Positions 1 to 64,000 of a stretch of DNA of 64,000 bases are shown here, piece by piece. Position 1 is the stretch's first letter. The number at the start of each line of letters is the position of its first letter. The notes beneath the pieces are model-generated. The model was given only the letters and a program-made list of their open reading frames with translations. It was not told the origin of the DNA and made no database searches. The translations under genes were made by a program, and so were the position numbers. The stretch is from Thiomicrorhabdus aquaedulcis (GTDB taxonomy: Bacteria; Pseudomonadota; Gammaproteobacteria; Thiomicrospirales; Thiomicrospiraceae). Where the stretch lies: contig NZ_AP018722.1 in assembly GCF_004001325.1 (NCBI RefSeq), positions 1 through 64,000 on the forward strand. The letters run 5' to 3'.

Positions 1-119
1 TAATCTGCCGCATTAAAAGTCTTACAACAGACTCCCCCTCATTTTGTGTTTTAAAATTTTCTTGTTAGTGCCGGCCTATTTTTAGCCGCAATCAAGTTAA
101 TTTTCCTAAGGAAGCTATT
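1..119 (+). promoter_or_regulatory. Upstream region of dnaA
   Basis: This non-coding stretch leads into dnaA and carries an AAGGAAG ribosome binding site around 107-113, a few bases before the TTG start. I see no consensus DnaA box (TTATCCACA) in it, so the bulk of the origin probably lies upstream of the window. The promoter itself is not assignable by eye. Confidence 0.4.
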
Positions 120-1514
120 TTGACATCACTCTGGGCTCAAAGCCTCAAACACTTAGAAAATGATTTAAACGATCAGCAATTTCACACCTGGATAAGACCC
201 TTACAAGCCATCGAAGAAGAGTCTTTGATTCGTCTGCTCGCGCCTTCTACCTTTATTTTGGACTGGGTTAACAAAAAGTTAATGGATAACATCCGACAAG
301 CTGTTAGTTTGGCCGCTCCCATTAACACCCCAAAAGTGCAGCTAGAAGTGGGTGATTACAGCATCGAAAATATAGAAGAACCTCAACCCATGGTTCCGCA
401 AGCCATGCAAATGCCCAGCCACAATGCCACCGAGCAGGCCATTCAAAAAATCGCCATGGCTAATCCAGGAGCCGTACCTACCAAAACCGGCATTAAGCAC
501 AACTTAAACACCAAGTTTACCTTTGACACCTTTGTAGAAGGTAAAGCCAACCAATTGGCCGCCGCCGCCGCTCGTCAAGTGGCCGAAAATCCCGGTGGCA
601 GTTACAACCCATTTTTTATTTACGGTGGCGTAGGCTTGGGTAAAACCCACTTAATGCACGCCATTGGCAATCAGCTTATTAAAGACAAACCCGATGCGCG
701 CGTGGTGTATTTGCACTCTGAACGCTTTGTGGCCGACATGGTTAACGCCTTACGTCACAATAAAATTGACGAATTTAAACGCTTTTATCGCTCGCTAGAC
801 GCGCTGTTAATTGACGATATTCAATTTTTTGCCAAAAAAGAGCAGTCGCAAGAAGAGTTTTTTCACACCTTTAACACGCTGTTAGAAGGCAATAAGCAGG
901 TTATTTTAACCAGTGATCGTTTTCCAAAAGAGGTGGACGGCTTAGAAGATCGTCTTAAATCGCGTTTTGGCTGGGGATTAACCATTGCGGTTGAGCCGCC
1001 CGAGTTTGAAATGCGTGTGGCGATTTTACTTAAAAAAGCCTCAGAATTTGGCGTGTTGTTGCCCGATGAAGTCGCCTTTTTTATTGCCAAACGTCTGCGC
1101 GGCAACGTGCGTGATTTAGAAGGTGCGCTTAAACGCGTCGGCGCATTTGCCCAGTTTACTCAACAAGTCTTAACCGTAGAGTTGGTCAAAGAGGCGTTAA
1201 AAGACTTATTGGCACTGCAACAAAAAATGGTCACCCTCGAAAACATCCAAAAAACCGTCGCCGATTATTATAAAATCCGAGTGGCTGATATTTTGTCTAA
1301 ACGCCGCACACGTAACATTGCGCGCCCTAGACAGATGGCCATGGGCATTGCCAAAGAGCTCACCAATCACAGTTTGCCCGAAATTGGCGATGCGTTTGGT
1401 GGCCGCGACCACACCACGGTATTGCACGCGGTGCGTAAAATTAAAGAACTGCGCGAAACCGATCATCGTATTGACGATGACTTTAACAGCTTATTACGAA
1501 TAATCACCAACTAG
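120..1514 (+). CDS. dnaA: Chromosomal replication initiator DnaA
   Basis: DnaA is the AAA+ protein that binds DnaA boxes, melts the origin and loads the replicative helicase. The 464-residue length is normal. The N-terminal domain I opens with a typical MTSLWAQ start. The ATPase carries Walker A GGVGLGKT at about 169-176 and Walker B LLIDDIQ at about 229-235. The C-terminal DNA-binding domain IV contains the signature [11 protein letters not shown]. The start is TTG, chosen because AAGGAAG lies just upstream and the N-terminus matches family members. dnaN follows 31 bp downstream on the same strand, the usual order at an origin. Confidence 0.98.
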
Positions 1515-1545
1515 AGTTCAATAGAGTTCAACAAAGGCATTTAGC

Positions 1546-2655
1546 ATGAAAATCAGTCTAACGCGTGAAAACCTTTTAAAAGTTCTGCAAACCGTCGGTG
1601 GCGTAGTCGAAAAACGCCAAACCATGCCCATTTTAGGCAACTTACTGTTTCAAGTATCCAACAACACGCTCACCGTTACCGCCTCGGATTTAGAAATTGA
1701 AACCCGCGCGCAAGCCGAGTTAGAGTCGTCCGATGTGGCCCAATTTGCCATTACCCTACCGGCCATGAAACTCATTAACATTGTGCGTTCTTTGCCCGAC
1801 GGTTTAACCATTGTGATGGAGTTTGTAGACAGTCGTTGTAATCTGTCGGCTGGGCGTTCGCGCTTTAAATTGTCCACCTTACCGGCCGACGATTTTCCAA
1901 CCCTAGATTTAACCCAAACCGAACTGTCGTTTTCGTTGTCGCAACATCAGCTTAAACACCTTATTGCCCATTCGAGCTTTGCCATGGCCAGTCAAGATGT
2001 GCGTTTTTATTTAAACGGCATGTTGTTTGACATCAGTGGTCATTCACTGCGCGTGGTCGCCACCGACGGTCACCGTTTATCAACGTGTGCGACCGATTTG
2101 GCCATCGAAGGCTTAACACCGACCCAAGCCATTTTGCCACGCAAAGGCGTTATGGAGCTGGCCAAACTGATTGGCGACGACGACACGCTGATTGAATTTT
2201 CACTGGCCAAGAACTATCTAACCGTTCAGTTTGAAGACACCGTATTTACCTGTAAATTAGTCGACGGACGTTTTCCCGATTACCGTCGGGTTATTCCGCA
2301 GCACAACGATCAATTTATTCAAACCGATCGCGAATTGTTACGCAGCTTATTGCAACGCGCCTCCATTTTATCCAACGATAAATTTAAGGGCATTCGCTTA
2401 ATTTTAAGCCAAAACTTATTGGCGGTAGACGCGTCTAACAGCGAACAAGACGAATCGCACGAAGACATGGCCATTGATTACAACGGCCCCGAAATGGAAA
2501 TTGGCTTTAACGTCAGTTACATTCTAGACGTGCTTAATTCCATGCAAGAAGACGTGGTGACCTTGCTGCTTAAAGATTCCAACAGCAGCTGTTTGGTAGA
2601 GGCCAACTCTGACACCGTTACCTGCCAACACGTCATTATGCCCATGCGTTTGTAG
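1546..2655 (+). CDS. dnaN: DNA polymerase III beta subunit (sliding clamp)
   Basis: This is the ring-shaped processivity clamp that tethers DNA polymerase III and also docks MutS, ligase and Hda. At 369 residues it has the normal three-domain length. The N-terminus MKISLTRENLLKVLQ and the C-terminal ending VIMPMRL are characteristic; the last residues form part of the clamp that binds partner peptides. It sits directly behind dnaA and is probably co-transcribed with it. Confidence 0.98.
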   Translation: MKISLTRENLLKVLQTVGGVVEKRQTMPILGNLLFQVSNNTLTVTASDLEIETRAQAELESSDVAQFAITLPAMKLINIVRSLPDGLTIVMEFVDSRCNLSAGRSRFKLSTLPADDFPTLDLTQTELSFSLSQHQLKHLIAHSSFAMASQDVRFYLNGMLFDISGHSLRVVATDGHRLSTCATDLAIEGLTPTQAILPRKGVMELAKLIGDDDTLIEFSLAKNYLTVQFEDTVFTCKLVDGRFPDYRRVIPQHNDQFIQTDRELLRSLLQRASILSNDKFKGIRLILSQNLLAVDASNSEQDESHEDMAIDYNGPEMEIGFNVSYILDVLNSMQEDVVTLLLKDSNSSCLVEANSDTVTCQHVIMPMRL

Positions 2656-2707
2656 CAGGTTAATTTTACACACGCCTTAAACGCTCCGGACTTTTTAGAC
2701 ACCGACT

Positions 2708-3601
2708 ATGACCAAAAATCGCCTTATTCGCATTGCCACCTACGCCTCGGTGGCCATTGCGGTGCTGTTACTTTTGCTAAAAGTGTACGCTTGGTCGCAA
2801 ACCGGTTCGGCCAGTATTTTGGCCTCACTGCTCGATTCAGCCCTCGACATTGCCGCCTCGGTGATGATTGTCATTGCCGTTCACATTGCCCAAGTTCCCC
2901 CCGACAACGAGCATCGTTTTGGTCATGGCAAAGCCGAACCTTTGGCCGCACTGGCGCAAAGTGTCTTTATTGCTGGCTCGGCGGGGTATTTGGTGCTCTA
3001 CGCGCTCGACCGTCTGTATAACCCGCAAGCCATCCAAAACCCCGAAATTGGTTTGTGGGTTATGTTATCGTCTTTGGTGTTTACCATAGGCCTGGTGGCG
3101 TTTCAACGCTATGTCATTGCGCAAACCCAATCTACCGCTATTAAAGCCGACTCGTTGCATTATGTATCGGACATTATGGCCAATTTATTGGTTATTGCCG
3201 GGCTGTTTTTAAGCCACCTGAAATGGCTCGACCCCGTATTGGCCTTGGTCATTGCCGGCTGGATTTTATACAGTGCGGTGTCGCTGGCTAAAGAATCGGC
3301 CAATCAACTTCTGGATCGCGAACTGCCACAAGCCATGCGCAATCAAATTCAGCACATTATTTTAAGTACGCCCGATGTCAAAGGCTACAACGATTTGCGC
3401 ACCTATCAATCGGGCCCTAATCGCTTTGTGCAATTTGATTTGGAGCTGGACGACGATTTAACCTTAAAACAGAGCCACACCATTGCCGAACGCGTCACCA
3501 AAAGCCTTAAAAACGCCTTTGGCAATTTGGACGTAATGATTCACCAAGAACCGGTCAGCTTAAAAGATCACCCATCGCACCACACATGGGGCGAAAACTA
3601 A
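2708..3601 (+). CDS. fieF: Cation diffusion facilitator, FieF-type Fe/Zn exporter
   Basis: This is an inner-membrane cation/proton antiporter of the CDF family, 297 residues. Several membrane segments fill the first 200 residues and a cytoplasmic ferredoxin-like domain follows. The transport-site residues line up with E. coli FieF: D43 and D47 in SLLDSALD, and H151 and D155 in HYVSD. The H/D pattern resembles FieF (Fe2+/Zn2+) rather than ZitB-type exporters, but substrate is inferred. It sits between dnaN and recF, and its stop lies only 6 bp before the recF start. It thus interrupts a usually conserved replication operon. Confidence 0.88.
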   Translation: MTKNRLIRIATYASVAIAVLLLLLKVYAWSQTGSASILASLLDSALDIAASVMIVIAVHIAQVPPDNEHRFGHGKAEPLAALAQSVFIAGSAGYLVLYALDRLYNPQAIQNPEIGLWVMLSSLVFTIGLVAFQRYVIAQTQSTAIKADSLHYVSDIMANLLVIAGLFLSHLKWLDPVLALVIAGWILYSAVSLAKESANQLLDRELPQAMRNQIQHIILSTPDVKGYNDLRTYQSGPNRFVQFDLELDDDLTLKQSHTIAERVTKSLKNAFGNLDVMIHQEPVSLKDHPSHHTWGEN

Positions 3602-3607
3602 GCCCTA

Positions 3608-4714
3608 ATGACTCACATTACCCAACTGACGGTGCAACAATTTCGCAACTGCCATCAAGCTAATTTAAGTTTAAGCCCCGGTTTAAATTTAATTGTGGGC
3701 GACAATGCTGCCGGAAAAACCTCGCTGATTGAAGCCATTTGGGTCTTGGCCACCGGGCGTTCGTTTAGAACGGCTAAACCTCAACAACTGATTGAGCACA
3801 CGCAAACCGATTGCACGGTGTTTGCGGCGGTGAGTTCGAGTTTTAGTACGAGTTCTCATCACAACCCATCCAAAACACATCGCTTGGGATTGCAAAAAAG
3901 TGCGCTCAACACCACGTTGCGAGTGGACGGTGAAACCACGCAATCGCAAGCCGAACTGGCGCGCTTATTGCCCGTGCAACTACTCACCCCCGAAAGCCAC
4001 CGTTTGTTAGAAGAAGGCCCTAAAGCGCGTCGCCAATTTATGGACTGGGGCTGTTTTCATCAACACCCCGAATTTGCGGGTGTATGGCGAACTTACCAAC
4101 GGGCGTTAAAACAGCGTAATCACGCTTTAAAACGCCGCTTACCCAAAGCCCAAATTCAGCTTTGGGACAGTGCGGTGGTGGACAATGCCCTGGCGATTGA
4201 CGCCATTCGTCAAGACTATTTGGCGCAACTTACCCCGTATTTACTGACCTTTTGCCAAGCCTTAATGCCCGAACTCACCACCACGGTGCAGTGCCAATAC
4301 CGTGCCGGCTGGTCTAAAGGTTGCGACAATTTGCTTGGCTTGTTTGAGCAAAGTTTTGACGCCGACTTACGCATGGGACATACTCAATTTGGCGCGCACC
4401 GTGCCGACATTCGCTTTAAATTTGGTGCGGCTGAAGCCTTAGACACGCTGTCGCGCGGCCAACAAAAACTATTTGTGTGCGCCCTGCTACTGGCGCAAGC
4501 CAGTTTGCATGAAAAAGTAGTGCAAGAACCCATTATCATGCTCATCGACGACCTGCCCGCCGAACTAGACGCCACCCATCGCTTAAAACTGCTTGAACTG
4601 TTGCAAATTCTGAATATTCAACACATCATCACCAGCACCGCGCAGTCGCTGATTCCCATTCTTAACCCCGACACCACGCAAATTTGGTCGTTGCACGATG
4701 GCGCGATTGTTTGA
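3608..4714 (+). CDS. recF: DNA replication and repair protein RecF
   Basis: RecF is an SMC-like ATPase that with RecO and RecR loads RecA at single-strand gaps. It has 368 residues. Walker A GDNAAGKT is at 31-38, the ABC-type signature is in LSRGQQKL, and a Walker B-like stretch IIMLIDDLPAELD follows. It starts 6 bp after the fieF stop, so the two are probably translated from one message. The usual next gene, gyrB, is absent and cmoB follows instead. A perfect GACCAGGCCTGGTC palindrome lies 8 bp beyond the stop. Confidence 0.97.
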   Translation: MTHITQLTVQQFRNCHQANLSLSPGLNLIVGDNAAGKTSLIEAIWVLATGRSFRTAKPQQLIEHTQTDCTVFAAVSSSFSTSSHHNPSKTHRLGLQKSALNTTLRVDGETTQSQAELARLLPVQLLTPESHRLLEEGPKARRQFMDWGCFHQHPEFAGVWRTYQRALKQRNHALKRRLPKAQIQLWDSAVVDNALAIDAIRQDYLAQLTPYLLTFCQALMPELTTTVQCQYRAGWSKGCDNLLGLFEQSFDADLRMGHTQFGAHRADIRFKFGAAEALDTLSRGQQKLFVCALLLAQASLHEKVVQEPIIMLIDDLPAELDATHRLKLLELLQILNIQHIITSTAQSLIPILNPDTTQIWSLHDGAIV

Positions 4715-4721
4715 TTATATT

Positions 4722-4735
4722 GACCAGGCCTGGTC
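4722..4735. repeat. Iterated palindrome GACCAGGCCTGGTC, intergenic
   Basis: A perfect 14-bp palindrome just downstream of the recF stop. It is one of 28 copies of the CCAGGCCTGG core in the window. Confidence 0.95.
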
Positions 4736-4804
4736 TAATGCAAAACACGTGCTCATAACGAAATAATCGTCGTATAATCAGTGCCATTAATTTGTTACGG
4801 ATAG

Positions 4805-4818
4805 GTTTCACGTGAAAC
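4805..4818. other. parS-like ParB binding site overlapping the cmoB start
   Basis: GTTTCACGTGAAAC is a perfect 14-bp palindrome matching the inner 14 bases of the bacterial parS consensus TGTTTCACGTGAAACA. The outer pair reads G and A, so the 16-mer has one mismatch. It lies about 5 kb from dnaA, as expected for a segregation centre near the origin. The GTG start codon of cmoB (4812) is inside the site. ParB binding is inference. Confidence 0.85.
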
Positions 4819-5807
4819 ACCACTACACTTCTTTTTGGCCACACCTTAACGACCCCAAACTAAGCGAATGGCAGAGCCAATTACCGGCCTTAATAGACGC
4901 CGCACTGTTGCCCGATGGCAATGGCAATTTGCCGCGTTGGCAGGCGGCGTTGGACAGCTTAAATCAACTGCCGAGCCATCAGCCGCACGCCCTTGACCAG
5001 GCCTGGGTAAGTGCCGGTGACCCAACGACCTTAACGCCCCAACAACATGAACGACTCGAAACCGCATTGCGTGCATTGCACCCTTGGCGTAAGGGGCCGT
5101 TTAAGTTGTTTGATATTGAAATCGACACCGAATGGCACTCGGATTGGAAATGGGATCGTGTGCTGCCGCATTTAGCCCCCTTGCAAGACCAAGCGGTGCT
5201 CGACATTGGCTGTGGCAGCGGCTATCACCTCTGGCGCATGTTGGGACAAGGCGCTCGGTTGGCCATTGGCGTTGACCCAAGCTTGCTGTTTATGAGCCAA
5301 TTTTTGGCGCTCAAACAGTTTATTGGCCAACAACAACCCGCGTACTTTTTGCCCTTAACCCTAGAGCAACTGCCGGTGTCGCCCAAAGGCGGTTTTTTTG
5401 ATACCGTGTTTTCAATGGGCGTTTTGTATCATCGACGCTCGCCCATTGACCATATTTACGAGCTTAAAGCCCAACTTAAACCCGGTGGCCAATTGGTACT
5501 GGAAACCTTAGTCATTGACGAAAAACAGGGGCAATTATTAGTGCCCCAAGATCGCTATGCGCAAATGCGCAATGTCTGGTTTTTACCTTCGGTGCCCGAA
5601 CTCACACGCTGGTTAGAGCGCTGTGGTTTTAGCAACGTGCGCTGTGTCGATTTAAACCAAACCAGCACTGCCGAGCAACGCAGCACCGATTGGATGCAAT
5701 GGAATTCGTTAGAATCGTTTTTAGACCCAAACGACCACAACTTAACCATTGAAGGCCATCCTGCCCCCTTACGCGCGGTGATGTTGTGCAATGTGCCCGT
5801 CGCGTAA
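4812..5807 (+). CDS. cmoB: tRNA U34 carboxymethyltransferase CmoB
   Basis: CmoB transfers a carboxymethyl group from carboxy-SAM to 5-hydroxyuridine at the tRNA wobble position, giving cmo5U. The 331-residue length is normal. The SAM-binding motif is LDIGCGSGYHLWRM, and SMGVLYHRRSP and QDRYAQMRNVW are strongly CmoB-like. The start is GTG, preceded by GGATAGG with normal spacing and lying inside a parS palindrome. CmoA, which makes the cofactor, is not in the window. An in-frame copy of the iterated palindrome (4997-5006) encodes DQAW. Confidence 0.95.
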   Translation: MKHHYTSFWPHLNDPKLSEWQSQLPALIDAALLPDGNGNLPRWQAALDSLNQLPSHQPHALDQAWVSAGDPTTLTPQQHERLETALRALHPWRKGPFKLFDIEIDTEWHSDWKWDRVLPHLAPLQDQAVLDIGCGSGYHLWRMLGQGARLAIGVDPSLLFMSQFLALKQFIGQQQPAYFLPLTLEQLPVSPKGGFFDTVFSMGVLYHRRSPIDHIYELKAQLKPGGQLVLETLVIDEKQGQLLVPQDRYAQMRNVWFLPSVPELTRWLERCGFSNVRCVDLNQTSTAEQRSTDWMQWNSLESFLDPNDHNLTIEGHPAPLRAVMLCNVPVA

Positions 5808-5812
5808 ATAAT

Positions 5813-5826
5813 GAGACCTTTGCACG
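5813..5826. repeat. Solitary GAGACCTTTGCACG end-like repeat
   Basis: This matches the terminal inverted repeat of the MITE-like elements at 25504 and 29071, but no partner end is visible nearby. It is probably a remnant of an element end. Confidence 0.5.
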
Positions 5827-5840
5827 ATATAAACCAACTG

Positions 5841-5852
5841 ACCAGGCCTGGT
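5841..5852. repeat. Iterated palindrome ACCAGGCCTGGT, intergenic
   Basis: A copy in the gap between cmoB and the MoxR gene, about 34 bp after the cmoB stop. Confidence 0.93.
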
Positions 5853-5919
5853 GAAACGATTTTAACCATCTTAAACCGCTGTTAACCCACACCACAGCAT
5901 GATATCTAGGAAGTAGACC

Positions 5920-6963
5920 GTGTTTGAACCCATTGAGCCAAACAAAGAAACAATCCCTAAAAAGGCAATTGAAACAGCCGTTATGCTTGACCCCGCGCAC
6001 CCAGATTTTTTAGTGCAACGATTTCAGGCCTTGCAAGCGCACGTTAATGCACACATTATTGGCCAGCCGCACTTAACACAACGATTGTTAATAGCGCTGT
6101 TATCCGACGGGCATTTATTGGTAGAAGGTCCACCAGGCCTGGCCAAGACCAAAGCCATTAAAGTCTTGGCACAATCCATCGAAGGCCAATTTCATCGCAT
6201 TCAATTCACCCCCGATTTATTGCCCTCGGACATTACCGGTACAGACATTTATCGACCCGAAACGGGTCAATTTGAGTTTCAAAAGGGGCCAATTTTTCAC
6301 AACCTTATTTTGGCCGATGAAATTAATCGCGCGCCCGCCAAAGTGCAATCGGCGCTGCTTGAGGCCATGGCCGAAGGTCAAATAAGTGTCGGCAAACGCA
6401 CCTTGTCGTTAGACCCACTGTTTATGGTGATGGCCACGCAAAATCCATTAGAGCAAGAAGGGACGTATGCCTTGCCAGAAGCGCAATTAGACCGCTTTAT
6501 GCTGCACGTTAACATTGGCTACCCTAACGCACAGGCCGAACACCAAATTTTAGAATTGGTTGAAAACGAAGCGCGCGCACTGAGCCCAGATGAGTTTGAG
6601 CCCATAGCCCAAGAGTCTTTGTTTGACGCACGTCGCGCCATTTTAAATTTGCACATGGCGCAAGCCATCAAAACCTATATTGTCGAATTGGTTATGGCCA
6701 CCCGACAACCGCAACAATACAACGACACACTGGCCAAGCATATTGCCTACGGCGTAAGCCCACGCGCCACCATTGCTTTATCGCGTGGTGCGCGCGCTCA
6801 CGCTTGGTTAAACGGCCGCACTTACGTTAACCCTGACGATGTAACCGCAGTGATTCACGATGTGTTTAGACACCGTTTATTGCTTAACTTTGAGGCGCAA
6901 TCGCAAGGTTTAAGTGTGGACGATGTGGTTAATCAAATTTTAGAACTCGTGCCCGTTACATGA
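5920..6963 (+). CDS. MoxR-family AAA+ ATPase
   Basis: MoxR ATPases act with von Willebrand factor A proteins as chaperone-like machines for protein maturation or envelope stress. This one has 347 residues. Walker A GPPGLAKTK is at about 70-78, Walker B LILADEI at about 129-135, and a sensor region with ATQNPLEQEGTYALPEAQLDR follows. The GTG start has TAGGAAG about 7 bp upstream. It is the first of six co-directional genes forming a Bat-type operon. A palindrome copy at 6133-6142 falls in the Walker A codons, where the PGL residues of GPPGLAK are read from it. Confidence 0.95.
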   Translation: MFEPIEPNKETIPKKAIETAVMLDPAHPDFLVQRFQALQAHVNAHIIGQPHLTQRLLIALLSDGHLLVEGPPGLAKTKAIKVLAQSIEGQFHRIQFTPDLLPSDITGTDIYRPETGQFEFQKGPIFHNLILADEINRAPAKVQSALLEAMAEGQISVGKRTLSLDPLFMVMATQNPLEQEGTYALPEAQLDRFMLHVNIGYPNAQAEHQILELVENEARALSPDEFEPIAQESLFDARRAILNLHMAQAIKTYIVELVMATRQPQQYNDTLAKHIAYGVSPRATIALSRGARAHAWLNGRTYVNPDDVTAVIHDVFRHRLLLNFEAQSQGLSVDDVVNQILELVPVT

Positions 6964-6991
6964 ACATCTTGAATACATTAAGTTCACTGTT

Positions 6992-7924
6992 ATGAGCACA
7001 GACAACCCCCAACTACTTTACAGCACGCTTGAACCTTTAATGGCATGGCAATTTCAGGTTAAAACGCGAAAATTTGTGGCGCATCAAGCCTTGCAAGCGC
7101 AACAAACCGGAACCCATCACGCCTTGCGTAAAGGCCGAGGCATGAGTTTTAGTGAAGTACGTCAATACCAACCAGGCGACGACATTCGCCATATGGATTG
7201 GCGGGTTACTGCGCGCACCCAAAAACCGCATACCAAAGTATTTATTGAAGAACACGAACGCCCCACTTTGTTGGTGTGCGAACAATCCCCAGCGCTGTTT
7301 TTTGCCTCACAAACCCGCTTAAAAGCCGTGCAGGCGCTTAACATTTGCGCCATTTTAGGATGGGTCGCTTTGGCGCAGCACGATAAAGTAGGCAGTTTAA
7401 GCTTTAATCATCTTAACCAGGCCTGGCAAGCCCCCAAAAACTCACCAACGACATTAATGCACGGTTTACAAAACGCCATTCAGCTGCAAAGCCAACTCAA
7501 CGCTCCGGCGGCCGTGTCGAGTTCTCTTTGGCAAAACGCACTGCAAAAATTAACGCAAATGGTTAAACCCGGCAGCAAAATTTTTTTTGTGGGCGACTTG
7601 CTTAACCTAAATACGACCAGCCTTACACTGTTAAGCCAATTACGAAGACATAACGAACTGGTGGCCATTCACATTGTTGACCCATTAGAACAATCCCTGC
7701 CCAAGCTGGGCTGGTTAAGCTTACAAGCAACACCCGATGCAGATACCGCGCCCATGCGTCTTAACAGTTTTAAAGACAGCACACGCACCGATTACGCCGA
7801 CAGCTATGTGCGCGCTTGGCAAGAGGCTCAAGCACACTGTATTACGTTGGGTATTCCGCTTATACAAATTGCCAACACTGACCATCCATTGCACGCCTTG
7901 CTTGCACACAAAGTGATTCAATAA
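6992..7924 (+). CDS. DUF58 protein of the Bat operon
   Basis: DUF58 proteins accompany MoxR ATPases and VWA proteins; their biochemical role is unsettled. This 310-residue protein contains the family core YQPGDDIRHMDWRVTAR at about 59-75. A C-terminal VWA-like fold is likely, as in the family. No convincing membrane segment is visible. It starts 28 bp after the MoxR gene and is followed 3 bp later by the DUF4381 gene, so it is operonic. An in-frame palindrome at 7417-7426 encodes NQAW. Confidence 0.92.
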   Translation: MSTDNPQLLYSTLEPLMAWQFQVKTRKFVAHQALQAQQTGTHHALRKGRGMSFSEVRQYQPGDDIRHMDWRVTARTQKPHTKVFIEEHERPTLLVCEQSPALFFASQTRLKAVQALNICAILGWVALAQHDKVGSLSFNHLNQAWQAPKNSPTTLMHGLQNAIQLQSQLNAPAAVSSSLWQNALQKLTQMVKPGSKIFFVGDLLNLNTTSLTLLSQLRRHNELVAIHIVDPLEQSLPKLGWLSLQATPDADTAPMRLNSFKDSTRTDYADSYVRAWQEAQAHCITLGIPLIQIANTDHPLHALLAHKVIQ

Positions 7925-7927
7925 CTC

Positions 7928-8443
7928 ATGTCAAATCCAAGCCCTAATCCTGTGCTCACGCCCGAATCGCTTAATGTCCTTAGCCAGTTGCACGACATTG
8001 TGTTGCCACAGGCCGTGGGTTGGTGGCCATTGGCGTTTAGCTGGTGGGTGCTTATTTTTAGCGTGGCTTCAATGCTTATTGGCCTAATTTGGTTTTTTAC
8101 CGATCGCCACAAACGTAATGCGTATCGACGTGAAGCACTGGGCTTATTAAGCAACATTAATAACGATTCGAGCTTAAACGCACATCAAAAAATCTCGGCC
8201 ATTAATCGTCTGCTTAAACAAGTGGCTCTCACAGCCTATGGGCGTCACGCCGTGGCCGTATTAACCGACCAGGCCTGGTGTGATTTTTTGCATCAAAATG
8301 CCCATTACATTAAAGCGCCCGCCACCTTATTAGCGTGCCTTAACCTGGCCTATCAGCCTGTTGTATCCCCCACTGAAAGCCAAGCGGCCTTGATTATTTG
8401 GCACGACTACGCCAAACAGTGGATTTTAGGACACCACCAATGA
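7928..8443 (+). CDS. DUF4381 membrane protein of the Bat operon
   Basis: A 171-residue protein with one strong hydrophobic segment at about 34-56 and a cytoplasmic C-terminal domain, as in DUF4381 proteins found between DUF58 and VWA genes. Its precise role is unknown. Its stop codon overlaps the next ATG (ATGA), indicating translational coupling. The in-frame palindrome at 8269-8278 encodes DQAW. Confidence 0.88.
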   Translation: MSNPSPNPVLTPESLNVLSQLHDIVLPQAVGWWPLAFSWWVLIFSVASMLIGLIWFFTDRHKRNAYRREALGLLSNINNDSSLNAHQKISAINRLLKQVALTAYGRHAVAVLTDQAWCDFLHQNAHYIKAPATLLACLNLAYQPVVSPTESQAALIIWHDYAKQWILGHHQ

Positions 8444-9495
8444 ACAGCGTAACCGAGGTGTTTAGCTTTATAAGCCACGTGCAAAACCATTGGGACAGTT
8501 TTGAGTTTTTATACCCTTGGATGCTGGCGTTTTTACCCTTGCCGTGGTTAATTCGCAGCCTGTTAAAACCCGTACCAAAAAAACAACACCCCCTATTGGC
8601 ACCCCATATTGTGGCGCGTTTGCAGGCACATTTACCGCAACAAACTCAACTTATTCAACCGCAACGTCACGGTAAAATTGCGCTAGGATTTATTATTTTA
8701 TGGCTTTTACTCATACTTGCCGCCTTGCGTCCTATTTGGTTTTTAACCCCCACGCCATTTCACATCAGCGGTAAAGAGCTTATGTTGGCGGTCGATTTAT
8801 CGGGCTCCATGCAAAAAGCTGACATGTATTTGGGCGGGGACGACGTTGACCGACTCACCGCGGTAAAATCGGTAGTGGCTAATTTTATTGAGCAACGCCA
8901 AGGGGATAGAATGGGTTTAATTGTGTTTGGCACGCAAGCCTTTTTGCAAAGTCCACTTACTTACGATTTGACCACGCTCAACACCCTATTAGCCGAAACC
9001 CAAATTGGCATGGCCGGTAACAACACCGCCATTGGCGATGCTATTGGCTTAACCCTTAAACACCTGCGTCAAAAACAAAACACCCAAGCGGTGCTGATTT
9101 TACTCACCGACGGCTCCAATACCGCCGGCACGGTTGAACCCATTGCGGCGGCGCAAAAAGCCCAAACCCTAGGACTTAAAATTTACACCATTGGCGTAGG
9201 TCGCATGACTGACCGCACTGGACTGGATCGTTTTTTGGGCAGTAAAACCGACATGGACATTGCCACACTCGAACAGATTGCCCAACTCACTCAAGGGCGT
9301 TTTTATCACGCCAACGACACCCAACAACTGGCGCAAATTTATCAAGAAATTAATCAACTCGAATCGGTAGAACACCAAGTCAACAGCTACCGTCTTCGCA
9401 CCGAACTCTATGTTTGGCCATTGGGTGCGGCGTTTGTGCTCAGCCTAATCTTAGCGTTTGGCCATCTTCGTCACCAAAAACAGCAAGGTTCTTAA
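8440..9495 (+). CDS. batA: VWA domain membrane protein, BatA-like
   Basis: This is a membrane-anchored von Willebrand factor A protein. I chose the ATG at 8440, which overlaps the DUF4381 stop as ATGA, over an upstream in-frame TTG inside that gene. The result is 351 residues with N-terminal membrane segments near 22-40 and 80-100, the MIDAS motif DLSGSM at 119-124, a TDGSN loop, and a C-terminal helix near 320-342. This architecture matches BatA, which binds a divalent metal through the MIDAS. The next gene starts 1 bp after its stop. Confidence 0.92.
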   Translation: MNSVTEVFSFISHVQNHWDSFEFLYPWMLAFLPLPWLIRSLLKPVPKKQHPLLAPHIVARLQAHLPQQTQLIQPQRHGKIALGFIILWLLLILAALRPIWFLTPTPFHISGKELMLAVDLSGSMQKADMYLGGDDVDRLTAVKSVVANFIEQRQGDRMGLIVFGTQAFLQSPLTYDLTTLNTLLAETQIGMAGNNTAIGDAIGLTLKHLRQKQNTQAVLILLTDGSNTAGTVEPIAAAQKAQTLGLKIYTIGVGRMTDRTGLDRFLGSKTDMDIATLEQIAQLTQGRFYHANDTQQLAQIYQEINQLESVEHQVNSYRLRTELYVWPLGAAFVLSLILAFGHLRHQKQQGS

Positions 9496-9496
9496 C

Positions 9497-11490
9497 ATGT
9501 TTGCCATCGAATTTTTACGTCCATGGTGGTTTTTAGGCGCTCTGCCGGTGGCCTGGATACTTTGGCAGGCCTGGCAAGCTCATCGCCAACAAGGCGCATG
9601 GCATAAAGTCATTGCCCCACCGTTTAGAACGCTGTTATTGGGTAACAACCAAACCAACGGATTGGACGGTTTTGGCCACATAGCGCTTATGGGTTTGGGG
9701 GGGCTTTGGTTGTTAATGTTAGTGGCACTGGCCGGACCTACCTTAAAAACCGTTGAAATTCCGGCCGAAAAATCCCAACAAGGCACCGTGATTTTGCTGG
9801 ATTTATCGCTGTCCATGCTGGCCGACGATGTGTCGCCCAATCGTTTAACACGTGTAAAATTTAAGCTCACCGACCTGCTCACGCTGTACCCAGAACAACC
9901 CACTGGCTTGGTGGTATACGCCGGCTCAACTCACACGCTTGCGCCCATCTCTGAAGACAATCAAACGCTGTTAGGCTTACTGCCCGCTCTGGATCCCACC
10001 ATTATGCCCAGTTACGGCTCTGACCCGCTTAACGGATTTAAACACGCCAAAGCACTGTTAAACGGTGCACACGTTCAACAAGGGCATATTATTTGGATTA
10101 CCGACGATTTAGAACCCGAACAAATCGCCCCCCTAAGCGATTGGCTTAATCGCCAATCTTTTAGAGTCAGTGTCTTGGCCGTGGGCACAGACAAGGGTGG
10201 CGCGGTAAATATTCCCAATTTTGGGCTGCTTAAAGACGCCCAAAACAACGTAGTATTGCCTCCGCTGGCGTGGACACAACTCGAACAACTGGCGCAAAAT
10301 ACCCAGGCCAAACTCACTCCACTTACGCTAAACGACCGCGACATACAAACCTTGCGCCCCGCACACCGTGCCGGTACAAAACCAACCGATGCCGCCAAAG
10401 ACTTAGACAACAAAACCGTACAACATCCGCTTGACGAAGGCAGTGCGTTACTGTTTTTATTGATTCCTTTGGCCGCACTCATCTATCGCCGTGGCTGGAT
10501 TTTTAGCCTAGGTCTAAGCCTGTTTTTGCCCATTTTTGGCGGTTTGAGTTTAAGCGCACTGCCCAATACCGCCTTTGCTCAAACCGAGTTACCTAGCTTT
10601 ACCGAGGTGTTTAAATCGGCCGACCAACAAGCCTACCAGGCCTGGCAAAAACAAAATTTTGAAGCCGCCCAAGCGCAATTTGAACACCCACAATGGCGCG
10701 CCAGCAGTTTGTATCGCTTAGGCCAATTTGAGCAAGCCGCTAAATTATTTGCGCAAGATAGCACGGCGCAAGGTTGGTTTAATCAAGGCAATGCATTGGC
10801 CAAAGCGGGTCAATTAGACCCAGCCATAACCGCTTACCAAACCAGTTTAAGCCTGCAACCCAATTTTAAAGAGGCCGCCGACAATTTAGCCTTGGTTGAG
10901 CAGTTACTTAAAACACAATCTCAAGAACAAGCAGCAGACAAACCAGCGCCAACACCGCCCAGCACAGCACCTGAGCAAAAATCTGAGCCGACATCCGAAC
11001 CGACATCAAAGCCAACGTCTGAACAGCAACCCGAGCCAAAAAGCAACGATGCTAAAGACACTGACGAAAAAACAGTGACAAAAACGATGACACAAACACA
11101 GAAAATAGTCAGAATAAAGACGATGGCGATGATAAGAGCAAAAACACAAACCAGGGTGATGACGACACCTTAGCAAACCCGCAGACGGGTCAATCCACCG
11201 CCGATACACCTGATGCACAGACCCTAAACGACAATCAAACCAGCGATGAAAATGCCGCCGCGCAGTTACCAGCGCAATCTTTAGCCGACGATTCAAAACA
11301 ATCCAATGCAAAAAATGAAGCTGAAAAAAGCCAACAATCCGAACAAAATCAAGCCACCGAAGCCTGGTTAAGGCAAATTCCTAACCAACCCGAGCTGTTT
11401 TTAAAACGTAAATTTGATTATCAATACCAACAACAAACCCAAAAAAATACCGCGCAGCCACACACCAAACCCAACACCAAAGATTGGTAA
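9497..11490 (+). CDS. VWA plus TPR protein (BatB/BatC-like), frameshifted
   Basis: The open frame from ATG 9497 runs to 11173 and encodes an N-terminal membrane segment, a VWA domain with MIDAS DLSLSM, a further membrane helix and a TPR pair (WFNQGNALAKAGQLDPAI). It then degenerates into a basic out-of-frame tail. Switching to the -1 frame in the A6 run at 11067-11072 restores a Gln/Asn/Asp-rich linker and the conserved BatB/C ending EAWLRQIPNQPELFLKRKFDYQY, stopping at 11490, 6 bp before batD. So either one A is missing or the ribosome shifts frame. Palindrome-related copies at 9566 and 10636 encode QAW. Confidence 0.85.
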
Positions 11491-11496
11491 TATAAA

Positions 11497-13377
11497 ATGC
11501 ACCGCCAAAAGAGTCCACTTATGCTATTTGTACCCGTTATAAACCGACTGCATACTGTTATTTTCTCTGCCCATTTGCGCTTTAAAGTACGCCAATGGAT
11601 AGCCGTAGCACTGTTAAGCATTGCACCGCTTAGCCACGCTAAAACCATTACGGTGCAAACCGATCGCCAAGTAATCGAAATGGGCGATGTAATCACGCTC
11701 GTGGTTGAAACCGATTTTCAAACCACCGGCACCCATTTAGATCTAACCGTGCTTGAAGATCAATTTACGGTGCTAACGCAACAACGCAGTAACAATATTC
11801 AAATTATTAACGGGGATTTTAAATCCAGTACCCGCTGGCAAATTCAACTCACTCCCAAACAAATAGGCGAACTACAAGTACCGCCTCTAAGCATCGAAAA
11901 CGTCACCAGCACACCCTATACTCTTACCGTGCGCCCCGTCGCTAAAGCGGCTGACAGTAACTTAGAACCGTTTTTCTTAACCGCCGATCTCAGTCAAAAC
12001 CAGGTTTACGTTCAACAACAAGTGTTGTATACCCTGCGCTTTTTTTACCAAGGCCGTTTTCTAGACGGAGGCATTAGACCGCCGGTCTTTAACCATGCGC
12101 AAGTAACCCCAATAAGCGATCAAACTGTATACACCAAACAACTCAATGGCCAAAACTACACTGTGTACGAATGGGTTTACGCATTGCATCCCCAAAAAAG
12201 TGGTCAACTTGACATTGCCCCACCCATGTTTAATGGTCAAATTCAGTTGCAAGGTAGACAAAAGCAGGTGCAAATCTTTGCCAAACCGCTTAGTTTAAAC
12301 GTCTTACCCGAACCCCCAAGTTACGCGCAAAACACCCAAAACAGTTGGTTGCCTGCCAGTCAAATCACGCTTGACCAGGCCTGGTCAACCCTGCCCAACA
12401 CACTTTATGTAGGCGACACAGTTAACACCACCTTAACCTTACAAGCCAACGGACTCACAGCCAATCAACTGCCTGATGCAACAAAACTAACCCAACTGTT
12501 TCGCGCAAACATGCCAGAGGCGCTTAAAATCTACACCGAACAACCCAGCACTCAAAACCAAGTGTCTGCTAATGGTGTCAGCAGTCAATGGCAAGTACAG
12601 CAAACGCTAATGGCTACCGCGCCAGGAACGTTTACCCTGCCCGAGCGCAGTCTAAACTGGTGGAATACTCAAACTAATCAACTGCAAAGTGCCACAATTC
12701 CGGCCAAAACCATCACCATTTTGCCGGCCAAAAACACGGTTCAAACAGCCATTCCCGCCGCTCAAGATACAACGATTAATGCACAAACCAACACTCAAAC
12801 CAATCCAACACCGGACACGTCTGCCGCTGTAGATAAAAAAGACGATGCACTTATCCCTGCCAAATCCATAGACTTTTGGCAAATAATTGCGTTGCTTGCG
12901 CTGATTTTATGGGGAGTAACCTTGGTGGCAGGGGCGTTGCTATGGCGAAAATTGAGCCACAAACAGCCCTCTAAAATAGCAGATGGTACGGATACATTAC
13001 AGTATGAAATGGCGCAAAACACAGAACGCAACACGTCATCTGACTGGTGTACGTTAGCGCCCAATTTATTTTACGCTCGCCTACGCCACACCCTGCAAAA
13101 CGACTATGGCATCACCGACTTAACCAGACTTAACGCTTTACCCTTGTTTAAAAACAGCACGCTAAACACCTCATTACCGGTGTTAATAAACGCATTAGAG
13201 GCGCATCTATTCAATCAAGCGCCTTTGGACAACGATTGCCAAAAGAAAATTTGCGCGGTGCTTAAAGAATGGACTAAAACTACAAAAAAACTAAACAAAC
13301 CAAACAAGACCAACTCACCTAACTCGTTAAACTCATCGCCCAGCCAGCTTAAAAAGCTGTATGGCCAAAGCGATTAA
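11497..13377 (+). CDS. batD: BatD-like membrane protein
   Basis: BatD proteins are large, membrane-anchored and mostly periplasmic, and are encoded with BatA/B. This 626-residue example has a hydrophobic signal segment ending near SHA, then a long beta-rich periplasmic region. A C-terminal membrane helix (FWQIIALLALILWGVTLVAG) and a cytoplasmic tail follow. Start choice is uncertain: ATG 11497 sits 6 bp after the preceding stop, but ATG 11521 would give a more typical signal peptide. The palindrome at 12373-12386 is in frame and encodes DQAW. This is the last gene of the operon. Confidence 0.88.
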   Translation: MHRQKSPLMLFVPVINRLHTVIFSAHLRFKVRQWIAVALLSIAPLSHAKTITVQTDRQVIEMGDVITLVVETDFQTTGTHLDLTVLEDQFTVLTQQRSNNIQIINGDFKSSTRWQIQLTPKQIGELQVPPLSIENVTSTPYTLTVRPVAKAADSNLEPFFLTADLSQNQVYVQQQVLYTLRFFYQGRFLDGGIRPPVFNHAQVTPISDQTVYTKQLNGQNYTVYEWVYALHPQKSGQLDIAPPMFNGQIQLQGRQKQVQIFAKPLSLNVLPEPPSYAQNTQNSWLPASQITLDQAWSTLPNTLYVGDTVNTTLTLQANGLTANQLPDATKLTQLFRANMPEALKIYTEQPSTQNQVSANGVSSQWQVQQTLMATAPGTFTLPERSLNWWNTQTNQLQSATIPAKTITILPAKNTVQTAIPAAQDTTINAQTNTQTNPTPDTSAAVDKKDDALIPAKSIDFWQIIALLALILWGVTLVAGALLWRKLSHKQPSKIADGTDTLQYEMAQNTERNTSSDWCTLAPNLFYARLRHTLQNDYGITDLTRLNALPLFKNSTLNTSLPVLINALEAHLFNQAPLDNDCQKKICAVLKEWTKTTKKLNKPNKTNSPNSLNSSPSQLKKLYGQSD

Positions 13378-13416
13378 TAAAACTAAAAACGCAAAACTAC
13401 GCAACACAACAAACTA

Positions 13417-13428
13417 ACCAGGCCTGGT
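13417..13428. repeat. Iterated palindrome ACCAGGCCTGGT between convergent genes
   Basis: It lies in the 69-bp gap between the 3' ends of batD and aas. No ordinary terminator hairpin is visible in this gap. Confidence 0.93.
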
Positions 13429-13446
13429 CAAACCAATAAAGTTACC

Positions 13447-15663
13447 TTATTCAAGTTTAAAATGCTGTTCGGCAATTTTTTGCACTGCTGGATAATTGGT
13501 TTTACCACTGCCTAACAGTGGTATGGTTTCAACTAAAATCACTTTTTTGGGTACCATCAGCTCGCTGACTTTTTTGTCTTTGGCGGCTTCTAACACGGTT
13601 TGGCGACTTAGGCTAATGTCGTCGGTGACCAGCACCAATTGCTCGCCTTTGCGCTCGTCGGGCACAGCCACCACCACATGATGACCGTGCGGGCTGGCTT
13701 GGTTAATGTAACTTTCAACCGCCGTCAACGACACCATTTCACCGCCAATTTTGGCAAAGCGTTTGGCGCGGCCTTTAATCCAGACAAAACCGTCGTCGTC
13801 CACGTGCACAATGTCGCCGGTGTCGTGCCAGCCATCCACCGGCGGTTGCAACAGGCCTGGTTGATTGGCAAGCAAATACCCCAACATCACATTAGGCCCT
13901 TTAACCCAAAGTTGTCCGCCCTCTTTAATGCCGGCCACCGGTTCTAAACGGTGTTCAATTCCGGGTACAAATTGCCCGACCGAGCCATTTTTAAACGCGG
14001 TGGGAATATTAACCGACAGTACCGGTGTGGTTTCGGTCACACCGTAACCTTCGTAAATGGCTTGATGAAATTGACTGGCAAACAGTTCACGCGTTTCGGG
14101 ACGCAGGCGTTCAGCACCTGAAACCATCGCGCGCAAACTGTAAAAATCGTATGGATCGGCTTTGCGTGCGTAGCCGCTAAAAAAGGTGTCGGTACCAAAA
14201 ATCAGTTTGGCGTTGGTTTGATAACTCATCTCGGGCACCACCGCGTAATGCACGGGTGACGGGTATAAAAACACTTTAGCGCCCTTTAAAATAGGCCACA
14301 ACATGCCGGCCGTTAACCCAAAACAGTGAAATGTTGGCAGGGCGTTTAACAGTTGTTCGCCCGGCAATAAGGTCAGCATGGCGCTAATTTGTTCTATGTT
14401 GCTCACCACATTATGATGCGACAAAACCACGCCTTTGGGCACACCTTCCGAGCCCGACGTAAACAGCACCACCGCCTCATTTTGTGGGTTAAGTGCATAA
14501 CCCGGCAAACGGTGCGCAGGCGTCAGCAGACCGGCAATTTTTTGGCGCAAACCAATGCGTGCGCGCACCTCTTCCAAATAGATAAACTGCACTTTAGGCG
14601 CTAAACTGGTCACCAAATCGTGCAATCCAAACGCTTCTATAAACGCCTGTGACGTCACAATGGTGGTTAATTGCGCGGTGTCACACGCCGATTCAATCGC
14701 GGGCGACCCCGCAGTAAAGTTAATCATCGCCGGCACGTAGCCGTAGGCTTGCAACGCAAAAAAACTCACGGGCATGGCGGCCACATTAGGCAACATTAAG
14801 CCCACACGTTTCACCCGACCTGGTGATGCATTTTCTGGGTTTGCCGCGAGGGTTGCCGCAAGAATGACATCGAGTTGTTTGCCTAAAATAATGGCGGCTT
14901 GATTGATTTTTTTAAGGCTTAAAGCCTGATTTTTAACATCTTCTACCGACACTTGATTGGCGTGAAAGGTCTGTTTGGCGTGCACCAAAGCTTGATACAA
15001 CGACACAGAACGCACCGACCCGTAAAAAATACTGTTGCGCATTAAACGAGTAATTTGCTGTTTTAAATAGAGATGTTTGGCGTGGCCTTTAAGTTCTAAT
15101 GGTGCATTAAGGGTGCGTGCTGGCTGAATATTTAAGGTGATTTTTGGAAACCACAAACGTTTCATAAAGCCAAATTTAGTGCCGTCCAAATACGAAAACC
15201 GACTGTACACCGCCCCACCAATGTAAATAGGCAACACCGCCGCTTGGGTTTTTTGCGCCACCAAAGCCGTACCGTCGTAAATTTTCATTAACCCACCGGT
15301 GGTGGTAATGCGCCCTTCCGGAAAAATCATGCATTGCTTACCCTCTCTTAAGGTTTCAATCATGTGTTTGGCCGCATAAGGACTGTGCAAGTTCACCTTA
15401 AAAAAATCAGTCATGCTTAAAATAACGCGCTCGTACCATTTTTTGGTGTGCGACTCATCAATCATAAACGTGGTCTTACCCGGAATAAAAAGATCCAACA
15501 AAGGCCCGTCTAACAGTGAAACGTGATTGGCAATTAACAACAACGGCTGTTGAGTTTGTTGTGCGGTGTAATAATGCTCAAGCCCGGTAACCTCGACTCG
15601 ATAGACTATTTTTAATACGCCTTTTACCAGCGGTTTAACGAGCGATATAACGAACCTTTGCAT
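13447..15663 (-). CDS. aas: Acyl-ACP synthetase / 2-acylglycerophosphoethanolamine acyltransferase Aas
   Basis: Aas reacylates lysophospholipids returned to the inner membrane. The 738-residue protein joins an N-terminal PlsC-type acyltransferase (NHVSLLDG for the HX4D motif, FPEGRITTTGG) to an AMP-forming ligase (LFTSGSEGVPKGVVLSHHN, GYGVTETTPVL, HDTGDI). An AAGGAG ribosome site precedes the ATG at 15663. In many bacteria lplT lies next to or is fused to aas; here the lplT-like gene is 3.7 kb upstream beyond an AT-rich insert. A near-copy of the palindrome (13852) is read as PGL. Confidence 0.93.
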   Translation of the reverse strand: MQRFVISLVKPLVKGVLKIVYRVEVTGLEHYYTAQQTQQPLLLIANHVSLLDGPLLDLFIPGKTTFMIDESHTKKWYERVILSMTDFFKVNLHSPYAAKHMIETLREGKQCMIFPEGRITTTGGLMKIYDGTALVAQKTQAAVLPIYIGGAVYSRFSYLDGTKFGFMKRLWFPKITLNIQPARTLNAPLELKGHAKHLYLKQQITRLMRNSIFYGSVRSVSLYQALVHAKQTFHANQVSVEDVKNQALSLKKINQAAIILGKQLDVILAATLAANPENASPGRVKRVGLMLPNVAAMPVSFFALQAYGYVPAMINFTAGSPAIESACDTAQLTTIVTSQAFIEAFGLHDLVTSLAPKVQFIYLEEVRARIGLRQKIAGLLTPAHRLPGYALNPQNEAVVLFTSGSEGVPKGVVLSHHNVVSNIEQISAMLTLLPGEQLLNALPTFHCFGLTAGMLWPILKGAKVFLYPSPVHYAVVPEMSYQTNAKLIFGTDTFFSGYARKADPYDFYSLRAMVSGAERLRPETRELFASQFHQAIYEGYGVTETTPVLSVNIPTAFKNGSVGQFVPGIEHRLEPVAGIKEGGQLWVKGPNVMLGYLLANQPGLLQPPVDGWHDTGDIVHVDDDGFVWIKGRAKRFAKIGGEMVSLTAVESYINQASPHGHHVVVAVPDERKGEQLVLVTDDISLSRQTVLEAAKDKKVSELMVPKKVILVETIPLLGSGKTNYPAVQKIAEQHFKLE

Positions 15664-15727
15664 TGCGACTCCTTCTTGATTCTTTTCGTAACCTTATATG
15701 TATTATGGATAGAAAACGTGATTTTTG

Positions 15728-15757
15728 ACCACGAAAACACTAAGGCATGAAGTTTTT
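15728..15757 (+). repeat. Island-flanking repeat, left copy
   Basis: About 30 bp starting ACCACGAAAACACTAAGG. It matches, in the opposite orientation and with roughly 23 of 29 positions, the sequence at 19339-19367. The two copies bracket the AT-rich block holding the chemoreceptor and peroxidase genes. Confidence 0.5.
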
Positions 15758-15827
15758 AAAAAAATTCAACTACTTTGAGGCCTTTGAATATTAACTGCTC
15801 ATTTATCTAACAACCTGTTAGATTAAA

Positions 15828-16068
15828 ATGACTGAAACGAACAAACCTTGCTTAAAACAGTTTTGTTCGATTTTGAGGAAAATAGCCCGCTATTTGACGA
15901 AAAACTGGGCAAAAATTAACTCAATAAAGAGTTTGATGAAGAGCCAAGAAATCTAGCTTTTTGCAGCCAATTGGCTTTAATCCAAGAAGCTACTAGACAC
16001 GGCTACACGTTCACGCCTTAATCTGATTTACTTATGATTGACAGAATCAATCTTAATAGATGAGCCCT
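15828..16068 (+). pseudogene. Decayed small ORF, possibly Nif11-like
   Basis: From ATG 15828 the frame reads 12 plausible residues. After a +1 base correction at TTTT (about 15861-15864) it continues as FEENSPLFDEKLGKN, a TAA, then LAFCSQLALIQEATRHGY and TFTP, another TAA, and SDLLMIDRINLNR. The spacing of hydrophobic residues and the ending EATRHGYTFTP-DLL recall Nif11-type leader peptides (a helix then GY-F-pre-EL), but the match is weak. Two in-frame stops and one frameshift mark it as dead. It sits in the intergenic region between aas and the chemoreceptor gene. Confidence 0.35.
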
Positions 16069-16115
16069 AAGTTCAATGTATTTCCATTCGATAAGGTCTC
16101 AAAATAACCAAGCCT

Positions 16116-16151
16116 GGCAAAATAATAAACCGATAAATGCATTATTTTGCC
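16116..16151 (-). terminator. Inverted repeat downstream of the chemoreceptor gene
   Basis: GGCAAAATAAT pairs perfectly with ATTATTTTGCC (11 bp, 14-base loop) just past the MCP stop at 16166. It lacks a clean U-tract on the minus strand, so termination is plausible, not certain. Its left arm abuts a degenerate palindrome copy (accaagcctgg). Confidence 0.5.
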
Positions 16152-16165
16152 CTTAACAATCTCAT

Positions 16166-18202
16166 CTAAACTTTAAACGCCTTAACAACCTGTTCTAAAT
16201 CTTGGGCAGACTCAGACACCATATTAATTTGTTGAACAGTTCGTTGAATCATTTGGCTATTATGCTGACTGATATTTTCAGCTTGAGAGACCGCTTGCGA
16301 TATATTTTGCGCCGACTGACTCTGTTCAATACTGGCATGATTTATGGCATTAACGGATTGTTGCAAGGTTTCAACCTTTTGTTTAACCAACTCTAAAGAC
16401 TGATTAACATGATTCACCAATGTAACGCCATTATTAACCTTATCATTGGAGTTTGAAATGAGTTTTGAAATTTCTTTGGCGGCCTCGGCTGATTTACCCG
16501 CCAGGTTTCTAACCTCACCAGCGACCACTGCAAATCCCCTACCCTGCTCCCCTGCTCTAGCCGCTTCTACGGCCGCATTCAGTGCCAAAAGATTGGTTTG
16601 AAAAGCGATGCTGTCAATTAAATTAATAATATCGACAATCTTGCCAGACGATTCTTTAATGTCATCCATAGCTTTCACCATGCGCTGCATGACATCCATT
16701 CCTTCATTCAAGGCAATAACTTGTTCATCCGTAATTTGAGTCGCTTTAGTGGTGTTTTGAGTGTTAGATTTAATTTTATCGGTGGTATCTTCAACTGCCT
16801 GCAAAGTACTGTGCAAGGTCTTTGATTGTTGATGAGAACTTTGTTCTACCGTTTCAGAGTCTTCACGTACAGTCACTATTTGTTGTTGTATATGGGTTGA
16901 AACTTGAGCCACCTGTTGAATGAGTTTTGCTAAATTATCTAATGAACCATTCAAAGCTTCTTTTACCTGATTTAACTCTCCTTCATAATTGCCCTTAATT
17001 CTGACCGATAAATTACCCTGTGCCAAGTTGTCAGAAACTGAACTCATTTCTTTCATATAGGCTTGTAATCTATCTAGAGTGGCATGCACACTCTCTTTAA
17101 GCTTACTAAGATCCCCTTCAAACCTTTCATTGGGTAAACGTTCACTAAAGTTACCTTTAGATACTTGAGTCATTAATTCACTTACAGCTGCAATTGCTAA
17201 ATTCAGCTTTTGGCTGTTTTCTTCAGTCACTTTTTGTTGTTTAGCAACTTGAGTTTGAGCGGTTTCAGCTTCAATGACTTTACTGTCGGCAATGGCTTTT
17301 TGTTGATCAAGTTCATTTAGCTTGCTTGCTAAATCGATGCTTGCGGTTTGCGCTTTTTTTGAAGCCCCTCGAATTTGTAACATTAAAAGGGTCACCAAGA
17401 CCAGCATAGCGATAACTAAACCAATTAAAGTGTTAGAGAGGGTTTCTATAAAGTGATTTACTTTGAAATATTCACCACTGTAAAAATCGTGTGATTCTTG
17501 AATGGCGTCTTCTATTTTTGAAGAACTGATTTTTTCTAAAATAATGTGGACTTTAGGTTGGTATTCCACAATTAAATTGATGTGTGTTTTTAAAATAATG
17601 TAATCGGATTGTGTAATGTTTTGCTTAAATTTATCAATACTTCCCAGGGTAATTAAAATATCTTTAGTTTGAATGGCTTCGTTACCTGACATATATTGAA
17701 ACATTTGTGCTTCAAGGTGGGTCAATAGTTGTTTCATTAACATGGTTTGCTCAGAAATTTTATGAATTCTGATCAGTTCTGGCAAATAGGTTCTAGAATT
17801 ATTAAGCAAAGAGTTTATACGCATAAACTCTATAACATCAGAGTCAAGTTCGTTAGCATATTTAATGACTTCTTTATTTTTGGCCTGTAAAACTTGTTTT
17901 ACTTGGTTATCCAAAAACTCAGGTACATACACTAATGCATTTGAAAAGCGTTGAAGTTTAACTAAATTGGCTTGTAAAAAATCATAATGCCCCACCCCGC
18001 CACGACCTGCTTTAAAGGCATTTTCTGATGTTCTTAAAAAGTAGTTTTCAAGCTTAGAATAACCATTAATATAGGCTTCATGGTGGTTTGCATTAATATT
18101 GGGCTTGATGATGATAATACTGATAACACCAATAATAATGGCTGCAATCAAGGTTAATAAGAGCATGTTTGATGTATTTTTCATATTGAGGCCTTTTAAC
18201 AT
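16166..18202 (-). CDS. Methyl-accepting chemotaxis protein
   Basis: A 678-residue transmembrane chemoreceptor. A membrane helix at about 12-33 is followed by an all-helical periplasmic sensor of about 215 residues, a second helix near 255-277 and tandem HAMP-like segments near 340-440. A signalling domain with the hairpin tip [30 protein letters not shown] completes it. The helical sensor resembles DAHL-type ligand domains. No C-terminal CheR/CheB pentapeptide is visible. The ATG overlaps the stop of the upstream peroxidase gene (TAATG), so the two are translationally coupled. The ligand is unknown; a link to peroxide or redox state is inference from that coupling. Confidence 0.93.
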
Positions 18203-19251
18203 TATTCTTTAGGGGCTAGCATGGCTTGCGTTTCCAGCTTACCCGTTAATGTGGTTAAGAAATCTGCTATTAAAGCGCGCTCATTATCAGGAATTTTGCG
18301 ACCCAATTGGTTAAGTCCCATAATATTGATTGCCTCATCTAAGTTTTTTGCCCCTGCGTTGTGAAAATAAGGCGCAGTGACTTCAACATTACGCAAAGTG
18401 GGAACCTTGAACACATTTTTATCTTTTTCTTGTTTAGTCACATTAAATAAACCTTTATCAACCTCCGTTTCGTTATTGTCAGAAAAATAAGCCTCTAATG
18501 CGCCAAACTTTTGCATCATATTGCCGCCAAAATTAACACCCTGATGGCAAGCTACACAGCCATAACTTTGAAATAGCTTGTAACCCTTTGCTTGATTGGC
18601 GGTGATAGCGTTATCATCCCCTTTCAAATAAGCATCTATCGGGGCAGGTGTAATTAAACTGCGCTCAAACTCAGAAATGGCATCGGTAATCGTATAAACA
18701 GAAATACTTTGTTCTGGATAGAGGGTGTTAAAAAGAGTTTGATAGGTTTTTACGGATTGAATATTTTTAACCACCTGAGGCCATTCGGCTCCCATTTCTA
18801 TGGGGTTAGCCACAGGTCCTTCTGCTTGGTTTCTAAGATTCGCTGCACGACCGTCCCAAAACTGTTTAAAGTTAAATCCAGAGTTTAGGACAGTGGGGGA
18901 ATTAATCGGCCCCATTTGACCATCAATCCCGATAGCAACGGGCATATTATCATCACCTCCGATGGCCAAACCATGACAACTTGCACAGTTAAGTTTGCCA
19001 TTACCAGATAAGCGAGTATCGTGATAGAGCATGTTACCAAGGCTGACTTTTTGAGGGTTTAGATTGAGGTCTTTTAAATTAGGAAGGGGTTGATTGTATT
19101 TGGTTCTGGCAGAGTTCACTGCATAGGTCATTAAATAAGGTTCTTCAGCGGTTTTTTGATAATCAACATAAGCCATATCAGTATTTTGGCAACCAATTAA
19201 CCCTTGAACAACTAGACAAACAACGCCTAGTTTTAAGATTGACGATTTCAT
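18202..19251 (-). CDS. Di-heme cytochrome c peroxidase, predicted lipoprotein
   Basis: A periplasmic CcpA/MauG-family enzyme that would reduce hydrogen peroxide using electrons from cytochrome c. The 349-residue protein has a lipobox LIGC with Cys21. Two heme c sites follow: CASCH (C89, C92, H93) and CVACH (C232, C235, H236). The conserved FWDGRAANL segment and the C-terminal [18 protein letters not shown] are also present. Lipid anchoring is unusual for this mostly soluble family. It is the first gene of a two-gene unit with the chemoreceptor and lies in an AT-rich block lacking the iterated palindrome. Confidence 0.92.
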
Positions 19252-19336
19252 GGTGAATTTCCTTAAGGATTGATTAAGACTTAATTACGCATATTGCCAT
19301 ATAAAGTGAAAATTTAGCAATGAAAAGTTTATTATC

Positions 19337-20682
19337 TTAAAACTTCGTGTCTTCGTGACTTTGTGGTTTTTTTATAAAAACTCCCGCCACCACTAAATTG
19401 AGTAAGGCCATAATCAGTAATTGCGTTAACAAACTCACCTCATTGGCAAAACCAACCATCAATAGCACCGAGGCCACAACCATAAATAACGCGTTAAGGA
19501 TGTTGTTGGTGGCCATCATTCTAGCACGGTGTTGTTGCGGAGTTTTTATTTGTAATAGCGTATAAAGAGGGACAATATACGCACCACCAAACACCGCTAA
19601 AACAAACAGCAAACCTAAACTTAAGATGTTATAGCCATGTTGAATAAATTGGCTAAAATTGTATAAGCTGTTTTGAGTCGTTGGCACATAACCGGCGATC
19701 ACCGCCACCAACAGCGCCAATGCAACAGACAAACCCATTAACAAAATGCGTGCCATTTTAAGGTAACTTGACCTTTTAACAGCCAAACCATCAAACCCGA
19801 ACCCACCGCAACGCCCACCGAAAACAGTGTTAAAAACGCCACGACCACGCCATCGTCGCTTATTAAATGAGTTTTTACCAAGGTGGGAAACTGACTCAGC
19901 AACACCGCACCCATAAACCAAAACCACGAAATAGCCAACACCGCCCAAAAAGCCTGCCGATGACTGCGACTCAATGCCACCATTGTCCAAGTGCTTTTAA
20001 TAATATTAAGCTCAACGGCCACGCTGGGGTTTTGCACAGGCAACTTAGCCCCACGACGACTTAACACCAAAAGTCTTACACTCGCGCCATAGCCTAACAG
20101 AGCCACCAGCATGACTGTGCCAGCCATTAAAGCCAAACCGTGCTCTAATAACACACCCAAGCCACCTAAAATAGTGCCCAATAAAATCGCAATAAACGTC
20201 GAACCGCTGATCAAGCCATTGCCTTGTAATAATTGTTGATTGGGCAATATTTCTGGCAGAATCGCGTATTTTAGCGGCCCAAAAAAAGCCGATTGTGCGC
20301 CCATTAAAAACAGTACGATTAATAGACCTTCTAAATGTTGCATCCACAACGCCCACGCGCCTAGACTCATAATCAGCACTTCGGCCAATTTGATTTTTTG
20401 CAATAACCAGGCTTTGGGATAGCGGTCGGCCAATTGACCCGCGAGAGATGAAAACAGAAAAAATGGCAAGATAAACAGGCCAGCGGCTAAGGTAATCAGC
20501 AAGCCGCTGTTGTCGGTGGTTAATTTAAAGGCGATGAGCATCACCAAAGCATTTTTAAACAGATTGTCGTTAAAAGCCCCCAAAAACTGCACCCAAAATA
20601 GAGCAAAAAAAGACGTTTTGGGCGCTAATAACGAGCTGTTTGCAGAGCCATTAAAGGCCTTATTGGGCGCGTGAACTGACAC
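19337..20682 (-). CDS. lplT: LplT-like lysophospholipid transporter (MFS), frameshifted
   Basis: The first frame (20682 to 19738) gives the N-terminal two thirds of an MFS permease with the LplT-like start FWVQFLGAFNDNLFKNAL and RYPKAWLLQKIK. It ends in a short nonsense tail WHAFC. The second frame continues with MARILLMGLSVALALLVAVIAGY and four more helices to 19337. Adding one A to the run complementary to 19756-19759 fuses them as TLKMARILL, about 448 residues in total. The family flips lysophospholipids inward for Aas, whose gene lies 3.7 kb downstream. The last residues (SHEDTKF) derive from the island-flanking repeat. Confidence 0.85.
19339..19367 (-). repeat. Island-flanking repeat, right copy
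   Basis: On the minus strand it begins ACCACAAAGTCACGAAGACA. It is inverted relative to 15728-15757 and overlaps the 3' end of the lplT-like gene, supplying its last codons. Confidence 0.5.
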
Positions 20683-20718
20683 AAATATTTACTGAGTAGC
20701 CATTAAATAACCCTGCCA

Positions 20719-22809
20719 CTAAGCCGCAATGCCGCTGTGACGCAGCAATGCATCAATGTGCGGTTCACGGCCTCTAAAGGCTTTAAACAGCACCATCGGG
20801 TCTACCGAACCGCCGGCCGCCAAAATACTGTTTTTAAAGCGCGCGCCCGTATCCGGGTTTAGCACGCCGGTCTCTTCAAATAAACCAAATGCGTCGGCCG
20901 ACAGCACCTCGGCCCACTTATAACTAAAGTAGCCCGCCGCATAACCACCGGCAAAAATATGGCTAAAACTGTGCAAGGTTCTGCTAAACGCTGGCGGCTG
21001 TAACACCGCCACTTCGGCTCGAATCCGTCCGATAAGCGATTCTAACGACTCCACCGCATTCGGGTCATAAAAGGCGTGCAGTTCAAAATCGACCAAAGAA
21101 AATTCAACCTGACGTAACATCGCCATCGCCGACTGAAAACCACGACTTTGTTTAAGCGCCAAAAACAGCTCTTCGGGCAAAGGTTGCTGGGTTTCAACAT
21201 GCGATGAAATTAAATCCAATCCTTCACGCTCCCAACAAAAGTTTTCCATAAATTGCGACGGCAGCTCAACCGCGTCCCACGGCACGCCGTTGATGCCCGA
21301 AATATCCAAATGCTCCATCTCGGTAAACAAATGATGAATGCCATGACCAAACTCATGAAATAAAGTAGTGACTTCATCGTGAGTTAAGCAGGCCTGGTCA
21401 GAACCAATCGGCGGGGTAAAGTTGCACACCAAATAGGCCACGGGCGATTGCAATTGACCGTTAGGATGACGCCAGCGGGTAATGGCCGAATCCATCCATG
21501 CCCCGCCACGTTTGTTTTGGCGCGCGTATAAATCCAAATAAAACTGGCCAATGAGCTGATTATTGGCGTTAAACAATTCAAAAAACTGCACGTCTTCGTG
21601 CCACGTCGATGCACCGGTTTTGGCCACAATGCGCACGTCAAACAGGGTTTGCGTAATGCTAAACAAACCCTTTAACACCGCCTCGACCGGAAAATACGGC
21701 CGCAACACCTCTTGCGATAACGACAGAGTTTGAGTTTTTAATTTTTCAGACGCGTAGGTTACATCCCACGGTTGCAAGGTGTCCAACCCCAAATGGGTTT
21801 TGGCAAACGTTTGTAAGTTGGCCAATTCAGCCTGGGCTTGCGGTTTAGAACGCTTGGCCAAATCACGCAAAAAGCCCAGCACCGTTTGCGTGTTTCCGGC
21901 CATTTTAGTGGCCAACGAATACTCGGCGTAATTGGCAAAATCCAATAGCAAAGCTAATTCATGGCGTAACGCTCTAATTTGCGCAATATGCGCGGTGTTA
22001 TCAAACTCGGTATTTTCGGCGCACTCTGACGCGCGGGTTACAAACGCTTGGTAGACTTGGGCGCGTAATGCTCGATTATCGGCGTGCGTCATGACCGCCA
22101 AATAAGAGGGAAAATCCAGAGTAACACACCAACCTTCTTGGCCTTTTTGCTGCGCCAATTGCGCCAACAACCCCAACGCACTGGACGGTAAACCGGCCAG
22201 CTCGACTGGGTCTAAAATAGACTTTGACCAGGCCTGGGTAGATTTTAAAACGTGGTTACCAAACGCACTGCTCAGTTGCGACAACTGTTGTTTAATGCGT
22301 TGATACTCAAGCTGCTGTGCCGGTTGCAAGGCGATGCCACTCAACTTAAAGTTACGTAACGCGTTTTGTATGACCTTTTTTTGCGCCAAGCTGTAATGCG
22401 TAAATTCCGCGCTGTCGGCTAACGCTTTAAATTTAGCGTATAAACCGGCATTTTGACCGACTTCGCTATGGTACGCGGTCACAAGCTCCAAACAAGTGGT
22501 ATAGGCTTTATGCCAATCATCGCTATTATTCACCGCATCCAAATGGCCAACCGGCCCCCAAACGCGTTCAAAATGATTGTCTAACACCTCTAAGGGCTCA
22601 ATAAAGTTTTGCCAGGTTGGTGCATCGCTTAACGCCACAATATGCGCAATTTGCGCGCGGTTGTCGGTCAATAATTGCTGCACCGCCGGCTCAATGTGTT
22701 CCACGTGAAACGCCTTAAACACCGGCAAGCCCGCTACGTTTAGTAAAGGATTGGAATTTAAAACGTTATTAGAGTTTAAAGCGTTAAGTGCAGTGTTCAT
22801 GACAGACAT
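20719..22809 (-). CDS. prlC: Oligopeptidase A (M3 zinc peptidase)
   Basis: A cytoplasmic metallopeptidase (OpdA/PrlC) that degrades signal peptides and other oligopeptides. The 696 residues match the family length. The zinc motif HEFGH lies at about residue 485, and the downstream segment HSFSHIFAGGYAAGYFSYKWAEVLSADAF is typical. The iterated palindrome at 22228-22237 is read as TQAW, and a near-copy at 21389 as DQAC. A parS-like site at 22697-22712 lies within the codons near the N-terminus. Confidence 0.95.
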   Translation of the reverse strand: MSVMNTALNALNSNNVLNSNPLLNVAGLPVFKAFHVEHIEPAVQQLLTDNRAQIAHIVALSDAPTWQNFIEPLEVLDNHFERVWGPVGHLDAVNNSDDWHKAYTTCLELVTAYHSEVGQNAGLYAKFKALADSAEFTHYSLAQKKVIQNALRNFKLSGIALQPAQQLEYQRIKQQLSQLSSAFGNHVLKSTQAWSKSILDPVELAGLPSSALGLLAQLAQQKGQEGWCVTLDFPSYLAVMTHADNRALRAQVYQAFVTRASECAENTEFDNTAHIAQIRALRHELALLLDFANYAEYSLATKMAGNTQTVLGFLRDLAKRSKPQAQAELANLQTFAKTHLGLDTLQPWDVTYASEKLKTQTLSLSQEVLRPYFPVEAVLKGLFSITQTLFDVRIVAKTGASTWHEDVQFFELFNANNQLIGQFYLDLYARQNKRGGAWMDSAITRWRHPNGQLQSPVAYLVCNFTPPIGSDQACLTHDEVTTLFHEFGHGIHHLFTEMEHLDISGINGVPWDAVELPSQFMENFCWEREGLDLISSHVETQQPLPEELFLALKQSRGFQSAMAMLRQVEFSLVDFELHAFYDPNAVESLESLIGRIRAEVAVLQPPAFSRTLHSFSHIFAGGYAAGYFSYKWAEVLSADAFGLFEETGVLNPDTGARFKNSILAAGGSVDPMVLFKAFRGREPHIDALLRHSGIAA
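22697..22712. other. parS-like ParB binding site inside prlC
   Basis: TGTTCCACGTGAAACG matches the parS consensus TGTTNCACGTGAAACA at all but the last base. It lies within coding sequence near the prlC 5' end. It is the second of three such sites in the window; ParB binding is inferred. Confidence 0.8.
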
Positions 22810-22863
22810 CTTTACAATAAGTGGAAAGCACTTATTATAACCAATCCCGTGCTCAACGCATCA

Positions 22864-24795
22864 TTAAGCCATTTTAACTTGATTACGACCTGCCTCTTTT
22901 GCTTTGTATAAAGCGTTATCGGCTTGTTTAAAAAAGGCTTGTTCACTTTGCTGAGAAAATTGCACCACCCCTAAGCTAATGGTTAAATTTGGTACGGGTA
23001 AAAAATCACTCTCCTCAATGGCGTGTCTAAGTTTTTGCGCCACCTGAACCGACTGCTCAAGGGTTTGATGAGTAAGCAAAATAGCAAACTCCTCTCCACC
23101 AATTCGATAAAAACCGTCTGTTTCACGCAAATGCTGACTGATAATTTGAGTCATTTTTTTTAAGACCATATCGCCTGCATCGTGGCCAAAATCGTCATTT
23201 ACACGTTTAAAAAAATCAATGTCAAACATAATCAAACTTAACAACGAATGATAACGTTTAGCGTCCTCTATTCGCTCGTTAAGGTGAGCATTAAACTGAC
23301 GACGATTGCCAATACCGGTTAAATCATCTTTTAAGGCATTTTTTATTAATTGCTGATGGAGTTTTTCATTTTCAGTCACATCGTTTAAGACCACCACCGC
23401 CAAACTTGGATCAGAATCTATTGTGTTGGCTTTAATATCAAAAATTCGGGGCTGATCTTGCAAAAGCAACTTAACTTTATACGATGTTTGTGGATGTGTT
23501 AACAAGGTTTCTAACCAGTTTTTAGAATGGTCATTAGGGTTTAAATACCCTGGTTCATCCATAAATAAATGACCAATACAACCGTAAGTTTTTTTAAACT
23601 TTTTTAAATTCATGGGCGCATTAAAATAGTTAAAAAAGGCTTTATTAGCCTCTAAAAGTTCTTTGCCATTGGTAATAATTACCACCTCTTGTTCTTGATT
23701 AATCACACCCCGATAAAATTGTTTTTGTTTATACAAAACCCAACCTATTGCTGCAAAAAGAACAAGTAAAATTAAACCATTTCTTACCTGATTTAAACTA
23801 TCTTGCACGTGCTCAAAAGTGTCTAATCCATCATCACCTTCTAACGCCCACAAAGGTAAAAAAGCCAAAATCCAACCATTAAACTGTAAGTTTAATGGGC
23901 TGGTTAAGCGACTGTTTACATCTTGTTTTATGTTTGAGTTTATGGTGTTTATGGGATAACGCACCACCAAATAATCTTGCCAAATCACTGGTGTGGTTAC
24001 ATCGTGCAACCAAGTTTGTAAGATTTTTTTTGGCAAATGATTCACGTTTAAAGAGTCTGTTGTTTGTTGTGCTTGATGCTCTGGATTGAATAAAATTGTT
24101 TCAGTGCTTTCGTCATTAAGGTGGGGAATTAAAGTAATCAAAGAGTGATTGATAAACTCTAAGGGTTTTTTGTTTATAACCACTTGATTAAGCGTGTTAA
24201 GAAGACAAATAACCTCAATAAACCCCATAAGTTCATTCGCCACAAAAATAGGAACAATAGATCTTAAAATAGGCAAATTAAACCCATCCTCTACCTTAAC
24301 TAAAGGCTTTGCAAGTCTAATAAGTCCCTGCCACTCCCAGGTTTCGATGGCTGAGGTGTGTTGAAATAACAACGGATTTGAACGATATAAAACCTGACCT
24401 TGCACGTTTAAAATTTGAAAACAAACCGCTCGGCTTGCCGATTCAGGCTGAATTTGGCGGATAAAATGATGAAAATCACTGGGAATTTTAAGACCCTCAA
24501 CAGCGGGTTGGTCAAGGGGTGAATAAGATATTAAGTTGGCCGTCTGATTAACGGTTTGATTGTAATAATCCATCTGTTTGGCTAAATTTAACGCCAACAT
24601 TAACGCATAATTTTGTTGTTCTTGTAACTGCTGGTGAATGTGTTGCTGTGTTTTTTCGGTAACTTGCTGATACAGCGTTTGATTTAGACGAGTTTGTTGG
24701 TTTAACTCAAAAATGTTAAACCCAAAATAAAGCGCCGGCAGTAAAACTAATAAACTGCACAGCATCATTTTATAACGCCCAGCTTGCTGAATCAC
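22864..24795 (-). CDS. Membrane-bound diguanylate cyclase (GGDEF)
   Basis: It makes cyclic di-GMP from two GTP. The 643-residue protein has an N-terminal membrane helix near 11-30, a long extracytoplasmic sensor region, a second helix near 340-358, and a PAS-like segment. A C-terminal GGDEF domain carries YRIGGEEF. The inhibitory I-site RETD lies five residues before GGEEF, so product inhibition is likely intact. The start is GTG at 24795; a later ATG (MMLCSLL) is possible. It is a single-gene unit whose sensor ligand is unknown. Confidence 0.92.
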   Translation of the reverse strand: MIQQAGRYKMMLCSLLVLLPALYFGFNIFELNQQTRLNQTLYQQVTEKTQQHIHQQLQEQQNYALMLALNLAKQMDYYNQTVNQTANLISYSPLDQPAVEGLKIPSDFHHFIRQIQPESASRAVCFQILNVQGQVLYRSNPLLFQHTSAIETWEWQGLIRLAKPLVKVEDGFNLPILRSIVPIFVANELMGFIEVICLLNTLNQVVINKKPLEFINHSLITLIPHLNDESTETILFNPEHQAQQTTDSLNVNHLPKKILQTWLHDVTTPVIWQDYLVVRYPINTINSNIKQDVNSRLTSPLNLQFNGWILAFLPLWALEGDDGLDTFEHVQDSLNQVRNGLILLVLFAAIGWVLYKQKQFYRGVINQEQEVVIITNGKELLEANKAFFNYFNAPMNLKKFKKTYGCIGHLFMDEPGYLNPNDHSKNWLETLLTHPQTSYKVKLLLQDQPRIFDIKANTIDSDPSLAVVVLNDVTENEKLHQQLIKNALKDDLTGIGNRRQFNAHLNERIEDAKRYHSLLSLIMFDIDFFKRVNDDFGHDAGDMVLKKMTQIISQHLRETDGFYRIGGEEFAILLTHQTLEQSVQVAQKLRHAIEESDFLPVPNLTISLGVVQFSQQSEQAFFKQADNALYKAKEAGRNQVKMA

Positions 24796-24856
24796 GGCAG
24801 TATCACTTATCTTGATGATGGTAAAAGACAGTGTACCGCTTGGTCAAAAAGAGCAA

Positions 24857-24876
24857 AATCACCCACCAAGGTGATT
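24857..24876 (-). terminator. Possible terminator of the small lipoprotein gene
   Basis: AATCACC pairs with GGTGATT over a 6-base loop, and on the minus strand it is followed by TTTGCTCTTTTTG. It lies 140 bp past the stop of the 25019-25345 gene and upstream of the diguanylate cyclase. The assignment is tentative. Confidence 0.35.
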
Positions 24877-24923
24877 TACTGGACATTTACTTGATATTTA
24901 CTAAATATTTGATAGAAAATTAT

Positions 24924-24937
24924 AGAGACCTTTGCAC
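24924..24937. repeat. Solitary GAGACCTTTGCACC end-like repeat
   Basis: It matches the terminal repeat of the MITE-like elements but has no recognisable partner end. It is likely a remnant. Confidence 0.45.
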
Positions 24938-25018
24938 CCTTTTTGAGCACCTTTATTAACCCCAAGTTAAATAAACATGCCCTTTGGGTTAAAACGGTGC
25001 GGCGTAAAAATTGTATTT

Positions 25019-25345
25019 TTAAGGTTTTATTTGGTATCCCATGGCTTTCATGCAATCTTCGTAACTCACAGTTCCAGAGGTTTTTAAGCGCAAATGCAGT
25101 GTAGACACACCTTGTGAGTCGTTATTTTGACCTAACGCCTGACTGCGACAATACGCCTGATCAGTGCTAAAGGCACGCTCAGTTTGTTTTATTTTTGGCT
25201 CAAATTGTGGGGTTTGCGCGCATCCAGATAATGTAAATACACCCATGCCCAGCATTGAAGCCAATAAGGCACGCAACACAATCTTACGGTGAGTGAAGTG
25301 GTTCGCACGATTCATACATGACAATACTAAAGCGGGCTTGACCAT
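25019..25345 (-). CDS. Small predicted lipoprotein, function unknown
   Basis: A 108-residue protein with a basic N-terminus, a hydrophobic stretch and a lipobox LSGC at about residue 42, implying an envelope lipoprotein. The mature part of about 67 residues contains two cysteines (AYCRSQ and YEDCMKAMGY) that could pair. AAGGAAA precedes the ATG at suitable spacing. I do not recognise the family. The YCRSQ...CMKAMGY pattern recalls small uncharacterised lipoproteins, but no function should be assigned. Confidence 0.7.
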   Translation of the reverse strand: MVKPALVLSCMNRANHFTHRKIVLRALLASMLGMGVFTLSGCAQTPQFEPKIKQTERAFSTDQAYCRSQALGQNNDSQGVSTLHLRLKTSGTVSYEDCMKAMGYQIKP

Positions 25346-25503
25346 AAAAATTTTCCTTTTGAGCTGTGTTTTAAGCGCAGTGATGATTTAAGGCGCTAGT
25401 GTAAACAAAAATCGTTAATTTAAGGCGATTTGAGTAGACTTTTTTATTTTGCCTAATAAAACCATTAACCTAGCCGTTAAATCATTGTGAGCACTTGTTT
25501 ATA

Positions 25504-25587
25504 GAGACCTTTTCAAGAGTAAAGTACAAGAAAAAATGCAAAAAAACTTTAACCATTTTTAGGCGTACATCCACTTTTGCAAAGATA
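25504..25587. mobile_element. MITE-like element, degraded copy
   Basis: About 84 bp beginning GAGACCTTTTCAAGAG and ending TTTTGCAAAGAT. It aligns along its full length with the element at 29071-29155, including the internal TACAAGAAAAAA, AACTTTAACCATTTTT and GGCGTAC blocks. The terminal inverted repeats are eroded here. No coding capacity is present. It lies just downstream of the Na/Pi transporter gene. Confidence 0.65.
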
Positions 25588-25619
25588 TTTTATAAAAACT
25601 CATTTTATGAGAACGCATT

Positions 25620-27473
25620 TTAAAGCGATTTTTCAACGGTATTAGCAACCTTATCTAAACCAGAACTTACGTTTAGCGTTTGATTTGACTCAGCCAACTG
25701 CAATCGAGCAATGCGTTTAGACAAGGTATGCAATTGTTTTAACCCATCGATTAATTGCATCTCATATCTAAAGACTTTTAAGCGTTCTTCGTCCGGTCTA
25801 AACCGCTTAACTTGATGGGTCAGCGCGTCTTGAATAAGGTGGTCTATGGTCTGCTTTATAGCCAAGACCGCCATCGCCGATTCACTGTCTTTGCTGTAAA
25901 TACTCTTTAACGCATTGTCCATCGCCTTACCCACCTCAGAGGTTAGTTGCCCCACCAGATTGAGCATGGTTTCACTGGGTTTAATATTGTCTTGAGTCAT
26001 TTCATGCAAAATTTGCAATAAATTTGAACCGGCCGCTTCCAGCATCGATTCTAAATTATTCACCACATTCATTAATTTCATGTACTCGGTTTGCTCTTCT
26101 GGCGTCAGTTGATTTTGCCCAGTTTGCCCTAAATAACTTAATATTTGCCGTTGATACGATCGTAACCGCTGCAAGGTTAAATCCTCGCGTGACAAACGAT
26201 CAAAGTTAGGATTGGCAATCATCGACACAACCCGCTTGTAAAATAATCCTACCTGTTTTTGATAATGTTCTAATTCAAGGTTAACCGCTTTCATCGCTAA
26301 AGATGGCGTATGCGTTAACGATTTGTCTAAAAACTCGGCCTGAAATTCACCAGTGGTTTTTTCCTCAGACAACACAGGTAATATTTTATAGACCACCCAT
26401 AAAAAAACCGGAATAAACGGTAAAAACACCGCTAAACATACCACTTTAAATAAGGTATTGGCGTTGGCAATCTCTCTGGGTGTATTTTCGGCCAACATCG
26501 CCACAGAGCCATCGCTAACGGTAGCGTGTGCCGAAATAGCTACCGCCATATTGGCTAATTCGGGAATAAAGGGCAACCAAATTAACACCCCATAAATATT
26601 AAACTGTACGTGAATCAATGCGGCACGCAAGGCTTCTCGGGATTTGCCAATGGCCGCCAATAAGGCAGTAATGGTGGTGCCAATGTCTGCACCCAAAACC
26701 AAGGCAATTCCAGCCGGTAACGTTAAAAAACCGTTGCTGGCCATAACAATTACCACCGCAATGGTGGCCGACGACGACTGCACTAAGGCGGTAAAAACCA
26801 AGCCTAATAAAATGCCGTAAAACGGGTTTTGCATCTGTTGCATTAGGTCTAAAAACGGTGGGTAGTCACGTAAAGGTGCCATGCCTTCGCTCATTAAACT
26901 CACCCCAAAAAATATTAAACCCAACCCCATTATTAAATCGCCCAACGCTTTTTTGCGTCGCAACTTGGCCAAAAATTGCATACTAAACCCAATCGCAATC
27001 ATTAACAGGGCAAAGTTAGTGACCTTAAACGCAACAATTTGTGCGGTGATGGTCGTACCTAAATTAGCCCCCATAATCACACCGGCGGCTTGGGTTAAAG
27101 TAATTAAACCCGCCGAAACAAACCCAACCACCAACACCGTGGTGACCGATGAACTTTGAATAACAGCCGTTATGCCTGCACCGGTTAATGCGCCCATAAC
27201 CCTATTATTGGTAAGCTTAGCCAAACCCACTTTAAGCTTGTCGCCCGCCACCACCAGCAAGCCTTTTACCATCTGCTCCATGCCAAACAAAAACAGCGCC
27301 AAACCACCAGCCAGCCACATAAACATCGCTAACCAATCAATTTTATTGGCCGCATTTTGTTCTATTTGAGTTTGTGAAAACGCCGCCGTGGCCAACAAAG
27401 AACCCACCACCATTAACAGCAGCAAAAAAGGCATCGGCGAAAAAGAGTGCGTAAAACCAACCGAGCGTTTCAT
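25620..27473 (-). CDS. Na/Pi cotransporter family protein (YjbB/NptA-like)
   Basis: A 617-residue inner-membrane protein with two inverted Na/Pi repeats, each with the QSSS motif (AVIQSSSVTTVLV and ALVQSSSATIAVV). A cytoplasmic C-terminal PhoU-like helical domain covers about residues 390-600. Related proteins export or import phosphate; direction here is unknown. There is a GGGGAT ribosome site before the ATG. A MITE-like element lies immediately past the stop. No pho genes adjoin. Confidence 0.9.
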   Translation of the reverse strand: MKRSVGFTHSFSPMPFLLLLMVVGSLLATAAFSQTQIEQNAANKIDWLAMFMWLAGGLALFLFGMEQMVKGLLVVAGDKLKVGLAKLTNNRVMGALTGAGITAVIQSSSVTTVLVVGFVSAGLITLTQAAGVIMGANLGTTITAQIVAFKVTNFALLMIAIGFSMQFLAKLRRKKALGDLIMGLGLIFFGVSLMSEGMAPLRDYPPFLDLMQQMQNPFYGILLGLVFTALVQSSSATIAVVIVMASNGFLTLPAGIALVLGADIGTTITALLAAIGKSREALRAALIHVQFNIYGVLIWLPFIPELANMAVAISAHATVSDGSVAMLAENTPREIANANTLFKVVCLAVFLPFIPVFLWVVYKILPVLSEEKTTGEFQAEFLDKSLTHTPSLAMKAVNLELEHYQKQVGLFYKRVVSMIANPNFDRLSREDLTLQRLRSYQRQILSYLGQTGQNQLTPEEQTEYMKLMNVVNNLESMLEAAGSNLLQILHEMTQDNIKPSETMLNLVGQLTSEVGKAMDNALKSIYSKDSESAMAVLAIKQTIDHLIQDALTHQVKRFRPDEERLKVFRYEMQLIDGLKQLHTLSKRIARLQLAESNQTLNVSSGLDKVANTVEKSL

Positions 27474-27716
27474 ACGCTATCCCCTTACTGGTAAATAATT
27501 TAAACCACAATCATAGCTTGGTTAGTTTTTTAAAGCGGATTTAAATCCCTTTATCGTTTTATAAAGCCAGGATTTAAACAGTAGAATTTTTATAAAACAC
27601 TTTAATTAATACGTACTATTTATAACTTTATTTAAAAAAATATTATATTAACGTTTGATTATATGTTTTAATAAAACCGCTTAAAACTTGCACACTTTAA
27701 TGAAAGGAATCTATAA

Positions 27717-28313
27717 ATGAAAAAACTCACTCTATCTTGGTTAAGCGCCGCTGCCTTAGCTGGCTTAATGTCTGCATCATTGGTACATGCCGCGCCAGCC
27801 CCAACCGATGAGAAAAAACAAACTCCTCAAGGACTGTACGTTGACGCCAAAGAAACCGCAGAGATGATGAAAAAAGACCCAAAAGTTATTTTAGTGGACG
27901 TACGCACTCCGGCCGAATGGCAATTTGTCGGTTACACCAAAGACGCGCAAATTATGATTCCATCGGTATTTTTTAAATACGACGGCATGGACGACAAAAA
28001 ACCCCGTTACCGCTCTATGCCCAATGCCAACTTTGTGGCCGAGCTAGAAGGAAAAGCCGCTGAATTGGGCGCAGATGAAAACAGCACCTACATTTTAATG
28101 TGTCGTTCGGGCGCGACGCGGGCGCAACCTGCCGCTAAAATGATGGCTCAATACGGTTACAAAAATGTTTACGTAATGACCGATGGTTTTGAAGGCGACA
28201 AAGTTAAAGAAGGCGATAAAAAAGATTTTCGCATTAAAGATGGCTGGAAAAACGTTGGTTTACCATGGACTTACGACTTAGATGCTAAAACAGCGTATAT
28301 TGAGAAAAACTGA
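27717..28313 (+). CDS. Periplasmic rhodanese-like protein
   Basis: A 198-residue protein with a cleavable signal peptide (cleavage after VHA, about residue 26) and one rhodanese domain. The domain has LVDVRTPAEW and the active-site loop MCRSGATRAQPAAKMM, with Cys as the likely persulfide carrier. It would act on sulfane sulfur in the periplasm, which fits a sulfur-oxidising lifestyle, but that is inference. GAAAGGAA precedes the ATG. The 243 bp upstream are very AT-rich and hold the promoter. A strong terminator follows. Confidence 0.9.
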   Translation: MKKLTLSWLSAAALAGLMSASLVHAAPAPTDEKKQTPQGLYVDAKETAEMMKKDPKVILVDVRTPAEWQFVGYTKDAQIMIPSVFFKYDGMDDKKPRYRSMPNANFVAELEGKAAELGADENSTYILMCRSGATRAQPAAKMMAQYGYKNVYVMTDGFEGDKVKEGDKKDFRIKDGWKNVGLPWTYDLDAKTAYIEKN

Positions 28314-28340
28314 TTTTATTCTTCAGAAAAGTTTAATTTA

Positions 28341-28376
28341 AAAACCGCTGAGTTTATAAACTCAGCGGTTTTTTTG
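28341..28376 (+). terminator. Rho-independent terminator after the rhodanese gene
   Basis: AACCGCTGAGTTTATAAACTCAGCGGTT forms a near-perfect hairpin followed by a T7 tract, with A-residues on the 5' side, so it could work in both directions between the convergent rhodanese and flavin reductase genes. The third parS-like site begins inside its T-tract. Confidence 0.92.
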
Positions 28377-28390
28377 TTTCACGTGAAACC
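28375..28390. other. parS-like ParB binding site
   Basis: TGTTTCACGTGAAACC differs from the parS consensus TGTTTCACGTGAAACA only at the last base. It is intergenic, between the terminator of the rhodanese gene and the 3' end of the flavin reductase gene. Confidence 0.87.
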
Positions 28391-28411
28391 TTAAAACCCT
28401 TAGAAACCTTA

Positions 28412-29029
28412 CTATTTAGAATCAATACTTGGTCGTGCCAAACTAAATCTTTGGCGAGTATGGCTATAATCGTTACCCGACATTTTACCTACGGCATCGA
28501 GCAATTCGGCATCAATAGCGCCGTTATTTAACACTTCATCCGCCACATTTATGCCTAATACGTCTAACAAAATAATCACCCCTCCTCCGGGTTGATTAGA
28601 CAAATTAATAACCTCTCGTAAACGACATTCAAACTGCATTTTAGCGTCTTTAACCGCTAGGGCATCAACCGATTGACTGACAATAGATTCAATACCCACT
28701 TGCTCAAACTCACTCACGCCCAATGGATATTGCGCACTGGTGGCGTTCATTTTTTCGGCCAAATGCGCGCTGACAATATTCACCACACAGCTTTGAGTGC
28801 TCTGCAAATTAGCCAGAGTGTCTTTTATAGGTTTGTCATTAGCGTTAATGTGCGTAATGCTTAAAATAGGTGGTTGCACGCTGGCCACCGTAAAAAACGA
28901 GTAGGGCGCTAAATTGGCTATTCCATCGCTATCAAGTGTGCTCACCCAGGCAATAGGACGCGGTACTACGCCGCTTACTAACAGTGAATAGAGTTTTTGG
29001 GTGGGCAGTTCCTGAGCATTAAAATACAT
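28412..29029 (-). CDS. Flavin reductase domain (FMN-binding split barrel) protein
   Basis: A 205-residue protein of the flavin reductase-like family (DIM6/NTAB). It carries the characteristic SGVVPRPIAWVSTLDSDGIANLAPYSFFTVAS segment that binds FMN, and a TQSCVVNIVS strand. Such proteins reduce flavin for a monooxygenase or act alone; no oxygenase partner is adjacent. A GAGGT ribosome site lies before the ATG. The substrate is unknown. Confidence 0.9.
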   Translation of the reverse strand: MYFNAQELPTQKLYSLLVSGVVPRPIAWVSTLDSDGIANLAPYSFFTVASVQPPILSITHINANDKPIKDTLANLQSTQSCVVNIVSAHLAEKMNATSAQYPLGVSEFEQVGIESIVSQSVDALAVKDAKMQFECRLREVINLSNQPGGGVIILLDVLGINVADEVLNNGAIDAELLDAVGKMSGNDYSHTRQRFSLARPSIDSK

Positions 29030-29070
29030 TATTACCTCGCTTTGCGTAAATGCGCGTTATTAAATTTTTA

Positions 29071-29155
29071 AAGACCTTTACACGAATGGGATACAAGAAA
29101 AAAATGAGGAAAGTTTTAATCATTTTGGCCGTACGTTCATTCGTGCAGAGGTCTC
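29071..29155. mobile_element. MITE-like element with terminal inverted repeats
   Basis: The 85-bp element starts AAGACCTTTACACGAATG and ends CATTCGTGCAGAGGTCTC. The ends are inverted repeats matching at about 15 of 17 positions. The interior is A/T-rich and non-coding, and the full length aligns with 25504-25587. The GAGACCTTTGCAC-type ends resemble those of some IS5-family elements, from memory and unverified. No intact transposase lies in the window. Confidence 0.7.
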
Positions 29156-29178
29156 TTTTAAATGATTATAATCATTTA

Positions 29179-29190
29179 ACCAGGCCTGGT
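29179..29190. repeat. Iterated palindrome ACCAGGCCTGGT in a divergent promoter region
   Basis: It lies between the flavin reductase and CBS genes, whose starts diverge. The rest of this 350-bp gap holds the MITE-like element and AT-rich sequence; I see no other gene. Confidence 0.93.
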
Positions 29191-29380
29191 CAGCCTTAAA
29201 AAAAGCAAATATTCTCTAAATTAATAAGCATTCTTTGCGATAGTAATGTCTAAAGGGAAAATTCAATAAATGCAAATTATCGCCAAGTTTTTTATGGATA
29301 ACATGCTAATATTTATGCATATTAATAACTGGCACCTTGCTTCAATTTAATCGAAGTTGCCTAACCCCTAGGAGCTCAAT

Positions 29381-30010
29381 ATGTTTGCAATATACAACAT
29401 TGATGGGCGACGTTTTAGAGATAATTTAGAGGCTTTAAAGCGAGTACGAGCGCCCGATCCAAGTGAAGCGTTTAACCTCCACAGTAACGTTGCGCAAGAT
29501 GAAACGGTCATTATTCAAGGTCTTAAAACCGAAACCTTAAACACCAAAGGACTTGAAGCTTACCGAACTATGTTGCACCTAAATGAACGTGCACCCATTT
29601 TTCATGCCTATCAACTGATGAGTCATCCCGTGATTACCTTGCCAATTGATTTACCTATTATTGATGCCTATCAATTGATGAAAAAACACAAATTTAATCA
29701 AATGCCGGTAAGTACTGCACAAATGCAATTGGTTGGATTAGTCACCCTAACCGATTTATTAGCCTTTATTATTGACGATAATAACAAGGTTTCATTTGTA
29801 ACCAATAAAACGGTTAAAGATGCTATGACCTCTGAAGTTATTACTGCAGACCCTGTTTCGGATGTACGGCGTATTGCACATGTTATGGTGGAATATAATT
29901 TAACCAGTGTTCCCATCGTTAATGATCAAGATAATTTAATTGGCATTGTGACACGCACCGACCTGCTTAAAGCCATGCTAAAAGATCCACCGCTTAGTCT
30001 TTGGAGTTAA
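29381..30010 (+). CDS. CBS-pair domain protein
   Basis: A 209-residue soluble protein. An N-terminal segment of about 80 residues without a recognised fold is followed by two CBS domains (about 87-140 and 148-205). CBS pairs bind adenosyl nucleotides and regulate partners; no catalytic domain is attached. TAGGAG sits before the ATG. Its 3' end overlaps the convergent leuA end by 4 bp. The partner is unknown. Confidence 0.85.
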
Positions 30011-31656
30011 AAGCCCTTTAACAAGGCCAACAACATGGCACTCACCGAATCTTTAGCCATGGCCACACCGACTGATTGACTTTGATTGCGCTGTACCAAA
30101 ACGTACGCCATCGCAAACGCCTCTTTACCTGTGTCAATTGCGCTTTGTAAATGCAATGCGTGTTCGACGTAATCGACTATTTCAACTGTTTCTCCGGTAC
30201 GATTTTTCCAGGCGTCGCACAAGGCACTTAACGTGCCATTACCCAGGCCTGTCCAGATTTCTCCATTCACTTCAATAGACAATTTTTCTTGCTGACCTGT
30301 TTTATCCAACTGATAGTGATTAAGACTAACCTCTTGATTATTAAGTCCATAATACGCACTAAATGCATTATATAAATCAAGATGACTGACCACCCCGCCC
30401 TGCTGTTCGGCCAAGGTTTGCGCCACTGGGGCAAAATCGACTTGCACCCATTTGGGTAAATTTAAGCCATATTCTTGCGCCAACACAAACGCCGAACCCG
30501 CTTTGCCCGATTGACTGTTAACCCGAATAATTGCTTCGTAATCACGGCCTAAATCTTTCGGATCAATGGGCAAATAAGCCACATTCCAGGGTTGATTGGC
30601 GTGCTGTTTTAACAAACATTTTCTGATTGCATCTTGATGACTGCCCGAATAGGCGGTGTACACCACTTCGCCCACCCAAGGATGACGGGGATGCGTTTTA
30701 ATCTTAGTGACCTCTTCGACCACTGGAATCCACTCTTTGGGGTTTTGCAGATTTAATTTAGGGTCAATGCCTTCGCTGTACAAATTCATCGCCAAGGTCA
30801 CAATGTCCATATTACCGGTGCGTTCGCCGTTGCCTAACAACGTACCTTCAATGCGATCCGCACCGGCCAACAAGGCTAATTCGGCGGCGGCCACAGCACA
30901 TCCTCGGTCGTTGTGGGTGTGAATTGAGATAAGCACCGATTGTCGATTATTAAGTTTATTTATAAAGTATTCCACCTGATCAGCAAAGCGATTGGGTGAG
31001 GTACTTTCAACGGTGGCGGGCAAATTTAAAATGCATTTTTGTTGGGGTGTGGGCGACCAAACGTCCATCACCGCCTGACAAACTTCTACCGCGTAATCGG
31101 TTTCGGTTTGCGAAAAACTTTCGGGTGAATATTGAAAGACAAACTGACTGTTTGGAAAATCCACTTTAGCTTTTTGGGCGTACTCTTGCACCCATTGCGC
31201 GCCCTGCACCGCCATGGCTTTGATGTCGGCTTGGGATTTTTCAAAAACGCAATCGCGTTGTACTTTTGAGGTGGTGTTGTAGACGTGAACCACGGCCTTA
31301 TTAACGCCTTGTAACGCTTCGTAAGTGCGTTTTATTAAGTGTTCACGTGCTTGCACCAACACCTGAATACTCACGTCGTCTGGGATTAAATTGTCTTCAA
31401 TCAACCGGCGGGTAAACTCAAATTCAACCTTACTGGCCGATGGAAATCCCACTTCGATGGTTTTAAACCCCAACGCCACCAATTGATGCCATAGCAACAA
31501 TTTTTGCTCAACCGTCATTGGATTGGCCAACGCTTGATTGCCATCGCGCAAATCGACACTGACCCATAACGGCGCCTGGGTTAAAAATTGGTTAGGCCAT
31601 TGTCTATTGGGTAAATTGGGCGTGGGTGTACGTTGGTATTTTTGGGGATTCATCAT
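30007..31656 (-). CDS. leuA: 2-isopropylmalate synthase, type 2 (LeuA)
   Basis: It condenses acetyl-CoA with 2-oxoisovalerate, the first step of leucine synthesis. At about 549 residues it is of the longer LeuA2 type. The catalytic barrel begins [13 protein letters not shown] and includes the metal-binding segment [39 protein letters not shown]-terminal LeuA dimer/leucine-sensing domain follows. I chose ATG 31656, with AGGTGAG upstream; ATG 31653 is equally possible. An Lrp-type regulator is transcribed divergently. Confidence 0.95.
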
Positions 31657-31698
31657 TCTCACCTAAAAAATAGTAAAAAAACAGTAAGAATATTGTAT

Positions 31699-31712
31699 GA
31701 CCAGGCCTGGTC
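31699..31712. repeat. Iterated palindrome GACCAGGCCTGGTC in the leuA/lrp divergent region
   Basis: A perfect 14-bp palindrome about 45 bp upstream of leuA and 118 bp upstream of the Lrp gene. By position it could act in regulation, but it belongs to the genome-wide family. Confidence 0.95.
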
Positions 31713-31829
31713 AATTTTATTGTGTTTTATTGTTTAATTTAGATTAAATTTAGAATTTAATTTTAATATTTAAATTATTATTAGCATTAAATATCAAAAT
31801 TATCTTTTATAGCTTTTATAAGGACGTTT

Positions 31830-32291
31830 ATGCAACTGGATCAGTACGACAAACTTATTTTAAATGCGCTGCAGAATAACGGTCGTTTAACCAATCAAGA
31901 AATGGCCGACCAAATTGGTTTGTCGCCGTCGGCGTGTTTACGACGTTTTAAAACTTTAGAGACTTCAGGGGTTATTACTGGGTATAGAGCGTTGTTAGAC
32001 GCTAAAAAGTTAGGTTTAGATTTGATGGCTTTAATTCACATTTCTATGGACAAACATACCAAAGAACGCTTTAACCAATTTGAAACCGCTGTGCAGGCCT
32101 TGCCAAACGTTTTAGAGTGTTTATTACTAACAGGGCAAAGTGCCGATTATCAATTAAAGGTGGTGGTAAAAGATTTAGAAGCCTATCAAGATTTGCTGTT
32201 AAATCATGTTACTCAAATTGAGGGCGTTAGCGGTGTACACACCAGCTTTGTCTTGCGAAAAGTGATTGATAAAATGGCGATACCATTATAA
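31830..32291 (+). CDS. Lrp/AsnC family transcriptional regulator
   Basis: A 153-residue regulator. The N-terminal winged helix-turn-helix has ILNALQNNGRLTNQEMADQIGLSPSACLRRFKTLE, and a C-terminal RAM ligand domain follows. Its divergent position from leuA suggests it senses leucine or a related amino acid and controls leuA; this is inference from context. Its last 6 bp overlap the convergent hybrid kinase gene. Confidence 0.93.
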   Translation: MQLDQYDKLILNALQNNGRLTNQEMADQIGLSPSACLRRFKTLETSGVITGYRALLDAKKLGLDLMALIHISMDKHTKERFNQFETAVQALPNVLECLLLTGQSADYQLKVVVKDLEAYQDLLLNHVTQIEGVSGVHTSFVLRKVIDKMAIPL

Positions 32292-34097
32292 AACTGCTTT
32301 AGTTAAATAACGTTCCAACAAACTGTACAACAATGGCACATTAATTGGCTTGGTTAAATATTCATTTAAACCATGCGTTAAAAATTGTATCGAATCCCCT
32401 TCCATCGCGTTAGCCGTAACTGCAATAATAGGCATGGGAGGTAAATTTTGTGTTTTTTCTAACTGTCTAATGCGTTGTGTGGCTTCTATACCCGATAAAT
32501 TTGGCATATTTTCATCCATTAAAATAATATTAAAAGTTTGATTATTGGTTTGATTTTTAAACGCTTCAACCGCTTCTAACCCGTCATTGGCCACTTCAGA
32601 CGTTAAACCCACTTTTTTTAACAAGGTGGTTAATAATTTTTGATTGATAATATTGTCCTCCACAATCAATACATGTCCTGCAAGTTGTGTTGGCATTTTT
32701 ATCGTAGAGGTATGCGTTTTTTTGAGTGTATCGTTTGAGCTAATGGGCGCGACAACACTAAAGGTAAATTGACTGCCTAACCCTAATTCTGATTGAACGC
32801 TAATATCTCCTCCCAATAGCTTTGTTAATTTAGTAGAAATAGCCAATCCTAACCCTGTGCCACCGTATTTACGCGTGGTAGAGGCATCGGCTTGTATAAA
32901 AGCATTAAAAATAGAACTTTGTTTTTCAGGTGCTATGCCGATGCCTTGATCTTTTACGCTTATGTGTAAGGTTTGTGTTGCTAATTGGTAGGTTATTTCA
33001 ACCGTAATCTCAGAATATTCAGGGGAAAACTTAACGGCGTTAGACAATAAATTATTTAAAATTTGTTTAATTCGAAACGCATCAGACACCGCATATTCTG
33101 GAACATTATTATTAACTATTAGCGTAGTTTTAATGTGTTTTGTGTTGAAACGCGATGCAAATAAATCCAAACAATTCTGCACCTCTATTTGCGGATTAAA
33201 TGCTTTTTGCTCTAACATCATTTGATTACTTTCAATTTTACTAAAATCTAAAATATCATTAATAATGTTAAGTAAATTTTGGCTTGCTTCAATTACAGTA
33301 TTTAAATAATTGACTTTTTTAGGCTCTGTTTCTTCTTCTTTTAAAAGGTGAATAAAACCAATAATAGCGTTCATTGGAGTACGAATTTCGTGCGACATGT
33401 TGGCTAAAAATTGACTTTTTAACATACTCGCTTCTAAGGCTTTATTTTTTTGAATGTGCAAATTTTCAATAAGTTGATTATTTTCATATAACAACTCTAA
33501 ATTCTTAGTAATGTTTTGGTTAAACAGTTTTCCGTTGCGCAACATAAACAAAATAAACACTAAAATCATTACCGCAAACAGATAATTAGCCATTTCTCCC
33601 ATGGTGCTATAAACCAATAAAACCGGAATTAAAATGATAAGTAAAAAACTGTAAAAATAATGTTTAATCGGAATCAGTGACGCGGTGCTGCCAGCCACAA
33701 TACCGGCTAAAGCAATAGTAATGTAGGCATTAGTAAGTGGATTGTTTGAATCAATAAATAACAACGCACTTACCCCCCAACCCAATGCGGTAAGCACCAC
33801 CAAAGCAAACATTAATTTGTTATAACTGGGTTGATAATGTTTTTCTATTTTTTTAGCAAAATTAAACCCTATCAATAAGCGTGCGACAGAAACTAATGCC
33901 ATAAACGCAAACCATAACCATAACGTTAAAGACGGTGTAAATTGCGCCAAAATAAGCGTCAGTAAACTCGCCACTCCAAAATTACCCAAACTGCTGCTTA
34001 GATTATTATTTAGCACTAGTTTTAACGTACTAATATGCAAATAATCCAGGCGTTTTTGAGTTTGAATATCTGCTTTAATGCGTTGTGAAGTGAACAT
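32286..34097 (-). CDS. Hybrid sensor histidine kinase / response regulator
   Basis: A 603-residue membrane kinase. About six hydrophobic segments fill residues 30-190, followed by a short coiled coil. HisKA follows with the phosphoacceptor His in FLANMSHEIRTPMNAIIGF, then HATPase_c (TRKYGGTGLGLAIS) and a C-terminal receiver with phosphoacceptor Asp in NIILMDENMPNLSG. The membrane region has no recognised ligand domain. No stand-alone output regulator adjoins, so phosphate probably moves to a separate HPt protein. Confidence 0.92.
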   Translation of the reverse strand: MFTSQRIKADIQTQKRLDYLHISTLKLVLNNNLSSSLGNFGVASLLTLILAQFTPSLTLWLWFAFMALVSVARLLIGFNFAKKIEKHYQPSYNKLMFALVVLTALGWGVSALLFIDSNNPLTNAYITIALAGIVAGSTASLIPIKHYFYSFLLIILIPVLLVYSTMGEMANYLFAVMILVFILFMLRNGKLFNQNITKNLELLYENNQLIENLHIQKNKALEASMLKSQFLANMSHEIRTPMNAIIGFIHLLKEEETEPKKVNYLNTVIEASQNLLNIINDILDFSKIESNQMMLEQKAFNPQIEVQNCLDLFASRFNTKHIKTTLIVNNNVPEYAVSDAFRIKQILNNLLSNAVKFSPEYSEITVEITYQLATQTLHISVKDQGIGIAPEKQSSIFNAFIQADASTTRKYGGTGLGLAISTKLTKLLGGDISVQSELGLGSQFTFSVVAPISSNDTLKKTHTSTIKMPTQLAGHVLIVEDNIINQKLLTTLLKKVGLTSEVANDGLEAVEAFKNQTNNQTFNIILMDENMPNLSGIEATQRIRQLEKTQNLPPMPIIAVTANAMEGDSIQFLTHGLNEYLTKPINVPLLYSLLERYLTKAVL

Positions 34098-34122
34098 GTT
34101 TTGAACCTATTAATGAGTTACT

Positions 34123-34887
34123 TTACTCAAAATTAAAGTCATTTAAAACTTTAACCGGTGGTTTGCCGTCGTAAATCAAATTAGTTCGATATTGCAAATA
34201 ACTTTCTCTGGCAAACACATAAGGATCAGGTTGATTTTTTAAATTATCCACCAAGCTCACCACTTTACTGTATGCAACAAAACCTCGTGCACCGGCTATT
34301 AAGGCTCTGTCAGAATTATCTACGTCTACAATGTGATTATAAAGAGGGTCGTTTACTGAATCGACCATTGAACCGGCTAAAGAACGGACTGTGTAAGGTC
34401 CTACAATCGGTAAAATTAGATAATTTGATTCTTTCCATACACCCCAGTGATAGAGCGTTTGACCAAAATCTTCTTTTTTATCTTCTAATCCAGCCGGCGT
34501 TGCAATGTCTAAAATTCCTAATAAACCAAAGGTACTGTTAATTGAAAATCGCATAATTTCAGATAAACCATCTTCAGTTTTGCCTTGCAATAAACTGTTT
34601 AAAGCGCTTAACGGAGTGGTGAGATTGTTTAAAAAATTATCAATACCAATTTTTGCCGGTAATGGCATAACGGTGTTATAGGTATTAACAACAGGCGAAC
34701 CAATGTATTCGTTAAAACCCATATTAAAATCAAATATGGCACGGTTATAAGTTTCATAAGGGTCATTAGAACCCATAGGTGAAGCAGTTTGTGCTTGATT
34801 TGCGTGTACTGATAAACTCATTAAGTTAACCAAGATGAGTACGCTAAAAATAGAAAATTTTGAAAAAATTAGTTTTATAGAATTCAT
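34123..34887 (-). CDS. mlaA: MlaA (VacJ)-family outer-membrane lipid asymmetry protein
   Basis: MlaA removes misplaced phospholipids from the outer leaflet of the outer membrane and passes them to MlaC. I placed the start at the ATG giving MNSIKLIFSKF, because it yields a clean signal peptide. The longer in-frame extension to 34983 runs through a hairpin. The family segment NDPYETYNRAIFDFNMGFNEYI and the GILDIATPAGLEDKKEDFGQTLYHWGV block are clear. Unlike the usual MlaA lipoproteins there is no cysteine after the signal peptide, which ends near SVHA. mlaBCDEF genes are not in the window. Confidence 0.9.
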   Translation of the reverse strand: MNSIKLIFSKFSIFSVLILVNLMSLSVHANQAQTASPMGSNDPYETYNRAIFDFNMGFNEYIGSPVVNTYNTVMPLPAKIGIDNFLNNLTTPLSALNSLLQGKTEDGLSEIMRFSINSTFGLLGILDIATPAGLEDKKEDFGQTLYHWGVWKESNYLILPIVGPYTVRSLAGSMVDSVNDPLYNHIVDVDNSDRALIAGARGFVAYSKVVSLVDNLKNQPDPYVFARESYLQYRTNLIYDGKPPVKVLNDFNFE

Positions 34888-34948
34888 AAAAATCATAGAA
34901 ATACAGTCAGTTAAAATGGATTGAAAACTCTGCATAAATAAATTTATA

Positions 34949-34974
34949 AGGCCTTTGCACGTGTGCAAAGGCCT
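34949..34974. terminator. Hairpin after the OxyR-like gene
   Basis: AGGCCTTTGCAC and GTGCAAAGGCCT form perfect 12-bp arms around GT, just past the oxyR stop and upstream of mlaA. It may end oxyR transcription, although the minus strand shows only AT-rich sequence and no U-tract. The arms match the GACCTTTGCACG ends of the MITE-like family, so it may be two element ends fused by internal deletion. Confidence 0.55.
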
Positions 34975-34993
34975 CTTATGCATTAATAAAAAT

Positions 34994-35923
34994 TTAAGGT
35001 TGTTTAATTGGCATTGTACAAGGTATTTGTATTTGAAAAATAGCTTGTTTAAAGAGTTCTAAAATTTTTGGACGAGTAAACGTTTTACGCCATGCTATGG
35101 CCACAGTTCTTGTTGGAACAGGGTCATGTAAGGGTTTAATCGCAAAAAGGTCTTCATCGCGTTCTGAGAGCGAACTGCATGGAAAAATAGACAAACCTGC
35201 ACCTGATGAAACCATATAACGAATCGTTTCAAGTGAACTGCCTTCAAATGTGCGCTGTAATCGATCACTTTGATAATTTAAATGCATCAAATTAGGAAAA
35301 TTTTCAATAACTTGATCTCTAAAACAATGTCCCGATCCTAGTAATAATACACTTTCGTTTTCAATATTTTTAAGACTTAGGGTTGTTTTAGTGTTTGCCA
35401 AAGGATGGTCTTTTGGCACTATAACTTTAAAAGGTTCGTCAAAAATAGCCAAGGTTTCAATATTTGGTTCAGAAAAAGGCAATGATAAAATAACAATATC
35501 GAGTTCACCCGATTGCAATTTATTGGCTAAAACATGAGTGTAATTTTCTTCAATAATAAGTGGAACTTTAGGCGCTAAAGCATGAAATTTTGGAATCAAT
35601 TTAGGCAATATATAAGGTGCAATTGTGTAAATAGCCCCAATCTTAAGTTCGGATGAATAATCTCCCTGTGCATCAAGAGCAAGTTCTTTAATGTCTTTGC
35701 TTTTTTCTAGTATTTCTTCTGCTAGTTCAATTACTTTTTTTCCCATTGGGGTTATTAATATATCTTGTTTACATCGTTCAAATAATATTATGCCTAATTC
35801 ATCTTCCAGTTTTTTAATGGCCACACTTAAAGTCGGTTGACTAACAAAACAGGTTTCAGCGGCTTTTCTAAAATGTTTTTCACGGGCAACTGCCACAATG
35901 TATTTAAGTTCACTTAATGTCAT
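34994..35923 (-). CDS. oxyR: LysR-family regulator, OxyR-like, lacking the second redox cysteine
   Basis: A 309-residue LysR-type regulator. Its N-terminal helix-turn-helix has HFRKAAETCFVSQPTLSVAIKKLEDELG, and a periplasmic-binding-like sensor domain follows. Overall it reads as OxyR, including SGHCFRDQ with C200 at the place of E. coli C199. The resolving cysteine nine residues later (C208 in E. coli) is Phe209, so the classic intramolecular disulfide cannot form. Peroxide sensing may run through C200 alone or be absent. The di-heme peroxidase gene is 15 kb away, not adjacent. Confidence 0.85.
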   Translation of the reverse strand: MTLSELKYIVAVAREKHFRKAAETCFVSQPTLSVAIKKLEDELGIILFERCKQDILITPMGKKVIELAEEILEKSKDIKELALDAQGDYSSELKIGAIYTIAPYILPKLIPKFHALAPKVPLIIEENYTHVLANKLQSGELDIVILSLPFSEPNIETLAIFDEPFKVIVPKDHPLANTKTTLSLKNIENESVLLLGSGHCFRDQVIENFPNLMHLNYQSDRLQRTFEGSSLETIRYMVSSGAGLSIFPCSSLSERDEDLFAIKPLHDPVPTRTVAIAWRKTFTRPKILELFKQAIFQIQIPCTMPIKQP

Positions 35924-36339
35924 TTTGGGGGTTTAATCTCTAAAAATTAAGGGTTAAACAAAAAGAGTCAGGTTGTTTTTAAGTGACTTATTTAAGGCGA
36001 TGTGTGCATAAACTTATGCACTATTAAAGTATATAGATTTCTTTATATATTCTTTTTGTTATTTTTATTAGCAAACTTTATTCTGTAGATAAGCTTTATT
36101 TATTCATAGCAATCATTACGTTAACATGTGGTTAAGCTCTGTATGAATGGCTGTATAACCCATGTGTGTAAGTGTGGGTGTTTTGGGGATAAAAATCCAA
36201 AAAACCAAAAAAGCTAAAGTTATCCACAAAATAGCAGGTTTTATCCCAAGGCTTTAATGCCGTTTTTTTAGTGGGTTTTGCGCGTTAAAAATGGCTTTCG
36301 CCATGCGTGCGACGTTATAGCAGGTTAAATTAAATTATA
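35924..36339. promoter_or_regulatory. Long AT-rich intergenic region with DnaA-box-like sites
   Basis: This 416-bp gap separates the divergent oxyR-like and nitroreductase genes. It holds a very AT-rich block (about 36020-36115). Next come a TGTGGTTAA (36127-36135, one mismatch, inverted), a TGGGGATAA (36184-36192, one mismatch, inverted), a perfect TTATCCACA (36220-36228) and a weak TTATCCCAA (36241-36249). The pattern resembles a DnaA-binding cluster. I see no gene in it. Confidence 0.5.
36220..36228 (+). promoter_or_regulatory. Perfect DnaA box TTATCCACA
   Basis: An exact match to the high-affinity DnaA box in a non-coding AT-rich region. It is the only perfect intergenic one I noticed. 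Two one-mismatch boxes lie within 100 bp. Confidence 0.6.
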
Positions 36340-36378
36340 ATGGCTTTTTTAAATTTAAGCCCTTTTGTGAGTGATGTT

Positions 36379-36981
36379 ATGAGTACGTTTGATCCGCATG
36401 CAACCTTATCGTTAATACAAGCCAGACGCACGTGTTATCAGTTTATGGATCGTGCACAGCACCCGGTTTTAGAGTCCGAAATAGCTCAGTGTTTAGCGGC
36501 TGCGGTGTGCGCGCCCAATCATAAACTGACTCAACCTTGGGTGTTTTGGGTGCTGGGTCAACAAACTCAAGCGCAATTGGCGCATATTTATGCGCAGCTT
36601 AGAGCGCAAAAAAATACCCGTTGTGACGATTTAGAGTATGAGCAGTGTTATGAAAATGCGCGGCTTAAATTTAATGCCATTGGCCAAGTGGTGTTGGTGG
36701 GACAAACCTTAAACACCGATTTAACCGTGCAAAAAGAAGATTATGCGGCCTGTGCCTGCGCCATTCAAAATTGGCAGTTAATGGCTTGGTCGCTTAACAT
36801 TGGAGTGCAATGGAGTACCGGCCCTATTCTTAACGATGCACGTACCCTGCAAATACTCAATGTGCCGCACAATACCAGTTTAATAGGCGCGTTATACATG
36901 GGTAAAATTAATGCCGATTGCGCGCCTAAGAATACGTTAAAACGTAAAACAATAGCCGAAGTAACCACGTATTTACCTTAA
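36379..36981 (+). CDS. Nitroreductase family protein
   Basis: A small FMN-dependent oxidoreductase of the nitroreductase superfamily, about 200 residues from the ATG giving MSTFDPHATLS. The frame is open from ATG 36340, which would add 13 residues, but family members begin near the LSLIQARRTCYQF segment that binds FMN. APNHKLTQPWVFWVLG and the late GALYMGK segment are typical. The substrate is unknown. recQ follows after 93 bp with a palindrome copy between them. Confidence 0.85.
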   Translation: MSTFDPHATLSLIQARRTCYQFMDRAQHPVLESEIAQCLAAAVCAPNHKLTQPWVFWVLGQQTQAQLAHIYAQLRAQKNTRCDDLEYEQCYENARLKFNAIGQVVLVGQTLNTDLTVQKEDYAACACAIQNWQLMAWSLNIGVQWSTGPILNDARTLQILNVPHNTSLIGALYMGKINADCAPKNTLKRKTIAEVTTYLP

Positions 36982-37030
36982 AAGCTTAACAAGCTTAAAA
37001 TCATCAAAAAATTAAAATAAATAGCCTTTC

Positions 37031-37042
37031 ACCAGGCCTGGT
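37031..37042. repeat. Iterated palindrome ACCAGGCCTGGT upstream of recQ
   Basis: It lies 32 bp before the recQ start and 50 bp after the nitroreductase stop. Confidence 0.93.
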
Positions 37043-37074
37043 CAATCGAGTAATTTCATCAATATGATAAATCA

Positions 37075-38919
37075 ATGAACGCTGACAACCCCAACAATTC
37101 TAACAACGCCACGTTACAAAACGCCTTAGCCACCTTGCAAAGTGTGTTTGGCTACGCCCAATTTAGGGCGCAACAAGCCGAAATTATTGATGACGTTTTG
37201 CGAGGCCAAGACTGTTTTGTATTAATGCCCACTGGCGGTGGAAAATCGTTGTGTTATCAAATTCCCGCCTTGTTGTTGCCAGGCACCGCACTGGTGGTGT
37301 CGCCGTTAATTGCCTTAATGCAAGATCAAGTGTCGGCGCTTAAAGCCAACGGTGTAAAAGCCGATTTTTACAACTCCAGTTTGGACGCTCAAAGCGCCGA
37401 AGAGGTGTTGATGAAACTGCACACTGGGCAACTCGATTTGCTGTACGTGTCGCCCGAACGCTTGTTAAATCAGGCGTTTATTGCGCGGTTGCAAACCATC
37501 GAGATAAGCCTGTTTGCGATTGATGAGGCGCACTGTATTTCGCAATGGGGACACGATTTTAGACCCGAATACAGTCAAATTGGGGCGTTGCGGGCGCTGT
37601 TTGTGCAAGTGCCGTTTATAGCCCTAACCGCCACCGCCGACCACGCCACGCGTCAGGATATTCTAGACAAACTGCATTTATCTAATCCCACCACGCGCAT
37701 CAGCAGTTTTGATCGACCCAATATTCGTTACACCGTGCTCGAAAAAAACAATCCAATGCGCCAATTATTGCAATTTTTACAATCCCATCCCAACGACAGC
37801 GGCATTGTTTACGCTCTAAGCCGTAAACGGGTTGAAGAAGTGGCCGAAAAACTCAAAGAAGCCGGTTTTAACGCCCAAGCGTATCATGCAGGATTGCCCG
37901 CCCAAATTAGGCAAAGTGTTCATCAGCAGTTTATTCGCGACAAAATTGACATTGTTGTCGCCACCGTGGCCTTTGGCATGGGCATTGATAAACCCAATGT
38001 ACGTTTTGTGGTGCATTACGATTTGCCCAAAAACATCGAAGGCTATTACCAAGAAACCGGTCGTGCCGGACGAGACGGTTTGGCCTCGGAAGCCCTGTTA
38101 TTGTTTGGCATGCAAGACGTGGTAACGGCCAAACATTTTGTGGAAAACGTCCCCAACGAAGACCAACGGCGTTTAGAAAATTTTAAATTGGCCAGCATGG
38201 TCGATTTTGCCGAAGCGCAAACCTGTCGGCGCAATGTGCTGTTAAATTATTTTGGCGAACCCAGTCACCAGGCCTGTGGCAATTGCGATATTTGCTTAAA
38301 CCCACCGGCGTTATTTGACGGCAAAGTGGCCGCACAAAAGGCGTTATCGTGTGTGTATCGGCTTAATCAAGGGTTTGGAGCAAAACACGTGGTGGACGTA
38401 TTGCGCGGCGTGGACAACGAACGAATTAGGGGTTTATCGCATCAGCAACTCAGCACCTACGGCATTGGCAAAGAGTTTTCGGCCACCGAATGGTCGAGCA
38501 TTTTGCGCCAATTGATTCATTTAGGGTATTTGTATCAAGACATTCAAAATTATTCGGTGCTAAAACTCACCGCGCGTTCGGGTGATGCGCTAAAAGGTAA
38601 AGTTGACGTGCAATTTGCGTCGCCTAAAAAAGCCAGTTTTGATGTGACCAGGCCTGGTAACAGCGGCAAACGCACCGCCAAAGACGATTTATTAGAACAC
38701 GATAAACCGTTGTTTGAAGCGCTTAGAGCCTTACGCAGAGAAATTGCCCTAAGCGAAGACATCCCCGCCTATCAAGTGTTTGGCGACGCGGCGTTGGTCG
38801 AAATGGCGCAAAAACGCCCGCAAGACGACCATCAATTATTACGCATCAGCGGAGTAGGCGAAACCAAACTAGCGCGCTTTGGCTTTGAATTTTTAAGCTT
38901 ACTGCGCCAAAATCCTTAA
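37075..38919 (+). CDS. recQ: ATP-dependent DNA helicase RecQ
   Basis: A 3'-5' helicase in recombination and fork repair. The 614 residues hold a full helicase core: Walker A MPTGGGKSLCYQIPALL, DEAH box FAIDEAHCISQWGHDFR, and motif VI with YYQETGRAGRDG. An RQC zinc site follows (CRRNVLLNYF and CGNCDIC), then a winged helix and a C-terminal HRDC domain. No ribosome site is obvious. The palindrome at 38648-38657 is read in a third frame as TRPG in the linker before HRDC. A one-mismatch copy at 38268 overlaps the zinc-site codons (HQACGNC). Confidence 0.96.
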   Translation: MNADNPNNSNNATLQNALATLQSVFGYAQFRAQQAEIIDDVLRGQDCFVLMPTGGGKSLCYQIPALLLPGTALVVSPLIALMQDQVSALKANGVKADFYNSSLDAQSAEEVLMKLHTGQLDLLYVSPERLLNQAFIARLQTIEISLFAIDEAHCISQWGHDFRPEYSQIGALRALFVQVPFIALTATADHATRQDILDKLHLSNPTTRISSFDRPNIRYTVLEKNNPMRQLLQFLQSHPNDSGIVYALSRKRVEEVAEKLKEAGFNAQAYHAGLPAQIRQSVHQQFIRDKIDIVVATVAFGMGIDKPNVRFVVHYDLPKNIEGYYQETGRAGRDGLASEALLLFGMQDVVTAKHFVENVPNEDQRRLENFKLASMVDFAEAQTCRRNVLLNYFGEPSHQACGNCDICLNPPALFDGKVAAQKALSCVYRLNQGFGAKHVVDVLRGVDNERIRGLSHQQLSTYGIGKEFSATEWSSILRQLIHLGYLYQDIQNYSVLKLTARSGDALKGKVDVQFASPKKASFDVTRPGNSGKRTAKDDLLEHDKPLFEALRALRREIALSEDIPAYQVFGDAALVEMAQKRPQDDHQLLRISGVGETKLARFGFEFLSLLRQNP

Positions 38920-38940
38920 CTTAATTGAGCATAATCTAGA

Positions 38941-38955
38941 CTGAATGTTATTCAG
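38941..38955 (+). terminator. Possible weak terminator after recQ
   Basis: CTGAAT-GTT-ATTCAG forms a 6-bp hairpin followed after ten bases by a T6 run. It sits 21 bp past the recQ stop. Confidence 0.4.
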
Positions 38956-39051
38956 TATTTAGGGTTTTTTGATTTTTTAACCTTTTGTAATTTTTAGACT
39001 TTACGCATACAATCAAACGCCTATTTTGCTTACTACGCTCACATTGGGGTT

Positions 39052-40284
39052 ATGGTCATGCTGTTTAATACATTTTATAAAACCTCTTGTAAAACTTTGG
39101 TTAAACCCTTTTTTGACACTTATCTTAGAGCGCACTTTGGCGTGTTGTTAGGGGCTTTTTTTACGGTTTTTGGCCTTAATCAAAGCACTTTTGCGGCGGC
39201 GCCATCGGGTGCTCAAACTCCCCCGCCGGTGCAAGTCATTGCGTATAAAGTGCCTTTAGCGCCCATCCAAAAATCCATCTCGGTATTGGGTCAATTGCAA
39301 GCCCAGCAGTCGGTGGCCATTACCAGCAATGTCAGTGAACACATTGAGTCTTTGCATTTTAAAGACGGTCAAAGCGTGCAAAAAAATCAACTGTTGGTGT
39401 CGCTTAACGCGCAAGAAGAACGCGCCCTGCTTAACGAAAATCAGGTGGCGATTAACGAGGCTAAAACCCAATATCAACGGGTAAAAGAGGTGGAAGGTCG
39501 TGGCAATGTGACCCGTGCCTTAGTGGACGAAAAACAGCGTATTTGGCAAAGTTTGCTGGCCAAACAGACGGTGCTCGAAACCGCTTTGGCCGAACGCAGT
39601 ATTACCGCGCCTTTTAGCGGAACATTGGGTTTAAGTCGTGTTTCGGTGGGCAGTTTGGTGTCACCAGGCCTGGTCATTGTCAGTTTGGATGCTCTGCAAC
39701 AGATGCAGGTGGATTTAAACATTCCCGAACAATTTTTAGGGGTGCTTACACTTAATCAAGCCGTTAAACTCAGCACGGCGGCGTATCCCGAAAAACAGTT
39801 TATGGGTTCAATCAGCGCCATCGCTTCGCAAGTCGATGCCAACTCACGTTTGGTGCAGGTTAGAGCGGTGCTGGACAATTCAGACGGTCTGCTAAAAACC
39901 AATATGATGATGCAAGCGCGTATCGACATGCCTGCAAAACAGCGTTTAATTGTGCCCAACAGTGCGGTGGTGATGTTGGGAGATTTGCAATTTGTCTATC
40001 AATTAATAGCCCGTGAAAACGGCTTGTATCAAGCCCAAAAAACCGTGGTTAAAACCGGTCAAATTGGCGCGGAATTTACCGAAATTACTCAAGGTTTAAA
40101 CGTGGACGCGCTGGTGGTAAGCCAGGGCGTAATGCGGGTTAACGACAAAACGCTTATCAGCATAAAACACCTGCAAAACCCAGAGAATCAAGCCACACCC
40201 ATCGAGCAAGCCGATTTACTCAAACCGAAGGTTAAACCCGATACTCAGTCTAATATTAAGCCCAATACTAAGCCGGGAGCGTAA
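39052..40284 (+). CDS. RND efflux periplasmic adaptor (membrane fusion protein)
   Basis: It links an inner-membrane RND pump to an outer-membrane channel. The 410-residue protein has an N-terminal hydrophobic signal/anchor. A split lipoyl domain (SVLGQLQAQQSVAITSNVSEHI, and ITAPFSGTLGLSRVSVGSLVSPG) flanks a short alpha-helical hairpin; beta-barrel and membrane-proximal domains follow. It starts 133 bp after recQ, and its stop is 2 bp before the pump gene. The palindrome at 39663-39674 is read as PGLV within the lipoyl region. No TolC homologue is nearby. Confidence 0.92.
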   Translation: MVMLFNTFYKTSCKTLVKPFFDTYLRAHFGVLLGAFFTVFGLNQSTFAAAPSGAQTPPPVQVIAYKVPLAPIQKSISVLGQLQAQQSVAITSNVSEHIESLHFKDGQSVQKNQLLVSLNAQEERALLNENQVAINEAKTQYQRVKEVEGRGNVTRALVDEKQRIWQSLLAKQTVLETALAERSITAPFSGTLGLSRVSVGSLVSPGLVIVSLDALQQMQVDLNIPEQFLGVLTLNQAVKLSTAAYPEKQFMGSISAIASQVDANSRLVQVRAVLDNSDGLLKTNMMMQARIDMPAKQRLIVPNSAVVMLGDLQFVYQLIARENGLYQAQKTVVKTGQIGAEFTEITQGLNVDALVVSQGVMRVNDKTLISIKHLQNPENQATPIEQADLLKPKVKPDTQSNIKPNTKPGA

Positions 40285-40286
40285 TT

Positions 40287-43200
40287 ATGTGGTTATCCGA
40301 TACTTCGGTTAAACGCCCCGTTATGGCGACGGTGGTGTCGTTGATTTTACTGGTGTTTGGTTTAATGGCGTTTGATCGCATGAGTTTGCGCGAATACCCC
40401 AATGTAGACGCGCCCATTATCAGCATCGACACCCAGTATTTAGGCGCTTCAGCGCAAGTGGTTGAATCGCGCATTACCAAAATCATCGAAAACCGCATTT
40501 CGGGTATTGAAGGCATTCGCGCCATCGAATCAAGTTCGCAAGACGGTCGCTCTAGCATTAAAGTGGAGTTTTCGATTGACCGCGATATTGACGCGGCGGC
40601 CAACGACATTCGTGACAAAATAGCCCGAATTCAAGACAATTTACCCGAAGAAGCGGGTGCGCCCGAAGTTGAAAAAACCGACGCCGACGATTCGCCCATT
40701 TTATGGTTTAACTTAAACAGCGATCAGATGACCGTGCCGCAATTAACCGATTACGCCGAACGTTATTTGGTCGATCGGTTTTCGGTGCTGGACGGCGTGG
40801 CCAATGTGCGTATTGGTGGCGGTCAGTCGTTGGCGTTACGCATTTGGTTAAATCCAGAAAAAATGGCGTTGTACGGCGTCACCGCCCAAGACATTGAACA
40901 AAAATTGCGTTTGGCCAACGTCGAACTGCCGGTGGGTTCGATTCAAGGAAAACACATTTTGTTTAATGTGTTAAGCCACAAACCGTTGCAAACGATTACC
41001 GATTTTCAGGGTTTGGTGATTCAACAAACCACACAAAACGGGCAAATTAATCAACTGACCTTGGCGCAAGTGGCCGAAGTAAAATTGGGAACGGTCGAAA
41101 ACCGTCGTATGTTTAGCGGCAACGGTCAACCCATGGTGGGCATTGGCATTGTCAAACAATCCAACGCCAACACGTTAAACGTCGCCAAATTAGCTCGTGA
41201 GCGTAAGGAATTAATCAATCAATCGCTCCCCCCAGGCCTGGTGTTGGCCGACAGTTTTGATTCGTCGGTGTTTGTAGAACAATCGATTAAAGAGGTGTAC
41301 ACCACGCTTTTGGTGGCGTTGGGGTTGGTGGTGATTGTCATGCTGGTGTTTTTAAGAAGCTGGCGCGCCGCTCTTGTGCCTATTGTGACCTTGCCGGTGT
41401 CGCTGATTGCGACGTTTTTTGTGTTGTGGACGTTGGGTTTTTCAGTCAATTTGCTTACTTTATTGGCGTTGGTATTGGCGATTGGCTTGGTGGTGGACGA
41501 TGCGATTGTGGTGTTAGAAAACACCCAGCGTTACATTGATAAAGGCTATAAACCCATTGCAGCGGCGTATTTAGGCACTCGTCAAGTAGGGTTTGCGGTG
41601 GTGGCCACCACGTTGGTGTTGGTGGCGGTGTTTTTACCCATCGCGTTTTTAGAAGGTCAAATTGGCCGATTGTTTTCAGAGTTTTCAATTACCTTGGCAG
41701 TGGCGGTGTTGTTTTCGAGCTGGGTGGCGTTAACGCTGTCGCCGGCGTTGGCGTCGGTGATTTTAAAACAACGAGTGTTTGCGCCAAGTACATCGTCTGC
41801 TTCTGTTAAGAAAAAATCGTCTAAACCCTCGGTTTGGACACGCGGTTTTAAAAAGGGTTTAATTAAAAATTTACGCTATCCTTGGGTGAGTTTTTTGGTG
41901 TTTGCGGGCGTGGTCGCCGCTGGCGTGTTTTACGCGCAACAGCTCACTCAAGAATACGTTCCCAAAGAAGACCGTGGGGTGTTTTTTGTCACGGTAAAAG
42001 GCCCAGAAGGCGCGACCTTTGAATACATGCAAAGCTACATGGAACAAATTGAACAACGCTTAATGCCTTTGGTGACCAGTGGCGAGGCCAAACGGTTATT
42101 GATTCGTGCGCCACAATCGTTTGGTAACAGCGAAGTGTTTAACAGTGGTTTTGTGATTGTGGTGTTAGAAGATTGGTCTATGCGGCGTTCGGCGTTTGAG
42201 ATTATGAAAGAAACCAGCAAAAAACTGGCCGATTTGACCGGCATAAAAGCCACGCCCATTATGCGTTCGCCCATTGGTGGGCGCATTCAAAGCCCGGTGC
42301 AATTTGTGATTGGTGGGCCAAGTTATCAAGATTTAGAGGCGTGGCAAGGTTTAATAGACCAAGCACTTGCCGCCAACAACCCAGGCCTGGTCAATATAGA
42401 TTGGGACTACGAGCCGAATAAGCCACAACTGCAGCTCACCCTTAACTACGCCAAAGCCGAAGCCTTGGGGGTGTCTTATCAAGCCTTATCCGAGACATTG
42501 CAGACCTTGTTAGGCGGTAAAGCCGTCACCACGTTTCAATACAATGGCGAAGAGTACGACATTATTTTAAAAGCCGATCACGAATGGATTCAATCGCCCG
42601 ACGATTTGCAAAGTATTTATATACGCTCAGACACCAACAATGCCCTCATTCCATTGGTTGAGTTGGTCAGTGTTAACACGCAGGGTGTGGCCTCAAGTTT
42701 AAACCGCACCAATCGAGTTCGCTCGATTACCCTGTCGGCCAAGTTGGACGATAATTTGGCCTTAGGGGATGCGTTGACTTATCTAAACGAGTTGGTTAAA
42801 ACCACCCTACCCGATACTGCAACAGTCGATTATAAAGGTCAATCTAAAGACTTTTTAACCGCCTCACAGTCGTTTTATTTTGTGTTTTTGCTTGGGATTG
42901 TGGTGATATTTTTGGTGCTGGGCGCGCAGTTTGAAAGTTTTGTGCATCCGCTGGTGATCTTGTTTACCGTGCCACTGGCACTGGCCGGCGGGCTGTTTGC
43001 CCTGCTCTACTTTAATATGACGCTGAATATTTACAGTCAAATTGCGTTGGTGTTACTGTTGGGGTTGGCCACCAAAAACGGCATTTTAATTGTCGAGTTT
43101 ACCAATCAATTGCGTGATCAAGGCTTGTCGTCGTATCGCGCGTTAATTTCGGCCACGCAGTTGCGTTTGCGGCCTATTTTAATGACCACCATCACCACCA

Positions 43201-43421
43201 TGGCCGGCACCATTCCGCTGATTTTTTCGAGCGGTGCTGGGGCTGAAACCCGCGAAATTTTAGGCATTGTGCTGTTTTGGGGGGTGGCGTTTTCAACGCT
43301 GTTGAGTTTGTGGATTATTCCTAGTGCCTATGGACTTATGGCCAAAAACAGCAGTTCGCCTTTGGCTTCAACCCAAAAGCTTACGCGTGCTTTAGCTAAA
43401 AATGAGGGTAATAAGGTTTAA
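40287..43421 (+). CDS. RND efflux pump inner-membrane permease (AcrB/MexF family)
   Basis: A 1044-residue proton-driven exporter with twelve membrane helices and two large periplasmic loops. The proton-relay Asp pair is in ALVLAIGLVVDDAIVVLENTQR (TM4). The N-terminus SDTSVKRPVMATVVSLILLVFG is typical of multidrug (HAE1) pumps rather than metal pumps, so drugs or other hydrophobic compounds are likely substrates. Palindromes at 41232-41241 and 42381-42390 are both read as PGLV. Another copy begins at the last base of the stop codon. Confidence 0.95.
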   Translation: MWLSDTSVKRPVMATVVSLILLVFGLMAFDRMSLREYPNVDAPIISIDTQYLGASAQVVESRITKIIENRISGIEGIRAIESSSQDGRSSIKVEFSIDRDIDAAANDIRDKIARIQDNLPEEAGAPEVEKTDADDSPILWFNLNSDQMTVPQLTDYAERYLVDRFSVLDGVANVRIGGGQSLALRIWLNPEKMALYGVTAQDIEQKLRLANVELPVGSIQGKHILFNVLSHKPLQTITDFQGLVIQQTTQNGQINQLTLAQVAEVKLGTVENRRMFSGNGQPMVGIGIVKQSNANTLNVAKLARERKELINQSLPPGLVLADSFDSSVFVEQSIKEVYTTLLVALGLVVIVMLVFLRSWRAALVPIVTLPVSLIATFFVLWTLGFSVNLLTLLALVLAIGLVVDDAIVVLENTQRYIDKGYKPIAAAYLGTRQVGFAVVATTLVLVAVFLPIAFLEGQIGRLFSEFSITLAVAVLFSSWVALTLSPALASVILKQRVFAPSTSSASVKKKSSKPSVWTRGFKKGLIKNLRYPWVSFLVFAGVVAAGVFYAQQLTQEYVPKEDRGVFFVTVKGPEGATFEYMQSYMEQIEQRLMPLVTSGEAKRLLIRAPQSFGNSEVFNSGFVIVVLEDWSMRRSAFEIMKETSKKLADLTGIKATPIMRSPIGGRIQSPVQFVIGGPSYQDLEAWQGLIDQALAANNPGLVNIDWDYEPNKPQLQLTLNYAKAEALGVSYQALSETLQTLLGGKAVTTFQYNGEEYDIILKADHEWIQSPDDLQSIYIRSDTNNALIPLVELVSVNTQGVASSLNRTNRVRSITLSAKLDDNLALGDALTYLNELVKTTLPDTATVDYKGQSKDFLTASQSFYFVFLLGIVVIFLVLGAQFESFVHPLVILFTVPLALAGGLFALLYFNMTLNIYSQIALVLLLGLATKNGILIVEFTNQLRDQGLSSYRALISATQLRLRPILMTTITTMAGTIPLIFSSGAGAETREILGIVLFWGVAFSTLLSLWIIPSAYGLMAKNSSSPLASTQKLTRALAKNEGNKV

Positions 43422-43432
43422 CCAGGCCTGGT
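43421..43432. repeat. Iterated palindrome ACCAGGCCTGGT abutting the RND pump stop
   Basis: The A of the stop codon TAA is the first base of the palindrome. It lies between convergent genes. Confidence 0.93.
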
Positions 43433-43448
43433 TAAACGCTTTTTGCTG

Positions 43449-43507
43449 TTAAAAACGCTCACCTAAAAACGCTAAAATAAAAACGTTAAAATAAAAACGT
43501 TAAAAAT
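43449..43507. repeat. Degenerate short tandem repeat TAAAAACGYTAAAA
   Basis: Four to five imperfect units built on TAAAAACGC/T lie between the RND pump and the convergent 43500 gene, running into its stop codon. Confidence 0.55.
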
Positions 43508-43838
43508 TAAGCATCTCTTCTTCTTCAATGATGGAAGAAGGATTGGACAGATTACGAATGTTCTTTTTAAACATCAGTTTGTTTTGCACGGGTTCGGGTA
43601 AATCGGTAAAACGAATCAGCTCGCGTTTAAGCAACATGTCCACCACGTCTTCAATAACGCGCACCATGTCCATGTCTAACCTATTTAGCACACTTTGCAC
43701 AATCGCCTCGCTGTTGGGCGATTGTTCAATAAAGCGCTTTAATTCTTCATCGTATAAGCTGATTTCTTCACGGTGTGCGCCAGGAGAAAATTCAATGTCG
43801 GCGATTTCGCCTTGAGGATTACGGACGATGTACAGCAT
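43500..43838 (-). CDS. Conserved hypothetical protein, 112 residues
   Basis: A small acidic soluble protein. It starts LYIVRNPQGEIADIEFSPGAHREEI, continues with a helical region (ELKRFIEQS...VLNRLDMDMVRVIEDVVDMLLKRELIRFTDLPEPVQNKL), and ends in a Glu-rich tail. It resembles a family found in several gammaproteobacteria and sometimes mislabelled tryptophan synthase beta-like, which I would not adopt. An AAGGAT ribosome site precedes the ATG. It has the look of a small regulatory or structural protein, but nothing shows its function. Confidence 0.75.
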   Translation of the reverse strand: MLYIVRNPQGEIADIEFSPGAHREEISLYDEELKRFIEQSPNSEAIVQSVLNRLDMDMVRVIEDVVDMLLKRELIRFTDLPEPVQNKLMFKKNIRNLSNPSSIIEEEEMLNF

Positions 43839-43907
43839 GGCTTATCCTTTTAATTTTATCAGCTTAGTTTTTATCAAAGTAGTTTTATCAACTTAGTGTT
43901 ACTAACC

Positions 43908-45545
43908 TTAATCTTCGTCAACCACGTTGCCTAATAGAGCGGTTAAACGGTCGTTTTGTGAGTAGTCTACCGGACAATCAATGATGGTGACGGTATTGGC
44001 TTTTAACGCGGTTTGTAACGCGGGTAACAGCTGGTCTGCCGACTCAATTTTAACTCCAGTGGCACCAAACGATTGCGCGTATTGGACAAAATCGGGGTTT
44101 TTAAAATCAATGTACGCACTGCGTCCAAAACGGCGTTGTTGTTTCCACTCAATTAAGCCGTATTGGCCGTCGTTCCAAATTAAAATCACAATCGGCGTAT
44201 TGCAGCGTAAAGCGGTTTCAATTTCTTGCGAATTCATCATAAATCCGGCGTCACCGGTGACCGCCACCACCGCTTTATGCGGATACGCCAATTTGGCGGC
44301 AATCGCCCCAGGCACAGCAATGCCCATGCCGGCAAAGCCGTTCGAGATAATGCAGGTGTTGGGCAGGTCACAGCGAAACATACGCGCCATCCACATTTTA
44401 TGCGCGCCTACGTCACTGATGGCAATGTCGGACGAGTCCATCGCGGTGCGTAAATCCCAAATAATTTTTTGCGGTAACATCGGCCAGGCATCGCTTTTAG
44501 CACAGCGGTTCATCTCGTTAATCATGGCGGTGCGTAAGTTAAACTCAATGTCGGTAGTGGTAATGTCGTTAACCAATGCCTCCCCCAACGCTAAAAAGTT
44601 AGCACCAATATTGCCAATTAACTCCACGTTAGGAATATAGCTGTTGTCTACTTCGGCTTTTTTGGTGTCGATGTGAATGATGGTGTGATTGCGGGTTGGA
44701 TTCCACAAGTGCGGGTGGTATTCCACCATGTCAAAGCCCACGCAAATCACCAAATCGGCCTTAGCAAAGCCGGCGTTTTCATAATCGCCTTTTTGCAAAC
44801 CAGCCGTGCCCATGGCCATGTCGTTGTAAAACGGAATAATGCCTTTGGCCATAAACGTGTTAACCACGGGGATTTTGTGGCGTTTAACAAAGGCCACAAT
44901 GTCGTCACCTGCCCGGGCGCGTACTGCACCGTTGCCCACCAAAATAAGCGGATTTTTAGCGTTTTTGACCAGTTCGGCGGCTTGCTTAATTAAAGCGCGG
45001 TCTGCAAAGGTTAGGCGATTGGCGCTGACCGGCAAGGGCAGTTCGTCGGTGTCCATTTCAACGATGTTTTCGGGCAGGTCAATAAAGGTGGCACCGGGTT
45101 TTTCGGCTTCGGCCAATTTAAAGGCTTTGCGCACCACTTCGGGAATGGTGCCAGGCTCTAATACTTGTGTGGCGTATTTGGTAATGGGTTTAAACATGCT
45201 TACCAAATCGACCACCTGATGCGACTCTTTGTGCATTCGCGTGGTGGCGGCTTGGCCAGCAATGGCCACCAAAGGGGCGTTGTCCATATTGGCATCGGCC
45301 ACACCGGTGACTAAATTGGTGGCACCAGGGCCAAGGGTCGATAAACACACGCCCGATTTACCAGTTAAACGTCCGTACACATCCGCCATGTACGCCGCAC
45401 CCTGTTCGTGGCGTGTGGTTATGAAGCGAATATTTGAGTCGAGCAGAGCGTCCATAATATCCAGGTTTTCTTCACCGGGAATGCCAAAAATAAACTCAAC
45501 ATTTTCGTTTTCTAAACAGTGAACAAACAGTTTTGCGGCCTTCAT
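43908..45545 (-). CDS. Acetolactate synthase, catabolic type (AlsS-like)
   Basis: A thiamine-diphosphate enzyme that joins two pyruvates to acetolactate. The 545 residues contain the catalytic Glu in TRHEQGAAYMADVYGR and the central FAD/DHS-type domain. The ThDP motif GDAGFMMNSQEIETALRCNTPIVILIWNDGQYG follows. No small regulatory subunit (ilvH) adjoins, and sequence such as FGIPGEENLDIMDALLDSNI resembles the stand-alone AlsS group. It may feed acetoin or branched-chain synthesis. No acetolactate decarboxylase gene is nearby. Confidence 0.9.
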   Translation of the reverse strand: MKAAKLFVHCLENENVEFIFGIPGEENLDIMDALLDSNIRFITTRHEQGAAYMADVYGRLTGKSGVCLSTLGPGATNLVTGVADANMDNAPLVAIAGQAATTRMHKESHQVVDLVSMFKPITKYATQVLEPGTIPEVVRKAFKLAEAEKPGATFIDLPENIVEMDTDELPLPVSANRLTFADRALIKQAAELVKNAKNPLILVGNGAVRARAGDDIVAFVKRHKIPVVNTFMAKGIIPFYNDMAMGTAGLQKGDYENAGFAKADLVICVGFDMVEYHPHLWNPTRNHTIIHIDTKKAEVDNSYIPNVELIGNIGANFLALGEALVNDITTTDIEFNLRTAMINEMNRCAKSDAWPMLPQKIIWDLRTAMDSSDIAISDVGAHKMWMARMFRCDLPNTCIISNGFAGMGIAVPGAIAAKLAYPHKAVVAVTGDAGFMMNSQEIETALRCNTPIVILIWNDGQYGLIEWKQQRRFGRSAYIDFKNPDFVQYAQSFGATGVKIESADQLLPALQTALKANTVTIIDCPVDYSQNDRLTALLGNVVDED

Positions 45546-45621
45546 AGAACTCTCATATTTAATACGTAAAAATGGTAAAACTCATAATCAAAGATTCTCT
45601 TTAAAATGTCAAAGAGAATTG

Positions 45622-45633
45622 ACCAGGCCTGGT
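45622..45633. repeat. Iterated palindrome ACCAGGCCTGGT downstream of dsbA
   Basis: It lies between the dsbA terminator and the acetolactate synthase start on the same (minus) strand. Confidence 0.93.
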
Positions 45634-45636
45634 TAT

Positions 45637-45657
45637 AAAAAAAGAGCCAAGGGGCTC
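45637..45657 (-). terminator. Rho-independent terminator of the resB-ccsB-dsbA unit
   Basis: On the minus strand GAGCC pairs with GGCTC over CCTT and is followed by seven T. It lies about 45 bp beyond the dsbA stop. Confidence 0.85.
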
Positions 45658-45701
45658 CTTCTTTATAACACGTTACTTTGGATTTATGTTAAATCACGGC
45701 A

Positions 45702-46343
45702 TTACTGTAAGGTCAGTTGATTAACGACATTCCACATAGCCGCTTTATTGCCAGCCATAGGAACATCGGTTAGGTATTTGCCGTTTACAATCACCGCAGG
45801 CACGCCTTCTACGCCGTAAGCGGCGGTAAGTTGTTGGGCTTTGCGAACGTGTTGATCGACTTTAAACCCTTTAAATGTGGCGGTAAAATCTTCTGGTTTT
45901 ACCCCAAACTGAGTAAAAAACTGTGCAATGGTTTCTACGCTGTACAGGTCTTTTTTATCGCGATGCAGAGCATCAAAAAACGCACCGTGTGCTTGGTCTA
46001 AAACCCCTAATTCTTTGGCGGTGTAAAACACTTTAGCCATAAAAATCCAGTTGGGGTTGTTAAACACCACGGGCATTAACTCAAACTCCACATCGGCCGG
46101 TTTGGTTTTTAACCACTCTTTAACGCTGGGTTCTAGGTGGTAGCAGTGCGGGCAAGTATACCCAAACACTTCAACCACTTTTTTGCTGTGGGGCGCAATA
46201 GACTGCGGCTGTGGAATTTTTTTGTATTCCACACCGTTGGCCAATTCAGCCGGTTTTTCGGCGGCGTGTGCGCCTGCCGAAAACAGTAATAATCCGCCTA
46301 AAACGCCAGTGGCTAAGGTGTTCAATAATTTTCTGCGTAACAT
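45702..46343 (-). CDS. dsbA: DsbA-family thiol:disulfide interchange protein
   Basis: A periplasmic oxidase that puts disulfides into exported proteins. The 213 residues have a signal peptide ending AHA (about residue 27), the active site CPHC (C64, C67) as in classical DsbA, and the cis-Pro loop GVPAVIVNG. GAGGATG precedes the ATG. It follows ccsB by 27 bp on the minus strand and shares its terminator. This suggests it works with the cytochrome c maturation genes upstream. dsbB is not seen. Confidence 0.95.
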   Translation of the reverse strand: MLRRKLLNTLATGVLGGLLLFSAGAHAAEKPAELANGVEYKKIPQPQSIAPHSKKVVEVFGYTCPHCYHLEPSVKEWLKTKPADVEFELMPVVFNNPNWIFMAKVFYTAKELGVLDQAHGAFFDALHRDKKDLYSVETIAQFFTQFGVKPEDFTATFKGFKVDQHVRKAQQLTAAYGVEGVPAVIVNGKYLTDVPMAGNKAAMWNVVNQLTLQ

Positions 46344-46370
46344 TTAAACATCCTCTGTTTAAAACTTAAA

Positions 46371-47549
46371 TTACAACTCGCCGTATGAGTGTAAGCCTGA
46401 TAAGAACATATTTACCCCTAAGAATGCAAAGGTGGTAATGAGCAAGCCAATAAACGCCCACCACGCCATTGGCGTACCGCGCCAACCCTTAGACATACGA
46501 ATGTGCAACCAAGCGGCGTAGTTAAGCCATACGATTAAAGCCCAGGTCTCTTTTGGATCCCAAGACCAGTAACCGCCCCACGCTTCGGCCGCCCACATGG
46601 CGCCTAACACCGTGGCAATGGTAAAAAAGGCAAATCCAAGCGCGATGGTTTTGTACATTAAATCGTCCATCAGCTCTAACGATGGCATCTTTGTCGCAAA
46701 CACGCTGTTTGGGTTGGTTCTTAACGCTTTGTCGGTAATAAGGTAGGCAACACCAATCATGGCAGCGATCGAAAACGCACCGTAACCCACAAAGTTGGCG
46801 GGGACGTGAATTTTCATCCAGTAACTTTTTAGCGCCGGCACTAAAGGCTGAATAACGTGCGCGCCTTTGTCAAAGGTATACCACAATAAAAACGCCACAG
46901 CGGCACTTATAACCAACATAACAAACCCACCCAAAGCGCGAGTTTTGTAGCGTTGCTCATAATACAGGTACATAAGTGCGGTCATAACCACAAATAAAAT
47001 AAACACTTCGTACAAGCTGCTCACAGGAATATGACCGTAATCAAAGTTGATTAGGTACGATTCGCGCCAGCGAACCATCATGCCCACTAAACCAAAGGTA
47101 GAACCCGACCAGACCATAAAGGTAGCGGTTTTATATGCAAAGTCCGATTTAGTGTACAAGGCAAAAAAGTAGGTTACGGTGGCCAGCACAAACAATGCGC
47201 TCATCCACATAATGGCCGATTGACTGGAAATTAAAAACTTCAAGAAAAAGGCTTGTTCATTGGCAGTAATGAGATCGCCGTTGTTTTGGTACGTCCACAA
47301 AGCCAGCAACGTCATGGCGGTAGTCACCACTGTAACGGTTTGGATACTTGGCCAAAAACGTCCTAAGGCAATTAAGCTTAACGCCGTACCAATCAATATA
47401 CCTTCTTCGTACACATCCATTAAATGGCCGTATTGCAAGTGGGCAAAATAACTGCCCACTATGACAAATACCGCCCATGCCAAATCACGCAGTGCAAAAG
47501 GCTTTTTATCGGCACTTTTAAACTCGTTAATGTAACTGTCTGTTTGCAT
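46371..47549 (-). CDS. ccsB: Cytochrome c biogenesis protein CcsB (CcsA/ResC family)
   Basis: The heme-handling half of the System II cytochrome c synthase. The 392-residue polytopic membrane protein has the tryptophan-rich heme motif WGGYWSWDPKETWALIVWLNYAAWLH. Conserved histidines include those in LHIRMSKGWRG. It follows resB by 70 bp. System II with separate ResB and CcsB replaces the ccmA-H system of many gammaproteobacteria. Confidence 0.95.
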   Translation of the reverse strand: MQTDSYINEFKSADKKPFALRDLAWAVFVIVGSYFAHLQYGHLMDVYEEGILIGTALSLIALGRFWPSIQTVTVVTTAMTLLALWTYQNNGDLITANEQAFFLKFLISSQSAIMWMSALFVLATVTYFFALYTKSDFAYKTATFMVWSGSTFGLVGMMVRWRESYLINFDYGHIPVSSLYEVFILFVVMTALMYLYYEQRYKTRALGGFVMLVISAAVAFLLWYTFDKGAHVIQPLVPALKSYWMKIHVPANFVGYGAFSIAAMIGVAYLITDKALRTNPNSVFATKMPSLELMDDLMYKTIALGFAFFTIATVLGAMWAAEAWGGYWSWDPKETWALIVWLNYAAWLHIRMSKGWRGTPMAWWAFIGLLITTFAFLGVNMFLSGLHSYGEL

Positions 47550-47619
47550 TTTTTATAACCCCGTTTTAGACGATTAATATTTTTGTTTTATGGTTTTTAA
47601 AGTGTTCTTTTTTAAAACG

Positions 47620-49686
47620 TTAAAGCGTTTTTTGTTTAAATTCTTGAATCTGTTTTACCAGTTCTTCAAATTCTTTAGTGGTTTCTGGTAGATTTCGGTT
47701 GTCTTTAGCGGCCATGGTTAGCTCAGTTTTTAGGTCGTCTTTATCGTTTTGTTCTTCGCTGACACCGCTCTGTGTATTGATGGGTTGAATATAAATCCAG
47801 ACACGACGCTGACGAAGGTAAAACAAAAAGAAGACTCCGATTATAAGCATTGCACTGCCAAAATAAACGACATCTTTTCCAGGGGATTTGGTAATTTGTA
47901 ATCCGGTGGCTTGTATTTCGGTAAATCCAGTCATTTCAAAGTACATTGGCGGGCCATATTTACCCAGTCCGGCAATGGTGTTTAGCGCGTCTTCAAACCA
48001 GGCCTGGTCAGCGGGTAATACTTCAGCCTGATGGTCAGCAATGCGTCCTTCTTGCTTTAATGTATGCAAGTATAAAGTTTGTAATGCAAAAGTGGTTTGA
48101 CCAAAATAATACTCAGCCACTTTTTCACGATCTTTCTCGGGCACATTCGCTTCTACAAACGCGGTAATGCCAGCAAAACCTTTTTGACGATACAACACCA
48201 ATAATTGCTCAAGCAGTTTGGTTTGCATGTCATAAGATTGTACTGTCATGTCCTCAGCTTTAGGGTACATAGTTTTAAAAATAGTCACCGCTTTTTGTGG
48301 GTTGTTTAACAAGGATAAGTAGTTGAAAAAACGGTCTTTTTTGTTATTTGCATCAGCCGGAATAAATAAATATCTAAACGGATCTGCTTGCGTTTCACGC
48401 ATACCGGTCATAAAAAACTTACGACCTTCTTGTTCGCTTGGCATCATGTAGTTTTCGTATTCCCAGGCTTTGCCCTGCTCATTACGAACTTTAAAAATAA
48501 TGCTTGGTCCATTGTTATGTACTTTTTTACCCGTGGCGGCCAACTCTTCTTCGGTGGTGGGGACAATGTTAAACATTTTAAAGTCGTTAAATTCGGCTTT
48601 AAAGGTGCCCATTGGGGTTTTTAACGGCTCTATTTTATTCACGGTTGTTTCAAGCGCCAAAGGGTTAATTTCTGGCGATAACAAGGGGTGTACATTTACC
48701 TTTAGTTTGGTTCCACCATCACCAAATGACGACTGATAAATGGCGTAATTTTTATAATACAGTGGATGGTTTACTGCAATAGTGGCTTTAATTGGTTCGT
48801 CCAGTTCAGGATCCACTAAGATCAAATCGCTTTCAAACGATTTAGGCATGCCCGTATCATAGTACTCGATTCTAAAATCTGTATTGGTCACAGTAAAAGG
48901 CAGTTTCTGCACTAAATAACCATTTTCGTAAGGTAAAAATAGTACGTCGGTTTTGTCACCTTCGGGTACGTTTACCGAGCCTCTAAACGACATGTTTTCA
49001 GGGCCTAACCACGAATTTTGATCTACGTCGCTTAAGCTAACGGTGCGGGTTTCTGCTTTTAATGTGCCAGTGAGCTCGCGGTATTTAAGCAATAAATTAC
49101 TGTCTAACAACGCACCTATACAAATGACAATAATTGAAATGTGGGTAAATAAATACCCCAAACGATTCCATTGACCTTTCATGCCGGCCACCATTACCCC
49201 ACCGTCATCTCGCGTATGTATCTTGGTTTTATAGCCTTTATAGGTTAACAAGGCTTTAGCGTGGTTTTGTTGCTCTTCAAAAGAGTTGGTGGTTGCAAAC
49301 GAGGCGTGATTGGGTTGATATTGCAATGCGGTACGTGACAGTTTTTCGCTAAATTGCTTCATGTCCTTCATAAAGCCAGGGGCGTTTCGACTCACGCACA
49401 CGCTGGTGGACAGCAATAAAAACACCAAAACCAATACAAACCAGGCGGCACCATAAACGTGAAACAAGCCTAAACTGTTAAAGACTTGTGTCCAAAATGG
49501 ACCAAATTTAATAATGTAGTCTTGAAACGATTGATTTTGTTGCAGTACCGTACCAATGACCGATGCAATTGACAGCATCATCAGCAAGGTTACGGCTAAA
49601 TTCATAGAGCCTAAAAAGTTCATTAATGCGCTGGGTTTTTTGGCAACTTTTACAGCAGAAGTTGGGGGAAGCGTTTGTTCAGTCAT
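47620..49686 (-). CDS. resB: Cytochrome c biogenesis protein ResB
   Basis: The second half of the System II synthase, which with CcsB delivers and attaches heme to apocytochromes. The roughly 688-residue protein has membrane helices near residues 25-50, 80-105 and 180-200. A large periplasmic domain, a fourth helix near 630-650 and a Lys/Glu-rich tail follow. I chose the ATG of MTEQTLPP (49686) over a GTG two codons earlier. The palindrome at 47997-48008 is in frame on this strand and encodes DQAW. The gene diverges from engB. Confidence 0.93.
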   Translation of the reverse strand: MTEQTLPPTSAVKVAKKPSALMNFLGSMNLAVTLLMMLSIASVIGTVLQQNQSFQDYIIKFGPFWTQVFNSLGLFHVYGAAWFVLVLVFLLLSTSVCVSRNAPGFMKDMKQFSEKLSRTALQYQPNHASFATTNSFEEQQNHAKALLTYKGYKTKIHTRDDGGVMVAGMKGQWNRLGYLFTHISIIVICIGALLDSNLLLKYRELTGTLKAETRTVSLSDVDQNSWLGPENMSFRGSVNVPEGDKTDVLFLPYENGYLVQKLPFTVTNTDFRIEYYDTGMPKSFESDLILVDPELDEPIKATIAVNHPLYYKNYAIYQSSFGDGGTKLKVNVHPLLSPEINPLALETTVNKIEPLKTPMGTFKAEFNDFKMFNIVPTTEEELAATGKKVHNNGPSIIFKVRNEQGKAWEYENYMMPSEQEGRKFFMTGMRETQADPFRYLFIPADANNKKDRFFNYLSLLNNPQKAVTIFKTMYPKAEDMTVQSYDMQTKLLEQLLVLYRQKGFAGITAFVEANVPEKDREKVAEYYFGQTTFALQTLYLHTLKQEGRIADHQAEVLPADQAWFEDALNTIAGLGKYGPPMYFEMTGFTEIQATGLQITKSPGKDVVYFGSAMLIIGVFFLFYLRQRRVWIYIQPINTQSGVSEEQNDKDDLKTELTMAAKDNRNLPETTKEFEELVKQIQEFKQKTL

Positions 49687-49882
49687 GATCACTTTTCAAT
49701 TAGGCAATTAAGGATTTACCGTAGTTTAAAATAAATATTAGTCAAAATGTATTTACGATGCATCTAGGTAACATTCGCTAATATCCCGCTTATTTCAAGG
49801 GTTTTGTAAGGATAAATTCGTTAAAAAATAGGATAAAGTATATACTTATACAAACCATTGATAAAGTATTAAAGTCCAAACT

Positions 49883-50611
49883 ATGCAACATCCGCTCTAC
49901 CAACAAGCTACCTACTTAAAAAGTGTGCCAACCATTCACTTATGCCCTGAGCATTTAACGCATGAAGTGGCATTTGCTGGCCGTTCAAACGCCGGAAAAT
50001 CGAGTGCATTAAACGTAATTACTTCGCAAAAAAGTTTGGCGCGCACCAGTAAAACGCCCGGACGAACCCAACTCATTAACTTTTTTACCGTAGACGACAC
50101 TCGAGCTGTGGTGGATTTGCCTGGTTACGGTTACGCCAAAGTAAACATTAACGTTAAAAAAGCCTGGGAAGCCGGTCTGTCTGAATACATTCAAAAAAGA
50201 CAAACCTTAAAAGGTTTAATTTTGTTAATGGATTGTCGCATGCCGCCCACCGACATTGACTTAACCATGCTCAACTGGACGCAAGGCTTAGAAATGCCGG
50301 TTCACGTGCTCCTTACTAAGTCGGATAAACTTAAAAAAGGTCCGGCCAAACAGAGTTTGCTTAATGTGCAAAAACTGCTTAAAGAGCACTATCCGCACGC
50401 CAGCGCCCAGTTGTTTTCGTCGTTAAAGCGTGAAGGTTTAGAGCAAGTGTGGAAAAAACTCGATGAGTGGATGGAATATCAGCGTCCACCTAAAGAGGTG
50501 TTTGTGCCCGAACCTGCTAAAAAAGACCCCAAAGCCAAACGTAATCCTAAATTTGCAGCACAGGCAGCGCAAGACGCGTTATCAACCCCTTTGCAGCAGA
50601 ACTTAGACTGA
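49883..50611 (+). CDS. engB: Ribosome biogenesis GTPase EngB (YihA/YsxC)
   Basis: A GTPase required for large ribosomal subunit assembly. At 242 residues it is longer than typical (about 200-210) because of a basic C-terminal tail. Motifs are G1 GRSNAGKS at 33-40, TPGRTQ, G3 DLPGYGYAK and G4 TKSDK. Located upstream of the cytochrome c maturation genes in divergent orientation, an arrangement common in gammaproteobacteria. The gap to resB (about 190 bp) is AT-rich. Confidence 0.95.
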   Translation: MQHPLYQQATYLKSVPTIHLCPEHLTHEVAFAGRSNAGKSSALNVITSQKSLARTSKTPGRTQLINFFTVDDTRAVVDLPGYGYAKVNINVKKAWEAGLSEYIQKRQTLKGLILLMDCRMPPTDIDLTMLNWTQGLEMPVHVLLTKSDKLKKGPAKQSLLNVQKLLKEHYPHASAQLFSSLKREGLEQVWKKLDEWMEYQRPPKEVFVPEPAKKDPKAKRNPKFAAQAAQDALSTPLQQNLD

Positions 50612-50695
50612 TTGAGTTAATCCACAGCAAACGTAAACTTAGTAAACGTAAATTCGTTAATTATTTTGCCTAACAAACTTAATAAACTTAATAAA

Positions 50696-52347
50696 CTAAG
50701 CAGAGTGTAAATACCGCATTAACACTCTGTTTAGTTCGTTCATTTCGATGGGTTTTGCCAATACATCACTAAATTCTTCAGCCAAATAGCGCTCACGGTC
50801 ACCCTTTAAGGCATTGGCGGTTAAGGCGATAATCGGGGTTGCCTGTTGCAAGCTTTCTGTTTGATACGCTCTAATAAGCTCACACGCTTGCTCACCACCC
50901 ATAATGGGCATGTTTATGTCCATAAAAATTAAATCGTATTGAGTTGCGGCCTGCTTAACTTTATCAACGGCTTGTTGGCCATTTTCGGCCACGTCTGGAA
51001 CCAGCTTCAATTTGCTTAAAATGGCCTGCATCAGCATTTGATTTACTTTATTGTCTTCTACCAATAAAATTTGTTTACCCGCGTAATGGCTTTGTAATTT
51101 GGTGTGTTCAACAGCGCTTAAACGTTGGGTGCTTTTACCTGGGGTTTGAGTCACCTTAGCGTGCCAGCTAAAAGAGAAGCAACTGCCTTTATTAAGCTCA
51201 CTTTCTATTTTAAGCTCACCACCGTGCAGAGCAATTAAGCGCTTGCTAATGGCTAACCCTAGCCCTGTTCCACCGTATTCTCGGGAGGTAGACGAGTCTG
51301 CTTGAATAAACGGCTCACCAATAAACGCTAGTTTTTGTTGAGCAATGCCAATTCCGGTATCTTCTACTGCTATCTTTAACCAGGCCTGGTCATCTTTAAG
51401 TTCTAAACAACTTAAGGTAAAAGTAATTTTGCCATGATGAGTGAATTTAACGGCATTGCTGATTAAGTTACTCACAATTTGCTTAAGTCGTAACGCATCG
51501 CCTAATAGATAAGCAGGTAAGCTGTTAAGGGTTTTAAATTCAATGTAACTGTCATTTTCTTGGGCTTTAGACTGAAACAACTCAACCAGCATTGAAAACG
51601 TGTCAATTAAATGAAAGGTTTGCTCATCTAGTGCCAACTTACCGGCATCCATTTTAGAAAAGTCTAGAACCTCATTGATAATGCCTAACAACGAATCGGA
51701 GCTGTGCTCTACTATTTTTAAATAATGTTGTTGTTGTTCATCCAGTAAGGTCGATTTAAGCTGATTTAAAAAACCAATAATACCGTTAAGTGGGGTACGA
51801 ATTTCGTGTGACATATTGGCCAAAAAAAGATCGCGAGCCGCTTGAGCTCTTTCTAAGTCCATTAATGTGGTTTGGAGTTTTTTCTCTTGCTCAACTAACT
51901 GTTTATTGGCGTGGCATGACTGAATAGAGGTGGCTAATTTATCGCACACCGCACCTAAATCTTTTAAAAAAATTTGATCCAAAGGTTCTAAACAAACCAG
52001 CGTGAGCCAGCCTTGATTTTTAAGCATAAAAACATATTGATAACGGTTTTGTGCATCACAAAAATGGCTTATATAGCCACTTTCTAGTTTTTTGAAGGTG
52101 CTTTTTTAAGTAAAAAATCAGCTGTAAGCCTCTGTAAGTTTTGTTGATATTCGGGGGTTAAACCTCTGCGCGGAATGGCCAGTAGGGCATTATGTTGCGG
52201 GTCAACAACGGCTATCATGACACCGTCAAGTTTGCGTAAAATTACTTTTAAAGAGTCTTTAAGCAATTCGTTAAGGTCTAATGTATTGCCAATGACCATC
52301 GCCATTTCATACAAAATGTGTACCCGTGAGATGGTTTTAAAATACAT
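50696..52347 (-). CDS. GAF-like hybrid histidine kinase/response regulator, frameshifted
   Basis: The minus-strand frame from ATG 52347 encodes a GAF-like sensor start (MYFKTISRVHILYEMAMVIGN) and stops at 52084. Adding one A in the A6 run (complement of 52102-52107) rejoins it to the frame running to 50696, through STFKKLESGYISHFCDAQNR. The restored protein of about 550 residues has HisKA (FLANMSHEIRTPLNGIIGF), HATPase_c (EYGGTGLGLAIS) and a receiver (LIFMDINMPIMGG). It follows the FIST gene by 25 bp. The palindrome at 51379-51390 encodes DQAW. Without the correction the kinase part would lack its sensor. Confidence 0.85.
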
Positions 52348-52372
52348 ACAATAACCTACTGCTTAAACAACA

Positions 52373-53506
52373 TTAAAAAACGGCAACCACGGTGGTTTTA
52401 TTATAAAACTCTAAGTAACCTCCACCAGAGTTTGCAATTTCACCCAACGCCAATGCGCCAAACTGGGTTAACGGAGTAGGGCTTTGTTGAGCGGTTGCTA
52501 AGGCAATGGCCTCTAATTCTTGTGAAAAGTTTTTTTGTAAAAATAACGCTCTAGAAATGCAATCTATCAATAAAATACCCTGCGGAGGTTGTTCGGCCGG
52601 CATTTCAAACGCCAGTTGTGCCGTGTTGGCTGCGGCCGCAATTAATTGTTCGGGCAGTGCTGATAAAATATCAATAAAATCGTTTAACGCTAATTCACCC
52701 ACACAAATTAACGCCCCGCACTCAGTAACGGCAATAGGGTCTCTTACCACTTTTTCACTGCACCGTTTGTTTATACCAAAAGGAAACGCTTGTGCCACTT
52801 CAAAAAAGTTTTCTTTTAAAATCGGTGTAGCCGAATATCGGTTAACCACTTCTTGATAAACTTCAAACGCGTTTCGATGGTCTATTTTATAAATTATATT
52901 TTTATCTACTCGTGTGATTTGGTGATCGCTGTCAATGGTGCTCCAACCATGACCCACGCCAACACGGCTGGAGGCTTGCAAAAATCCAACCAGGGCAACG
53001 TCTGCAAACATGCCATCATTACTAAATAAGCATGGTTTTTGCACAAAACTTAACGAACCCGCGCCCCCGCCAACAAAATTAGATTCAGCGCCTAGCACAT
53101 CAAATAATCCGTCAACGACACCCGAAATGCATTTGGCCAGACCATCGACCAAAACCAAGACGGTATGTGGGGTTTCTACCCCTAAAAAAGCGTGCTCTAT
53201 TTGATCGGCAAAAGGGGTGTTCTTATCGCTTAAGCCCTCAAAGCGTTCTACATTTAAGGCGTAAGGTAATCCTACCAACAAGCAACCAGTTTTATACGCT
53301 TGAGTTTGATAAATAATTTGAGGAAACACGCCCCCCATTAATGGCTTAGAAAAATTTTGCAATACGGTATTTATTTGGGGAAGGGGATAGTCATTTTTAT
53401 CACAACTAAAAATAAGAACGCTTAACACAGTTGGATCAGATTCGAGCTGCGCTAAGCCATGTTTAAAAGTAGCCAAATCATGGGTAGGTGAAAAATAATA
53501 TTGCAT
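52373..53506 (-). CDS. FIST-domain signal transduction protein
   Basis: FIST_N plus FIST_C sensory protein, 377 residues, predicted to bind small ligands such as amino acids. The N-terminal half has the pattern PLMGGVFPQIIYQTQAYKTGCLLVGL, and the middle contains NFVGGGAGSLSF. The C-terminal half carries ECGALICVGEL and LLIDCISRALFL, which are typical of FIST_C. There is no signal peptide or membrane segment, so it is cytoplasmic. It sits between a GGDEF/EAL gene and a hybrid kinase gene on one strand, consistent with a shared pathway. Confidence 0.9.
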   Translation of the reverse strand: MQYYFSPTHDLATFKHGLAQLESDPTVLSVLIFSCDKNDYPLPQINTVLQNFSKPLMGGVFPQIIYQTQAYKTGCLLVGLPYALNVERFEGLSDKNTPFADQIEHAFLGVETPHTVLVLVDGLAKCISGVVDGLFDVLGAESNFVGGGAGSLSFVQKPCLFSNDGMFADVALVGFLQASSRVGVGHGWSTIDSDHQITRVDKNIIYKIDHRNAFEVYQEVVNRYSATPILKENFFEVAQAFPFGINKRCSEKVVRDPIAVTECGALICVGELALNDFIDILSALPEQLIAAAANTAQLAFEMPAEQPPQGILLIDCISRALFLQKNFSQELEAIALATAQQSPTPLTQFGALALGEIANSGGGYLEFYNKTTVVAVF

Positions 53507-53619
53507 AAAATACTCTTAGAGTTTTTAAAAGGGTTTTAACAAGGCTTCTGTAACGATTAGAAACGATATGAACGATTTGCCTATACCATTTTTAAAACGA
53601 CTACATTGAAAGGCCGCCA

Positions 53620-55322
53620 CTAAGCAGCATGACAACTTTCTAGAAACGCCATTAAATGATTAACCGGCATGGCTTTATTGCATAAGTAACCCTGCCCGTA
53701 ATTGCACCCCAAACCCGTAAGAATATCGAGCTGTTCTTGCGTTTCAATGCCTTCTGCAACCGTAGGCAACCCTAGACTTTTGGCCATTTGGGTGATGGTG
53801 CTTAAAATGGCCATGTCAGCATGACTGTTGGTCCAGTTACTAATAAACGATCGGTCAATTTTAATCTCATCAATGGTCAGTGTTTTTAAATACTGCAAAG
53901 ATGAATAACCGGTGCCAAAATCATCTAATGAAATTTTAATGCCTTTTTCGCGTAAATAATTAATTTTGTCTTTAACGGCCGCAAGATTATTAATTAATTT
54001 TGATTCTATAATTTCTAATGTTAAAAGGATATGTCGTGTAAATCTTTAAAAAAATCACTAAAGTCAATCTGCTCTAAACTCATAATAGACAAATTAACCG
54101 ATATGTTTTTTGGGGCAATTCCTAACGCTTCAAGGGCTGTAAAGTCTTTTAAAGCGCGGCGTAAAACGTATTTATCCACCTCTAAAATCTGACCGGTCGA
54201 CTCGGCTACTTTAATAATAAGTTCTGGATTAACAAACCCTTGTTGTGGATGTTGCCAGCGTAATAAAGCTTCGATACCAGATATTTTTTTACACCCGGCA
54301 TCAATAAAAAACTGGGGTTGATAATATACTTCTAATTGGCCAAGCTCTAATGCGCTAAACAATCCTTGGCCAATAATAAATTTTTCAGTTGTTGACTCAA
54401 GCAAGGTGTCTTCATAAAAACTCCAACTGCCACGTTTATAACGTTTGGCATTGTGCATGGCCACATTGGCTCTTTTAATAAACGTTTCTGAACTATCTTC
54501 CCATCCACCCGCTAATACATCAAGGTGGTTACATACATCAAGGCCATAACACGCACTGGTTTTAAAGGTTTGACCGTTAACAATTATGGGCTGGGCTAAT
54601 TGTTGCTGAAGATGTGCGACTTTTTCAGTTAATGCATGACGGTTTGCAACGTTAGGCACAAACAAAACAAATTCATCACTGCCCAACGCAAAGAGTAGCT
54701 CTGAATCACTAATATTTGAATGTAGTCTAAGGGCAATGGCTCTTAACAAACTGTCCCCGATACTGTGGCCAAAAATGTCATTAACACTTTTAAATCCATC
54801 CATATCAAAACAGACCAACCCATGTAAGCAACCTGGCTTGGCATTTTTTGCTCGCTGATTAAGGGTTTTTAATAAAACAGTACGGTTGGGTAATCCGGTA
54901 ATTAAGTCAGTGTCGATCATTTGTAATGCAAAATCGTTAGATAATTTTTCATTGGTAACGTCCCAACAACAACCCACTAAAAAAGCACGTTCGTTGGCAT
55001 AAAACACCTCTCCAAAGGTTTTATAGTATCTAACGCCTTTGATAGGGTGTTGTTGACTAAACGCCAACTCAAACGTATTTTCTTGCAAGCAAGTCTCTAT
55101 TGCCAACTTTAACGATATAGTTTCGGTAATAACGGACTGCCAATCGTCTATGTCATGCGTTAATCGTTGAGAAAAAACGCCAAAGTTTTGAATCATCGCA
55201 GTATCAAGCTCAAGAGTTTGGTCGGTGTAATCGTATACAAACGTACCCACACCGGCCATTGAGCCCATCATTTTAAGCTTAATAGCTCCAAAGTCTAACA
55301 GTTCATCAAAGGCCAAGCTCAT
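53620..55322 (-). CDS. GGDEF/EAL cyclic-di-GMP phosphodiesterase, frameshifted
   Basis: The first frame (55322 to 54021) has an N-terminal PAS-like region, a GGDEF domain with a degenerate GSDEF motif and the first part of an EAL domain (ISGIEALLRWQHP), then stops. One added base at the run complementary to 54023-54026 restores LTLEIIESKL, ISLDDFGTGYSSLQYLKT, IDEIKIDRSF and AEGIETQEQ down to 53620, a full EAL domain. The cyclase site is probably dead, and phosphodiesterase activity is likely if the frame is restored. It is the first gene of the signalling cluster with FIST and the kinase. Confidence 0.85.
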
Positions 55323-55558
55323 CCAACATTACCTGTTTTTTTACTTATAAAATTCGCATTATCATAGCCAGATAATAGTTCAAATTCAATAGTTTATTTA
55401 AATAATTCTTTTTGTTCGTATTTTATAAGAGGAAAAAATGGTCTAAAAAGGATGGGTATTTGGTGTTGTGTATCAAAGCCGTGTGGCTTTGCGGCCTATG
55501 TGAAATTAAGCCAAATTTGAGGTTAACCAGGCCTGGTATGTTGCTTAGTCTTTTTAAA
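55323..55558. other. Intergenic region with one palindrome, no gene supported
   Basis: This is the gap between the EAL gene start and the 3' end of the Fic gene. A 68-codon plus-strand frame crosses it but has no ribosome site or recognisable sequence, so I do not call it. Confidence 0.5.
55526..55537. repeat. Iterated palindrome ACCAGGCCTGGT downstream of fic
   Basis: It lies 22 bp beyond the stop of the minus-strand Fic gene. Confidence 0.93.
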
Positions 55559-56794
55559 CTACTTAAAATTTTCAATAAAACCGGGCAACAACAGGCCTTG
55601 TGCGTCTACTACAATTAAGTTTAAGTTTTTAAGTTTGGCTAAATCGCGTGATTGAGTTTTTTCGGTGAGTTTGGCGTACAGGGCGTTGTACCACGGTTGT
55701 TTTTTTAACTGTGCCAAGCTTAAACCTGCGCCATTGTGCAATACGGCGTTAACAATGGCGTATTGTCGGGGACGAATCACTTTATCGTCTTGTAAGTTTT
55801 TAAGTTTGGCCTCAAACAACACAATGTGAATTAATCGATTAACGCGATCGTGCAAGTGGTTAATGGTTTCTAATAAGCCGTCTAAAAAAAATGCAACAAA
55901 TTCATGATTGGCAAATTCGTGTTTTTTATCGGCGGCTTTGCGGCACGCGTTAAACAGCGCAAAGTAGTGGTGAATGTGTTTTAAGTAAAAGTTGGCCTGC
56001 GCAAACGGCGCATAACGAAAGCCGTCGGCGTATAAAATTCCCGCTTCTAACACGCGGCCAACCCGGCCGTTACCGTCCCAAAAAGGGTGAATCAGTTCAA
56101 AATAGAGATGCACCAACGGCGCACGAATTAACGCTGGCAAACCGGCTTGGGCTAATTGTTGATTCCAGTTTAATAAGCCTTCGAGCAAGAGCTTAATGTC
56201 TTTACCCAGTTGTGGTGGTTTGTAAACCCCGCCGTGTTCGGAGTTGCCTACCTGAGTTAAGGTGCCTTTTGGATTGTCTCTTAGTACACCTGGGGCAGAG
56301 TGCTCATGGTCGGTTGGTAGGCCGTTGTAAACCTGTTGGTGAATGCGCAGCACGTCGTTTAAAGTGGGTTGCCAATGGGGTTGCGAGGCAATTTGACGGA
56401 CAAAATCGTAGGCATTTTTAATGTTAATAACGCGTTTTTGTTGAGTGGTCTGAACGTCTTTGGGCGACAACGCCAAAGCGTGTTCGGTTTCATTTTCGGA
56501 CAGTTCGCCGCCTTCAATGGTGTTGGTGCCAAACACCGAGCTTACCACCACCTCTTTTTCAAGATTGTTGGCTACGGTGGCCAGAGGCGAGCTTTGAAAA
56601 CGGTTTTGGGCGTCAACGATGCGCTGTAAGGTAATTTGAAGCTGAGCATGGTTTAAGCCAAGTTGAAAGGTGAAGATACCCGAACACGTTGTGGTAACGC
56701 GTTGGTTTAAAGAGGTGTAATCGGTATAGTCATCCATTAATTTTTCCAAAATGTTTGTAAAAATGTCCGCCAAAATGTCTTCTTCATAAAGCAT
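55559..56794 (-). CDS. Fic-domain protein, predicted AMPylator with N-terminal inhibitory motif
   Basis: Fic enzymes transfer AMP or other nucleotide moieties to hydroxyl side chains of target proteins. The 411-residue protein has the intact active-site motif HPFWDGNGRVGR. Near the N-terminus TNTIEGG fits the class II autoinhibitory pattern (S/T)xxxE(G/N), so the enzyme is probably self-inhibited. A winged-helix region follows the Fic core (RPRQYAIVNAVLHNGAGLSLAQL). No antitoxin gene adjoins, which fits an internal inhibitory helix. The target is unknown. Confidence 0.92.
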   Translation of the reverse strand: MLYEEDILADIFTNILEKLMDDYTDYTSLNQRVTTTCSGIFTFQLGLNHAQLQITLQRIVDAQNRFQSSPLATVANNLEKEVVVSSVFGTNTIEGGELSENETEHALALSPKDVQTTQQKRVINIKNAYDFVRQIASQPHWQPTLNDVLRIHQQVYNGLPTDHEHSAPGVLRDNPKGTLTQVGNSEHGGVYKPPQLGKDIKLLLEGLLNWNQQLAQAGLPALIRAPLVHLYFELIHPFWDGNGRVGRVLEAGILYADGFRYAPFAQANFYLKHIHHYFALFNACRKAADKKHEFANHEFVAFFLDGLLETINHLHDRVNRLIHIVLFEAKLKNLQDDKVIRPRQYAIVNAVLHNGAGLSLAQLKKQPWYNALYAKLTEKTQSRDLAKLKNLNLIVVDAQGLLLPGFIENFK

Positions 56795-56868
56795 TTTTTT
56801 GTTTATTATTCAATACTTTATATTTTTAAACTTTATTAAATGTCTTTAAAAATGTCCGTTTAAAAACT

Positions 56869-56880
56869 ACCAGGCCTGGT
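56869..56880. repeat. Iterated palindrome ACCAGGCCTGGT downstream of polA
   Basis: It lies 20 bp past the polA stop and upstream of the Fic gene on the same strand; the flanks extend it slightly (T...A). Confidence 0.93.
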
Positions 56881-56899
56881 CATTCAACGTGACTTAAAG

Positions 56900-59761
56900 T
56901 TAATGCGCCTCATCCCAGTTTTTTCCCTGGCCGATTTCGACAATCAGCGGTACGTTTAGGGTTAAGGCCGATTCCATAAGTTCTTTAATGTGCGGTTTTA
57001 CCGCGTCTACTTGGTGTTCGGCCACTTCAAACACCAATTCATCGTGTACTTGCATGAGCATGGTGATGTCAAATTCTGCGCGATTCAGCCAAGGTTCAAT
57101 TTGAATCATCGCCAATTTAATAATGTCGGCGGCGGTGCCTTGCATGGGCGCGTTAATGGCGGTGCGTTCGGCGTACTGTCTTAGCTGACCGTTGCGCGCG
57201 TTAATGTCGGGTAAATACAGGCGGCGACCCATTAGAGTTTCAACATAGCCTACACTTTTGGCGGCCGATTTGGTGTTTTCCATGTACGCCAATACGCCGG
57301 GGTAACGGGCAAAATACAAATCAATATACTCTTGCGCCAAGCCGCGCGATACGCCTAATTGATTGGCTAAACCAAACGCCGACATGCCGTAAATTAACCC
57401 AAAGTTAACCGCTTTGGCACTGCGACGTTGTTCGGTGGTGACTGCGTCTAAGGGAACACCAAAAATTTCGGCGGCGGTGGCGCGGTGAATGTCTTGGGCG
57501 TGTGAAAACGCATTGACCAGGCCTGGGTCGTTTGACAAGTGCGCCATAATGCGCAGTTCAATTTGCGAATAATCGGCGGCGACCAGCACATAACCAGGCC
57601 TGGCAATAAACGCTTGGCGTATGCGTCGCCCTTCGGCCGAGCGAATGGGGATGTTTTGTAGGTTGGGTTCGGTGGACGAGAGCCGTCCAGTGGACGTGAC
57701 CGCTTGTTGATAGCTGGTATGAACGCGCCCCGTATTGGGGTCAATTTGTTTGGGCAGTGAGTCAGTGTAGGTTGATTTAAGTTTGGCCAAACTGCGGTAT
57801 TCTAAAATAAGGGTGGGCATTTCATGGCCGCGCTCGGCCAGTTCGGCCAGCACGGGTTCGGCGGTAGACGCTTGACCTTTGGGGGTTTTTTTAAGAATGG
57901 GCAGTTGCAGGTTTTCAAACAAAATCACTTGCAGTTGTTTGGACGAGTTTAAATTAAACACCTGGCCGGCAATCAGGTGCGCTTGTTGTTCTAATTGGGT
58001 CAGTTTGTGGCTGAGCTCAACGCTTTGTTTGGCCAGCATGTCGGTGTCCAGCAACACGCCGTTGCGTTCCATGTGCGCCAAAATGGGCATTAATGGCATT
58101 TCAATGTCGCTAAACACGCTTTGTAAGCTGGGTTGTGCGCTTAATTGTGGCCAAAGTGTTTGATGTAGGCGCAAGGTAATGTCGGCGTCTTCGGCGGCGT
58201 AGGCGGCGGCTGTGGCGATGTCAATCTGATTAAACGTGACTTGTTTAACGCCTTTACCAGCGATTTCGTCAAAATGAATAGTGCGATGGTTTAAATATTT
58301 TAGCGCCAAATCGTCCATGTTGTGCCGTGTGGCGACGCTGTTTAGGCAATACGATTCAAGCATGGTGTCAAAGCGCATGCCTTGTAAATCAATGCCATGG
58401 TTTTGCAAAACATGCCAGTCGTATTTAAGATTTTGACCGCATTTGGCGTGCGCTGGGCTTTCTAAAATGGGTTTTAGGGCGTTTAACACTTCGGTTAAGT
58501 CTAATTGGGGTGGGGCATCGGGGTAATCGTGCGCCAGGGGAATATAGCAGGCCTGGTTACCGTCTTGCGTGGGGTGTTTAACCGCCAAACAAATGCCAAC
58601 AATCTTGGCCTGCAAGGTGTTAAGCGAGGTGGTTTCGGTGTCCAGGGCAAACAGGTCGGCGGCGCGAATGCGCTCTAACCAGACCGCCAGTTGTGCGGCG
58701 CTTAATATGGTTTCGTAAGGTTCGGTGCGTTCGGCGGCGTGGGTGGGTTGAGAAGCGTGCAAGGGTTGAGAGGGCAGAGAAGCATACTCAGCAGACAAGG
58801 CGGGTAACGCCCCAGCGGATTTTTTTTGCACCGTTTGGCTGTGGGCTTTTACGCCATTGTTTTTGGTAAATGGCGCATGGCCGGCCAATACCTGGTTGAG
58901 CCAGGTTTTTAAATCGTATTGCGCAAACAGCTCGGCCAAGCGCGTCATGTTGGGCGGTTGGCGGGTAATGTCGTGCAAATGCACGGGCAAATCGCAATCG
59001 GTTTTAATGGTGGTCAGTTGGCGCGATAACGCTAATTGGTCTAAATTATTGCGTAAATTTTCGCCAATTTTTCCGCCAATCATCGAGGCGTTTTCAACCA
59101 AGCGGTCAATGTTTTGAAACGAGTTAAGCCATTTGGCGGCGGTTTTAGGCCCGCAATTGGGAATGCCTGGAATGTTGTCTGAGGTGTCGCCCACCAGAGC
59201 TAAATAGTCAATAATTTGATTGGGGCGCACGCCGTATTTTTGCAACACCGATTCGGGCGTGGCCAAGGTGTCGTTCATGGTGTTAATGAGCGTAATGTGC
59301 TCGTTAACCAGTTGCGCCATGTCTTTGTCGCCGGTTGAAATTAAGGTGTCGTGCTGCGCCAAAGTGGCCTGATGCGCCAGCGTGCCCATCACATCGTCGG
59401 CTTCTACGCCGTCTATAATTAGCAGTGGCAACCCCAAGGCTTGCACAATTTGATGAATCGGCTCAATTTGACTGCGCAGTTCGTCGGGCATGGGCGGGCG
59501 GTGCGCTTTGTAGTCGGCGTACAGGTCGTGTCTAAAGTTTTTGCCTTTCGCGTCAAACACCACCGCCATTTTTTCAGGCTGATACTGCTCTAACAATTTA
59601 CCCAACATATTAATGACCCCAAAAATTGCCCCAGTGGCTTGCCCTTGGCTATTGGTCAGCGGCGGCATAGCGTGAAACGCTCTAAACAGATACGACGAGC
59701 CATCCACCAAAATAAAAGGGCTGTTGGGGTTGGTAATAAGGTGTAAATTGGAATCCGTCAT
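56900..59761 (-). CDS. polA: DNA polymerase I
   Basis: Repair and Okazaki-fragment polymerase of 953 residues with all three domains. The 5'-3' exonuclease occupies about 1-300 (FRAFHAMPPLTNSQG, GVEADDVMGTLA). The 3'-5' exonuclease has ALDTETTSLNT and EDADITLRL, so proofreading should be active. The polymerase has motif A ADYSQIELR, motif B RRSAKAVNFGLIYGMSAFG and motif C QVHDELVFEV. Two palindromes 77 bp apart (57517-57526 and 57594-57603) are read as DPGLV and ARPGY in the polymerase domain. A near-copy at 58548 is read as NQAC. Confidence 0.97.
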   Translation of the reverse strand: MTDSNLHLITNPNSPFILVDGSSYLFRAFHAMPPLTNSQGQATGAIFGVINMLGKLLEQYQPEKMAVVFDAKGKNFRHDLYADYKAHRPPMPDELRSQIEPIHQIVQALGLPLLIIDGVEADDVMGTLAHQATLAQHDTLISTGDKDMAQLVNEHITLINTMNDTLATPESVLQKYGVRPNQIIDYLALVGDTSDNIPGIPNCGPKTAAKWLNSFQNIDRLVENASMIGGKIGENLRNNLDQLALSRQLTTIKTDCDLPVHLHDITRQPPNMTRLAELFAQYDLKTWLNQVLAGHAPFTKNNGVKAHSQTVQKKSAGALPALSAEYASLPSQPLHASQPTHAAERTEPYETILSAAQLAVWLERIRAADLFALDTETTSLNTLQAKIVGICLAVKHPTQDGNQACYIPLAHDYPDAPPQLDLTEVLNALKPILESPAHAKCGQNLKYDWHVLQNHGIDLQGMRFDTMLESYCLNSVATRHNMDDLALKYLNHRTIHFDEIAGKGVKQVTFNQIDIATAAAYAAEDADITLRLHQTLWPQLSAQPSLQSVFSDIEMPLMPILAHMERNGVLLDTDMLAKQSVELSHKLTQLEQQAHLIAGQVFNLNSSKQLQVILFENLQLPILKKTPKGQASTAEPVLAELAERGHEMPTLILEYRSLAKLKSTYTDSLPKQIDPNTGRVHTSYQQAVTSTGRLSSTEPNLQNIPIRSAEGRRIRQAFIARPGYVLVAADYSQIELRIMAHLSNDPGLVNAFSHAQDIHRATAAEIFGVPLDAVTTEQRRSAKAVNFGLIYGMSAFGLANQLGVSRGLAQEYIDLYFARYPGVLAYMENTKSAAKSVGYVETLMGRRLYLPDINARNGQLRQYAERTAINAPMQGTAADIIKLAMIQIEPWLNRAEFDITMLMQVHDELVFEVAEHQVDAVKPHIKELMESALTLNVPLIVEIGQGKNWDEAH

Positions 59762-59847
59762 TTGTTGGCCTGTTATGGTAAAATTTGTGGCTTTATTTTA
59801 CTCAAAAACCCACCGACTATTTCACCCCATTTAAGAGACTTTACGCT

Positions 59848-60807
59848 ATGTCAGTCTATACTGTTGTTGATGAAACCCAATTAATCGCCTTTTTAAGCGA
59901 TTACACCGTGGGCACGTTGCATTCGTTTGAAGGCATTAGCGCAGGCATTGAAAACACCAATTACTTTGTTAACACCCAAAAAGACGGCCAAATACAGCGT
60001 TTTGTGTTGACCATTTTTGAGCACCACAGCTTTGCCGAACTGCCCTATTTTTTAGACATTATGGCGTTTATGGCCGAGCATCAAATCCCGACCGCGCACC
60101 CAATTGCCAATCAACAAGGCGAGTATTTGCAAGCGCTGTATGGTAAACCGGCCGCTTTGGTAGAACGGTTGCAGGGTCAGGGCGTTGAACAACCGTCGGT
60201 GGTGCAGTGTGGCGTGATGGGCGAGCAGTTGGCGCGGTTTCACAACGCTGGGCAAGGCTATCAAGCCCAGCGCCACAACGACCGAGATTTAGAGTGGATG
60301 GACGCAACGTTTGAGCTGATTACGCCGTTTTTACCGCAAGACGAGGTGGAATTGATTGCCACCGAATTGGCATTTCAGGCCGATATTTGTTGGGAGACCT
60401 TGCCTCAAGGCGTGATTCACGCCGATCTGTTTTGCGATAACGCATTATTTGATGGAGACCAATTGTCGGGCATTATTGATCTGTATTACGCCTGCAACGC
60501 GGCGCTGTTGTACGACTTGGCGGTGATGGTCAACGACTGGTGTCGAATCAATTCATCCAATCCGGCCGACATTGAATTTGATGAGCAAAAACAGACGCAC
60601 ATGCTTAACGCGTACCAAGCTCAACGCTCACTCAGTCCGGCAGAGCACCAGGCCTGGTCGGCCGCATTGCGCATGGCGGCGTTGCGCTTTTTCTTGTCAC
60701 GCTTAAAAGACAAACACATGCCGCGCGAAGGTGAGATGACGCAAATAAAAGACCCTAATGTGTTTAAAGCGGTGTTGTTATTGCGTCGTCAAGGGTCGGC
60801 GGTTTAA
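59848..60807 (+). CDS. thrB: Homoserine kinase, ThrB type 2 (APH fold)
   Basis: It phosphorylates homoserine in threonine synthesis. I placed the start at ATG 59848 (MSVYTVVDETQL), where family members begin; the frame is open 63 bp further up. The roughly 319-residue protein belongs to the aminoglycoside-phosphotransferase fold. HSFEGISAGIENTNYFV is the family N-terminus, GVIHADLFCDNALF holds the catalytic Asp, and SGIIDLYYACNA is the metal-binding motif. The palindrome at 60647-60658 encodes HQAW. It is divergent from polA, as often seen in related bacteria. Confidence 0.95.
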   Translation: MSVYTVVDETQLIAFLSDYTVGTLHSFEGISAGIENTNYFVNTQKDGQIQRFVLTIFEHHSFAELPYFLDIMAFMAEHQIPTAHPIANQQGEYLQALYGKPAALVERLQGQGVEQPSVVQCGVMGEQLARFHNAGQGYQAQRHNDRDLEWMDATFELITPFLPQDEVELIATELAFQADICWETLPQGVIHADLFCDNALFDGDQLSGIIDLYYACNAALLYDLAVMVNDWCRINSSNPADIEFDEQKQTHMLNAYQAQRSLSPAEHQAWSAALRMAALRFFLSRLKDKHMPREGEMTQIKDPNVFKAVLLLRRQGSAV

Positions 60808-60822
60808 TCGCTTACACCGTAT

Positions 60823-61422
60823 TTACGCGATTTGCCACACCAACAGCCGATTGTTTTGCGGCATGGCGTGGTCTTGGCAAAGCGTTAAGCCAGCGTGCTG
60901 CGCTAATTGGTTGCACCATTCAAAGTCTTTAATGCCGCTGTGCGGATTGCGCTCTTTTAACCATGCGTCAAACGCGGCGTTGCTGGGGCTGGTAAATTGG
61001 TTGTGTTGGTTAAACGGCCCGTAAATAAGCACTTTGGCTTTTGGGCTTAAAGCCAATGGCAGGTGTTTAAAAAACTGCTCTACCGCGTGGTGGTCCATAA
61101 TGTGAAAACTGTTGGCGCTGTACACGGCATCAAAACGGCCGCTTGGCCAAGGGGTTTGCGTTACGTCTAAGACCAATGGTGGTTTTACATTGGGTAAATT
61201 GGCGTGCATTAACCACTGTTTAATTCCAGCGTGATGAGCGATTAAATCAGATGTTTGCCAGGTAAGATGCGGTAAATGTTGCGCAAAATACACGGCATGC
61301 TGTCCTGTTCCCGAACCAATTTCTAACACCGATTGTGCCTGCGTCAGCAGGGGTGCAATGTGCTCTAAAATAACCTGTTTGTTTTCATCGCACGATGCAC
61401 TGTACGGTTTTTGCTGGGTCAT
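60823..61422 (-). CDS. DUF938 SAM-dependent methyltransferase-like protein
   Basis: A 199-residue class I methyltransferase fold protein of the DUF938 group. The SAM-binding loop is VLEIGSGTGQHAVYFAQHLPHL. YSANSFHIMDHHAVEQFF and LIYGPFNQHNQFTSPSN are typical. Its substrate is unknown. It ends 15 bp from the convergent thrB and lies 17 bp after the thioredoxin-like gene on the same strand, so it is probably co-transcribed with that gene. Confidence 0.88.
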   Translation of the reverse strand: MTQQKPYSASCDENKQVILEHIAPLLTQAQSVLEIGSGTGQHAVYFAQHLPHLTWQTSDLIAHHAGIKQWLMHANLPNVKPPLVLDVTQTPWPSGRFDAVYSANSFHIMDHHAVEQFFKHLPLALSPKAKVLIYGPFNQHNQFTSPSNAAFDAWLKERNPHSGIKDFEWCNQLAQHAGLTLCQDHAMPQNNRLLVWQIA

Positions 61423-61439
61423 ACGGTTGCATTCTCACA

Positions 61440-61937
61440 TTAAAATCGAGTCGGATTGTTGAGTTGGATCATAGCTTCATTGAGTTTTTGTTTTAAATAA
61501 TGGCCGTAAAAATCGTACGCACCCGAAAACAGCGGAGTGGTTAAAAACTCGCCTTGCGCATCTAAAAACACCATGGCCGGCAAACTGGTCACGTTAAACA
61601 AGGTTTGGTATTCGGCGTTGGGCAGGGGTTGAGCGTAAAAATCGATTATCTCACCTGGGGTGTTCACCTCAAGTTCTCTAAAAATAACCTTATCATCAAA
61701 CTCACCGCTGGCCAGCAGCGGGTAAATGGCTTGCTCTTTTAACGCCAAACCCGATTTAACCCCTTTGTGTACCAATAACACGGCAATGGGTAAATTATGA
61801 GTTTTGGCACTGCGCGCGTCGGCGTAAAAGTTGCTGGCCAAAGGCATGTCGGTGGCCGCATTAACCGCCAGAAACGGCCACAACAGCATACTAAAAAACA
61901 AACTGTTTGCGGCTAATTTAGCCTTTTTAATCAACAT
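61440..61937 (-). CDS. Periplasmic thioredoxin-fold protein without CXXC
   Basis: A 165-residue exported protein with a signal peptide ending near NAA. It has a thioredoxin-like fold: LPIAVLLVHKG, then FRELEVNT, and the cis-Pro loop VTSLPAMVFLDAQGEFL. The usual CXXC is replaced by HKGVKSG and the mature protein has no cysteine pair, so it is unlikely to be a redox enzyme. Related thioredoxin-like proteins occur with Sox genes, but none is present here. Function is unknown. Confidence 0.75.
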   Translation of the reverse strand: MLIKKAKLAANSLFFSMLLWPFLAVNAATDMPLASNFYADARSAKTHNLPIAVLLVHKGVKSGLALKEQAIYPLLASGEFDDKVIFRELEVNTPGEIIDFYAQPLPNAEYQTLFNVTSLPAMVFLDAQGEFLTTPLFSGAYDFYGHYLKQKLNEAMIQLNNPTRF

Positions 61938-61973
61938 GGTAAGACCCTTTAAAGCACGATAATAATCTTTAAT

Positions 61974-62001
61974 TTAAGTTGACCAGGCCTGGTCAACTTA
62001 A
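61974..62001. repeat. 28-bp extended palindrome containing GACCAGGCCTGGTC
   Basis: The core palindrome is extended symmetrically by TTAAGTT on one side and AACTTAA on the other, giving a perfect 28-bp inverted repeat with no loop. It lies between the stop of the CpxP-like gene and the thioredoxin-like gene start on the minus strand. It could act as a hairpin attenuator or terminator. Confidence 0.93.
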
Positions 62002-62017
62002 GGCAACTTAAGTTTGC

Positions 62018-62485
62018 TTATTGGCCTTTATTAAACGCCACAATGGCCATTAGTTCGGCGTATTGTTGTGGGGTTAAGATGGCTTTTAACCCAAATACGC
62101 ATTCTATGGTGAGTTGCATGCGTTTTTTGTCTATTTCACCCAGTTCGTCAATCAGCTTTAAACTGGTGGCTTGCTGGCCGTCTTTGCCCAGGGTTTCTTC
62201 TTGCAGTTGGGTTTTTAGGTTGTGGTATTGGGCGTTAATGTATTCAACTTGCGAAAAATTGGTGCGCGCAATTTGGCGCACTTGGGTGATTTGTTCTGGC
62301 GTTAACTCAAGGGTGTCTAAATTATCGATGACCACGGGCATTAACACCGCCACGGGTGAGGATGGTTTAAAGTCTTGAGCCGCTTGAGCATGGGCTAAGT
62401 TGGACTGCAGAGCCAAGCTACTTAGAAGGGTGACGCTCAATAGGCAAGTCTTTAGTTTTCTGATGCGTACAAGGGAATTTAACAT
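62018..62485 (-). CDS. Periplasmic LTXXQ-type protein (Spy/CpxP-like)
   Basis: A small helical periplasmic protein, about 155 residues from the ATG at 62485, which has an AGGAG site upstream. Ten further codons upstream are open but lack one. A signal peptide ends AHA (near residue 34). The mature part has LELTPEQITQVRQI and LKAILTPQQYAELM, two LTP-Q motifs as in Spy/CpxP chaperones. It probably buffers envelope stress or metal, which is inferred. It is a single gene between the palindrome and the SMR gene. Confidence 0.8.
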   Translation of the reverse strand: MLNSLVRIRKLKTCLLSVTLLSSLALQSNLAHAQAAQDFKPSSPVAVLMPVVIDNLDTLELTPEQITQVRQIARTNFSQVEYINAQYHNLKTQLQEETLGKDGQQATSLKLIDELGEIDKKRMQLTIECVFGLKAILTPQQYAELMAIVAFNKGQ

Positions 62486-62540
62486 GGCGGTTCTCCTAGT
62501 TTTGTTTTGCAACACGAATCGTTAACGGGTAAAAGTTTTG

Positions 62541-62858
62541 TTAAGTATGACTTAATTTAAGTCCGATAATGCCGGCAATAATTAATAACACGCTGATGAT
62601 TCGTCCGGCGGAAATGGGTTCGGCCAGCATAATGATACCAAAAATGACTGTACCCACCGCGCCCACACCCACCCAAATGGCGTAAGCGGTGCTGGCCGGC
62701 AGGCTTTTCATGGCAAGGCTGAGCAGCCACACGCTTAACACCATAGCCACCAGCGTTCCCAGGGTCGGCCAAAGCCGCGTAAAGCCTTCGGTGTATTTTA
62801 AGCCCACCGCCCAAACCACTTCAAACAGACCCGCTAAGATTAAAATAGCCCAAGCCAT
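62541..62858 (-). CDS. sugE: Small multidrug resistance family transporter (SugE/Gdx-like)
   Basis: A 105-residue protein with four membrane helices. [32 protein letters not shown] carries the essential Glu in the first helix and matches SugE/Gdx guanidinium exporters more than Emr[25 protein letters not shown] is also typical. Its start lies 3 bp after the VIT-type gene stop on the same strand, so it has no leader space for a guanidine riboswitch. Substrate is inferred. Confidence 0.9.
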
Positions 62859-62861
62859 CGC

Positions 62862-63581
62862 TTAACCCGCCGTGCCAAACAGTAAACCCACATAAGTGGT
62901 TAAGCCCATCGCCAAACTTCCCCACACAAACATTCTTAACGCCCCTTTGCCCATTGGCGCACCACCGGTTTTGGCGGCCAATGCCCCCAAAGCGGCCAGC
63001 AATACCAGCGAACTGGCGGCAATGATGATGCCTAAGTTTTGCATGGGCAAAATCGCCACCAAGCCCACAGGAACCGATGCCCCAGCCACAAACGATGCCG
63101 CCGACGCCAACGCCGCTTGCAACGGTTTAGCGCTGTGGGTTTCGGTTAAGCCCAGCTCGTCACGGGCGTGTGCGCCAAGGGCGTCGTGTTGCATCAGTTC
63201 GATGGCGACTTGTTGTGCAGTCGCGGGGCTGACGCCGCGTTGTTGGTAAATTAAGGCTAATTCGGCCGTTTCGGTTTCCCAGTCGTCTTCTAACGCCTTT
63301 TTTTCAATGGCCAAATCGGCTTTTTCGGTGTCGGATTGCGAGCTGACCGACACGTATTCGCCTGCCGCCATAGACAGTGCACCGGCCACCAATGCCGCCA
63401 CCGCCACCAGCAAAACGTGCTCTTTAGACGCGCCAGCGGCCAGCACGCCCACCAACAAACTCACCACCGAAATAATGCCGTCGTTGGCGCCTAATACGGC
63501 CGCACGCAACCAACCCATGCGGTGGCTAAAGTGGGCGGTGGTTAGGTGTTGGTCGTGCATTTCTGGGGTGTAATGGGGCAT
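62862..63581 (-). CDS. VIT1/CCC1-family iron/manganese transporter
   Basis: An integral membrane protein of about 239 residues from ATG 63581, which has GGAGT upstream; an in-frame ATG at 63593 is less well placed. Five or so helices are visible. HRMGWLRAAVLGANDGIISVVSLLVGV and LSMAAGEYVSVSSQSDTEKADL are the family signatures. A cytoplasmic helical metal-binding stretch rich in Glu follows (EKKALEDDWETETAEL). Homologues move Fe2+ or Mn2+ out of the cytoplasm. It is coupled to the SMR gene. Confidence 0.9.
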   Translation of the reverse strand: MPHYTPEMHDQHLTTAHFSHRMGWLRAAVLGANDGIISVVSLLVGVLAAGASKEHVLLVAVAALVAGALSMAAGEYVSVSSQSDTEKADLAIEKKALEDDWETETAELALIYQQRGVSPATAQQVAIELMQHDALGAHARDELGLTETHSAKPLQAALASAASFVAGASVPVGLVAILPMQNLGIIIAASSLVLLAALGALAAKTGGAPMGKGALRMFVWGSLAMGLTTYVGLLFGTAG

Positions 63582-63612
63582 AACGTACTCCAAAATAGAT
63601 TGTTTATAATTG

Positions 63613-63632
63613 ACCAGGCCTGGCAGGCCTGG
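63613..63632. repeat. Tandem fused palindrome copies
   Basis: ACCAGGCCTGGC runs straight into AGGCCTGGT, giving two overlapping AGGCCT cores spaced 10 bp apart. It lies between the 3' end of the oxygenase gene and the VIT-type gene. Confidence 0.93.
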
Positions 63633-64000
63633 TTAAAGTCCTGTGCTCTGGCATCTAAACCAACCGGCGACGCTGGTTCTGGGTTGTTGGGTGGGCAAGA
63701 CTTCGTGTGGAATTTGTTCGCTCATAAATAAAACTAACGTGCCCATTTGCGGCGTCACAGTGGCCAATGTTTGAGTGGAATCTTCATTGTAAATCACTAA
63801 CTCACCGCCCCAGTTAGCTTGCCAATCGGGATTTAAATAGAGCACGGTGGTGACCATGCGGTTGGCACGGCCTCTAAAACTGTCTAGATGTTTTTTATAA
63901 AAATCACCGCTGTTGTAGAGCGCAAAATGACTTTCGTATTGGTTTAGCCCCAAATAAAGCGCGCGGTTTAAGGTGGTTTGCAGCTCATGCATATAAGCCA
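63633..64000 (-). CDS. 2-oxoglutarate/Fe(II) oxygenase, C-terminal part (truncated by the window)
   Basis: The minus-strand frame is open to the window edge, so the N-terminus is outside. The visible roughly 122 residues form the C-terminal half of a prolyl-4-hydroxylase-like domain. The iron ligands are in YKKHLDSF (HxD) and EQIPHEVLPT (distal His), with the 2-oxoglutarate-binding Arg in RTSVAGWFR. Such enzymes hydroxylate proteins or small molecules; the target is unknown. The stop abuts the tandem palindrome. Confidence 0.85.
   Translation of the reverse strand, partial: AYMHELQTTLNRALYLGLNQYESHFALYNSGDFYKKHLDSFRGRANRMVTTVLYLNPDWQANWGGELVIYNEDSTQTLATVTPQMGTLVLFMSEQIPHEVLPTQQPRTSVAGWFRCQSTGL

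What the first reader, a model, noticed from the sequence alone, without database searches (positions are those of the whole stretch)
4722..63632. A highly iterated palindrome, CCAGGCCTGG, spread through the whole window
I count 28 exact copies of the 10-mer, many extended to GACCAGGCCTGGTC. At this base composition about 0.03 copies would be expected by chance in 64 kb (my rough estimate). Twelve copies are intergenic and sixteen are inside genes. The core is a StuI-type AGGCCT flanked by overlapping CCAGG/CCTGG. It behaves like the cyanobacterial HIP1 palindrome: dispersed, not clustered, and tolerated in coding sequence. Candidate roles are a DNA-uptake or recombination signal, the target of a methyltransferase, or a nucleoid protein site. 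No candidate binding protein is encoded here.
Basis: partly seen in the sequence, partly recalled or inferred. Interest (0 to 1): 0.87.

Follow-up and report, generated by a model that had tools for sequence, protein, structure and literature searches.

The report
Genome-wide palindrome with clade-specific dialects
A ten-letter DNA palindrome recurs about every 3,000 letters along a sulfur-oxidising bacterium's chromosome, relatives carry altered versions of it, and it most resembles the short self-recognition signals some bacteria use when taking up DNA, although what reads it is not known.

Summary
Confirmed: 28 exact CCAGGCCTGG in the window (0.04 expected), 16 genic, 12 intergenic. The genome, a Thiomicrorhabdus, holds 856, about 330 times an order-2 Markov expectation. 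Across 62 family genomes the count is either hundreds or near zero. Several low-count relatives carry other versions ("dialects"): ACCGGCCGGT (1,025 in G006, 0-15 in the other 61), GCAGGCCTGC, an ACAGGCCTGT type, and an asymmetric ACCCGGCCTGTTGAGTTTT that also forms inverted, terminator-like pairs. The palindromic dialects share A-rich flanks about 10 bp from the centre.

Sites are held in place: where the amino acids match, codons match in 25 of 28 comparisons with motif-bearing relatives, 0 of 7 with motif-free ones. Genes of three DNA-methyltransferase families do not track the motif.

Best reading: an uptake-signal-like self mark that works like DUS/USS dialects. Against it: a clear PilM (canonical type IVa pilus) in only 1 of 62 genomes, no receptor known, ComEC common in motif-free species too, and known uptake signals are not palindromes. 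A dedicated chromosome-binding protein remains a real rival. No report of the motif was found in the papers searched.

The parts
4724..4733 (.). motif copy, intergenic, after recF; inside GACCAGGCCTGGTC 4722-4735
4997..5006 (.). motif copy, in cmoB ORF 4812-5807
5842..5851 (.). motif copy, intergenic
6133..6142 (.). motif copy, in ORF 5920-6963 (MoxR-type AAA ATPase)
7417..7426 (.). motif copy, in ORF 6992-7924
8269..8278 (.). motif copy, in ORF 7928-8443
10636..10645 (.). motif copy, in ORF 9458-11173
12375..12384 (.). motif copy, in ORF 11497-13377
13418..13427 (.). motif copy, intergenic between convergent ORFs
22228..22237 (.). motif copy, in ORF 20719-22809; exact in G005
29180..29189 (.). 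motif copy, intergenic
31701..31710 (.). motif copy, intergenic
37032..37041 (.). motif copy, intergenic
38648..38657 (.). motif copy, in ORF 37075-38919; exact in G005 and G029
39664..39673 (.). motif copy, in ORF 39052-40284
41232..41241 (.). motif copy, in ORF 40287-43421
42381..42390 (.). motif copy, in ORF 40287-43421; exact in G005
43422..43431 (.). motif copy, intergenic, directly after the stop of ORF 40287-43421
45623..45632 (.). motif copy, intergenic
47998..48007 (.). motif copy, in ORF 47620-49692
51380..51389 (.). motif copy, in ORF 50696-52027
55527..55536 (.). motif copy, intergenic
56870..56879 (.). motif copy, intergenic
57517..57526 (.). motif copy, in ORF 56900-59761
57594..57603 (.). 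motif copy, in ORF 56900-59761; exact in G005, G007 and G012, one mismatch in G029
60648..60657 (.). motif copy, in ORF 59785-60807
61983..61992 (.). motif copy, intergenic; inside TTGACCAGGCCTGGTCAA
63614..63623 (.). motif copy, intergenic

Best explanation
A family-wide, fast-evolving self-DNA mark that works like the uptake sequences (DUS, USS) of Neisseriaceae and Pasteurellaceae. Inferred mechanism: a DNA receptor of a competence or pilus machine reads the centre GGCC with one or both CTG-type arms and the A/T tract one helical turn away; DNA carrying the mark is taken up and recombined preferentially, so copies accumulate by point mutation plus biased recombination, are kept at the same places, and change together when the receptor changes, which gives the dialects. 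Shown: the excess, the dialects and their clade pattern, the flanks, fixed positions, coding cost, placement downstream of genes, inverted pairs in one dialect, depletion on the second contig. Inferred: the receptor, the uptake, the drive.
For: Dialects: CCAGGCCTGG in many genomes, ACCGGCCGGT 1,025 times in G006 only, GCAGGCCTGC in G021, a CAGGCCTG core leaning to ACAGGCCTGT in G003 and G027, asymmetric ACCCGG|CCTGTTGAGTTTT in G002, 15 copies in 61,386 bases. They fall by clade on a dnaA-region tree. A at 9.5-10.5 bp from the dyad in both CCAGGCCTGG and CCGGCCGG sites, genic and intergenic. Three inverted pairs 24-25 bp apart in G002 fold as hairpins of -31 to -43 kcal/mol, as DUS and USS pairs do (passages). 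[quoted passage not shown] Codons identical at 25 of 28 amino-acid-conserved sites in motif-bearing relatives, 0 of 7 in motif-free ones, background 2-12%. Intergenic sites: convergent 3.14, tandem 1.66, divergent 0.89 per kb; 28 of 37 tandem sites nearer the upstream stop. Second contig: 5 copies in 96,830 bases, 34 expected. Of 2.9 million viral contigs 4 hold TTACCAGGCCTGGTAA and 0 TTGACCAGGCCTGGTCAA. ComEC and prepilin peptidase matches in 29 of 29 motif-bearing genomes at least 90% complete.
Against: Known uptake signals are not palindromes; most dialects here are. A strong PilM_2 match exists in 1 of 62 genomes, G035, which has no motif; no PilQ match passes its cut-off in any of 62, and the best one in G000 is GspD of type II secretion. 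ComEC is also in 19 of 22 genomes at least 90% complete without a known dialect, so it does not discriminate. No receptor was identified and no competence report was found. Most motif-free genomes were checked for other dialects only in samples or not at all.
Confidence: 0.45

Rival explanations
1. A dedicated chromosome-binding protein (nucleoid or chromosome-domain organiser, or a self mark for a repair or defence nuclease) binds the roughly 24-bp palindrome as a dimer and bends the DNA; the dialects reflect co-evolution of its DNA-reading surface.
For: Symmetric footprint beyond the 10-mer with A/T tracts near one turn and, in intergenic sites, AT maxima near 15 and 24 bp from the dyad; near-uniform density round the chromosome; conserved positions; canonical type IVa pilus PilM lacking in 61 of 62 genomes.
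Against: Rapid turnover of hundreds of sites into new dialects, growing asymmetry in one clade and a fully asymmetric dialect are unexpected for a dimer. Sites are sparse between divergent genes, which argues against a promoter-bound regulator but not against an organiser. No protein found.
Confidence: 0.28
2. A DNA methyltransferase with or without methylation-directed repair creates and keeps the sites, as proposed by Elhai for cyanobacterial HIPs.
For: The own genome encodes a cytosine-5 methyltransferase (L007) whose best solved relative is M.HaeIII over the full catalytic and target-recognition region, 75-400, whereas M.HhaI matches 75-254 only; so GGCC, the core of every dialect seen, could be its target (inference).
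Against: PF00145 over the cut-off in 5 of 10 genus genomes with at least 100 copies and in 10 of the other 22; relatives of L007, 70-77% identical, sit in G008 (1 copy) and G025 (0 copies). PF01555: 2 of 10 and 7 of 22. PF02086: 3 of 10 and 3 of 22. G006, with 1,025 copies of its dialect, has none of the three. GGCC as such is below expectation in G000, 2,077 against 2,463. Type I, Eco57I-like and other families were not searched.
Confidence: 0.08
3. Sites are neutral leftovers of biased mutation or of a small mobile element.
For: High density in presumably unconstrained convergent intergenic sequence.
Against: No conserved sequence beyond the palindromic flanks; 16 of 28 window sites lie inside genes; identical positions at 72-73% nucleotide identity, 18 of 20 relatives' sites shared with the own genome, controls 0.5-1.8%; the motif encodes 69 of 75 QAW and 61 of 83 PGL tripeptides in own ORFs, a coding cost.
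Confidence: 0.07

Closest known systems
DNA uptake sequence (DUS) dialects of Neisseriaceae (Frye 2013, PMC3630211, passages seen)
   Same: Hundreds to thousands of copies, clade-specific variants around a shared short core, a variant that differs by an inserted base, inverted pairs at terminators, intergenic and coding copies.
   Different: DUS is asymmetric; DUS uptake and the receptor ComP are shown experimentally; here most dialects are palindromes and no receptor or uptake is shown.
Uptake signal sequence (USS) types of Pasteurellaceae (Redfield 2006, PMC1626085; ComN paper 2025, PMC12616744; passages seen)
   Same: Core plus AT-rich segments at helical spacing, subclade-specific types, more perfect than near-perfect copies, origin by mutation; the G002 dialect (core then one T tract) looks most alike.
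   Different: Different core; AT tracts on both sides in the palindromic dialects; USS uptake is shown experimentally.
Highly iterated palindromes (HIP1 and alternate HIPs) of cyanobacteria (Elhai 2015, PMC4390886; abstract and sections 2.5.3 and part of 3.4 read)
   Same: Over-represented GC-rich palindrome, tolerated in genes, replaced in some species by another palindrome.
   Different: Elhai finds a matching methyltransferase for the over-represented sites; here none tracks the motif. Here there is an asymmetric dialect and a longer footprint; other phylum.

Membership tests
HIP (highly iterated palindrome) | Short palindrome over-represented genome-wide, in and between genes | tested here: met
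   856 in 2.54 Mb; 233 against 0.6 in 600 kb; 16 genic and 12 intergenic in the window
HIP (highly iterated palindrome) | Cognate DNA methyltransferase present where the palindrome is abundant | tested here: not met
   PF00145, PF01555, PF02086 in 32 genus genomes; other methyltransferase families not searched
DNA uptake sequence (DUS/USS) | Hyper-abundant short motif with clade-specific variants sharing an inner core | tested here: met
DNA uptake sequence (DUS/USS) | Inverted pairs at terminators | tested here: met
   G002 only: 3 pairs among 15 copies in 61 kb; close pairs are not in excess in the own genome (8 gaps under 100 bp, 5.7 expected)
DNA uptake sequence (DUS/USS) | Asymmetric, directional motif | tested here: not met
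   Own dialect is a palindrome; only the G002 dialect is asymmetric
DNA uptake sequence (DUS/USS) | Type IV pilus based transformation machinery | tested here: inconclusive
   ComEC and Peptidase_A24 in 29 of 29 motif-bearing genomes at least 90% complete; strong PilM in 1 of 62; Tad cluster in G000 and G056, MshL-like pilus cluster in G052
DNA uptake sequence (DUS/USS) | Preferential uptake of DNA with the motif; cognate receptor | not testable with these tools
   needs a wet experiment
REP/BIME elements | Extragenic only, mobile, with RAYT transposase | tested here: not met
   16 of 28 window sites genic; RAYT not searched
Chi recombination hotspot | Non-palindromic, strand-biased octamer acting on RecBCD | tested here: not met
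   the own motif is a perfect palindrome; the definition of Chi is recalled

The most novel reading that the evidence does not exclude
A third, independent lineage with a self-DNA uptake code, in sulfur-oxidising chemolithoautotrophs without the canonical type IVa pilus, whose signal is palindromic ancestrally and has drifted into an asymmetric, USS-like form in one clade, so that the birth of directionality in an uptake signal can be followed step by step.
Probability: 0.33. Interest if true: 0.9.

Novelty: new variant of a known kind. Interest (0 to 1): 0.72.

Why it matters
Hyper-abundant genomic motifs with known function are few, and the role of HIP1 is still debated. Here one bacterial family offers a natural experiment: ancestral-looking motif, several dialects, a palindrome-to-asymmetric series and apparent losses among close relatives, many in cultured strains. 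If it is an uptake code, sequence-specific DNA uptake would extend to a third family and to a different pilus type. If it is a chromosome protein site, it would be an unusually dense and fast-evolving one. Either way the motif shapes the proteome: most QAW and PGL tripeptides in the sampled genes are encoded by it.

Tried and rejected
Methyltransferase target as cause: rejected for lack of association; the HaeIII-like enzyme of the own genome is told as evidence for it. Single mechanism by loss of competence: ComEC and prepilin peptidase do not separate motif-bearing from motif-free genomes. PilQ first looked like a type IV pilus marker missing in motif-rich G037, G052, G056 and G060; two searches showed that the strong match in G000 is GspD, so that search says little about pili beyond giving no match over the cut-off. 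Transcription factor site: disfavoured by scarcity between divergent genes. RNA element: no Rfam match in the window. Plasmid relatives: no match for window 20001-40000. Other dialects: none stood out in samples of G009, G010, G031, G030, G038, G044, in a pooled set of MAG loci (G017-G019, G023-G025), or in short loci of G008, G020 and G022; G004 was seen in one 19-kb locus. G013 shows AGGCCTGT 7 times in 24 kb against 0.6, possibly another dialect, not pursued.

Limits: codon comparisons reuse the same own sites against several genomes and are not independent. ORFs in scripts are simple non-overlapping open frames, not gene calls. The EM orientation makes halves unequal even for symmetric sites (baseline difference -0.1 to 1.3 bits in five CCAGGCCTGG genomes), and for G002 the orientation was fixed by the core. 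The tree is a quick one from 2.6 kb, with G006 on a long branch and G030 missing.
Full report
What is there. CCAGGCCTGG occurs 28 times in the window against 0.04 in shuffles; 16 copies lie in ORFs and 12 between them (ORFs). The 14-mer GACCAGGCCTGGTC occurs 4 times and the 12-mer ACCAGGCCTGGT 18 times. The whole genome has 856 copies and 0 of the reversed control, about 333 times an order-2 expectation scaled from a 444-kb sample. In 600 kb of chromosome 233 copies are seen against 0.6 to 29 expected for Markov orders 2 to 5. Copies are spread evenly: 141 in 340 contiguous kb, gaps close to exponential (KS p = 0.12), slightly more even than Poisson. The second contig, 96,830 bases, has 5 where 34 would be expected.

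The organism. DnaA relatives name the genus Thiomicrorhabdus; the own genome matched no named record. Handles were matched to names where dnaA loci agreed, for example G012 = Milos-T2, G001 = T. arctica, G003 = T. chilensis, G002 = T. cannonii, G027 = strain zzn3. Handles of other genera were not matched; that g3 and g6 are Hydrogenovibrio and Thiomicrospira is inference, but named loci of both genera carry the motif (5 and 8-9 copies in about 21 kb in Hydrogenovibrio SC-1, Thiomicrospira Kmv17 and T. microaerophila).

Distribution. In 62 family genomes: genus g1, 10 of 32 genomes have at least 100 copies (106-856), 5 have 15-44, 17 have 0-8; g3, 7 of 11 have 367-677 and 4 have 0-1; g6, 9 of 9 have 263-815; g7, 346 in its one genome; g2, g4 and g5, 0-5 in nine genomes.

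Dialects. K-mer scans of stretches from low-count genomes showed replacement motifs. G006 has ACCGGCCGGT, 1,025 copies genome-wide and 0-15 in the other 61 genomes, with 0 CCAGGCCTGG. G021 has GCAGGCCTGC, 25 in 121 kb, within 54 CAGGCCTG (1.6 expected). G003 and G027 have 47 and 45 CAGGCCTG (3.6 and 3.0 expected) with ACAGGCCTGT the commonest palindromic form. G002 has an asymmetric form ACCCGG|CCTGTTGAGTTTT, 15 copies in 61,386 bases, plus one in a 3.7-kb locus of G016; its T tract, 10-13 bp from the centre, is on one side only. Three inverted pairs of it, 24-25 bp apart, fold into hairpins of -30.9, -39.4 and -43.3 kcal/mol ending in T runs. The left and right halves become less equal from CCAGGCCTGG genomes to G021 to G003 and G027, with the caveat that the method itself makes halves unequal. 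On a quick dnaA-region tree G021, G026, G003, G027, G002 and G016 form one clade (SH-aLRT 98), the CCAGGCCTGG genomes another (81) that also contains a motif-free MAG subclade and G013, and G006 groups with motif-free species on a long branch.

Footprint. Flanks are not random. In CCAGGCCTGG sites (139 genic, 114 intergenic, pooled from five genomes) A peaks 9.5-10.5 bp from the dyad and T at 7.5; in CCGGCCGG sites of G006 (26 genic, 17 intergenic) A again peaks at 10.5 although the core is two bases shorter. Intergenic sites show further AT maxima near 15 and 24 bp. A type II methyltransferase target would not need this.

Placement. Intergenic density is 2.4 to 12.5 times genic density in the eight motif sets examined. 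In 340 own kb convergent intergenic sequence has 3.14 sites per kb, tandem 1.66, divergent 0.89; 28 of 37 tandem sites are nearer the upstream stop codon. This is where a site does least harm and is not a promoter pattern. Inside genes the motif is costly: it encodes 69 of 75 QAW and 61 of 83 PGL tripeptides in own ORFs, 12 of 12 and 20 of 37 in G005, but 1 of 11 and 0 of 18 in four motif-free genomes.

Conservation. At 72-73% nucleotide identity 18 of 42 own sites in alignable sequence are exact in four motif-bearing relatives, and 18 of 20 relatives' sites are exact in the own genome; controls of 8-of-10 GC 10-mers give 0.5-1.8%. At codon level, where the three amino acids are conserved, the codons are identical in 18 of 20 comparisons with motif-bearing Thiomicrorhabdus and 7 of 8 with motif-bearing other genera, in 0 of 7 with motif-free genomes, background 2-12% (Fisher p = 2e-5, not independent because own sites recur). 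In the genomes with other dialects 0 of 32 own sites are exact, but 7 of 32 keep CAGGCCTG.

What reads it. Methyltransferases: see the rivals. Uptake machinery: ComEC (PF03772) in 56 of 62 genomes, prepilin peptidase in 59 of 62; all 29 genomes at least 90% complete with any dialect have both. Among 22 genomes of that completeness without a known dialect, 19 have ComEC; the three without are G016, G030 and G050. Not all of the 22 were sampled for other dialects, and G016 may carry that of G002. A strong PilM match exists only in G035 (the weak matches elsewhere look like FtsA or MreB, untested). No PilQ match passes its cut-off. G000 has type II secretion genes and a Tad cluster, G056 a Tad cluster, G052 an MshL-like pilus cluster. 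So filaments that could serve uptake exist, but not the canonical one.

Against what is known. Elhai 2015 (abstract, section 2.5.3, part of 3.4) ties cyanobacterial HIPs to methyltransferases, not supported here. Frye 2013 (passages) describes eight DUS dialects that follow phylogeny, share a CTG core, include a one-base insertion and form inverted pairs. Redfield 2006 (passages) and the 2025 ComN paper (passages) describe USS types with AT-rich segments. The 2018 work of Xu and co-workers on HIP1 selection is recalled only; it was not held. Searches for this motif or for uptake sequences in these genera found nothing relevant (listings only); a spaced-motif survey does not mention it (passages). 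The library lacks most subscription journals.

Verdict. I commit to an uptake-signal-like self mark at 0.45, a chromosome-binding protein at 0.28, methyltransferase-driven at 0.08, neutral or mobile at 0.07, with the rest unassigned.

Noticed in passing
L149 (G000:C1:84001-104000), about 13792-19817: A CRISPR-like array with 72 occurrences of GGATTGAAAC or its complement (repeat rich in CCCCCCGCGGG).
   Followed up: no
G000:C1:119433-128963: A 3,177-codon open frame, GC about 50%, inside the longest motif-free gap of the first 340 kb (14.2 kb).
   Followed up: no
L028, L003 (G013): AGGCCTGT 7 times in 24 kb against 0.6 expected, with 1 CAGGCCTG: possibly a further dialect.
   Followed up: partly
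L208-L211 (G038 stretches): A repeat with CCTAGCCGCGGAGAGTGGAC, about 26 copies in 80 kb, dominates the k-mers of this motif-free genome.
   Followed up: no
L035-L040, L226, L227, L229 (MAG clade G017-G019, G023-G025): Runs of eight C are 30 against 0.8 expected in 101 kb.
   Followed up: no
G000:C1:743279-744253 (L007): A cytosine-5 methyltransferase with a helix-turn-helix-like start, closest solved relative M.HaeIII; related genes in G008, G011, G014 and G025.
   Followed up: partly
window 43450-43505: Four copies of a 14-base tandem repeat in an intergenic gap.
   Followed up: no
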